Positions 1 through 34,416 of a stretch of 34,416 nt of DNA are shown here, in pieces. The notes beneath the pieces were generated by a model. The model was not told the DNA's origin. It did not search any database and was given only the letters and a program-made list of their open reading frames with translations. Positions within the stretch are counted from its first letter, which is position 1. Each line of letters begins with the position of its first letter. Source of the stretch: Acidimicrobiaceae bacterium (GTDB lineage: Bacteria > Actinomycetota > Acidimicrobiia > Acidimicrobiales > Aldehydirespiratoraceae); contig JAPOQG010000071.1 of the NCBI GenBank assembly GCA_026710865.1, forward strand, positions 1-34,416, given 5' to 3'. A program made the translations under genes and the position numbers.

Positions 1-3000
1 CCGTCATGGGACGACGACGAGAGCGACGCAGCCGACTTCAACCGCCCGGCCGAGACGCTGCCGCCGCCCCGCACCGGCGAGACCATCGATCGGCCGTTCC
101 CGGCCGGCCCCGACATCGATGCGCCGGATGTCGATCCCGGACCCTTGGCGGTGCTGCGGGTGCAGCCCGAGGGTGATGTGGGGATCGCTCCGTTCGTCAG
201 CATCACCTTCAACCAGCCGATGGTGCCGCTGGCCACCGTCGGCCAACTCGACGACCTCGACGTTCCAGCCACGATCACGCCGTCGCTGCCGGGGCGCTGG
301 CAATGGATCGGCACCCGCACGCTCCGCTTCGAGCACGACCCGGAGATCTTCGACCGCCTGCCGATGGCGACTTCCTATGTGGTCGAGGTCCCGGCGGGGA
401 CGGCGTCGCAGTCCGGCGGCGAGTTGGCCGAGGCCGTTCGCTTCGAGTTCGAGACCCCCGCGCCCAGCATGGCGTGGCTCGTCCCCCAGGGCGGCTCGCT
501 CGATCTCCAACCGGTCTTCGTCGCCGCCTTCGACCAGCGGGTCGAACCGGCCGCCGCGCTCGAGGCCATCACGCTCTCAGCCGACGGGGACCAGCGTCCG
601 ATCCGTCTCGCCAACGCCGCCGAGATCGAAGCCGACGAGTACATCAGCACCCGGCTCGGGCATGCACTCGACGGCACCTGGGTCGCTTTCCGCCCGGCGG
701 CGCCGCTCGAGCCCGACTCGTCGATCAGGATCGAGGTCGGCCCGCACCTGCCGTCGGCCGAGGGCCCGAACACCAGCGCCAACTCGTCGGTTGTGGAGGC
801 CCGCACGTACGCGCCGCTGCGGCTGGAGGGCACAAACTGCTCATACCGCTCATCCCCACCGTGCCGGCCGGGGCAGGGGCGCCTAGCCGCCTGGTTCAAC
901 AACATGCTGGATGCTGAGACGCTCAACGCGGCCGACATCTCCATAACGCCGGCGCTCCCCGGCGCCACCGTCTCGGTGCAGTACGACACCATAGTCATCG
1001 CCGGGCCCACCGCTGGCGGCACCACCTACGAAGTGGTGATCCCCGAAGCGCTGGGCGACGTGTACGGCCAGACCTTGGCAGGGCCCGAGACCGTCGAGTT
1101 CACCATCGCCGAGGCCCGCCCGCACCTCAGCCTCACGGGAGGGCCGCTTGTCACCGTCGATCCGCTCGGCGCGCGACAGACGATTCCCGTGCTGGTGCGC
1201 CAATGGGAGCAGCTTCGTGTGCGCCTCTATGCCGTGGAGCCGGACGATTACGGGTCGTTCCTCGACCTTGAGTCCGACTGGCGATACAGCCGGGACCGGA
1301 GCGAGGTGGACATCCCGTGGACTTCGGCAGTCGACGAGATCGTCGACACCGGCATCGACCATGACGCTCTCACCGAGGTTCCCATAGATCTCTCCGGCGC
1401 CCTCGACGGCGAGCACGGCCATGTGGTCATGATCGTCAGCGGGGCCGGCGAGCTTGCAGAGACCGAGACCAGCCGTTCGACGATGGCCTGGGTGCAGGAC
1501 ACCGACATCGGCGTCGACATGATCACCGACTATCGCGACGTGGCGGTGTGGACCACCGACCTGCGCTCCGGCGATCCGCTGGCCGGTGTGGAGATCGAGT
1601 TGGAGGGCCGGGGCGCGACGCTCACCACCGACGACGACGGCCTCGCCCGCGCCTCGCTCAGCCTCGCCGGGCATGAGTGGATCGTCGCCTCGCTGGGCGC
1701 CGACCGGGCCCTCAACCCGGTGAGCGTCTCGGCGTGGCCGCAGGACGACCAGACCATCTGGTACACCGCCGACGATCGCGGCATATACCGCCCCGGCGAG
1801 ACGCTGCACCTGAAGGGCTGGGCCCGGAACCTCGACCTGAGCGGCGACGGCGACCTCGAGCTCCTTCCCCGCGGAGAGCTCGTCACCTACGGCGTCTCCG
1901 GCCCGTTCGGCAACGATCTCGGCAGCGGCGAGGTCCGTCTGGACGGCCACGGCGGCTTCGATCTCACCGTCGAACTGCCCGAAGGGGCCAACCTCGGCTG
2001 GAGCAGCATCGTCTTCGAGCTGCCGGGCGACCCCGCGAACGGCCGCCACTACCACTCGTTCCAGGTCCAGGAGTTCCGCCGCCCCGAGTTCGAGGTGTCG
2101 ACACGCCTCGAAACCGCCGGTCCCCATCTGGTCGACGAGCCGGCGGTGGCCGCGGTCGACGCCATGTACTTCTCCGGCGGCCCGCTCCCCGACGCCGAGG
2201 TCACCTGGACGGTCACCACCCGGCAGGGCTCGTACTCCCCGCCCAACTGGAGCGACTTCACGTTCGGCGTGTGGCGTCCATGGTGGTACTTCGGCTACTT
2301 CGACGAGCCGTGGACCGAGCCGCAGCGCAGGACCTTCACGGGCAGGACCGACTCCAGCGGCCGCCACTACCTGCGCATGGACTTCGAAGGCGACGGCGAC
2401 CACCTCCCCACCACGGTGACCGCCGAGGCGCGGGTGCTGGACGTGAACCGCCAGCAGTGGGCGTCGGCGACCGACGCCCTGGTCCATCCGGCCAGCCTCT
2501 ACGTCGGCGTCCGCTCCAACCGCACCTTCGTGAGAGCCGGCGACGGGCTCGACATCGGCGCGGTGGTGACCGACATCGACGGCAACCCGGTCCCCGGCCG
2601 ATCCTTCGAGATCACCTCGGCCCGCATCGTCCACCAGTACGTCGACGGCCAGTGGGCCGAGGTCCCGGTGGAGGCGGAGACCTGCGAGGCCGTCTCGGAG
2701 CAGACGCCGATCGAGTGCGAGTTCACCGCCGGCATCGGAGGCCGCTACCGCATCTCGGCCAACGTCGTCGACGACGCGGGGCGGACCAGCCGCAGCGAGT
2801 TGACCCGCTGGGTCGCCGGCTCGAGGAGCGGCCCGCCGAGCCGCAGAATCGACCTGGAGGCCGCCAACCTGATTCCCGATGCCGAGAGCTACGCCCCCGG
2901 CGACACCGCGGAGATCCTGGTCGACTCGCCCTTCGCGTCGGCGACCGGCCTCCTGACGATCGCCCACAACCAGATCATCGAGCTGCGCACCTTCGAGATC

Positions 3001-5709
3001 GTTGACTATGCCGCGGTGCTCGAAGTGCCGATCACCGACGATCATGTTCCCGAGCTCGCGGTGCAGGTCGAGCTCGTCTCCACCACCGAGCGAACCGCCG
3101 ACGACGGGACCAGCTTGGACGGCGTGCCCCGCCGTCCCGCCTACGCGTCCGGGCAGGCCCTGCTGCGAGTCCCGCCGTTGCTGCGGACTCTCGACGTCAC
3201 CGCCGAGCCCGCGTCGGCAGTGGTCAAGCCCGGCGCGGCCACCAGCATCGCGGTGCAAGTCGACGACGCCGGCGGTGCTCCCGTCGAGGGCGCCAGCGTG
3301 CTTCTCATCGTTGTGGACGAGGCGGTGCTGGCCGTGTCGGGCTACGAACTGCTCGACCCCATCGACGTCTTCTACCGCCCCTGGACGGCGTACCTGGACA
3401 CGGCGCGGGGCCGGCGCACGATCCTGCTCGAGAGCCCCCAGGACCTCCTGCGCCTGATCGAGGAGGACTACGCAGAATCCGATGACGCCGGCGTCGCCGC
3501 GGCGGAGGCGACCGCGGAGTCCGCGACCGCGGATGATTCCGGCGGGAGCCGCACGTCCGCCCCGGCGGGACTCCAAGTCGATGTCCGCGAGAACCTCGAC
3601 GCCCTGGCCCTGTTCGACCCCGAGGCGGCCACCGACGCCGCGGGCCGGACCACGGTCGAGTTCGACCTGCCCGACAACCTCACCCGCTACCGGGTGATGG
3701 CGGTCGCGGTCGACGGCGCCGAGCGCTTCGGCACGGCCGAGTCGGCCATCACCGCGCAGCTGCCGCTCCAGGTGCGGCCCTCGGCCCCCCGGTTCCTGAA
3801 CTACGGCGACGAGTTCGAGCTGCCGATCGTCGTCCAGAACCAGACCGGCGCCGCGATGGAGGTGGATCTGGTCGTGCAGACCTCCAACCTCGAGCTGGAC
3901 GGGTCGGCGGGTCGGCGGGTGACGGTGCCCGCCAACGACCGGATCGAGGTCCGGTTCCCGGCGCGGACGAGGTCGCCGGGCACGGCCCGCTTCCGGGCGG
4001 CGGCGGTGGCGGTGTCGGGCGACCACGCCGACGCCCAGGTCGTCGCCCTGCCGGTGTACACCCCGGCCACCAGCGAGGCGTTCGCCACCTACGGGGTGGT
4101 CGACGAGGGCGCGGTCGTGCAGTCGATAGCCGCGCTGCGAGACGTGATTCCCCAGTTCGGCGGGCTCGAGATCAACACCTCATCGACCGCGCTCCAGGCC
4201 CTGACCGACGCCGTGCTGTACCTCTCCGAGTACCGGTACGCCAGCTCCGACGCCTACGCCAGCCGCATCCTGGCCATCTCCGCGCTGCGCGACGTGCTTG
4301 GGGCCTTCGAGGCCGAGGGTCTCGCCGGCCCCGACGAGCTCGACGCCGCCGTGCGCCGCGACATCGACGAGCTGTCGGCCCTCCAGAACAGCGACGGCGG
4401 CTTCGGGTGGTGGGCGCGCAACCGTCCCTCGAGCCCGTACCAGTCGATCCAGGCGATGCACGCTCTGACAGTGGCCCAGAACGAGGGCTTCGCCGTGTCG
4501 GATCAGGTCATGGCCAGCGGGCGCTGGTACCTGCAGAGCATCGAGGACCGGATCCCGGCCGACTACAGCCAGCGAAGCAAAGACATGCTGTCGGCCTACG
4601 CGCTCCACGTCCGGTCGCTCAGCGGGGACCGGGACGCCCCCGCCGCCCTCGCCCTGTGGGAACGCCGGGGCACGGAGCTGGAGCTGGACGCGCTCGCCTG
4701 GATCTGGCCGCTGGTCGGCGACGACGCCGTCGAAGCCGGCATCGAGCGGATCCTCAACAACCGGGTCGTCGAGACCGCCGGTGCGGCCGCGTTCGTCACG
4801 GACTACGGCGAGGACGCCTACCTGCTGCTGCATTCCAGCCGCCGCACCGACGCGATAGTGCTCGATGCTCTGATCACGATGGCGCCCGAGTCGGACCTCG
4901 TCGCCAAGGTCGTGGCCGGGCTGCTGGCCAGCCGGATCAGGGGACGATGGAACAACGTCCAGGAGAACTCGTTCATCCTGCTGGCCCTGAACCGCTACTT
5001 CGCGGCCTTCGAGGCGACCGACCCCGACTTCGTCGCCCGGGTGTGGCTCGGCGACCTCTACGCCGCGCAGCACGAGTTCTCCGGGCGCAGCACCGACCGC
5101 GCCCTGACGCTGGTGCCGATGGCGGAACTGCTGGCGGCAGGCGACTCCGACCTCGTCGTCGAGAAGGACGGGGAGGGCCGCCTCTACTACCGCCTCGGCC
5201 TTCGCTACGCCCCCGACGACCTCGACCTGGATCCCCTGGACCGGGGCTTCGTGGTGCAGCGCAGCTACGAGGCAGTCGACGATCCCGGCGACGTGCGGCT
5301 CGACGACGACGGCGTCTGGCATGTGCAGGCCGGGGCCCAGGTGCGGGTCAACGTGACCATGGTCAACGACAGCCGGCGCACCAACATGGCACTGGTCGAT
5401 CCCATGCCCGCAGGCTTCGAGCCGCTCAACCCGGCACTGGCGGTGACCGGCGAGATCGGAGCCCGCCGCGGCGGGGGCGCCGGCTCATGGTGGTGGTGGA
5501 GCTGGTACGAGCACCAGAACCTCCGCGACGACCGTGCCGAGGCCTTCTCGTCGTACCTTTGGGCCGGCACCCACGAGTACAGCTACGTCGTGCGGGCCAC
5601 CACCCCCGGCACCTTCGTCGTTCCCCCGGCCAAGGCCGAGGAGATCTACGCACCCGAGGTGTTCGGCCGCTCCGGCACCGACACAGTCGTAGTGCAAGAC
5701 CCGAGCTGA
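1..5709 (+). CDS. Alpha-2-macroglobulin family protein, 5' end outside window, thioester lost
   Basis: The frame is open from base 1, so the true start and any signal peptide lie upstream; about 1,902 residues are visible. It has the architecture of bacterial alpha-2-macroglobulins, large envelope-anchored or periplasmic proteins of macroglobulin (MG) domains thought to trap proteases. Seen: the MG-domain hallmark DDRGIYRPGET near visible residue 590, the A2M-domain motif LPDNLTRYRVMAV near 1223, the helical thioester-domain motif LQNSDGGFGWW near 1460, and a C-terminal MG10-like domain containing a WWWW run. At the place where thioester members read YxYGCxEQxxSR, this protein reads YRYASSDAYASR (4231-4266): Cys is Ser, Glu is Asp, Gln is Ala. 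It is therefore a non-thioester type, like the E. coli YfaS/MagD branch. It ends at TGA 5707 and converges on an isochorismatase-like gene; no functional link to the neighbours is apparent. Confidence 0.93.
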   Translation, partial: PSWDDDESDAADFNRPAETLPPPRTGETIDRPFPAGPDIDAPDVDPGPLAVLRVQPEGDVGIAPFVSITFNQPMVPLATVGQLDDLDVPATITPSLPGRWQWIGTRTLRFEHDPEIFDRLPMATSYVVEVPAGTASQSGGELAEAVRFEFETPAPSMAWLVPQGGSLDLQPVFVAAFDQRVEPAAALEAITLSADGDQRPIRLANAAEIEADEYISTRLGHALDGTWVAFRPAAPLEPDSSIRIEVGPHLPSAEGPNTSANSSVVEARTYAPLRLEGTNCSYRSSPPCRPGQGRLAAWFNNMLDAETLNAADISITPALPGATVSVQYDTIVIAGPTAGGTTYEVVIPEALGDVYGQTLAGPETVEFTIAEARPHLSLTGGPLVTVDPLGARQTIPVLVRQWEQLRVRLYAVEPDDYGSFLDLESDWRYSRDRSEVDIPWTSAVDEIVDTGIDHDALTEVPIDLSGALDGEHGHVVMIVSGAGELAETETSRSTMAWVQDTDIGVDMITDYRDVAVWTTDLRSGDPLAGVEIELEGRGATLTTDDDGLARASLSLAGHEWIVASLGADRALNPVSVSAWPQDDQTIWYTADDRGIYRPGETLHLKGWARNLDLSGDGDLELLPRGELVTYGVSGPFGNDLGSGEVRLDGHGGFDLTVELPEGANLGWSSIVFELPGDPANGRHYHSFQVQEFRRPEFEVSTRLETAGPHLVDEPAVAAVDAMYFSGGPLPDAEVTWTVTTRQGSYSPPNWSDFTFGVWRPWWYFGYFDEPWTEPQRRTFTGRTDSSGRHYLRMDFEGDGDHLPTTVTAEARVLDVNRQQWASATDALVHPASLYVGVRSNRTFVRAGDGLDIGAVVTDIDGNPVPGRSFEITSARIVHQYVDGQWAEVPVEAETCEAVSEQTPIECEFTAGIGGRYRISANVVDDAGRTSRSELTRWVAGSRSGPPSRRIDLEAANLIPDAESYAPGDTAEILVDSPFASATGLLTIAHNQIIELRTFEIVDYAAVLEVPITDDHVPELAVQVELVSTTERTADDGTSLDGVPRRPAYASGQALLRVPPLLRTLDVTAEPASAVVKPGAATSIAVQVDDAGGAPVEGASVLLIVVDEAVLAVSGYELLDPIDVFYRPWTAYLDTARGRRTILLESPQDLLRLIEEDYAESDDAGVAAAEATAESATADDSGGSRTSAPAGLQVDVRENLDALALFDPEAATDAAGRTTVEFDLPDNLTRYRVMAVAVDGAERFGTAESAITAQLPLQVRPSAPRFLNYGDEFELPIVVQNQTGAAMEVDLVVQTSNLELDGSAGRRVTVPANDRIEVRFPARTRSPGTARFRAAAVAVSGDHADAQVVALPVYTPATSEAFATYGVVDEGAVVQSIAALRDVIPQFGGLEINTSSTALQALTDAVLYLSEYRYASSDAYASRILAISALRDVLGAFEAEGLAGPDELDAAVRRDIDELSALQNSDGGFGWWARNRPSSPYQSIQAMHALTVAQNEGFAVSDQVMASGRWYLQSIEDRIPADYSQRSKDMLSAYALHVRSLSGDRDAPAALALWERRGTELELDALAWIWPLVGDDAVEAGIERILNNRVVETAGAAAFVTDYGEDAYLLLHSSRRTDAIVLDALITMAPESDLVAKVVAGLLASRIRGRWNNVQENSFILLALNRYFAAFEATDPDFVARVWLGDLYAAQHEFSGRSTDRALTLVPMAELLAAGDSDLVVEKDGEGRLYYRLGLRYAPDDLDLDPLDRGFVVQRSYEAVDDPGDVRLDDDGVWHVQAGAQVRVNVTMVNDSRRTNMALVDPMPAGFEPLNPALAVTGEIGARRGGGAGSWWWWSWYEHQNLRDDRAEAFSSYLWAGTHEYSYVVRATTPGTFVVPPAKAEEIYAPEVFGRSGTDTVVVQDPS

Positions 5710-5797
5710 GCCCCACCGCCCAGCCCGCAGGCCGCCGAGCAGACGCGTTCGCTGTCGTCGGGCTCGACGTAGAGAGCCGGGGTGGGATCGTTGGCGG

Positions 5798-6457
5798 TCA
5801 GTTCCCAGCAGTCAGGGTCGACAGGTAGTCGAGGACCTCCTGCTCAGACACCACGTCCGCATACTTGGCGTCGAGGTCGAACAGGTTGGACTCGTGGATC
5901 TGCGGGTCCCGGTCCCCGCATGCGTCACGCACGACGATGGGAACGAAGCCGTGCTGGCAGGCGTCGAGCGCGGTGGCCCGGACGCAACCGCTGGTGGAGA
6001 CGCCGGTGTGGATCAGCGTGTCGACGCCCATCGAGGTGAGCGTCGAGGCCAGCGACGTTCCGAAGAACCCGGACGCGTACTGCTTGACCACCACGACCTC
6101 GTCGCCGGCCGGTGCCAGCCCCTCGCCATAGGCGCCCAGCGGGTTGCCCCGCACGAAACACTCCAGCGCGCCGACCTTGCGGAAGAAGACCCCGCCGTCG
6201 GCCCCGCCCGGCTGGAACTCCACCCTGGTGTGCAGCACCGGGATCCCGGCCCCCCGGGCCGCGGCCAGCCCCCGCCGGCACGACGCCCGGGCGTCCTCCA
6301 CGCCGGCGTACAGCGGCGACTGCGGATCCAGGTACGCCCGGCAGAAGTCGATCACCACGAGAGCCGGCCGGGACCCGAACCCGAGCCGGTTCTTGAACCC
6401 CGCCCGCCGGTAGTCGTCCGCCAGCTCCCCGCCGCTCCTCGCGGCCCGCGACGTCAC
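5798..6457 (-). CDS. Isochorismatase-like cysteine amidohydrolase (N-carbamoylsarcosine amidase / maleamate amidase type)
   Basis: A 219-residue member of the isochorismatase-like cysteine hydrolase superfamily. The catalytic triad is visible: Asp37 in VVIDFCRAYLDP, Lys125 in VVKQYASGFFGT and nucleophile Cys158 in TGVSTSGCVRAT. The STSGCVRAT context and the FGT after the lysine are typical of N-carbamoylsarcosine amidohydrolase and maleamate amidohydrolase (NicF) relatives, which hydrolyse linear amides or carbamoyl amines to release ammonia. The GTG start at 6457 overlaps the stop of the upstream CoA-transferase by 4 bp (GTGA), implying translational coupling. With a hydantoinase/imidase in the same cluster, hydrolysis of a half-amide (a maleamate-like compound) is a sensible guess, but the substrate is not determined by sequence. 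Confidence 0.9.
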   Translation of the reverse strand: MTSRAARSGGELADDYRRAGFKNRLGFGSRPALVVIDFCRAYLDPQSPLYAGVEDARASCRRGLAAARGAGIPVLHTRVEFQPGGADGGVFFRKVGALECFVRGNPLGAYGEGLAPAGDEVVVVKQYASGFFGTSLASTLTSMGVDTLIHTGVSTSGCVRATALDACQHGFVPIVVRDACGDRDPQIHESNLFDLDAKYADVVSEQEVLDYLSTLTAGN

Positions 6458-7647
6458 AACACGATCCCGTCTCGGCGGAGCTGCCCGACGGCGTCGGCGT
6501 CCAGTCCGAGAATCCCGCCGAGCACCTCTTCATTGTGCTCGCCCAGCCCGGGTCCCGACCAGTTGATCGAACCGGGGGTGCCCGACAGGCGGGGCACGAC
6601 GTTCTGCATGGGCACCGTCCCGAAGTCGGCGCTGTCCACCCAGGCGATCGCCCCGCGCGCCGCGAAGTGCTCGTCGGCCAGCATCTCCGGCGCCCGGTAC
6701 ATCTGGCTGTTGGGGACGCCGTGCGCGTTGAGGTGCCGGTGCAGCCAGTCGGAGTCCACGGTGGCGGTCCACGCCGCGATCATCTCGTCCAGTTCCTGTT
6801 GGCGGTCGCCCCGCGCCATGTGGGTGGCATAGCGGGGGTCGTCGCCCAACTCGGGGCGGCCCATCGCCTCGGCCAGACGCCGCCACACGGTGTCCTGGTT
6901 GCCGGAGATGAGATGGGCCTTGCCGTCGCGGGTGGGGTAGGCGTTGGCCGGAGCGATGTTGGGGATGATCGATCCGGTGCGCTCGCGGATGAACCCGGCC
7001 ACGTGATACTCGGTCAGCAAGGACTCCATGACCGCCAGCACCGACTCGTACAGCGCGGCGTCGACGATCTGGCCCCGGCCGGTGCGCTCGCGGGCATGGA
7101 GCGCGTTGAGCGTGCCGATGGTGGCGAACATGGCGGTGAGGGTGTCCCCGATGCTGATTCCGGTCCGGCTGGGCATGCTCGCGGGGTCGCCGGTGGTGTA
7201 GCGGATGCCCCCGATCGCCTCGCCGATGGCGCCGAAACCGGGCTGGGCGGCGTACGGGCCCGTCTGCCCGTAGCCCGAGACCCGGGTGATGATCAGCCGG
7301 GGATTCGCCGCGTGGAGCTCGGCGGGCACGAGGCCCCACTTCTCCAACGTGCCGGGACGGAAGTTCTCCAACAGGATGTCGGCACCCAACGCCAGGCTGC
7401 GCAACAACTCCTGCCCGGCCCGCTCGCGCAGGTTGATCGTCACGGACTTCTTGCCCCGGCCCACGACCGGCCACCACAGCGACTTGCCGTCGGCTCGCTC
7501 CTGGCCCCAGGCCCGCATCGGGTCGCCGGTCGGCGCCTCGACCTTGATCACCTCGGCGCCGTGGTCGGCCAACTGCTGGCCGCAGAACGGGCCGGCCAGC
7601 AGCGTGCCCACCTCGATCACCCGAATGTCACTCAGTGCTCCGGGCAT
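6454..7647 (-). CDS. CaiB/BaiF class III CoA-transferase
   Basis: A 397-residue class III CoA-transferase, which moves CoA from a donor thioester to a carboxylic acid. Seen: N-terminal LSDIRVIEVGTLLAGP, then ADHGAEVIKVE, LLENFRPGTLEKWG, SGYGQTGPYA, and the conserved Asp168 in GISIGDTLTAM, where the family carries its catalytic aspartate. I chose the ATG at 7647 because it is preceded by GGAGAGG and gives the usual N-terminus; the open frame runs about 97 codons further upstream but would cross the divergent lyase gene. It is first in a two-gene minus-strand unit with the amidohydrolase. It shares order and motifs with the second CoA-transferase at 12364-13554, so the two may activate successive or related acids. 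Substrate unknown. Confidence 0.92.
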   Translation of the reverse strand: MPGALSDIRVIEVGTLLAGPFCGQQLADHGAEVIKVEAPTGDPMRAWGQERADGKSLWWPVVGRGKKSVTINLRERAGQELLRSLALGADILLENFRPGTLEKWGLVPAELHAANPRLIITRVSGYGQTGPYAAQPGFGAIGEAIGGIRYTTGDPASMPSRTGISIGDTLTAMFATIGTLNALHARERTGRGQIVDAALYESVLAVMESLLTEYHVAGFIRERTGSIIPNIAPANAYPTRDGKAHLISGNQDTVWRRLAEAMGRPELGDDPRYATHMARGDRQQELDEMIAAWTATVDSDWLHRHLNAHGVPNSQMYRAPEMLADEHFAARGAIAWVDSADFGTVPMQNVVPRLSGTPGSINWSGPGLGEHNEEVLGGILGLDADAVGQLRRDGIVL

Positions 7648-7678
7648 GATCCCCCTCTCCGTTATCCTCGGTCCCATC

Positions 7679-8632
7679 GTGACCGGGTCCGACCAGCAAG
7701 CCGGGCACACCCGCCCCGGCAGCGACCGCGGAGCCGAGCGCGTCCAGATCGTGGACGTCGCCCCCCGCGACGGCCTCCAGGCCGACCCCGCCGACCTCAG
7801 CACCGCCCAGAAGGTGGAGCTGATCGAGCGGCTGGTCGCGGCCGGCCACACCCGCATCGAGGCGGCCAGCTTCGTCAGCCCCAAGGCGGTGCCCAAGATG
7901 GCCGACGGCGAGGCGGTCATGGCCGAAGTGCCCCGCACCGGGGGCGTCAGCTACAGCGCGCTGGTGCTCAACCAGCGGGGCGTGGAGCGGGCCCTCGAAG
8001 CGGGCGCCGACGAGGTGTGCGGCGTGGTGGTCGCCACCGAGACCTTCTCGCAAGCCAACCAGCGGGCCACGGTGGCCGAGTCGATCCAGCGGTGGCGGGC
8101 CATCTCCGAGACGGCCCGGGCGGCCGGGATCCGCACCTCGGTGACCGTGTCGGCGGTGTGCGGCTGCCCCTACGAGGGACGGGTCGCCCCCGACCGGGTG
8201 CTCGGAATCGTGGCCGAGCTGGCCGAGACCCAGCCCGACGAGCTGTCCCTGGCCGACACCATCGGCGTCGGGGTGCCCACCCAGGTGGCCGCCCTGTTCG
8301 AGGGCGCCGCGGGCCGGGCCGGCGACATCGCGCTGCGGGGCCACTTCCACAACACCCGCAACACCGCGCTGGCCAACATCGCGGCGGCCATCGAAGTTGG
8401 CGTGCGGGTGTTCGACGCCAGCCTCGGCGGGGTGGGCGGCTGCCCGTTCGCCCCCAGGGCCACCGGCAACGTCGCCACCGAGGAGGTGGTGTACATGGTG
8501 CATGAGATGGGCTTCGACACCGGGGTCGACCTCGACGCGCTGATCGAGGCCAGCACCTGGCTGGAGGCCCAGCTCGGCCACCGGGTGCCCAGCCTGGTCG
8601 CCAAGGCCGGCGGATTCCCCCAGGCCCGCTGA
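7679..8632 (+). CDS. Hydroxymethylglutaryl-CoA lyase family protein (DRE-TIM)
   Basis: A 317-residue TIM-barrel lyase of the HMG-CoA lyase family, which cleaves 3-hydroxy-3-methylglutaryl-CoA-like substrates to acetyl-CoA plus a keto acid. Seen: VDVAPRDGLQ with Arg30-Asp31 (metal and active site), the metal ligands His222 and His224 in GHFHNTRN, and the signature GGCPFAPRATGNVATE with the catalytic Cys255; CGCPYEGRV is also typical. I chose the GTG at 7679, which is in frame, just before the barrel, and has no Shine-Dalgarno sequence. The open frame extends upstream but would run antisense through the CoA-transferase. Only 31 bp separate this start from the divergent CoA-transferase start, so at least one transcript probably begins at or inside the other gene. 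It converges on the hydantoinase gene. A branched hydroxyacyl-CoA is the probable substrate, but the true one is unknown. Confidence 0.9.
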   Translation: MTGSDQQAGHTRPGSDRGAERVQIVDVAPRDGLQADPADLSTAQKVELIERLVAAGHTRIEAASFVSPKAVPKMADGEAVMAEVPRTGGVSYSALVLNQRGVERALEAGADEVCGVVVATETFSQANQRATVAESIQRWRAISETARAAGIRTSVTVSAVCGCPYEGRVAPDRVLGIVAELAETQPDELSLADTIGVGVPTQVAALFEGAAGRAGDIALRGHFHNTRNTALANIAAAIEVGVRVFDASLGGVGGCPFAPRATGNVATEEVVYMVHEMGFDTGVDLDALIEASTWLEAQLGHRVPSLVAKAGGFPQAR

Positions 8633-8658
8633 AGCGCGCCCCGGAGCGCAGGACGCGC

Positions 8659-10119
8659 TCATGTGGGCCTTCGCTGGTACTGGCCGTGCGGCGCTCCCAC
8701 CACCTGGCCGTCGGCCAGGATGCGCCGGCCCCGCAGCCAGACGTGACGCACCCTGCCGTCGAGCTCGTGGCCCTCGAAGGGGGTGTAGCCCTGGCTCGAC
8801 TCGGACTCGCCGGCGCGCACCACATGGCTGGCCGACGGGTCGAGCAGCGTGATGTCGGCGTCGTAGCCGACCCCGATGGTGCCCTTGGTGCCCAGCCCGA
8901 AGCGCCGGGCCGGGTTCCACGACAGCATCCGGGCCATCTCCACCAGACCCAGGCCCCGCTTGGAGCCCTCGGAGTACAGGCCGTTCAACAGGTACTCGGT
9001 GCCGCCGAAGCCGCTCTTGGCCAGCCAGATGTCGTCGGGGTTCTCGGCTGAGACCTTGGCCTCGGCCTGGCAGCAGGCGTGGTCGCTCACCACCCAGTGG
9101 GCGTCGCCGGCCAGCACGTGCTCCCACAGCACCTCCACGTCGGAGCGGGGCCGGATCGGCGGGTTCACCTTGGCCCACGGGTCGCCCGCGGTCTCGATGT
9201 CGGCCAGCAGGTGCCCCACGGTGACCTCCCGGCGGAAGTCCACGTTCTCGAAGCACCGGTCCATCCGCAGGGCGGCGTCCATGGCCTTGGCCGACGACAG
9301 GTGCAACAGGTTGATGTTGACCACCTCGGTCTCGTGGGCCAGGTACGAGGCGATCGTCACCGCCAGGCCCTCGGAGTGCGGCGGCCGGCCGGCCGAGTAG
9401 GCGGCCAGCCCCGACAGCCGGCCCTCGGCCTGGACCATCCTGGTGTAGGCGGTCATGATCTCGGCCGTCTCGCAGTGCATCGACAACGACAGCACGTCGG
9501 CCAGCTCGGGACGGTCGCGGCGCACCCCGGCCAGGCCCCGCATCACGAACTCGAAGTGGGCGAAGTCGTAGCGCTCGCCCGGCGGGATCATCAGGAAGCT
9601 GGCCTGGTCGTCGCTGGCGCCGTGCAGCCCGTGGCTGCCGTAGAACATGAAGATCTTGAACGAGGTCACCCCGTGCTCGTCGACCAGTGCGGGGATCTCG
9701 TCGATATGGGAGGCCTGCATCGGGGCCAGGTGGAAGGCGTAGTCCACGTGGCTGCGGCCCTCCATCAGCGCCAGCGCCTCGGGGAGGAAGTCGGCGTAGG
9801 GCCCGCCCCGGTTGAGGTAGTACTGGCCGGTGCGGATGTAGTTGAGCACTGTGGTCGTGCCGCCGGTGGCCGCGGCCCGGCTCTCGGTGGCTGCGTCCAC
9901 GTCCAGCGGGTTGTAGATCCCCATGTGGGTGTGGGCGTCCACCGATCCGGGGAAGGCGATGAGACCCGAGCCGTCGAACACCTCGGCCGCATCGGAGGTG
10001 GCGGCCAGACCCGCAGCGAGGTGGCTGACGCGCCCGTTGCTGATGCCGATGTCGACATCGTCGACGGTGCCGTGGTCGGGGCGGACCACCGAGGCGCCGG
10101 CGATGACGGTGTCGATCAT
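8659..10119 (-). CDS. Hydantoinase / dihydropyrimidinase / imidase family amidohydrolase
   Basis: A 486-residue cyclic-amide hydrolase of the D-hydantoinase/dihydropyrimidinase group. All binuclear metal ligands are visible: His63 and His65 in DAHTHM, Lys155 (the carboxylated lysine) in SFKIFMFY, His215 in MHCETAE, His273 in LLHLSS and Asp346 in VSDHACC. Such enzymes open cyclic ureides and cyclic imides (the imidase reaction). The ATG at 10119 has a clear GGAGG four bases upstream and overlaps the stop of the PrpD-like gene (ATGA). It is last in a four-gene minus operon. In a tetrapyrrole-degrading setting the natural substrate might be a substituted maleimide, the imide left when pyrrole rings are oxidised; hydantoin or dihydropyrimidine substrates are equally possible from sequence alone. 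Confidence 0.92.
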   Translation of the reverse strand: MIDTVIAGASVVRPDHGTVDDVDIGISNGRVSHLAAGLAATSDAAEVFDGSGLIAFPGSVDAHTHMGIYNPLDVDAATESRAAATGGTTTVLNYIRTGQYYLNRGGPYADFLPEALALMEGRSHVDYAFHLAPMQASHIDEIPALVDEHGVTSFKIFMFYGSHGLHGASDDQASFLMIPPGERYDFAHFEFVMRGLAGVRRDRPELADVLSLSMHCETAEIMTAYTRMVQAEGRLSGLAAYSAGRPPHSEGLAVTIASYLAHETEVVNINLLHLSSAKAMDAALRMDRCFENVDFRREVTVGHLLADIETAGDPWAKVNPPIRPRSDVEVLWEHVLAGDAHWVVSDHACCQAEAKVSAENPDDIWLAKSGFGGTEYLLNGLYSEGSKRGLGLVEMARMLSWNPARRFGLGTKGTIGVGYDADITLLDPSASHVVRAGESESSQGYTPFEGHELDGRVRHVWLRGRRILADGQVVGAPHGQYQRRPT

Positions 10120-11546
10120 CGGTCCTCCCCGCCGGTGCCGATGACGCTCAGCGGGTCCAGCAGGCCTTTCACCGAGGGCGAGGCGGCCACGCCGATCAGG
10201 GCCTCGTGCACCGAGCGGGCCGTCGCCGCGCTCACCAGGCCGTCGACGTTGTCGGCGTACTTGGTGGCCAGGTCCTCGTCCGACAGCGGGTCGTCGGGAC
10301 CGCCCCGGTTGGCCAGCACCTCCTCGACCAGCGTCTGGCCGCTGGTGGTGGTGACGGTCAGGCGGGCGGGGAGCTGGCTCGGGTAGATCGTCATCAGGCC
10401 GGGGTCTCCGGCCACGTCGATGCGCGCCATCAGCTCCCGCCGGGCGGGGTCGCGGGCCAGGTCGTCGCTGAAGTCGGCGAGACCCACCCCCAGGCCGTTG
10501 CCGCCGAGCAGCCCGGCGGCCACCGCGTAGGGGCCGCTGAACTGGGCGAGGTAGCCCGTGTCCGGCTGCCGTTTGGCGTCGATGGGATCGCCGATGGTGC
10601 GAACCGTGGGCGGGGCCACCTCCAGAGTGGCCGACGCCACGTCGCCGGGCCCCACGCCGCGGCGGCGCAACCCGATGGCCGCGTCGATGGCGGCGTGGGT
10701 GAAATGATTGGCCGGGTACGGCTTGTAGAAGATGCGCTCGGCCTCCCACCGCAGCCCCAGATCGGCGGTTACCGCATCTGTGTCGGCCTCTGTGCCGAGG
10801 AACGCCCGGAACAGGCCGAAGCGGCCCTCGACCGCGGTCCGCGGCCCGGTGAAGCCCCGCATCGCCAGCTGGGCCGCGGTGACCCCGGCCTTCGCCGCCC
10901 AGCCGCAGTGGAGCCGCTTGACGGTCCCGCCGGCCCGGTTGGCCTCGATGATCCCGCTGGCCATGCTGCAGGCGACGCCCATGGCGTCGGCGATGCGGTC
11001 GGCGTCGGCCCCCAGCAGGCGGGCCGCGGCCGCGGCCGACCCCACCGCCCCGCAGATCGAGGTGGCGTGCTGGCCCCGCTCGAAGTACACCGACTGGCGG
11101 GCCCGGTGGTCATAGCCACCCATGCCCAGCCGCACCGCCACCTCCAGGCCGACGGCCACCGCGTCGACGAGGGCCGCGCCGGGCGCGGTCCGCCACTCGG
11201 CCACCGCCAGCGAGGCCGGAACCACCGAGGCGCTCGGATGCAGGATCGACGGGAGGTGGGTGTCGTCGTAGTCGAGGGAGTGCGCCAGCACGCCGTTTAC
11301 GAACGCGGCCTCCGCGGCCGCCATCCCGGAGCCGGCACCGATGGCGGTCGCTTGGGCGCCGGACTCCTGCGCCAGGGCGAACCCGGTCGCGGCCCGGGAG
11401 GTGTCCAGCGGGCAGGCCCGCACCGCGATCCCCACGATGTCGACGATGCGCGCCGGGATGCCGGCCCGGATCTCCGCCGGCACCGGGCCGCCGGCCAGCT
11501 GGGCCAGCCGGACCAGGATCGGCGCCGCGGCCGCGCCCGCGCTCAT
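10116..11546 (-). CDS. MmgE/PrpD family protein (2-methylcitrate dehydratase superfamily)
   Basis: A 476-residue MmgE/PrpD family protein. The family includes 2-methylcitrate dehydratase, cis-aconitate decarboxylase and iminodisuccinate epimerase, so the reaction could be hydration/dehydration, decarboxylation or epimerisation of a polycarboxylic acid. Seen: the N-terminal helical region with HSLDYDDTHLPSILHPSAS (family landmark HxxDYDDT...HPS), then GGTVKRLHCGWAAKAG and the C-terminal YKPYPANHFTHAAIDA, all characteristic. The ATG at 11546 overlaps the cyclase stop by 4 bp, and its own stop overlaps the hydantoinase start, so the four genes are tightly coupled. It could act on a dicarboxylate formed after imide hydrolysis; that is an inference from context. 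Confidence 0.92.
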   Translation of the reverse strand: MSAGAAAAPILVRLAQLAGGPVPAEIRAGIPARIVDIVGIAVRACPLDTSRAATGFALAQESGAQATAIGAGSGMAAAEAAFVNGVLAHSLDYDDTHLPSILHPSASVVPASLAVAEWRTAPGAALVDAVAVGLEVAVRLGMGGYDHRARQSVYFERGQHATSICGAVGSAAAAARLLGADADRIADAMGVACSMASGIIEANRAGGTVKRLHCGWAAKAGVTAAQLAMRGFTGPRTAVEGRFGLFRAFLGTEADTDAVTADLGLRWEAERIFYKPYPANHFTHAAIDAAIGLRRRGVGPGDVASATLEVAPPTVRTIGDPIDAKRQPDTGYLAQFSGPYAVAAGLLGGNGLGVGLADFSDDLARDPARRELMARIDVAGDPGLMTIYPSQLPARLTVTTTSGQTLVEEVLANRGGPDDPLSDEDLATKYADNVDGLVSAATARSVHEALIGVAASPSVKGLLDPLSVIGTGGEDR

Positions 11547-12367
11547 GCCAGAGCCAGGGGTCGGGCCGGCGACCCGGTGGCGCCCACGATGTTGAGATGG
11601 GCCAGCACGAAGGCGAACTCGTGCACCCCGTCTGCGGCCAGGGCCTCGAGGTCCATTGCCTCGATGATGTTCACGCCCCGTTCCACCAGCAGCACCCGGT
11701 GCGCGGGCAGGAGTGCATGGCCCGTCCCGGCGGCCAGGCACTCGAACGCCAGGGTGTCGGCGCCGACCAGGACCGCCCCCCGGTCGGCCAGCCAGCGTGC
11801 GCCGGTCTCGCCCACGCCGGGAACGCCGGAGCTGAGGCCCTGGTAGCGCTCGACGTCATGGAAGTGGACCCCCCATCCGCTGCGCACCAGCACGGCGTCG
11901 CCGGGCCGCACCGGGGTGCCCTGGCGCTCGGCCGCCTCCTCCAACTCGGCCACGGTGATCTCGTGGCCGCCGTCGCAGCAGTCCACACCCAGCACCGCGG
12001 GAATGTCCAGCAGCACGCCCCGGCCCGCGAAGGGGGCCAGCTCGTCGATGCCCAGAGCCTCGAAGCGGCCTGTTGACTGGGCCTCGCCGGCGTCGGCGCC
12101 GCCGAACAGCAGGCCCTGGTGGCTCACGTGGGCCAGTGCGTCGACATGGGTGCCGACGTGGCAGCCGGTGGTGACCAGGTCGGCCGCGGCCGAGCCTCCG
12201 TCGGCTCTGACCCGGTCGCCGTGGCGGCGGTCCAGGCAGTGGCGGAACGGCGGATGGTTGGGGGACTGGGCCATCCCGTTGCTCATTGGGCGGCCCAGGT
12301 CGTACACGGCGGCCCGCGCGACCTGCTCGATCAAGCGGGCGGCCCTGGTGGTCGGCTCGGGGCTCAC
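11543..12367 (-). CDS. Cyclase family metal-dependent hydrolase (kynurenine formamidase-like)
   Basis: A 274-residue cyclase-family protein (the group containing bacterial kynurenine formamidase and isatin hydrolase). The metal-binding signature HxGTHxDxxxH is intact: His70, His74, Asp76 and His80 in CHVGTHVDALAH. These enzymes hydrolyse amide or lactam-like bonds using a divalent metal. The GTG start at 12367 overlaps the stop of the upstream CoA-transferase (GTGA), and its stop overlaps the PrpD-like start. The open frame continues about 100 codons upstream, but those residues are low-complexity arginine-rich shadow of the CoA-transferase. Isatin-hydrolase-like opening of an oxidised pyrrole lactam would fit the neighbourhood, but no residue fixes the substrate. 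Confidence 0.9.
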   Translation of the reverse strand: MSPEPTTRAARLIEQVARAAVYDLGRPMSNGMAQSPNHPPFRHCLDRRHGDRVRADGGSAAADLVTTGCHVGTHVDALAHVSHQGLLFGGADAGEAQSTGRFEALGIDELAPFAGRGVLLDIPAVLGVDCCDGGHEITVAELEEAAERQGTPVRPGDAVLVRSGWGVHFHDVERYQGLSSGVPGVGETGARWLADRGAVLVGADTLAFECLAAGTGHALLPAHRVLLVERGVNIIEAMDLEALAADGVHEFAFVLAHLNIVGATGSPARPLALA

Positions 12368-13554
12368 GCCACCACTCCGGCGGCGCGCAGGGAACCGACG
12401 CGCTCGGCGCTCACGCCGGCCTCGGCCAGCACTTCGTCGGTGTCGGCGCCCAGTGCCCGTCCGGTGTGGCGGACCGCCCCTGGCGTGGCCGACAGGCCGA
12501 AGAGCATGTTCTGCATCCGGATCGTTCCCAGATCGGGGTCCTCGACCGCGGCGACCGCACCGCGGGCCTGCACCTGGGGATCGTTCACGTACTGGGCGGC
12601 GTCGTACACCGGTGCCAGCGCCACCTCGGCCTCGGTGAAGGCCTCGACCGCCTCGGCCAGCGAGCGGGAGCCGATCCACGACGCCACCGCCTCGTCTATC
12701 TCATCGGCGTGGGCGGCCCGGCCCGCGCCCGACGAGAACCACGGCCGGCGGGCCAGGTCGCCGCGGCCGACCAGCTCCATCGTGCGGCGGGCCACCGCGT
12801 CGGCGCTGCTGGACACGGCCACCCACCGGCCGTCGGCGGTGCGGTAAGTGTTGCGGGGGGCGTTGTTGGTCGAGCGGTTGCCCGAGCGGGTCGGAATGCG
12901 GCCGGTCTGGTCCCACTCCACGATGTGGGGGCCGAGGGCCATGGCCAGCGGCTCCAGGATGGCCAGGTCGACCACCTGGCCCTCGCCGGTGGCGCGGCGG
13001 TGGTACAGGGCCATCATCACCGCGGCCACCCCGCTGATGCCCGCGACACTGTCGGCCAGGCCGAACGGGGGCAGGGTGGGGGGCCCGTCGGCGGTGCCGG
13101 TCATGTGGGCGAAGCCGCTCATCGCCTCGATCAGCGTCCCGAACGCCGGCCGCCGGGCATAGGGGCCGGCCTGGCCGAAGCCGGTGACCCGGCACAGCAC
13201 CAGGCCGGGGCGCCGCTCGGAGAGGACCTCCCAGCCCAGCCCCCAGCGCTCGAGCGTGCCCGGCCGGAAGTTCTCGATCACCACGTCGGCGCTGCCCACC
13301 AGTTGAAGGAAGATCTCGGCGCCGTCGGGATGGCTCAGGTCCAGGCCCACGCAGCGCTTGTTGCGGCCCACCATCTTGAACCACAGCCCGTGGCCGTCGC
13401 GGTGGGGGCCGTGGTTGCGCAGGCTGTCGCCCCGCTCGGGGTGCTCGACCTTGAGCACGTCGGCCCCGAAGTCGGCCATGATCTGGCCGATCAGCGGCCC
13501 GGCCAGCACGGTGGACGCATCGATGACCCGCAGGTCCGACAGGGGCCCGCTCAT
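12364..13554 (-). CDS. CaiB/BaiF class III CoA-transferase (second copy)
   Basis: A 396-residue class III CoA-transferase, first gene of a four-gene minus operon. Landmarks: LSDLRVIDASTVLAGPLIG, ADFGADVLKVEHPERGD, VIENFRPGTLERWG, TGFGQAGPYARRPAFG and the catalytic-position Asp168 in FGLADSVAG. It has the same layout as the CoA-transferase at 6454-7647, but the two are clearly diverged. The ATG at 13554 is preferred; a TTG seven codons upstream (13575) is an alternative. The start lies only 2 bp from a predicted IclR operator (13557-13581), so repressor bound there would block the promoter or leader of the whole operon. The acid it activates is unknown; a dicarboxylate from imide breakdown is the contextual guess. 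Confidence 0.92.
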   Translation of the reverse strand: MSGPLSDLRVIDASTVLAGPLIGQIMADFGADVLKVEHPERGDSLRNHGPHRDGHGLWFKMVGRNKRCVGLDLSHPDGAEIFLQLVGSADVVIENFRPGTLERWGLGWEVLSERRPGLVLCRVTGFGQAGPYARRPAFGTLIEAMSGFAHMTGTADGPPTLPPFGLADSVAGISGVAAVMMALYHRRATGEGQVVDLAILEPLAMALGPHIVEWDQTGRIPTRSGNRSTNNAPRNTYRTADGRWVAVSSSADAVARRTMELVGRGDLARRPWFSSGAGRAAHADEIDEAVASWIGSRSLAEAVEAFTEAEVALAPVYDAAQYVNDPQVQARGAVAAVEDPDLGTIRMQNMLFGLSATPGAVRHTGRALGADTDEVLAEAGVSAERVGSLRAAGVVA

Positions 13555-13556
13555 GC

Positions 13557-13581
13557 GGAACGCTGTTTCTCCCAAAGGAAC
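13557..13581. promoter_or_regulatory. Predicted IclR operator, site 1 (three half-sites)
   Basis: The sequence reads GGAAC-GCT-GTTTC-TCCCAAA-GGAAC, matching GRAAC-N3-GTTYC-N7-GGAAC. The same 25-bp arrangement occurs at 17036 and 24319. It lies in the divergent gap between the CoA-transferase operon (-) and the IclR gene (+), 2 bp from the CoA-transferase ATG. A matching motif in front of three gene pairs, one containing the regulator itself, points to the IclR protein as binder; binding is inferred. Confidence 0.72.
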
Positions 13582-13597
13582 ACGGGGCTAGTGTTCC
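13577..13597. promoter_or_regulatory. Second overlapping palindrome at operator site 1
   Basis: A perfect inverted repeat, GGAACAC-N7-GTGTTCC, shares its left arm with the last half-site of operator 1. Its right arm, CTAGTGTTCC, is the reverse complement of the GGAACACTAG that ends operator 2 (17056-17065). The autoregulatory locus therefore has four half-sites rather than three, which could allow two dimers to bind. Confidence 0.55.
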
Positions 13598-13632
13598 TCA
13601 TCGACACCCTTGATGGCAACCAGTCGAGTGAT

Positions 13633-14448
13633 ATGGACACTCCCATGAGCGAACCGTCAGCCGGATCGGGCCAAGCCTCGGGCTCCGGCCGCAGCGTGGC
13701 CGCCATCGACAGGGCGCTGGAGGTGCTGTTCCTGTTCTCGCGGGCGTCGGGCACGCTGGGAGTCACCGAGATCTCGCGGGAGCTCGGCGTGTCCAAGGCG
13801 GTGGTGCACCGGATCCTGGCCTCGCTGTGCGAGCGCAGCCTGCTGGTCGCCGACCCTCGCAGCCGCCGGTACGGGCTCGGGCCCGCAGTGATGGAGCTGG
13901 CCGCCGCCTACCGCGACCAGCTCGACGTGCGGACGCTGGCCATCGACGAGATGCGGCGGCTCAGCGCCGAGACCGACGAGACCGCCACCCTGTCGGTTCG
14001 CTACGGCGACCGCCGGGTGTACGTCGACCAGATCACCCCGCCGCGCGAGGTGAAGATGACGGTGCCCATCGGAGGGTCGTTCCCGCTGCACGCCGGCGCG
14101 TCGTCCAAGGCGTTCCTGGCCTGGCTCACCGGCGCCGAGATCGACCGCTACCTGGCCGACAACCCGCTGGACGCCCTGACCGACGCCACCGTCGTGTCGG
14201 TCGGCGAGCTCAGATCCGAACTGGAGGGCATCCGCACCCAGGGCTTCGCGCTGTCGTTCGGCGAGCGGCAGGACGACGCCGGCTCCGTGGCCGCCCCGAT
14301 CCTCGACCACAACGGCGAGCCGGTGGCGGTCATCAGCGTGTGCGGGCCGATCTACCGCTTCCGCAACAAGATCGGTCCCGCCTCCGCCGGCGTGATGGAG
14401 ACCACCCGGGCGCTCTCGGCCAAGCTCGGCGCCCAGCCCGTTGCCTGA
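13633..14448 (+). CDS. IclR family transcriptional regulator
   Basis: About 271 residues, the normal size for IclR regulators. Seen: an N-terminal winged helix-turn-helix (LGVTEISRELGVSKAVVHRILASL, then the wing LVADPRSRRYGLG) and a C-terminal effector-binding domain (PREVKMTVPIGGSFPLHAGASSKAFLAW; QGFALSFGERQDDAGSVAAPI). Two close ATG codons, 13633 and 13645, are both in frame and neither has a strong ribosome-binding site; I chose the first, which has a nearby GAG. It is transcribed divergently from the CoA-transferase operon across operators 13557-13597, suggesting autoregulation. Its stop overlaps the TTG start of the carbon-nitrogen hydrolase. It is the only transcription factor in the window and the natural candidate to control all three operator sites. 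The effector is unknown; a catabolic intermediate is usual for the family. Confidence 0.93.
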   Translation: MDTPMSEPSAGSGQASGSGRSVAAIDRALEVLFLFSRASGTLGVTEISRELGVSKAVVHRILASLCERSLLVADPRSRRYGLGPAVMELAAAYRDQLDVRTLAIDEMRRLSAETDETATLSVRYGDRRVYVDQITPPREVKMTVPIGGSFPLHAGASSKAFLAWLTGAEIDRYLADNPLDALTDATVVSVGELRSELEGIRTQGFALSFGERQDDAGSVAAPILDHNGEPVAVISVCGPIYRFRNKIGPASAGVMETTRALSAKLGAQPVA

Positions 14449-16147
14449 GAGCGAGCGCGCGCTGCACCGCCTGCGGGTGGCCGCCGCGCAGTTCGCGGTC
14501 GGCACCGACGTCGACGCCAATCTGGCCGTGTGCGTGCGGATGCTCGACGCGGCCGCGGCCGAAGGCGCTCAGCTGGTCGTGCTGCCCGAGTTCTGCAACC
14601 ACCTGTCGGTGTACGACAGCGCCGACCACTGCCGGGCGGTGGCCGTGCCGCTGGACGGCGACTGGCTGGGCGCGCTGGCCCGGCGGGCCGCCCACCACGG
14701 CATCTACGCGGCCCTGGCGGTGACCGTGCCCCGGGCCGGCGGCCGGGTGACGGTCACCAGCGTGCTGGTCGGCCCCGACGGTGAGATCATCGCGACCGCC
14801 GACAAGCAGATGCTCATGGGCAACGAGCGGGCCCGTCTGAGCGCGGGGCAGAGCCCCAGCACGGTGGCCGGCACCGTGTTCGGGCCGGTCGGGCTCTACG
14901 CGTGCATGGACGGCGTGACCTTCGAGACGCCCCGCGCCCTGGCGGTGAGCGGCGCCCGGCTGCTGTGCAACAGCCTCAACTCCTTCGCCCGCGACGAGGC
15001 GAGCCTGCACGTTCCGGTGCGGGCCGCGGAGAACGGCGTGTTCGTGGCGGCGGCCAACAAGGTCGGCTCGCTGCTGCCCGCCGACCGGATCGCCGACTTC
15101 AGCACGGCGCTGGGGGTTCCCGCCGAGGCCCTGGCGGGCGCGGGGGAGAGCCAGATCGTCGACCCCGACGGCACGGTGCTGGCCAAGGCCCCGTCGGCTG
15201 GAGAGGCGGTGATTGTGGCCGACATCGACCTGTCGCGCAGCCGACCGGAGCGGCTGGGCGGCCGCAGGCCCCGGGTGTACGGCCCGCTGGCGAGGCCCGG
15301 CACGGCTGCCCCGGCGCCGGCGGCGATGTCCAGCGTGACGGTCGCCTGCGTGCCCGGAGCACACCAGCACCCGGAGCTGATCTCAGAGGCCCTACAGGCC
15401 TCGGAGCTGATCGGGGAGGCCATGCCGGACCCGGTTGTACGGCCCGCTGGCGAGGCCCTGCAGGCCTCGGAGCTGATCGGGGAGGCCTTCGACGCAGGCG
15501 CTCTGCTGGTGGTGCTGCCCGAGTTGACTCCCGTGCCCGGCATCCCCGCCGGGGTGCTGGTGGTCACTACCGCCGAGCGCGACGGCGGCCATGTGGGCCA
15601 GGTGTGGACCTCCGGCGGGCTGGTCCACGAGCAGGCCCAGATCCACCGTTGTGACCGCCACCCGGACGTGACCCGGCTGGGGGACCGGATCAGCCTCCAC
15701 CGCACGCCGTTCGGCGACATGGCCGTGATCGTGGGCGACGACCACCGCCACCCCGAGACCATCCGGCTGGCCGCGGTGGCCGGCGCCCGCCTGGTGGCGG
15801 TGTGCTGGCAGCCCGAGCACCGCTGGGAATGCGACCTGGCCCTGCTGGAGCGGGCCGCCGAGAACAGGGTCAGTCTGGCCGCGTGCGCACCGCCGGGGCC
15901 GCTGGCGGCCACGATGCTGCTCGACCCCCCGGCCGACTCGCTGTGGAACCCCGGCCGCACGCAACCCTTCGACGGGACCATCAACGCCCCGGCGTGCCTG
16001 CGAGCCGCCCCCGGCGACGGCTTGCTGGTCGGGACCCTGCATCCCGGCCGGGCCATCAACCGGGAAGTCTCCAAGGACACCGACCTGGTCGGGGGCCGGT
16101 CCCTGGCCGCGGCCGCCGTGCTGGCCCAGCCAGGCGCTCCGGTCTAG
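14441..16147 (+). CDS. Tandem carbon-nitrogen hydrolase (nitrilase superfamily), second domain inactive
   Basis: A 568-residue protein with two nitrilase-superfamily domains. The first (about residues 10-285) has the full Glu-Lys-Cys triad: Glu50 in VVLPEFCNH, Lys122 in TADKQMLMGNER and Cys155 in GLYACMDGVTFE. The second (about 300-560) keeps the glutamate in VVLPELTPVP, but the lysine position is IHRCDRHP and the cysteine position reads VIVGDDHRHPE, so it is probably non-catalytic. The family hydrolyses amides or nitriles. The linker carries an in-frame 66-bp duplication (see the repeat at 15276-15487). The TTG start at 14441 overlaps the IclR stop by 8 bp; no other start preserves the first strand. 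It is probably co-transcribed with the regulator. An amidase role on a half-amide intermediate is an inference. Confidence 0.88.
   Translation: MPESERALHRLRVAAAQFAVGTDVDANLAVCVRMLDAAAAEGAQLVVLPEFCNHLSVYDSADHCRAVAVPLDGDWLGALARRAAHHGIYAALAVTVPRAGGRVTVTSVLVGPDGEIIATADKQMLMGNERARLSAGQSPSTVAGTVFGPVGLYACMDGVTFETPRALAVSGARLLCNSLNSFARDEASLHVPVRAAENGVFVAAANKVGSLLPADRIADFSTALGVPAEALAGAGESQIVDPDGTVLAKAPSAGEAVIVADIDLSRSRPERLGGRRPRVYGPLARPGTAAPAPAAMSSVTVACVPGAHQHPELISEALQASELIGEAMPDPVVRPAGEALQASELIGEAFDAGALLVVLPELTPVPGIPAGVLVVTTAERDGGHVGQVWTSGGLVHEQAQIHRCDRHPDVTRLGDRISLHRTPFGDMAVIVGDDHRHPETIRLAAVAGARLVAVCWQPEHRWECDLALLERAAENRVSLAACAPPGPLAATMLLDPPADSLWNPGRTQPFDGTINAPACLRAAPGDGLLVGTLHPGRAINREVSKDTDLVGGRSLAAAAVLAQPGAPV
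15276..15487 (+). repeat. Nested direct repeats in the linker of the carbon-nitrogen hydrolase
   Basis: Two repeat pairs lie inside the gene. A 36-bp unit at 15386-15421 recurs at 15452-15487 with one mismatch (offset 66 bp, encoding EALQASELIGEA twice). A 23-bp unit at 15276-15298 (beginning tgtacggcccgctgg) recurs exactly at 15436-15458. The second copies overlap each other, so the linker seems to have grown by at least two duplication events, and the reading frame was kept. Confidence 0.9.
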
Positions 16148-16962
16148 CGCTCGAGCACCCGGGCCAGCACTGACCGGGCCTGGCGCAGCACGGGAGCGTC
16201 GATGAATCGGCCGTCGAGAACCGCGACCTCCCGACCCTTGGCCGCGGCAGCCTCGAAGGCGGCCACGACGGCCTCGGCCTGGGTGATCTCGTCCTCCGAC
16301 GGCGTGAAGGCCGCGTTCACCGCGGCCACCTGCTTGGGGTGGATCACCGCCCGCCCGCCGAAGCCGTGACGGCGCAGCGACTCGCTGGTGGCGACCAGCC
16401 CCTCGTCGTCGTTGAGGTCCAGGTGCACCGGCCCGCTCGGCGCGTCCAGGCCTCGACCCACCGACGCCACCACCACCCGGGTGCGGATCGGCCACATCTC
16501 CAGCGCGTCGGCGGAGGGCTGCATGCCCATGTCGGCGGCCAGGTCGGCCTCGCCGAGGCTGAGGCGCACGACGCCGGGAACCGCGGCGATCTCGTATATC
16601 TCGGCCACGCCCACCGCCGACTCGATGAGGGCCATGACGGCGCAGCCGCCGAAGCCGGCCGCGCAGGCGGCCGGATCGGCCTTGGGCACGACCACCCCGG
16701 CCAGGCAGATGCCGTCGTCGACCAGCGACCGGACCATTGCGGCGTCGCGGTCGAGGAGGTCGGGACGGTTGTTGACCCGCACCCACGCCGGGGCGCCGGA
16801 GTTGGCCCGCAACCAGGCCGCCACCGCCTCCCGGGCGGCGGGCTTGGCCGCCTCGGCCACCGCGTCCTCCAGATCGCAGATGACCGCGTCGGCCCCCGAG
16901 GCCAGGGCCTTGTCGAAACGCTCGGGGGTGTCGCCGGGAACGTACAGAAAGGTGCGGGTCAT
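16144..16962 (-). CDS. CitE-like HpcH/HpaI family lyase (citrate/malyl/citramalyl-CoA lyase type)
   Basis: A 272-residue CitE-type TIM-barrel lyase. Seen: FLYVPGDTPERF, the metal-region ICDLEDAV (Asp30 to Asp33), WVRVNN (substrate arginine near 62), Glu114 in ALIESAVG, Asp140 in LGEADLAADMG and AVIHPKQV. The family makes or breaks C-C bonds next to CoA thioesters, for example (S)-citramalyl-CoA to acetyl-CoA and pyruvate. The ATG at 16962 has AAGGAG about 11 bases upstream. It converges on the carbon-nitrogen hydrolase, and both genes take their stop codon from the same CTAG at 16144-16147. It is divergent from the RCCR-like gene across operator 2, so it belongs to the proposed regulon. It fits as a final cleavage step after CoA activation; the exact substrate is unknown. 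Confidence 0.92.
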   Translation of the reverse strand: MTRTFLYVPGDTPERFDKALASGADAVICDLEDAVAEAAKPAAREAVAAWLRANSGAPAWVRVNNRPDLLDRDAAMVRSLVDDGICLAGVVVPKADPAACAAGFGGCAVMALIESAVGVAEIYEIAAVPGVVRLSLGEADLAADMGMQPSADALEMWPIRTRVVVASVGRGLDAPSGPVHLDLNDDEGLVATSESLRRHGFGGRAVIHPKQVAAVNAAFTPSEDEITQAEAVVAAFEAAAAKGREVAVLDGRFIDAPVLRQARSVLARVLER

Positions 16963-16997
16963 GGCGGCATCGGCTCCTTGCGGCCGGCTTCGGGAGG

Positions 16998-17026
16998 TTG
17001 ACGCTGGTGGGCCTCGCCCATACTGT
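16998..17026 (+). promoter_or_regulatory. Predicted sigma-70-type promoter for the RCCR-like/Rieske operon
   Basis: TTGACG (16998-17003), a 17-bp spacer, then TACTGT (17021-17026) gives a good -35/-10 pair pointing at the gene starting 17089. The expected transcription start near 17033 places operator 2 (17036-17060) immediately downstream of the start site, a layout that allows repression by blocking polymerase escape. Confidence 0.55.
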
Positions 17027-17035
17027 CGGTAGAAC

Positions 17036-17060
17036 GAAACGCTGTTCCTGTCTACGGAAC
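17036..17060. promoter_or_regulatory. Predicted IclR operator, site 2
   Basis: The sequence reads GAAAC-GCT-GTTCC-TGTCTAC-GGAAC and matches sites 1 and 3 in all half-sites and both spacings. It lies in the 126-bp gap between the CitE-like gene (-) and the RCCR-like gene (+), just after the predicted promoter. The inner palindrome TGTTCC-N7-GGAACA is perfect. Confidence 0.75.
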
Positions 17061-17088
17061 ACTAGCCGCCAAGGTCGCCGGAGAATCC

Positions 17089-17901
17089 ATGAGCGAGACA
17101 TTGAAGGGTGTCCAGGACATCTTCGACGAGAGGGGCCCGACCGACGCCACCGCCACGTTCGACCGGCTGTGGTCGATCACCGGCGAGATCATGTCCAAGC
17201 TCCAGTCCCGCTTCGAGCTGGCCCGCGACCCCAGCACCGACGACCTGGAGTCGTACCGGGGCGAGGCCGAGCACCCCTCGGGGCGGCTGGCGGCCTACGC
17301 CGGCCCGGAGATCGACTGGCTGGTGCACTCGTGGATCGGCAACCCGCCGCTGGGGTTCACCAACATGCACGTCACCGCCTGGCTCGGCCCCCACATCGAC
17401 GTGCCCCATCTCGGGATCGCCTGGGGCACCCTGCCCGACCTGTGGTTCTACATCGACTTCAACCCCCGCTCGGACCTCATGCTCGACACCGGCGCGCTCG
17501 ACAAGTACTGGGAGCCCTTCAACGAGGAGTTCCTGGAGCTGCGGGCGGACCCGGGGCTGTCGACGTTCACCTCACGGGCGCTCTACATCCGCCAGTCCCT
17601 CAGCGAGACCGCGGTGTGCTTCACCACTCCGGGGACCACCCACGACGAGGCCCGGCTCGAGCAGGTGCGCGAGCTGGCCCACCGGCGGGTGGACCGGTGG
17701 CTCCACTGGGTGGACGAGGCCGAGCCCGTGCCCCGTGAGCGCCGCGAGCGCCTGGCCGCCGACGACCTGGCGCGGCGGCGCACCATCGCCGAGCGGGACC
17801 CGGCCAACGTGATGGGGGTGCGGTTCTTCGGCCCCGAGATGTGCGACCGCCTGGTGCGGGCCCTGTGGGGCGGCGACCGGGTGCTGCCCCGACCGAGCTG
17901 A
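17089..17901 (+). CDS. Red chlorophyll catabolite reductase / bilin reductase-like protein
   Basis: 270 residues. The central region (about 77-185) follows the order of landmarks I recall from plant RCCR: HSWIGNPPLGFTNM, VPHLGIAWGTLPDLWFYIDF, NPRSDLMLDTGALDKYWEPFNEE, then LYIRQSLSETAV. The C-terminus (ARRRTIAERDPANVMGVRFFG) resembles the closing helix of ferredoxin-dependent bilin reductases. RCCR and these reductases share one fold and reduce linear tetrapyrroles using ferredoxin. His94 lies near the position of the PcyA active-site histidine; the acidic residue that follows in PcyA or RCCR is not obvious (PHLGIAWG). The ATG has GGAG five bases upstream. It is the first gene of a four-gene operon with a Rieske oxygenase and a second bilin-reductase-like gene. 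The family assignment is by eye and remote; the substrate is unknown. Confidence 0.68.
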   Translation: MSETLKGVQDIFDERGPTDATATFDRLWSITGEIMSKLQSRFELARDPSTDDLESYRGEAEHPSGRLAAYAGPEIDWLVHSWIGNPPLGFTNMHVTAWLGPHIDVPHLGIAWGTLPDLWFYIDFNPRSDLMLDTGALDKYWEPFNEEFLELRADPGLSTFTSRALYIRQSLSETAVCFTTPGTTHDEARLEQVRELAHRRVDRWLHWVDEAEPVPRERRERLAADDLARRRTIAERDPANVMGVRFFGPEMCDRLVRALWGGDRVLPRPS

Positions 17902-17922
17902 GAGCACAAAGGGAGGCTCCCC

Positions 17923-19074
17923 ATGCTCATCAAGAACCACTGGTATGCCGTCGAGTTCGGCCGGCAGGTCGGCGACCGGCCCCTGCAGGTGAAGGTCCAC
18001 GGCCACGACCTGGTGCTGTGGCGCAGCCGCAACGGCACCGTCAACGCCCAGTCCGACCTGTGCGTGCACCGGGGCGGGTCGCTGGCGGGCGGCGAGGTGG
18101 CCGGCGACTGCGTGCGGTGCCCGTACCACGGCTGGCGCTACGACACCGGCGGGGCGTGCGTGGAGATCCCGGCCAACCGCTCCGGCCTGCCCATCCCCAA
18201 GAAGGCCCGCATCGACACCTACCCCTGCGTGGAGCGCTACGGCTTCGTTTGGGTGTTCCTGGGCGACCTGCCCGCCGGGCAACGCCCGCCGCTGCCTGAG
18301 CTGTACGGCATGGAGACGCACACCGAGGCCCGGGCCGAGGGGTTCCGGGCCGTGCAGGGCGAGTTCACCTGGCAGGCCAACTACGACCGGGTGCTGGAGA
18401 ACGCCATCGACATCGCCCACACCCCGTTCGTGCACGCCGGGTCGTTCGGCAACCGCGACGAGCCGGAGATCCAGGACTTCGACCTCGAGGAGACGCGCGA
18501 CAACGGCCATTTGGTGTCGGTGAGCGCCAGCGTCGACCTCAAGCCGCCGCTGCCGTCGGGGATATGGCGGCTCATCGCCAGGAAGGAGCGCCCGCCGGTG
18601 CGCACCTCCACCGGCTTCTATCCGCCCAACATGTCGCTGCTGATCGTGCGCCTGCCGATGGGGGACATGCGCCTGTTCACCGCGGCGGTGCCCCTCGACG
18701 AGCACACCACCGTGTCGAAGTTCTGCATGATGCGCTCGTTCTTCACCGGCGGCTGGGCCGACAAGGACTCCCACAAGCGCACCCTCAAGATCTTCCGGGA
18801 GGACCAGCCGACCGTGGAGGGTCAGCGGCCCGAGCTGCTGCCCTTCGACCTGTCGGCCGAGCTCCACGTCAAGTCCGACTCCATCCAGCTGGCGTACCGG
18901 CGCTGGCGGCAGGAGCAGCTCGACAAGGGCTTGGGACTGGCCGTCCCCACCGACGAGGAGTCCAGGCGGGCCGCGTCGGTGATCCCGTCGCCGGCCCGGG
19001 CCGCCGAGCCCGAAATGGCCGGCGCCTGGGTGTTCCCCACAGTCGGCGCGGACGCCGCCGGGGCCGACGCATGA
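17923..19074 (+). CDS. Rieske non-heme iron oxygenase, alpha-type subunit (PaO/VanA-like class)
   Basis: A 383-residue Rieske oxygenase. The [2Fe-2S] ligands are Cys47-x-His49 and Cys66-x2-His69 in CVHRGGSL and CPYHGWRYD. The mononuclear iron motif is in ENAIDIAHTPFVHAGSFGN (residues 159-177: Asp163, His166, His171). The start at 17923 has GGGAGG six bases upstream and lies 21 bp after the RCCR-like gene. No reductase or ferredoxin gene is adjacent, so electrons must come from elsewhere. Single-component-type Rieske enzymes of this size include vanillate demethylase, phthalate-type oxygenases and plant pheophorbide a oxygenase, which opens the chlorophyll ring. Placement between two bilin-reductase-like genes suggests a tetrapyrrole substrate; an aromatic substrate cannot be excluded. 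Confidence 0.92.
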   Translation: MLIKNHWYAVEFGRQVGDRPLQVKVHGHDLVLWRSRNGTVNAQSDLCVHRGGSLAGGEVAGDCVRCPYHGWRYDTGGACVEIPANRSGLPIPKKARIDTYPCVERYGFVWVFLGDLPAGQRPPLPELYGMETHTEARAEGFRAVQGEFTWQANYDRVLENAIDIAHTPFVHAGSFGNRDEPEIQDFDLEETRDNGHLVSVSASVDLKPPLPSGIWRLIARKERPPVRTSTGFYPPNMSLLIVRLPMGDMRLFTAAVPLDEHTTVSKFCMMRSFFTGGWADKDSHKRTLKIFREDQPTVEGQRPELLPFDLSAELHVKSDSIQLAYRRWRQEQLDKGLGLAVPTDEESRRAASVIPSPARAAEPEMAGAWVFPTVGADAAGADA

Positions 19075-19099
19075 GCCCTAGCCGCGGGTGCTGTGTCGC

Positions 19100-19165
19100 C
19101 CCCGCCGAAATTGATGACGATTCCGCCCCTAGAGGCCCACTATCGCCATCAATTTCGACGCGGGG
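19100..19165. repeat. Long inverted repeat between Rieske and bilin-reductase-like genes
   Basis: Left arm 19100-19116 (ccccgccgaaattgatg) pairs with right arm 19147-19165 (catcaatttcgacgcgggg), leaving a 2-base bulge and a 30-base loop. The 133-bp intergenic gap (19075-19207) holds nothing else recognisable. It could be an RNA hairpin that tunes expression inside the operon, an AT-rich protein-binding site, or a remnant of a small mobile repeat. No T-run follows, so a simple terminator is unlikely. Confidence 0.6.
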
Positions 19166-19207
19166 CCGGGGCGCGAGCGCCGGGCACGCTGCCGTGGGAG
19201 CCGAAGA

Positions 19208-19924
19208 GTGAGCCTGTCGGCTGAGTTGTGCCTGGGCACGGTGGAGGCCATCACCGCCCGGCTGGAGCTCGAGGAGACCGAGTCCGCGCCGCTGACCTCG
19301 GCCATCGACGGATCGCCGGTCGGCGTGCACCGGGTGCTGGCCCGCGACGGGGTGGCCGCCCTGGTGTATGTGGCCATGACCGTCGAGGCCTTCGGGCTCG
19401 ACAGCCACATGTGCTTCGCGTTCACACCGCCGGAGAGCGCGGTGCCCCACTTCACGGTCGACTCGGTGCTGGCCGGGCCCCACTACGCCTTCCACCTGGA
19501 CCTGATCCCCAGAGTCGACCCCGGGGCCAACCTCGCCTACATAGACCACTGCTACGCACCCCTCGATGAGGCTCACGCCCAGGCCGAGCAGATCGAGGGA
19601 TTGACGCCCGCGCACCTGTCGCGGCGGCAGTGGCAGCTCATGTCGGCGTGGATGCTGGCCCACCGGGCCGACGAGGACGGCTTCCGGGCAGTGTTCGGCA
19701 CTGTCGCCGCCTACCGCGACCACTGGCTCGAACTGGTGGTGAACGGCCTGCCCGACGGCGTGCTCGTCGGCGTCACCGCCGAGCAGCTCGCCGAGCGGGA
19801 CGCTGGCCACCGCGATGCCCTGTTCAATCCCGATGTAGACCCGGTGTGGGCCCAGGTGGACCGACTGCTCGGCCCGGACGCGAGCGCCGGGATCCGCCAC
19901 AGCCTCAAGACCGCAGCCCGCTAG
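19208..19924 (+). CDS. Ferredoxin-dependent bilin reductase (PcyA-like) family protein
   Basis: 238 residues, close to the usual bilin-reductase size (PcyA is about 248). By eye it aligns with PcyA in order: SHMCFAFTPPES...VPHFTVDSVLAG matches the PcyA segment holding catalytic His88 and Asp105, here His67 and Asp85. Next come YAFHLDLIPRVDPG, a WMLAHRADEDGF helix, and the C-terminal LAERDAGHRDALFNPDVDPVWAQVDRLLG, which resembles PcyA's closing asparagine-rich helix. The family reduces biliverdin-type linear tetrapyrroles with electrons from ferredoxin and is known mainly from phototrophs and their phages. The GTG start has GGGAG seven bases upstream. It lies in an operon with an RCCR-like gene and a Rieske oxygenase. 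Activity and substrate are inferred. Confidence 0.75.
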   Translation: MSLSAELCLGTVEAITARLELEETESAPLTSAIDGSPVGVHRVLARDGVAALVYVAMTVEAFGLDSHMCFAFTPPESAVPHFTVDSVLAGPHYAFHLDLIPRVDPGANLAYIDHCYAPLDEAHAQAEQIEGLTPAHLSRRQWQLMSAWMLAHRADEDGFRAVFGTVAAYRDHWLELVVNGLPDGVLVGVTAEQLAERDAGHRDALFNPDVDPVWAQVDRLLGPDASAGIRHSLKTAAR

Positions 19925-19961
19925 CCGCCGCGCCGTCGCCGGTTCCGTGAGGGAGAACACC

Positions 19962-20000
19962 ATGACCGACACCCGAGCCTCAGAATGGCAGCCGACATGA
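19962..20000 (+). CDS. Micro-ORF 1 before the calycin-like gene
   Basis: It encodes MTDTRASEWQPT (12 residues), which copies the N-terminus of the downstream protein. It has the only good ribosome-binding site of the array, and its TGA overlaps the next ATG (ATGA). It looks like a by-product of duplicating the start region that now acts as a leader, with translation passed on by reinitiation. Whether it is translated is inferred. Confidence 0.5.
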   Translation: MTDTRASEWQPT

Positions 20001-20035
20001 CCGAGTCCCAGGCCTCCGAGAGGCAGCAGACATGA
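19997..20035 (+). CDS. Micro-ORF 2 before the calycin-like gene
   Basis: It encodes MTESQASERQQT (12 residues), a diverged second copy of the same start unit. It overlaps micro-ORF 1 and the main gene by ATGA at both ends, forming an unbroken chain of stop-start overlaps from the ribosome-binding site at 19950 to the main start at 20032. Confidence 0.45.
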   Translation: MTESQASERQQT

Positions 20036-21006
20036 CCGACACCCGAGCCTCCGAGGCAGCAGACATGACCGACACCCGAGCCTCAGAATGGCAGCAGCGC
20101 ATCACCGGGGAGTGGTACGGCCTGCCGTCGGTGTTCGACGCCGACGGATGCCACACCGGGTTCAACAAGGTCAGCCGGGCCAGCGTCTTCGCCGACGGCA
20201 AGGTCACCTACTGGATGCAGTGCAACTTCATGAACACCGGCCCGCTGCGCAACCGTTTCGAGATCAAGGACTTCGAGTTCGGGGTGGACGACCAGGGCGA
20301 CAACCGGATCTACCAGGGCCCCGACTTCTACGGCGCCGGCCACCCCTACGGCTCGCTGGTGGACTCGCACTACTACGCGCCGGGCTGGCGGGCCGACCTC
20401 AACACCATGAACCAGATCCTGGCCGACGGGACGACCCAGGTGTACTCGTCGCTGCTGTACGAGGGTCCCACCATCTTCTCGGTGTTCAACGGCGTGTACC
20501 TCAACGCCCACGACTACGACACCAACCCCGAGACCAAGAACCGCATCGACGCCCACCTGGAGGCCGAGCAGGAGATGGCCGCCTGGCCCCACACCCTGCC
20601 CGACCGCAGAGGCGGCCAGTGGGCCGGCCCCTGCGAGGTGTTCGGGGCCGACCAGCAGCATCGGGGCAGCGTCGATGTCCGCATCCGCCACGATCCCATC
20701 GACCTGGTGCGGGCCACCCAGCAGTGGGAGATGTCCGGCGCGATCGACCGGTCGTTCACCTATGTGCGCACCCGGTCCAACGGCAACCGCCACACCTACG
20801 ACGGCCCCGACCTGTGGGGCAACGCCCTGGCCTACGGCCGGGCCCTGTACACCAGCCAGCACCACGCCAGCGAGGCCTTCAAGGTCAAGGGCCGGGAGTT
20901 CATCATCGACCGCGACCACACCCTGGCGGCGGCCTGGAAGCTGTACAGCGGCGACCGCATGACCGACATCGTGTTCGGCGCCCTCACCTGGTCGCCCGAC
21001 GCCTGA
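20032..21006 (+). CDS. Two-domain calycin-like (lipocalin/CpeS/DUF3598-type) barrel protein
   Basis: 324 residues with no signal peptide, so probably cytoplasmic. It contains two similar domains. The first (about 25-180) opens ITGEWYGLPSVFDADG and contains NRIYQGPDFYGAGHPYGSLV. The second (about 197-322) opens GGQWAGPCEVFGADQ and contains NRHTYDGPDLWGNALAYGRAL, ending in a strand motif, MTDIVFGALTW. The shared pattern G-x-W at the start, then R/H-x-Y-x-GP-x3-G, recurs in the minus-strand genes at 21140 and 21902. Calycin-fold proteins include lipocalins and the CpeS/CpeT bilin lyases and chaperones, so binding or shuttling of a linear tetrapyrrole is a reasonable guess in this operon. No catalytic motif is visible. 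The start could be 20032 or 20065 because the start unit is duplicated. Confidence 0.72.
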   Translation: MTDTRASEAADMTDTRASEWQQRITGEWYGLPSVFDADGCHTGFNKVSRASVFADGKVTYWMQCNFMNTGPLRNRFEIKDFEFGVDDQGDNRIYQGPDFYGAGHPYGSLVDSHYYAPGWRADLNTMNQILADGTTQVYSSLLYEGPTIFSVFNGVYLNAHDYDTNPETKNRIDAHLEAEQEMAAWPHTLPDRRGGQWAGPCEVFGADQQHRGSVDVRIRHDPIDLVRATQQWEMSGAIDRSFTYVRTRSNGNRHTYDGPDLWGNALAYGRALYTSQHHASEAFKVKGREFIIDRDHTLAAAWKLYSGDRMTDIVFGALTWSPDA

Positions 21007-21032
21007 GAGCGTCCTGGCGGGCATCGGCCCTT

Positions 21033-21079
21033 GAACTGGCAGCACTATGTCCGCATGGCGTGCAGAACGCTGCCAATTC
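21033..21079. other. Imperfect hairpin in the convergent gap
   Basis: GAACTGGCAGC (21033-21043) and GCTGCCAATTC (21069-21079) can pair with one mismatch around a 25-base loop, between the convergent calycin-like genes ending at 21006 and 21140. It may help end transcription, but the loop is long and no T-run follows, so I do not call it a terminator. Confidence 0.3.
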
Positions 21080-21139
21080 CCCGAGACGGGCGATGTCACG
21101 CTCCGGCGGCTGCTCCTACGGGGGTGCGGATCCGGCCGG

Positions 21140-21817
21140 TCAGCCCACCGCGACCGACACCGAGCGACCTGCTGCGTCGGCGTCCTCGATGAGCGAGAAC
21201 CCCGAGGCGCCTATCGGGTCGCGCATGGCCAGCAGTCGACGGCGGTGCAGCGCAGACGGCTGATCGGCGGCCACCAGCAGAGGCCCGACACTGCGGCGCC
21301 GGGGCCAGCTGCCCTCCACCTCGGGAACCGGCGCCGACAGATCGAGGCGGGGCTCGACCCCGGCCGACTCCGGGACGGCCACCCCGACGATGTCGGCTAC
21401 CGAGCGGCCTGCGAGCGAGAAGAACCCGCCGGTGAGCTGGCGGTCGGGGGCGACCAGCACGCTGTAGGACTCGAACTCGTAGCCGAACCGGGGCCATGCG
21501 CCCCGGCCGGTCATGGCCCCGGGGCTCCACTCGGTGCCGGCTCCCACCACATCGGGGCCGAGGTAGCGGCGCTGGGCACCGTCGATTTCCATGTCGAAGC
21601 CCCAGTCACCGGCGAAGTCGGCCATGGGGTGGCCGTCGAGCTCCGGCGACGGCTCGCAATGCTGGACGACCCGGAACCGGCCCTCGCCCGCCGGCTCGAC
21701 GCGGCGGCGCTGGATCACCGGGCCCCGGTAGGCGCCGTCGGGGTCATAGACGTGCTCGGTCACCAGCCAGGCGCCGTCGAACCGGTCGCCGCCGGGCGAG
21801 CCGTCAGCGACGGTCAT
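21140..21817 (-). CDS. Calycin-like barrel protein (paralogue of neighbours)
   Basis: 225 residues. The N-terminal domain opens DRFDGAWLVTEHVYDPDGAYRG and contains QRRYLGPDVVGAGTEWSPGAM followed by VADIVGVAVPE. This is the same G-x-W ... Y-x-GP-x3-G layout as the proteins at 20032 and 21902, so I assign it to the same calycin-like family. The C-terminal third (about 160-225) has no recognisable feature. Its ATG at 21817 overlaps, as ATGA, the stop of a 28-codon remnant of a paralogue (21814-21901), so translation was once coupled to a gene now mostly deleted. It is last in the minus-strand unit starting at 24286. Function unknown; ligand binding is the inference. Confidence 0.68.
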   Translation of the reverse strand: MTVADGSPGGDRFDGAWLVTEHVYDPDGAYRGPVIQRRRVEPAGEGRFRVVQHCEPSPELDGHPMADFAGDWGFDMEIDGAQRRYLGPDVVGAGTEWSPGAMTGRGAWPRFGYEFESYSVLVAPDRQLTGGFFSLAGRSVADIVGVAVPESAGVEPRLDLSAPVPEVEGSWPRRRSVGPLLVAADQPSALHRRRLLAMRDPIGASGFSLIEDADAAGRSVSVAVG

Positions 21818-21905
21818 GCCGGGTCGAAGGCCAGGGTGCCGTACACCGGCTCCAGTCGCTGCTCGTCGCGGTATCGGGTTTGAGGCTCCGTCTTGGTGAG
21901 GTCAT
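21804..21905 (-). CDS. Micro-ORF bridging two calycin-like genes
   Basis: An ATG at 21905 overlaps the stop of the upstream calycin-like gene (ATGA) and opens a 33-codon frame that ends at 21804, just inside the next gene. It runs out of frame through the paralogue remnant. It may only keep ribosomes moving across the gap; there is no evidence that the peptide matters. Confidence 0.25.
   Translation of the reverse strand: MTSPRRSLKPDTATSSDWSRCTAPWPSTRHDRR
21814..21901 (-). pseudogene. C-terminal remnant of a deleted calycin-like paralogue
   Basis: Read on the minus strand, this segment encodes TKTEPQTRYRDEQRLEPVYGTLAFDPA and a stop. That closely matches the C-terminus of the gene just upstream (STKAVLHIWYRGEQRLGAVYGTMGFDPA, ending 21902). 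Both stops sit in the same TCATGCCGGGTCGAAG context. The copies differ at many codons, so this is an old tandem paralogue reduced to its last 28 or so codons. Confidence 0.7.
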
Positions 21906-22948
21906 GCCGGGTCGAAGCCCATCGTGCCGTACACCGCTCCCAGCCGCTGTTCGCCCCGGTACCAGATGTGCAGGACGGCCTTGGTCGAGCCGTCCAGCGA
22001 AGCGACCTCTCGGCGCCACACCCGGCATCCGGCGGTGTCGTGGTGGAAGTGCCCGCTCAGGCCCCGGCCCCCGCTGAGAGCCGCGCTGCCGGCCACGTCG
22101 CCGGAGAGGGCGGCGCTGCCGGCGTTGTCGCCGGTGCCGGTCCACGCCGCCGAGCCGTCCGACTCCAGCGTGAAGGACGCGTCCGAAGCGAACCCGAGCC
22201 CGCACAGGCGGACCTTCATGGCCTCGCCGCCTGCCGTGGCCGGTCCGGAGGCTGCGGGAGTCAACGTCTCGGAGCAGTCGACGGTCCCGGAGGGCTCAAG
22301 GTCTCCGTCGAGGCGGTGCAGCCGGCCCGACCATCGGCCGGGCCGAAGGAGCAGTAGTTGCCCCCGGCCCGATGACGGGTCTCTGCTCGCCGCTGCGGGG
22401 TCTCTCGTCTCCGTCCCCGGAGGCGGGTGCTGGGATCTTGAGCGGCGGAGTGTCCGGGAGCCGCCATGCGGGTCGATCGGCTCCCTCTCCAGCGGCGGGG
22501 GCGCCGGAGTCGCGGGGGACTGGGAGGTCCGGAGTTGGCGCCGGTACTCGCCGACGACCGTCCAGCGGAGCTGTTCGCCCCGGCTGAGCAGCGCCAGCGA
22601 CAGTTGGTGGTTGCCGCCCGGCAGGACCATCAGGAAGAGCCGCTGGGAGAGGCCCAGGCTCGGCCAGTAGTTGTGGGTGGCCACCAGGCCGTCGCCCAGG
22701 ACCTCGGCAAGGCCGAGGTTGAGGGGTCCCTCGTAGGTGCGGTGTTTGCCGTGGTCGGCGATGGTGTAGGCGCCCGCAAGCGAGAACGGTCCCTCGAAGC
22801 TCACATCCACCGTGACCCGGCCGGCGCGATCGTCGGCCCGCACCGTGCGGGTGTCGCGGCCCATGCCGGCGAAGCGGCCGGCGCCGTCGTAGACCTCGGC
22901 CGATCCGACCCACTCGCCGAGCCCCTGGGAGAAGGAGCCTCCGCTCAC
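21902..22948 (-). CDS. Two-domain calycin-like protein with proline-rich linker
   Basis: 348 residues. Domain 1 (about 8-135) opens GLGEWVGSAEVYDGAGRF and contains KHRTYEGPLNLGLAEVLGDGL; it aligns by eye with the second domain of the 20032 protein through to its last strand (RWTVVGEYR). A proline/arginine-rich linker (about 140-200) follows. Domain 2 opens PGRWSGRLHRLDGDLEPSG and ends LHIWYRGEQRLGAVYGTMGFDPA; inside it the segment GSAALSG is repeated. The GTG at 22948 overlaps the stop of a 24-codon micro-ORF that copies this N-terminus. There is no signal peptide. Same unit as the DUF3891 gene. Probably a ligand-binding barrel protein; no catalytic residues are recognisable. Confidence 0.68.
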   Translation of the reverse strand: MSGGSFSQGLGEWVGSAEVYDGAGRFAGMGRDTRTVRADDRAGRVTVDVSFEGPFSLAGAYTIADHGKHRTYEGPLNLGLAEVLGDGLVATHNYWPSLGLSQRLFLMVLPGGNHQLSLALLSRGEQLRWTVVGEYRRQLRTSQSPATPAPPPLEREPIDPHGGSRTLRRSRSQHPPPGTETRDPAAASRDPSSGRGQLLLLRPGRWSGRLHRLDGDLEPSGTVDCSETLTPAASGPATAGGEAMKVRLCGLGFASDASFTLESDGSAAWTGTGDNAGSAALSGDVAGSAALSGGRGLSGHFHHDTAGCRVWRREVASLDGSTKAVLHIWYRGEQRLGAVYGTMGFDPA

Positions 22949-23019
22949 GCCCGCACTGGGGACAGCCCCCCGGGGACCGGCTCCCCGACCCCATCCTGAG
23001 AGAGGGCGGCTCCGCTCAC
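22945..23019 (-). CDS. Micro-ORF copying the N-terminus of the calycin-like gene
   Basis: It encodes MSGAALSQDGVGEPV... (24 residues), similar to MSGGSFSQGLGEWV at the start of the next gene. Its GTG overlaps the DUF3891 stop (GTGA), and its TGA overlaps the GTG of the calycin-like gene (GTGA). Each end has the sequence GCGTGAGCGGAG, so the junction itself was duplicated. Probably a leader that relays ribosomes. Confidence 0.45.
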   Translation of the reverse strand: MSGAALSQDGVGEPVPGGLSPVRA

Positions 23020-23834
23020 GCTCGGATCAGGTGAACCGTCTGGGTGTCCACCGGCGTGGCCGCCAGCACCGGGGCGAGGTCGGTGTCCGGCGGCTGGGGG
23101 GCCAGGTACCGGCCCTCGGTGGCCACCTCCAGCCCGTCCGCCGAGAACGGGTACGGATCGACCTCGTACACCGCGCCGGAACGCTCGGTCACCGAGATGG
23201 TCACGTCGTCGCCGACCGCCCGCGGCACGTTGTGGAACTCCGCGGCGCCCCGCTCGCCCTGCGGCGTCATGTGGAAGTACAGCGACAGCGTGTCGAAGAA
23301 CTGGAGCTGCTTGTAGGCGTTGAAGATCACATCCTCGTCGGCGAGGCCGGAGCAGTCGGAGGCCAAGTGCTGCTTGAGCCGGTGCTGGCGGCTCTCCTCG
23401 GCCTCGAGCATGGCGTCCACCTCGGGGCGCATGTCGTCTCCGATCAGGTCCAGGAAGATCTTGTCGCTGAGCCCGTAGCGGCCGCAGTACAGCCCGTATG
23501 TGTGCATCGACGAGATGACGCCGCTGAAGGGATGGTGGGTCTCGTTGAACTGCGGCGACGCGGCCGAGGTGGCCACGATCTGGGCCAGCGGCGTGGCCGT
23601 CAGGTTGTAGGGGAGCCCTGTGGCCGGATTCTGGGGGGCGGAGGCGTCGAGGCCGGCCCAGCCCGCGTCGTGGTGGTCGACGATGTACTGCATGGGCTCG
23701 GCCGGCTCGAGGCCGGCGAAGGTGTCGTTGCCGAAGTCGGCCGCCAGCGAGCCCGCGAAGGCGGTGTGCTGGTGCATGGCGATCACGAAGTGGGGGGCGT
23801 CGGCGGCCCCGCCGGCGGGCGGCTGCACGATCAT
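23016..23834 (-). CDS. DUF3891 family protein
   Basis: 272 residues resembling DUF3891, a family of unknown function with histidine-rich motifs that recall a metal-binding helical fold. Seen: AMHQHTAFAGSLAADFGND, then IVDHHDAGWAG, and later HPFSGVISSMHTYGLYCGRYGLSD; the C-terminal part is a beta-rich region with FHMTPQGERG. The conserved HHDAGW and spaced histidines suggest a metal centre. The ATG at 23834 overlaps the stop of the upstream calycin-like gene (ATGA). It lies between calycin-like genes in a unit that starts at operator 3. It may be an enzyme acting on the same ligand the barrel proteins hold, which is speculation from context. Confidence 0.8.
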   Translation of the reverse strand: MIVQPPAGGAADAPHFVIAMHQHTAFAGSLAADFGNDTFAGLEPAEPMQYIVDHHDAGWAGLDASAPQNPATGLPYNLTATPLAQIVATSAASPQFNETHHPFSGVISSMHTYGLYCGRYGLSDKIFLDLIGDDMRPEVDAMLEAEESRQHRLKQHLASDCSGLADEDVIFNAYKQLQFFDTLSLYFHMTPQGERGAAEFHNVPRAVGDDVTISVTERSGAVYEVDPYPFSADGLEVATEGRYLAPQPPDTDLAPVLAATPVDTQTVHLIRA

Positions 23835-24286
23835 GGCCGCTGCACCCGGGCGAAGTCCTGGATCTGGAACAGGTTGGTCTTGCCGTCGCGCACCTTGTGG
23901 GTGATGATGCGCCTCGTGTCGGGATCCAGGAAGTAGTGGTTGTTGTAGACGATGGTGTTGCTCACCCGGCTGTCGATGGTGAACACGTAGTTGTAGGGGG
24001 TCAGCTCGGCGCCCTCGAGGCTCAACTGGTCGCTCTCGGCGAAGCACTGCCTGCCGTCGACCCGGATCGGGGTGTCGTACACCGTCTCGCCGACGCCGTA
24101 GAGGTTCTCGAAGTGCTCGTGGAGATGCCAGGTCCGGTCGTCGAGCCAGTAGACGTCCATGTGGACCGCGCTGGACTCCAGGAAGTCGCCTTCGGGGCTG
24201 AAGCTCTTGCACAGCCCCTCCCAGCGGCCCATGAAGCACTGGTACGGCCGGGGCGAGGGCTCGCCGTAGTTCTTTTGGTTGCTCAT
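23831..24286 (-). CDS. Single-domain calycin-like (DUF3598-type) protein
   Basis: 151 residues forming one predicted beta-barrel domain. It opens YQCFMGRWEGLCKSFSPEGDFLESS and ends in RRIITHKVRDGKTNLFQIQDF, the GRWEG/SPEG opening being like the domain starts of the 20032 and 21902 proteins. The ATG at 24286 gives a tidy N-terminus (MSNQKNYGEPSP); the frame continues upstream but would cross operator 3 and the divergent gene. It is first in the minus-strand unit and overlaps the DUF3891 gene by ATGA. A bilin- or hydrophobe-binding role is inferred only from the fold and neighbours. Confidence 0.7.
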   Translation of the reverse strand: MSNQKNYGEPSPRPYQCFMGRWEGLCKSFSPEGDFLESSAVHMDVYWLDDRTWHLHEHFENLYGVGETVYDTPIRVDGRQCFAESDQLSLEGAELTPYNYVFTIDSRVSNTIVYNNHYFLDPDTRRIITHKVRDGKTNLFQIQDFARVQRP

Positions 24287-24293
24287 GACCCGA

Positions 24294-24299
24294 ATGGTA
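24294..24299 (-). promoter_or_regulatory. Possible -10 element for a leaderless calycin/DUF3891 transcript
   Basis: On the minus strand TACCAT (24299-24294) sits seven bases before the ATG at 24286, the spacing expected if transcription starts at the A of the start codon. The gene has no Shine-Dalgarno sequence, which agrees. A single hexamer is weak evidence. Confidence 0.35.
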
Positions 24300-24304
24300 G
24301 AACG

Positions 24305-24310
24305 TAGTAT
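24305..24310 (+). promoter_or_regulatory. Possible -10 element for the chlorophyllase-like/SDR unit
   Basis: TAGTAT lies nine bases before operator 3. The same order and spacing (-10 hexamer, then operator ten bases later) is seen at operator 2. No convincing -35 was found, so the call rests on the parallel layout. Confidence 0.4.
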
Positions 24311-24318
24311 CGAGTTGT

Positions 24319-24343
24319 GAAACCGCGTTCCTCTCAGCGGAAC
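24319..24343. promoter_or_regulatory. Predicted IclR operator, site 3
   Basis: The sequence reads GAAAC-CGC-GTTCC-TCTCAGC-GGAAC, with exactly the half-sites and spacings of sites 1 and 2. It fills the 61-bp gap between the calycin-like gene (-) and the chlorophyllase-like gene (+), ending 4 bp before the latter's GTG. Confidence 0.75.
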
Positions 24344-24347
24344 CGCC

Positions 24348-25334
24348 GTGGCTGACATTGACGGCCGGGCAGACCCGATGATCGTTCGAGGCTGGCACTT
24401 CTCCTTCGACGCCGGCGGCGACCCTGCGCTGGCCACGCTGTACTACCCCGGCGACCGGCTCCGGCTAGAGGAGGCCCGCCTGAGCGGGCAGGTTCCCGCG
24501 GCGGCGGGCGGGCTGTGGCCACTGGTGATCGTGATGCCCGGCATCAACGTGGCCCCCGACGGCTACCGCTGGCTGGCCCGCCGGTTGGTGCCCTGCGGTG
24601 TGTGCGTCGTGACCTACGCGGCCATCGGATCGCTGGGTCCCGCGGGCCGGGGCATCACCCCCGGTCTGGACCTGGCCGCCCTGGCCCCGGAATCCATCGG
24701 CTCCCGGCCGGTGGCGACCGCGCTCGGACCGCTGCTCGAGCGCCTGGCCCGCGTCTCGGATGCCGACGACTCCCCGGTCTCGGGACGCCTGGACTTCGGT
24801 CGGGTGGTGATGGGAGGCCATTCGGCGGGGGGCACCGCCGCGCTGCACGCCAGCGATCCGAAGTGGGTGCCGGGCCTGCGGGCCGTCTTCGCCTACGGCG
24901 CCCACACCATGGCCGCGACTGCGCTGGGACACGGCGAGGCCGCCGTCGTTCCCGTCCCGGCCGAGGTGCCGGTCATGCTGCTCTGTGGCGCGAGCGACGG
25001 GGTGATCGCAGCCAGCCGCGACCGCTACCGCCACGGCGGCGGCGTCCACGACCCCGTCCGCCGAACATTCGAGGAGGCCATCGGCCGGAGTCGGGGGGAC
25101 TCGTGGCTGGTCGAGCTGGCCGGCGCCGGCCATTTCGCCGTCTGCCATCCGGTGGACACCACCAGCGGCCGCGCATTCCTCGAGCCCGATCCAACCGAAG
25201 CCGACCCCTCCGCCCGGGAGCTGATCGGGGACCTGATCGCCGCCTTCGTGGCTGCCGGCCTCGAGCAGCTGGCCGGCGCGGGCCTGGAACAGCTGGTCGA
25301 GCACGATCTGGTCGCGCACTGGGAACGGCGTTGA
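24348..25334 (+). CDS. Chlorophyllase/dienelactone-hydrolase-like alpha/beta hydrolase
   Basis: 328 residues with an alpha/beta-hydrolase core: oxyanion strand WPLVIVMPGINVAPDGYRWLARRL, nucleophile elbow MGGHSAGGTAALH (Ser159), acid strand VPVMLLCGASDGVI (Asp217) and His262 in GAGHFAVC. The strand order, the Y-x-P opening (TLYYPGD), the GHSxGG elbow and the hydrophobic-ester-type lid region recall plant chlorophyllases (GHSRGG), which remove phytol from chlorophyll; dienelactone hydrolase and PET-hydrolase-like esterases share these features. The GTG at 24348 lies right after operator 3; an in-frame ATG at 24378 is the alternative. The C-terminus carries a short repeat, GLEQLAGAGLEQL. It is co-oriented with a chlorophyll-b-reductase-like SDR, which is why a pigment ester is the favoured guess. 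Confidence 0.78.
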   Translation: MADIDGRADPMIVRGWHFSFDAGGDPALATLYYPGDRLRLEEARLSGQVPAAAGGLWPLVIVMPGINVAPDGYRWLARRLVPCGVCVVTYAAIGSLGPAGRGITPGLDLAALAPESIGSRPVATALGPLLERLARVSDADDSPVSGRLDFGRVVMGGHSAGGTAALHASDPKWVPGLRAVFAYGAHTMAATALGHGEAAVVPVPAEVPVMLLCGASDGVIAASRDRYRHGGGVHDPVRRTFEEAIGRSRGDSWLVELAGAGHFAVCHPVDTTSGRAFLEPDPTEADPSARELIGDLIAAFVAAGLEQLAGAGLEQLVEHDLVAHWERR

Positions 25335-25350
25335 GCGCGGCGTGCTGGCG

Positions 25351-25457
25351 ACAATCGACGGCTCAAGGGAGCGCACGTGGACACTGTGGATGCGCCGCTC
25401 GAGGCGGCGGTGATCGACCGGTCACAATCGACGGCTCAAAGGAGCGCGCATGGACAC
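25351..25457 (+). repeat. Duplicated ribosome-binding site and start codon before the SDR gene
   Basis: A 34-bp unit at 25351-25384 recurs at 25424-25457 (offset 73 bp, three mismatches). Each copy includes acaatcgacggctcaa, a GGGAG or AGGAG ribosome-binding site, and a start codon (GTG in copy 1, ATG in copy 2) followed by gacac. Copy 2 drives the SDR; copy 1 opens a 28-residue out-of-frame ORF. Confidence 0.92.
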
Positions 25458-25463
25458 CAATAG
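25377..25463 (+). CDS. Micro-ORF overlapping the SDR start
   Basis: It starts at the GTG of the first initiation copy, behind GGGAG, reads MDTVDAPLEAAVIDR... for 28 residues, and ends at TAG 25461-25463, just inside the SDR gene. Its first residues, MDT, match the SDR (MDTNRG). It has a full ribosome-binding site, so translation is plausible and could affect SDR output. Confidence 0.35.
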   Translation: MDTVDAPLEAAVIDRSQSTAQRSAHGHQ

Positions 25464-26268
25464 AGGCCAGAGGATCGTCGTCACCGGGAGCACGAGGGGC
25501 ATCGGCAACGGTCTGGCCCGGGAGTTCCTCAAGCGGCGGTGCCGGGTGGCGATCAGCGGGCGCTCGGCCGCCCAGGTCGAGGCGGTGGTGGCCGAGCTGG
25601 GCCGGTACTACGGAGAGTCGAGAGTCTGCGGCGCGGCCTGCGACATCACCGAGTCCGGCCAGCTCCAGGCGCTGTGGGACGGCGCGGCCGAAGCCTTCGG
25701 CGGCGTCGACGTGTGGGTCAACAATGCGGGCATGAGCATCGAGCGCGGGCCGCTGTGGGAGCAGCCCGACCGGGATCTCGCCACGCTGGTCGACACCAAC
25801 CTCACCGGGGCGCTGCTGGCCAGCAAGACCGCCATCGCCAACATGCTGCGGCAGGGCCATGGACAAGTGTGGAACACCGAGGGATTCGGATCCGACGGCG
25901 CCACCCAGCCCGGCATGGCTGCGTACGGCGCCACCAAGCGGGCGGTGCGTTACTTGCAGCGCGCTCTGCTCAAGGACACCGCCGGCACGCCGGTTCAGGT
26001 GTGCACCGTGTCGCCCGGCATCGTGGTCACCGACCTGCTGACCGGCGACTACGACGTGACCTCCGAGGAGTTCGAGAAGGCCAAGAGGATCTTCAACGTC
26101 CTGGCCGACGAGGTCCACACCGTCACGCCGTGGCTGGTCGACCACATGCTGGCCGCCGACAAGTCGGGGGCCAGGGTGGTGTGGCTGACCCGCCGCAAGG
26201 CCTTCGCCCGGTTCATGGCCGCCCCGTTCCGCACACGCGACCTCTTCAGCCACCTCGACACGGCGTGA
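25450..26268 (+). CDS. Short-chain dehydrogenase/reductase resembling chlorophyll b reductase (NYC1/NOL)
   Basis: A 272-residue classical SDR: TGSTRGIG (12-19, NAD(P)H binding), NNAG (91-94), Asn117 and the catalytic Tyr159-x3-Lys163. Ser148 lies in NTEGFGSDGATQPG, which copies the unusual NxDGxGSxG pattern and exact 17-residue spacing to Tyr that I recall in plant NYC1/NOL. Further parallels are VVTGSTRGIGNGLAREFL, VSPGIVVTDLL and a C-terminal extension (RIFNVLADEV...SGARVVWLTRRKA) matching NYC1's MFNII...GSGKAVNYLTPPR. NYC1/NOL reduce chlorophyll b to the 7-hydroxymethyl form. The ATG at 25450 has AGGAG seven bases upstream. It lies after the chlorophyllase-like gene in the operator-3 unit. 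Assignment to an SDR is certain; the chlorophyll b reductase link is by remembered similarity. Confidence 0.9.
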   Translation: MDTNRGQRIVVTGSTRGIGNGLAREFLKRRCRVAISGRSAAQVEAVVAELGRYYGESRVCGAACDITESGQLQALWDGAAEAFGGVDVWVNNAGMSIERGPLWEQPDRDLATLVDTNLTGALLASKTAIANMLRQGHGQVWNTEGFGSDGATQPGMAAYGATKRAVRYLQRALLKDTAGTPVQVCTVSPGIVVTDLLTGDYDVTSEEFEKAKRIFNVLADEVHTVTPWLVDHMLAADKSGARVVWLTRRKAFARFMAAPFRTRDLFSHLDTA

Positions 26269-26277
26269 CCGGGCGTC

Positions 26278-26389
26278 AGCCGGCGGCCGGGTCGGAGTCG
26301 ACCATCGGCCTCAGCCGGTGACCGGGCGTTGGTCCGCGCTCCAGGCTTGAGCCGGCGGCCGGGTCAGAGTCGACCGTCGGCCTCAGCCG
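26278..26389. repeat. Direct repeat at the 3' end of the transporter fusion gene
   Basis: A 40-bp unit at 26278-26317 recurs at 26350-26389 with two mismatches (offset 72 bp). The second copy covers the last codons of the ABC transporter gene, so the gap between it and the convergent SDR contains a copy of the transporter gene's tail. Nothing else is seen in this 114-bp gap. Confidence 0.85.
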
Positions 26390-29157
26390 CCGGCCGGGAC
26401 CGGGCCGCCGCCGAGATAGCTGCGCACAACCGCGGGGTCGGTCTGGACCGCGGCGGGCTCGCCCTCGGCGATCACCCGGCCCACCTCCAGGGCGATCATG
26501 CGGTCACAGATCGACGACAGCAGCGGCATGTCGTGCTCGATCACCACCAGCGTGATCTGGTGGGCGTCCCGGATCTGGCTGATAACCGCGCCCAGCGCCT
26601 CGGTCTCGGCCTGGGCGATCCCGGCCGACGGCTCGTCCAGAAGCAGCAGCCGGGGGCGGAGCGCCACGTTGGCGGCCAGCTCGACCAGTCGCCGGGTGCC
26701 GGTCGACAGCAGGCTGACGGGCTGATCGCCCACCCCGCGCAGCCCGAACGCGGCCAGGGCCTCGTCGGCGCGGTCCTCGATGCCGCGCTCGACTCGCGAC
26801 CCGCCCAGCACGAAGCCCCGGCTGGCCGCCGACTGGCAGGCCAGAAAGACGATCTCGCGGGGTGTCATGGTCGGGAACAGCGAGGCGTTCTGGAACGAGC
26901 GGACCAGACCGAGGCGGCTGCGAGCCTCCGGCGACAGCCCGGTGATGTCGGCGCCGTTGAACCTCACCGAGCCCCCCTGAGGGCGCAGATAGCCGCTGAT
27001 CAACTCGAACACCGTCGTCTTGCCGGCGCCGTTGGGACCGATCAGACCCAGCGTCTCGCCGGCCTCGACGCTGAACGACACATCGTCCACCGCCTTCAAG
27101 TCGCCGAATCGCCTGGCCAGGCCGCGCACCTCCAGCACCGGTCCACCAACTCCGGCGGAGCGGCCCGCGGCGGCCGTACCTTCGGGCCGCGGGGCTTCGG
27201 GCGTAGCGGCTTCGGGGGCCGCGGCTTCGGGCGGTGACGCTTCGGAGGCCGCGGCCTCGGCGGTGTCCGGATCTATGCCGTGCAGCCGGGCGATCACGTC
27301 GATCAGGTTGCGCCGGGTGCCGTCCAGCAGGCCGTGCATACCCCGGGGCTGTTCCAGGATCAGGATCAGCCACGCCGCGTTCAGCCCGGCCAGCGCCGAC
27401 AGCTCGAGATCGAAGAACTCGCGGATGCCGATCAGGTAGGCGGCGCCCAGCAGCGGGCCGGTCAGCTCCGAGAGCCCGCCGATCACCGCGATGGCGACCA
27501 CGTTGATGCTGTCGCTGGGGGTGAAGATGCTGCGGGTGACGAAGGTGTTGTTCATGGCCAGCACCACGCCTCCCGCGCCCGCCACGAATCCGGCGAAGGC
27601 GTAGGCGGTCACCAGCCGGCGCCACGGGGCGATCTGGAGGACCCGGGACGCGGCCTCGTTGTCGCGCACCGCCACCAGCGTGCGCCCGAACGACGACCGG
27701 CGCAGCGTCGCCGCGACGGCCAGCACCACCGCGAACACCGCCAGGGCCACGTAGTAGAAGCCCCGCGAGTTGGTCACCTCGAGGCCGAGCACGCTCACCG
27801 GGCGCGACGACAAGCCGGCACCGAAGGCCCAGTCCTGACGGAGCAGCCAGCTGAACGTGGCCAGTGCGAAGGCCAGGGTGGCCACGGCCAGCAGCAGGCC
27901 CTGCATCCGCAGCGCCGGCAGCCCCACCGCGGCCGACGCGGCCGCGCCGGTGGCGCCGCCGCACAGCAGTCCCAGCGTCAGGCTGCCGGTCTCGGTGGCC
28001 ACCCGCACACCCACCACCGCGCCGATGGCCGCGAAGGCCACCTGCCCCAGCGAGAGCTGCCCGGCGAGGCCGGTCAGGAAGCTGACGGAGATCCCGATGA
28101 CGGCGAATGCGATCACCGTGGACAGCAGGAAGGCGGACCGGTTGCTGATCCACACCGAGGCCAGCGCGGCCGCCACCGCGCCGACGCCCCCCAGCACCCA
28201 GCCCAGGTGCTGGATCAGCCACACGTCCCGGTAGGCGTCGGGCAGCCGGCGGCTCGGGGCCAGGCCGGCCCAGGGCTCGGTCTGGTCCCGGCCCGGGCGC
28301 ACCCGCAGGGCCACACCCGCTCCGATGAGCAGGAACAGGGCTGCCTCGAACCAGCCGGTGGAGTCGGGATTGGAAGCCAGGACCTGCTCGACGATGCCGA
28401 TCCCCAGGCCGGCGGCGAGGGCCACCGGGAAGTTGGAGAACCGGGCCAGGGCGGCCACCGCCAGGCCGCGCACGATGAAGTCGGGGCCGAGGGCGTCGGG
28501 GGTGACCGTCGACTGGTTGGGGAGGATGAGCATGGCCGCGAAGGCCGACAGAGCCCCGGCCAGAGCCCACGACAGCGCGGCCATGTGCCGGGGATCGACA
28601 CCGGACAGGGTGGCCGCGTCGGGATTGGCGGCCGCGCCCCGCACGGCCAGACCGTACTTGCTGCGCTGGAGGAACAGGTACAGCCCGCCGACCGCGACCG
28701 GCGACAGCCACAGCAGGGCGGTCGCCGACGGCGACACGAAGACGGTCAGCTCGAACTGGGGGAACCCCGGCGGCTGGGGGAAGCTCCCGCCGCCGAGGCC
28801 GCCCCCGGCGAACGACAGCGCCAGCAGCAGCAGCGCCTGGCCGGCGCCCAGCGTGGCCACCATCGACAGCACCTTGGGGGCACCGGCCAGCTTGCCGGCC
28901 AGCAGGGCCTCTATGCCGGCCGCGAGCAGGCCGGCCGCGGCCAGCGCGCCGGCGAAGCCCAGCCAGTAGGGCACGCCGTAGTCGTCGACCACCACCGACA
29001 TCGCCGACGCGGCCAGCAGGCCGGTGGCGCCGTGGGCGAAGTTGATGAAGCCGCTGGAGCGGTAGGCCAGCACCAGGCCGATGCCCAGCAGCGCGTAGCC
29101 GATCCCGAAGATAGAGCCCAGCAGCAGCAGGGGACCGGAGACGTCGAATCCGCCCAT
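26383..29157 (-). CDS. LivH-LivM-LivG fusion: branched-chain-type ABC transporter, two permeases plus ATPase
   Basis: 924 residues joining three normally separate proteins. About 1-290 is a LivH-type permease (GLVLAYRSSGFINFAHGA). About 320-610 is a LivM-type permease (GISVSFLTGLAGQLSLGQVAFAAIGA). A flexible linker rich in EAAAPEA repeats follows. About 670-924 is a LivG-type ATPase with Walker A GPNGAGKTT, a divergent signature LLSTGTRR in place of LSGGQ, Walker B LLLLDEPSAG and the His-switch VIEHDM. With the ATPase and binding protein encoded upstream it forms a complete uptake system. HAAT-family importers take amino acids, amides, urea or small acids, so the substrate is open. Its start lies 7 bp after the stop of the gene before it. 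The start has only a weak ribosome-binding site. Confidence 0.92.
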   Translation of the reverse strand: MGGFDVSGPLLLLGSIFGIGYALLGIGLVLAYRSSGFINFAHGATGLLAASAMSVVVDDYGVPYWLGFAGALAAAGLLAAGIEALLAGKLAGAPKVLSMVATLGAGQALLLLALSFAGGGLGGGSFPQPPGFPQFELTVFVSPSATALLWLSPVAVGGLYLFLQRSKYGLAVRGAAANPDAATLSGVDPRHMAALSWALAGALSAFAAMLILPNQSTVTPDALGPDFIVRGLAVAALARFSNFPVALAAGLGIGIVEQVLASNPDSTGWFEAALFLLIGAGVALRVRPGRDQTEPWAGLAPSRRLPDAYRDVWLIQHLGWVLGGVGAVAAALASVWISNRSAFLLSTVIAFAVIGISVSFLTGLAGQLSLGQVAFAAIGAVVGVRVATETGSLTLGLLCGGATGAAASAAVGLPALRMQGLLLAVATLAFALATFSWLLRQDWAFGAGLSSRPVSVLGLEVTNSRGFYYVALAVFAVVLAVAATLRRSSFGRTLVAVRDNEAASRVLQIAPWRRLVTAYAFAGFVAGAGGVVLAMNNTFVTRSIFTPSDSINVVAIAVIGGLSELTGPLLGAAYLIGIREFFDLELSALAGLNAAWLILILEQPRGMHGLLDGTRRNLIDVIARLHGIDPDTAEAAASEASPPEAAAPEAATPEAPRPEGTAAAGRSAGVGGPVLEVRGLARRFGDLKAVDDVSFSVEAGETLGLIGPNGAGKTTVFELISGYLRPQGGSVRFNGADITGLSPEARSRLGLVRSFQNASLFPTMTPREIVFLACQSAASRGFVLGGSRVERGIEDRADEALAAFGLRGVGDQPVSLLSTGTRRLVELAANVALRPRLLLLDEPSAGIAQAETEALGAVISQIRDAHQITLVVIEHDMPLLSSICDRMIALEVGRVIAEGEPAAVQTDPAVVRSYLGGGPVPAGG

Positions 29158-29164
29158 CTCGGCC

Positions 29165-31165
29165 CTAAGCGGTTCCCTGGTCGATGTGCAGGGCGTGGGC
29201 CAGGCCCTCGAGGTAGGCGGCCCGCAGCAGGTCGGGCCGAGCCCGCAGCTCCGCGGCGGGGCCGGAGTAGCCGATCTCGCCCTTCTCCATCACGTAGGCG
29301 TGGTCCGACACCGACAGGGCGACGTTCACCGACTGCTCGACCAGCAGCACGGCCGCGCCCCGCTCCGCTATGCGGCGGATCACCGGCAGCACCTCCTCGA
29401 TGACGGTCGGCGCCAAGCCCAGCGAGAACTCGTCGATCAGCAGGAGGCGGGGAGGGGTGACGACCGCCTTGGCCAGCCCCAGCATCTGCTTCTCGCCGCC
29501 CGACAGGGTGGCCGCCCGCTGGCGCGACCGCTCGGCCAGGCGGGGGAACAGCACGTACGCCTCCGCGATGCTGTCGGCCCGCTGGGCCCGGTCGAGGCCG
29601 TGGCCGAACAGCGTCAGGTTCTCGGCCACGGTCAGAGGGCCGACCACCGCGCCCGCCTCGACGACCTGGTGCAGCCCCATGCCCACCCTCCAGGTGGGCC
29701 GGGTCTTGGTGATGTCGAGCCCCGCGTAGACGACGCGCCCCCCGATGGTCGGCTCGAGGCCCGACACGGCCCGCAGCAGCGTTGTCTTGCCGGCGCCGTT
29801 GGTTCCCATCAGCGCGACGACCGCGCCCTCCTGCACCTGGAGGTCCACCCCGAACAGCACCTGCACCGATCCGTAGGACACCGACAGCTGCTCCACCGAC
29901 AGCAGCGGCGGCCCGGACCCGGCGGGGTAGACCCGGCGGGGAACGGTGGTGGCCCTGGACACGGCCATGACGGTCTCGGCGTCGCGTGCCGGGGCCGCGA
30001 ACCGGCGCACCGCCCATCCCACCGCCACCAGGGGCAGGCCCAGCACTCCGATCTTCCACTGGTCCGACCACCCCCCGGCGATCCAGGCGTTGAACGAGGC
30101 CGCGGCCAGCGCGCCCGCACCGGCCCACACCACTTGGCGGGCGGCCACCGCCCGTCGCAGCTCGGGAGCGACACCCGCGTACACCGCGGCGTCCAGCCCG
30201 GCCAGGGCCAGGCTGATCGCGCCGCCGGCCACGAACCAGCACGCCACCAGCCCGATGTAGGTGAACGACACCGCCCCCAGCAGCACCAGCGCGCCCGCCA
30301 CCAGCAGCTGGGTTCCGACCGCGTCGGCCCGGCGGCCGCCGGCGAGCCGGTGAAGCCGGTGATACCAGGGACCGAAGGCGCTGATGAGGGCGGCCGCCCC
30401 GGCCCCGGCCGCCAGCACCGCCGCGTTCTGGATCTCGCTGCGCTGCCATTCGCCCAGCAGCAGCGACTGGGCCGCGTCGGCGCCGCCGACGGCGATCGCG
30501 CCCACCGCCAGAGCGGCGCCGTATGACCGGCGGGCCCACGGCACATCGGCCCGAGCAACGGTGGGCTGCACCTCGAGGTCGTTGTCGTGGGCCAGGGCGT
30601 GTCGAGCGATGAGCACCCCGCTCACCAGCGCCAGCGCGGCGGAGGCCCACAGCACGGTGCTGTAGGCCACCGGAGCGAGCACGCGGGCCACCAGCGGCCA
30701 GCAGGCGCCGGCGGCCACCGCGGCCCAATACCACGACAGCGTGCGGAACCGGTCGGCCTGGCGGGCGTCGGTGGCCAGCAGGATGCGGTGGAGCACCAAC
30801 CCGGGCGCCGCGCCCGCGGCCAGCATGAGCCCGCCCGCGGTGAACACCGCGATGTCCGTCGTGCGGGCCATCACGGCGAGCCCGGCCGAAGCCAGCAGCC
30901 CGGCCAGGGCCAGCAGGATCCCGGCCGGCAGCACGCTGCGCAGCCGGGGCACGACCAGCGCGGCCACGACCGCGGCCGCGCCGAGCAGGGCGGCCTCGCC
31001 CACCACCGCGCCGAGCACGCCGAGACGCTCGGCGATCTCCTCCCGGCGGAACAGCAGCACCGGCAGCGCCGAGGCCAGGGCAGCTCCCTGGCCGGCGACG
31101 GCGACCAGCAGCCGGGGGTTGCCCGGAACTCCCCGTCGCTCGCGCGCCTCCGCCCCGCGACTCAT
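29165..31165 (-). CDS. MFS-like membrane domain fused to LivF-type ABC ATPase
   Basis: 666 residues. The first 400 or so form about 12 hydrophobic segments in the manner of a major-facilitator protein (for example GLVLHRILLATDARQADRFR between helices). The rest is a LivF-type ATPase: LSVEQLSVSYGSVQVLFGVDLQV, Walker A GTNGAGKTT, signature LSGGEKQM, Walker B LLLIDEFSLGLAP and LVEQSVNVAL. LivF normally stands alone and pairs with LivG, so this gene supplies the second ATPase of the LivHMG system. The role of the MFS-like part is unknown: it could anchor the ATPase or be a transporter of its own. It starts 19 bp after the binding-protein gene stop; the ATG lacks a strong ribosome-binding site. 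Confidence 0.88.
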   Translation of the reverse strand: MSRGAEARERRGVPGNPRLLVAVAGQGAALASALPVLLFRREEIAERLGVLGAVVGEAALLGAAAVVAALVVPRLRSVLPAGILLALAGLLASAGLAVMARTTDIAVFTAGGLMLAAGAAPGLVLHRILLATDARQADRFRTLSWYWAAVAAGACWPLVARVLAPVAYSTVLWASAALALVSGVLIARHALAHDNDLEVQPTVARADVPWARRSYGAALAVGAIAVGGADAAQSLLLGEWQRSEIQNAAVLAAGAGAAALISAFGPWYHRLHRLAGGRRADAVGTQLLVAGALVLLGAVSFTYIGLVACWFVAGGAISLALAGLDAAVYAGVAPELRRAVAARQVVWAGAGALAAASFNAWIAGGWSDQWKIGVLGLPLVAVGWAVRRFAAPARDAETVMAVSRATTVPRRVYPAGSGPPLLSVEQLSVSYGSVQVLFGVDLQVQEGAVVALMGTNGAGKTTLLRAVSGLEPTIGGRVVYAGLDITKTRPTWRVGMGLHQVVEAGAVVGPLTVAENLTLFGHGLDRAQRADSIAEAYVLFPRLAERSRQRAATLSGGEKQMLGLAKAVVTPPRLLLIDEFSLGLAPTVIEEVLPVIRRIAERGAAVLLVEQSVNVALSVSDHAYVMEKGEIGYSGPAAELRARPDLLRAAYLEGLAHALHIDQGTA

Positions 31166-31184
31166 CGTGGTGTGGATCAGCCGT

Positions 31185-32675
31185 TCACTCGTCGAAGTCC
31201 GCAGGGTCGCCGGCCAGCACCATGCACTCGCAGCCGGGGTCGAACCTGAAGCGCCGGTACCGGTCCCCGCCGGCGTAGCTGCCCTCGGTGAACTCCACTC
31301 CGTACACCGAGGCCGCCTCGAAGCTGTCGCCCAGCTGCCAGACCGCCTCGGTGACCCCCGCCGCGCTCACCTCGGCGAGGTGCGCAGAGGCGTCCCGCAG
31401 CAGGCGGAACACGTCGCAGAACAGCAGCCCGGTGCGGATGTTGGTCCGCACGGTGAACTCCAGCCCGGCCGCGGTGAAGATGTCGGCGCACTCCTGCTCG
31501 GCCGCCGACGCCGGGAAGGCGAGCTGGTCGTCGTCGATGTCGTAGCCGGGGAGCACGCTGATGCCGCTGGCCCCGGCCATCATCTGGGGGTAGTTGTAGG
31601 CGTTGAAGTCGGGGGCGTCGTAGCTGGTCAGGGCGTACTCGGGCGCGAAGTTCTGGGTGCGGCTGATGTCGATGAAGAACGACACGAGCCGGGACCCGCC
31701 GATGGCCACCACCTTGTCCACCCCCGCCTCGCGGAAGTTGATGACGGCCTGGAGTTGGTCGTTGTTCAGCGACGTGCTGTCGGTGGGGTCGACGGTGTTG
31801 TAGGAGGCCACCTCCACGCCGGCCGCCTCCAGCCGTGGGAGGAACTGCCGGGTGTAGACCCGCTCGCTCAGCCCGGAGTCGATGGCGATCACGCCGAGCG
31901 TGCCGCCCTCGAACCAGCCCTCCTCGATGAGCGCGTCGGCCAGGCCGCCCACCAGGTCGTCATAGGAGGGCAGCAGCGGCGACCAGTAGTAGGGGGCCAG
32001 CTCCTCGAAGCCGGCGTTGTCCACCGGGTACAGCGTGGCGTCGAACATCAGCGTGTTGGCGTTGCGGTAGCAGGGCCGGGCGTTCTCCTGGAACTGCCCC
32101 GTCAGCACCACCGCGAAGGCCTGGTCGTCCTGGGTGATCTTGTTGCAGAGGGCCTCCTCGGCCACGGGGCCGTCGGTGATGGCGTTGAACACGGTGACCT
32201 TGGCCTCTATCTGGCGGCCGGCGAAGCCGCCCGCCGCGTTGAAGTGGTCGACCAGCGCCTCGACCTGGGCCTCTCGGTCGCCCTCGTCGGGCACCTCCCA
32301 TCCGAACGCCTGGGCCACCATCGAGGTGTCGGTGATGATGATGGAGAGCGTCACCTTGTCGTCGGTGACGCCGGGCGTGTCGGGCCCCGCCGGCACCGGA
32401 CCCCGGCTCGCCTCGGCCGGCCCGTCGTCGGAGGCTTCCTCCGGGGCCCGGCCCTCTGCCGGGTCGCCGCCGGTGGCCTCTCCGGGAGCCTGGGGCTCTG
32501 CCGGCCGGTCCCCGGCCTGGGCCTCCGCTGGGTCTCCGCCGGAGGCCGCGCCCGGGTCGGGGGCTTCTGCCTGCGTCCCGCCGGACGGGTCGGCCGAGCC
32601 CACCTCGACCGGCTCGGAGCAGGCGGCGATCACGCTGGCAGCCGCCACCAGCAGACCGATCGTCCGCGGGTACAT
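31185..32675 (-). CDS. Branched-chain-type ABC transporter substrate-binding lipoprotein
   Basis: 496 residues from the chosen ATG. MYPRTIGLLVAAASVIAAC is a classical lipoprotein signal with lipobox VIAAC; a long Gly/Pro/Glu/Asp linker (about 20-95) follows, then a type I periplasmic-binding fold (VTDDKVTLSIIITDTS ... DHFNAAGGFAGRQIEAKV ... VVAIGGSRLVSFFIDISRTQ). It would capture substrate outside the membrane and hand it to the LivHMG fusion. The start is uncertain: the frame is open to an ATG at 32903 that overlaps the preceding gene (ATGA) after AAAGGG, which would add about 76 arginine-rich residues encoded by a 15-bp repeat array. I prefer 32675 because it places the signal peptide at the N-terminus. 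The ligand is unknown. Confidence 0.87.
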   Translation of the reverse strand: MYPRTIGLLVAAASVIAACSEPVEVGSADPSGGTQAEAPDPGAASGGDPAEAQAGDRPAEPQAPGEATGGDPAEGRAPEEASDDGPAEASRGPVPAGPDTPGVTDDKVTLSIIITDTSMVAQAFGWEVPDEGDREAQVEALVDHFNAAGGFAGRQIEAKVTVFNAITDGPVAEEALCNKITQDDQAFAVVLTGQFQENARPCYRNANTLMFDATLYPVDNAGFEELAPYYWSPLLPSYDDLVGGLADALIEEGWFEGGTLGVIAIDSGLSERVYTRQFLPRLEAAGVEVASYNTVDPTDSTSLNNDQLQAVINFREAGVDKVVAIGGSRLVSFFIDISRTQNFAPEYALTSYDAPDFNAYNYPQMMAGASGISVLPGYDIDDDQLAFPASAAEQECADIFTAAGLEFTVRTNIRTGLLFCDVFRLLRDASAHLAEVSAAGVTEAVWQLGDSFEAASVYGVEFTEGSYAGGDRYRRFRFDPGCECMVLAGDPADFDE

Positions 32676-32821
32676 CGCCCACCGGTGCGTCGTTCGCGGG
32701 CGCGTCGTCCGCAGCCGCGTCGTCCGCAGCCGCATCGCCCATCGGCGCATCGCCCATCGGCGCGTCGTCCGCAGGCGCGTCGTCCATCGGAGCGTCGTTC
32801 GCGGGCGCATCGGCCGGCGCG
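32672..32821. repeat. Ten 15-bp tandem repeats upstream of the binding-protein gene
   Basis: Ten units follow one another from 32672 to 32821, in variants such as gcgtcgtccgcagcc and gcatcgcccatcggc, with several adjacent identical pairs. On the minus strand the unit keeps frames open. In one frame it encodes the acidic pentapeptide DDAPA/GDAPM; in the frame of the binding protein it gives an arginine-rich RTTRL/WAMRR stretch. Fifteen-base units can change number without shifting frame. Confidence 0.9.
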
Positions 32822-32899
32822 GTCGGGCCGGCCAGCGGTGGCCGGCGTTCCGTGGGGCAGCCGGGTGAGATGGTTGGCAGCGACGGTGGGCGGGATCGA

Positions 32900-33199
32900 T
32901 CATCGGAGCCCTTTCATTGCGGGGTCGGTCGGCGGGGCCGCGGGATGCTGGGACTCGCGGCGGGTCGCCTCCGCGGCCCGCACGGCCGAGCGGTAGGCGG
33001 CGCGGCGTCGGGCGAGCGCGCCCTGGATGAAGTAGGCAGCCAGTGCGAGGGCGGCCAGCACGGCCGCGGTCTGCCCCCATCGCCCCAGGTCCAGCCACCG
33101 GGCGCCGATGTGGTGGAGCACCTCGTCGTTCATGCCGGTGAGGTACAGGAAGGCGCCCATCCCGCCGAAGAACCACGGGCGGGACGAGAGCCGGTTCAC
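32900..33199 (-). CDS. Small membrane protein of unknown function
   Basis: 99 residues. It opens MNRLSSRPWFFGGMGAFLYLTGMND, has a strong membrane segment near 45-65 (QTAAVLAALALAAYFIQGAL) and a charged, alanine-rich cytoplasmic tail. A second, weaker hydrophobic stretch lies near residues 9-23. The GTG start at 33199 has GGAGG six bases upstream and overlaps the stop of the flavoprotein gene (GTGA); its own stop overlaps an ATG at 32903 that is in frame with the binding protein. The tight coupling makes it a real gene and a likely accessory of the transporter or flavoprotein. I do not recognise the family. Confidence 0.75.
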   Translation of the reverse strand: MNRLSSRPWFFGGMGAFLYLTGMNDEVLHHIGARWLDLGRWGQTAAVLAALALAAYFIQGALARRRAAYRSAVRAAEATRRESQHPAAPPTDPAMKGLR

Positions 33200-34416
33200 C
33201 GCTTGCCTCCCGCCGTGCCGAACTGGTCGCCCTCGGCGCCGAACACCAGATAGGAGGCGGCCTCGAGGCGGCCCCGCTCGGGCGGGAAGCCCTGTATCAG
33301 TCCCATCGACAGGTCGCGGAACCCTCGGGACACTGCCCCGGACATCCCGGTGTTGGACGTGCCGCACGCCTTGAGCGCATGCACGGCCACCTGGAAGCAG
33401 TTCTCGGCGATCTCTCCCTTGGCGATGCGCCAGTTGGCCACCACGTCGCTCTTCGGGATCAGTTCGGGCTCGGCGGTCTCCAGCCGGATCTGGCGCCGGG
33501 CCCAGATGCAGGCGGTGTCGAGATGGGCTCGCATCATGCCGATGAGCTGACGGTACAGGTCGCCCCCGGCGATGGGCTCGTCGGTGCCGTGGTAGGTGGT
33601 TCCGGTGAGATGGCCCATCGCGAAGTCGTACACCGCCCGGGCCGCGCCGATGTAGACCGATGACAGCGCCACCTGGTTGCCTACGAAGCTTCCCCGGCTC
33701 ACCTGCGTCATCTTCACGAACGTCGCCGGCACGGTCAACGCATTCTCGTCGGGAACGAAGGCGTCCTCCAGCACGATGCCGTGGGTGGCGGTGGCCCGCA
33801 TCCCGATGGCGTCCCACTTGGCCCGGTCGCTGACGCCCGGAGTGTCCCGCGGGATCAGGAACACCGCCAGCGACTCGGCCGTGTCGCCGCCTTCGAGCTT
33901 GGCCGTCACCAGGTAGTCGTCGGCCACGCCGGTGGCGCAGCCGAACGACTTGACCCCGTTGATCAGCCACCCTCCGGCAGTTCGGGACGCCTCGGTGGCG
34001 ATGGTTACCGCCGCGTCCTTGGACCGCACCGACTCGCTGGCGAAGTTGGCCACCCAGCGGCCCTCGGCGCCCATGCGCCGCAACACCTTCTCGCCGAAGG
34101 AGCGCACCAACGGCTCCTCGGCGTCGGAGAACAGCCCGGCGTCGGCCGCGGCCAGCGGCAGCAGGCCCCGCGACGAGCCGCTGCACTGGAAGAAGTACGC
34201 CAGAGCGGTGGACGGACAGGCGGTGGCCATGGCGAAGGTGGCGGCCGACAGGTCGCGGAGCCCGCCGCCGAGGCCCCCGTATTCGACCGGCACCGTGAGT
34301 CCCAGCAGGCCGGCCTCGGAGATCGTGCCGACGTGCTCGAGGGGGAACTCACCGGCCCGGTCGGCCTCCGCGGCCCGCTCGGCCAGCGCGGGCAGCACCC
34401 GGTCGACCCGCCGGGC
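33196..34416 (-). CDS. Acyl-CoA dehydrogenase family flavoprotein, 5' end outside window
   Basis: At least 406 residues; the frame is open to the window edge (ARRVDRVLPALAERAAEADRAGEFP), so a few N-terminal residues are missing. Landmarks of the fold: GLLGLTVPVEYGGLGGG, STALAYFFQCSGSSRG, INGVKSFGCATGVADDYLV (FAD-binding mid-domain), a C-terminal four-helix part (YIGAARAVYDFAMGHL) and ACGTSNTGMSGAVSRGFRDL. The last segment and the FFQCSGSS region are more like the monooxygenase-type branch (DszC, XiaF and similar) than fatty-acid dehydrogenases, and the usual catalytic glutamate is not obvious. It is the first visible gene of the transporter operon. It may oxidise or hydroxylate a transported compound or a CoA intermediate; not determined. 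Confidence 0.87.
   Translation of the reverse strand, partial: ARRVDRVLPALAERAAEADRAGEFPLEHVGTISEAGLLGLTVPVEYGGLGGGLRDLSAATFAMATACPSTALAYFFQCSGSSRGLLPLAAADAGLFSDAEEPLVRSFGEKVLRRMGAEGRWVANFASESVRSKDAAVTIATEASRTAGGWLINGVKSFGCATGVADDYLVTAKLEGGDTAESLAVFLIPRDTPGVSDRAKWDAIGMRATATHGIVLEDAFVPDENALTVPATFVKMTQVSRGSFVGNQVALSSVYIGAARAVYDFAMGHLTGTTYHGTDEPIAGGDLYRQLIGMMRAHLDTACIWARRQIRLETAEPELIPKSDVVANWRIAKGEIAENCFQVAVHALKACGTSNTGMSGAVSRGFRDLSMGLIQGFPPERGRLEAASYLVFGAEGDQFGTAGGKR

Follow-up and report, generated by a model that had tools for sequence, protein, structure and literature searches.

A conserved bacterial gene cluster encoding enzymes of the chlorophyll-breakdown type

To determine which genes lie in the candidate chlorophyll/bilin catabolism cluster of an Acidimicrobiaceae bacterium (assembly GCA_026710865.1, contig JAPOQG010000071.1), we analysed a stretch of 34,416 nucleotides, positions 1 to 34,416 of the forward strand, referred to here as the window. 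The original prediction placed in 13554-26268 look-alikes of NYC1/NOL, chlorophyllase, the Rieske oxygenase class, RCCR and PcyA, together with four calycin-like proteins and a DUF3891 protein. The named genes are all present and the observation is confirmed, although the fourth calycin was not, and the cluster is wider than predicted, spanning about 5798-34398. No tRNA and no Rfam match were found in the window.

The first core gene, 17089..17901 (+), encodes an RCCR-family reductase of 270 aa, which matches the Pfam family RCC_reductase (PF06405) with an E-value of 1.1e-13 and 51.5 bits, against a cut-off of 24.9, but Fe_bilin_red (PF05996) with only 16.6 bits, below the cut-off. The profile of its family matches Arabidopsis RCCR (AtRCCR, 3agb) at 1.7e-15. 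It is followed after 21 bp by a Rieske non-heme iron oxygenase, 17923..19074 (+), with PF00355 (4e-22) and the VanA_C domain PF19112 (2.1e-27), in which C47, H49, C66 and H69, as well as D163, H166 and H171, are invariant in 25 sequences. The window protein has no match to the PaO domain (PF08417) at E<=0.1, and its nearest solved relatives are SxtDIOX/SxtT and NdmA, which act on small alkaloids. We rejected the possibility that it is PAO.

The third core gene, 19208..19924 (+), has a GTG start and encodes a protein of 238 aa, which alone gives no Pfam or NCBIfam hit. However, 25 of 41 members of its family match PF06405 at E<=1 (best 3.4e-6), whereas 6 of 41 match PF05996 (best 1e-4), and the 41-member profile matches AtRCCR at 4.3e-5 and HY2 at 0.0044. 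With AtRCCR as a single query the relationship is weaker, as only 5 of 61 19208-type proteins are detected, with a best value of 4e-4. The AlphaFold model (m1e6e5ef44ecd, pLDDT 95.7) matches AtRCCR in ranks 1-9 of a Foldseek search of the PDB, followed by PebA, PcyA and HY2; ranks 1-43 are RCCR, PebA, PcyA, PebS, HY2 and PebB, with TM values to the query of 0.58-0.77. This indicates a second member of the RCCR/FDBR superfamily with the predicted bilin-reductase fold, closer to RCCR than to PcyA, so that the proposed PcyA identity was rejected.

We aligned both families with AtRCCR. D168 is kept in 39 of 39 bacterial RCCR-like sequences and in 41 of 41 of the 19208 family, and R172 in 39 of 39 and 40 of 41, respectively. 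Glu154, the catalytic residue of AtRCCR, is Ala in 35 of 39 RCCR-like sequences, including the window protein, Glu in 2, Thr in 1 and Val in 1, while the 19208 family has Asp at this position in 41 of 41. Asp291 of AtRCCR aligns with Glu in 34 and Asp in 5 of the 39 RCCR-like sequences, with an invariant Asp two columns on, but this column depends on gap placement. In the phylogenetic tree each family is one side of a branch (91/92 and 100/100). When AtRCCR was compared with the orthologues, the best scores fell on lake Actinomycetota and cyanobacteria, but AtRCCR sits on a very long branch, with a risk of long-branch joining, and we draw no origin of plant RCCR from this result.

The fourth core gene, 20065..21006 (+), whose ORF is also open from an ATG at 20032, encodes a predicted two-barrel calycin, a putative ligand carrier. 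A sequence search of the PDB gave no match at E<=10, but its model (pLDDT 93.0) matches BFA1 (1.6e-9, rank 1) and DUF3598 (7.8e-9, rank 4), with the bilin lyase CpeS (1.5e-3) only at rank 15, below TbpB and porins; lipocalins are also found further down. The gene at 21902..22948 (-) is a paralogue (hhalign 1.2e-18), and the 225-aa calycin-like protein of 21140..21817 (-), 68-86% identical in the 12 loci listed, is in turn related to the 21902 protein (1.5e-7). The small conserved protein of 23831..24286 (-) is a calycin by eye only, as there is no convincing profile link to the other calycins. Both 21902 and 23831 are near RCCR in 16 of 26 Acidimicrobiia-type and 2 of 2 Chloroflexi loci. Between them lies the DUF3891 protein, 23016..23834 (-) (PF13030, 2e-33). 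The ORFs 21047-21883 (+) and 20083-21099 (-) are conserved too, but lie opposite better-supported genes and were rejected. A G+C-frame filter missed the genes at 8659, 11543, 13633, 21140 and 23016, which were found from the ORF list, Pfam and conservation.

The alpha/beta hydrolase, 24348..25334 (+), with a start at 24348 or 24378, is chlorophyllase/polyesterase-like, with GHSAGG, D207 and H252 invariant in 29 sequences. The window protein has only a weak PETase hit (3e-4, below cut-off); of 29 aligned family members, 18 match Chlorophyllase (PF07224) at E<=0.01 (best 1e-7), the window protein not among them, but 23 match PETase and 20 DLH. The short-chain dehydrogenase/reductase (SDR), 25450..26268 (+), matches PF00106 at 2.2e-39, with Y159xxxK163 and S148 invariant in 26 sequences, and only generic SDR hits were obtained, from searches that included no NYC1/NOL model or plant sequence. 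Both calls are generic.

On the other side of the core we identified a set of putatively degradative genes. These include a two-domain nitrilase-family amidase, 14441..16147 (+) (PF00795, 1.1e-45), with a Glu-Lys-Cys triad read by eye in the first domain; an IclR-type regulator, 13633..14448 (+) (PF01614, 5.8e-39; BhcR-like, below cut-off); an HpcH/HpaI C-C lyase, RipC/CitE-like, 16144..16962 (-) (PF03328, 1.4e-29; NF038242, 8.7e-44, below cut-off); a family III CoA transferase, 12364..13551 (-) (PF02515, 7.4e-123); a PF04199 'Cyclase' metal hydrolase of the kynurenine formamidase family, 11543..12367 (-) (1.6e-28); an MmgE/PrpD-type hydratase, 10116..11558 (-) (PF03972, 1.3e-54); and a cyclic amidohydrolase of the allantoinase/hydantoinase family, 8659..10119 (-) (PF01979, 4.4e-14; TIGR03178, 4.8e-62, below cut-off). 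Further out are an HMG-CoA-lyase-like protein, 7735..8632 (+) (start approximate; NF004283, 344 bits, over its cut-off of 246), a second family III CoA transferase, 6454..7647 (-) (start approximate; PF02515, 7.1e-120), and an isochorismatase-family amidase, 5798..6457 (-) (PF00857, 6.2e-34), with an Asp-Lys-Cys triad read by eye. Beyond the SDR lie a Liv-type ABC importer, 26383..33176 (-), with membrane/ATPase fusions and a solute-binding protein (PF02653, PF00005 and PF13458, the last with 35.6 bits against a cut-off of 31.7), and an acyl-CoA-dehydrogenase-like flavoprotein, 33196..34398 (-) (PF02770/PF02771).

The arrangement goes beyond chance: the four core genes are adjacent and in the same order in 13 of 13 near relatives, although in one of them several genes are split across frames. 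In a wider set of 80 loci kept, the four core genes lie on one strand within 5 kb in 60: 26 of 26 Acidimicrobiia-type loci (which are taken to include the 13 near relatives) and 34 of 36 other Actinomycetes, that is, 60 of the 62 loci that we class as actinobacterial, but 0 of 16 cyanobacteria and 0 of 2 Chloroflexi, one of which has RCCR, hydrolase, Rieske and 19208 type, and then the contig ends. In cultured actinomycetes the core usually forms an operon with the hydrolase and the SDR. Of 10 Chloroflexi regions examined, two (L124 and L130) also keep RCCR, Rieske, 19208 type and a calycin, whereas in another locus (L126) a diverged RCCR lies by FAD-monooxygenase-type and aldehyde dehydrogenase genes. 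RCCR and the 19208 family occur in the same 13 of 100 genomes, the source genome included. Among viral contigs there were 2 pattern matches, none a relative, and neither reductase had a match among plasmids.

To assess the genomic context, we searched for marker families. Heme oxygenase (PF01126) was absent from 11 of 11 Acidimicrobiia searched, of 14 found here to carry the cluster, and from 2 of 2 Chloroflexi, while it was detected in 3 of 14 controls, which argues against endogenous bilins in these organisms and favours chlorophyll over heme; in contrast, 3 of 3 cultured actinomycetes tested do have it. BchL, the only chlorophyll-synthesis gene searched for, was over its cut-off in 0 of 18 non-cyanobacterial genomes that carry RCCR with its partners, and was found in the 1 cyanobacterium. 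The Mg-dechelatase STAY-GREEN (PF12638) was not found in 21 of 21 RCCR-bearing genomes, namely the source genome and 20 others, of which one is a cyanobacterium without the core and another has only part of it; both searches lacked a positive control. In 298 Chloroflexi genomes this model does match in 11, and RCCR occurs in 10, with no overlap, though only about 0.4 would be expected by chance.

The interpretation of the original prediction, a chlorophyll/bilin catabolism regulon, is partly supported. A conserved tetrapyrrole-type catabolic unit is well supported by two RCCR/FDBR-superfamily proteins and a Rieske oxygenase in fixed synteny, a calycin, degradative neighbours and the lack of a BchL match over its cut-off in the 18 non-cyanobacterial genomes searched. 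Two outcomes had been set in advance as refuting it, and neither was observed: the 17089 and 19208 proteins do not belong to unrelated folds but are of the predicted one, and the Rieske gene is not always tied to a non-tetrapyrrole aromatic pathway but to these two proteins in 60 of 80 loci. 'Chlorophyll/bilin' is, however, an inference, and the lack of a PaO match in the window's Rieske protein, the lack of a Mg-dechelatase match in the genomes searched, the replacement of Glu154 mostly by Ala and the generic SDR and hydrolase calls argue against a copy of the plant pathway.

With moderate confidence, we propose that the cluster is a catabolic regulon for a tetrapyrrole, most likely a chlorophyll-derived one (pheophorbide, its ring-opened product, or phyllobilins from algae and leaf litter), in organisms that probably do not make chlorophyll. 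In this view, the hydrolase would remove an ester, as chlorophyllase or MES16 do in plants, and the Rieske oxygenase, fed by ferredoxin, would oxygenate the substrate and may open the macrocycle. The two RCCR-type proteins, each bound to the open-chain product, would carry out successive ferredoxin-dependent two-electron reductions, calycins would hold or hand over the poorly soluble intermediates, and the SDR would adjust a carbonyl. The amidohydrolase, PF04199 hydrolase, nitrilase and isochorismatase-type amidase would open the lactam or imide rings and release ammonia, and the CoA transferases, PrpD-type hydratase and HpcH/HMGL lyases would split the branched dicarboxylates, of the kind that hematinic acid or methyl-ethyl-maleimide would give, to central metabolites. 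Maleimides and hematinic acid are reported from senescent leaves and lake sediments (PMC7318184), although that study itself found hematinic acid but no maleimides. Our data establish the families, the fold, the residues, the synteny and the co-occurrence, whereas every substrate, any reduction of RCC to pFCC and the order of the steps are inferred.

Among the alternatives, the strongest, though unlikely, is that the FDBR/RCCR fold has been taken over for a soluble non-tetrapyrrole N-heterocycle, degraded by Rieske hydroxylation, ferredoxin-dependent reduction and amide hydrolysis, as in riboflavin or caffeine pathways. This would agree with the proximity of the Rieske protein to SxtT/NdmA among solved structures, the loss of Glu154, the hydantoinase-type, amidase and CoA enzymes, the Rieske dioxygenase of the riboflavin pathway (PMC12746152) and the gene neighbours in L126. 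However, two separate RCCR-fold families are kept together, every characterised enzyme of this family known to us acts on linear tetrapyrroles, the 19208 family has an acid at position 154 in 41 of 41, and a calycin resembling BFA1 and DUF3598 accompanies them. A heme-derived substrate, biliverdin or bilirubin, reduced as by PcyA/PebA and then degraded, also appears unlikely: PebA, PcyA and HY2 do follow RCCR in the fold search, the 3 cultured actinomycetes tested carry a heme oxygenase in the genome, and active pre-PcyA enzymes are described in heterotrophs (PMC10151467), but heme oxygenase is absent from the Acidimicrobiia and Chloroflexi searched and the RCCR-like protein scores higher against RCC_reductase than against Fe_bilin_red, although IsdG-type enzymes and bilins taken up from outside are not excluded.

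Still less likely is that the operon makes or tailors a specialised tetrapyrrole-like metabolite, as suggested by the frequency of the compact operon in actinomycete genera with a repute for secondary metabolites and by the Rieske, SDR and hydrolase, which are usual tailoring enzymes. The Liv-type importer, CoA transferases, hydratase and lyases that adjoin the core in Acidimicrobiia, and the IclR and, in two Chloroflexi, GntR/UTRA regulators, suit catabolism instead, and no PKS/NRPS- or tetrapyrrole-synthesis-type Pfam match was found among the window proteins scanned. The least likely possibility is that the core serves detoxification of a tetrapyrrole only and that the amidase/CoA genes are an unrelated pathway that became its neighbour in Acidimicrobiia. 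Hydratase, PF04199 and CoA-transferase genes are indeed near the core in 19-20 of 26 Acidimicrobiia-type loci but only 0-2 of 36 other Actinomycetes, and so may be a separate pathway; in contrast, the nitrilase is near the core in both groups (24 of 26 and 33 of 36), the HpcH lyase in 26 of 26 and 15 of 36, and L124 in Chloroflexi has the amidohydrolase beside the core.

A more far-reaching possibility, which we put forward only tentatively, is that this is a bacterial pathway that mineralises chlorophyll, in which aerobic heterotrophs take up chlorophyll breakdown products, open and reduce them with the Rieske oxygenase and the two RCCR-type reductases, and feed the pyrrole-derived carbon and nitrogen into central metabolism. 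Plant RCCR would then belong to a family that bacteria use for pigment consumption, across Actinomycetota and Chloroflexota. Chlorophyll is made and destroyed on a scale of 10^12 kg a year (PMC7318184). Bacterial SGR has been the subject of earlier papers (PMC8531759, PMC11006732), but our literature searches, which covered open-access papers only and are thus weak evidence of absence, revealed no bacterial RCCR-Rieske operon and no bacterial genes or pathway for consuming ring-opened chlorophyll. The presence of a conserved, compact operon in culturable actinomycetes makes the question testable. The finding also adds two bacterial families to the RCCR/bilin-reductase superfamily, one with an acidic residue where plant RCCR has its catalytic glutamate, and bears on where plant RCCR came from.

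The riboflavin/lumichrome catabolic operon (PMC12746152) is likewise actinobacterial, with a Rieske oxygenase and amidases, but its Rieske enzyme is a multi-component dioxygenase, and we saw no RCCR-type protein in its description. The pre-PcyA clusters (PMC10151467) also contain bilin-reductase relatives in non-photosynthetic bacteria, but encode bilin-binding globins, whereas no globin was among the Pfam matches of the window. The ferredoxin-dependent bilin reductases PcyA, PebA, PebS and HY2 share the predicted fold of the 19208 protein, which is nearer to RCCR in sequence, and no heme oxygenase was found in the 13 Acidimicrobiia and Chloroflexi genomes searched. AtRCCR (2zxk, 3aga, 3agb) shares family, fold, D168 and R172, but differs at Glu154. 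The plant PAO/phyllobilin pathway of chlorophyll breakdown likewise has an RCCR-family reductase, a Rieske oxygenase, a chlorophyllase-like hydrolase and an SDR, but here these are encoded in one bacterial operon, with VanA_C and no PaO match in the Rieske protein, no STAY-GREEN found, two RCCR-type proteins, and calycins and degradative genes added.

The contig of 34,416 bases that carries the cluster belongs to a 4.33 Mb genome in 424 contigs and has about 70-75% G+C, and the close relatives that bear the same cluster are mostly titled Acidimicrobiia/Acidimicrobiales MAGs. To place the two predicted reductases, we compared each of them with the RCCR and bilin reductase families by sequence, profile and predicted structure. 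The protein encoded from position 17089 (the RCCR-like protein) passes the Pfam cut-off for RCC_reductase (51.5 bits against 24.9) and stays below that of Fe_bilin_red (16.6 against 31). A profile of 14 orthologues finds Arabidopsis RCCR (AtRCCR) at E 1.7e-15, followed by a bilin reductase at 9.5e-5. In contrast, the protein encoded from position 19208 gives no Pfam match on its own. Its 13-member profile gave RCCR as the three best of five rows, at E 0.008-0.009, while a 41-member profile gave RCCR at 4.3e-5 and phytochromobilin synthase at 0.0044. Of the 41 members, 25 match PF06405 at E<=1 (best 3.4e-6), and a profile-profile comparison with the RCCR-like family gives E 1.2e-15, although with AtRCCR as a single query only 5 of 61 proteins of the 19208 type are recovered, the best at 4e-4. 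The AlphaFold model of the 19208 protein (pLDDT 95.7) matches AtRCCR in ranks 1-9, and PebA, PcyA, HY2, PebS and PebB down to rank 43. A midpoint-rooted tree of 49 rows puts each family on one side of a branch, with support of 100/100 for the 19208 family and 91/92, short of the star given by the program, for the RCCR-like family, so the two are probably old paralogues.

In an alignment with AtRCCR, Asp168 and Arg172 are kept in 39 of 39 RCCR-like proteins, and in 41 and 40 of 41, respectively, of the 19208 family. Glu154, which is catalytic in plant RCCR, is Ala in 35 of 39 RCCR-like proteins but Asp in 41 of 41 of the 19208 family (Asp85 of the 19208 protein); two cyanobacterial RCCR homologues (loci L106 and L107) keep Glu at this position, unlike the other 37 of the 39 aligned. 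At the position of Asp291 the RCCR-like family is acidic in 39 of 39 and the 19208 family in at least 35 of 41, with an invariant Asp two columns on in both families, though the gap placement in this region is uncertain. One reading is that the two proteins divide successive reductions, as PebA and PebB do, whereas another is that the RCCR-like protein has a changed reaction.

In 13 genomes found by the family search, the genes for RCCR, the Rieske protein, the 19208 type and the calycin encoded from position 20065 are adjacent and in the same order in 13 of 13, the HpcH lyase is near in 13 of 13 and the nitrilase in 12 of 13. In one of these relatives (locus L023, 2307-10848; same contig as locus L029), the Rieske, 19208, calycin, hydrolase and SDR genes are split across frames while RCCR reads through 265 aa, which points to sequencing errors or decay. 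A scan of species genomes gave 123 relatives, of which 80 were kept; these include the 13, so the two counts are not independent, and many of the 80 are close kin. By tblastn with the window proteins at 60 bits or more, the four core genes lie on one strand within 5 kb in 26 of 26 Acidimicrobiia-type MAGs, 34 of 36 other Actinomycetes, 0 of 16 cyanobacteria and 0 of 2 Chloroflexi. The group labels were assigned by us from the record titles, and the 26 include loci titled only 'bacterium' or 'Actinomycetota', as well as locus L042, titled Rhodospirillaceae, whose cluster groups with Acidimicrobiia. The two misses among the other Actinomycetes are loci L055 and L082, around 10 kb: Nonomuraea corallina has an RCCR homologue outside the operon, with ABC transporter genes near, and in Actinoplanes couchii the core rule also fails, although weaker Rieske and nitrilase matches lie beside RCCR. 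Three Nostoc/Desmonostoc loci, which like the other cyanobacterial loci lack the core by this rule, carry two tandem RCCR homologues 2 kb apart (at 7.9 and 10.0 kb in L086, 8.0 and 10.0 kb in L088, and 7.9 and 10.0 kb in L091).

In Nocardia, Nonomuraea, Streptosporangium, Actinoplanes and Streptomyces the usual order is nitrilase-RCCR-hydrolase-Rieske-19208-calycin-SDR (locus L089 lacks the hydrolase), so the hydrolase and the SDR, which are several kb away in the window, belong to the unit. The hydrolase is near in 33 of 36 other Actinomycetes, 15 of 26 Acidimicrobiia-type and 2 of 2 Chloroflexi loci, and the SDR in 34 of 36, 15 of 26 and 0 of 2, several of the MAG loci being too short to show them. 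RCCR and the 19208 family occur in the same 13 of 100 genomes, own genome included. Of 396 genomes drawn across the phylum, 3 have RCCR, again including the own genome, and it was found in 0 of 14 control genomes.

Ten RCCR regions from Chloroflexi were also examined. One of them, L133, is from the same genome as L093, a Chloroflexi locus of the set of 80. Region L130 has RCCR-hydrolase-Rieske-19208-calycin-SDR, and L124 has RCCR-Rieske-19208 with calycins, DUF3891 and the amidohydrolase. The other seven have RCCR with other partners, which are nitrilase and/or isochorismatase genes (L125, L126, L127, L129 and L132) or a calycin (L128 and L131). In the former five the RCCR is diverged (36-39% identity), and L126 and L127 also have FAD-monooxygenase-type genes and L127 a different Rieske oxygenase, perhaps representing a second RCCR-based pathway.

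The Rieske protein has both metal sites and a VanA_C domain, and its nearest solved relatives are SxtDIOX/SxtT and the methylxanthine demethylases. The calycin is predicted to form two barrels, which resemble most the plant BFA1 and the cyanobacterial DUF3598 and, at rank 15, the phycobilin lyase CpeS. The DUF3891 protein (PF13030; 23016-23834, minus strand) is near RCCR in 16 of 26 Acidimicrobiia-type and 2 of 2 Chloroflexi loci, together with the calycins. Upstream lie genes for hydrolases that by family act on amides, lactams or cyclic imides (the nitrilase and isochorismatase triads were read by eye), two CoA transferases, a PrpD-type hydratase and two C-C lyases, with an IclR regulator, while downstream there are a Liv-type importer and an acyl-CoA-dehydrogenase-like protein. 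This set suits a conversion of lactam or maleimide fragments to CoA esters, in which the chemistry is inferred; maleimides and hematinic acid are reported in leaves and lake sediments (PMC7318184). A large bacterial alpha-2-macroglobulin-type protein at 1-5709 (plus strand), open at the contig end, is unrelated to the cluster as far as seen.

To narrow down the inferred substrate, we searched genomes for enzymes of heme and chlorophyll metabolism. Heme oxygenase (PF01126) was not found in 11 of 11 Acidimicrobiia genomes searched, out of the 14 that carry the cluster, nor in 2 of 2 Chloroflexi, but it was found in 3 of 3 cultured actinomycetes and in 3 of 14 controls; the MAGs, however, are not complete. 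That the core is one functional unit is near certain, and it is likely that this unit acts on a linear or opened tetrapyrrole. That the tetrapyrrole is chlorophyll-derived and consumed is about as probable as not, and its full mineralisation is possible but more doubtful. In the open-access literature searched, including passages that mention Schekmanbacteria, we found no description of this operon.

BchL reaches its cut-off in 0 of 18 non-cyanobacterial genomes and in the 1 cyanobacterium examined, while weaker hits of related ATPases occur in all. STAY-GREEN was not found in the own genome and 20 others. A further search showed that the model works, since it finds STAY-GREEN in 11 of 298 Chloroflexi genomes, with no overlap with the 10 that have RCCR there, which chance alone would give (about 0.4 co-occurrences expected). 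The cluster thus more likely consumes than makes pigment, and it is not a copy of the plant pathway: if chlorophyll is the source, the magnesium is lost otherwise, or the substrate enters later.
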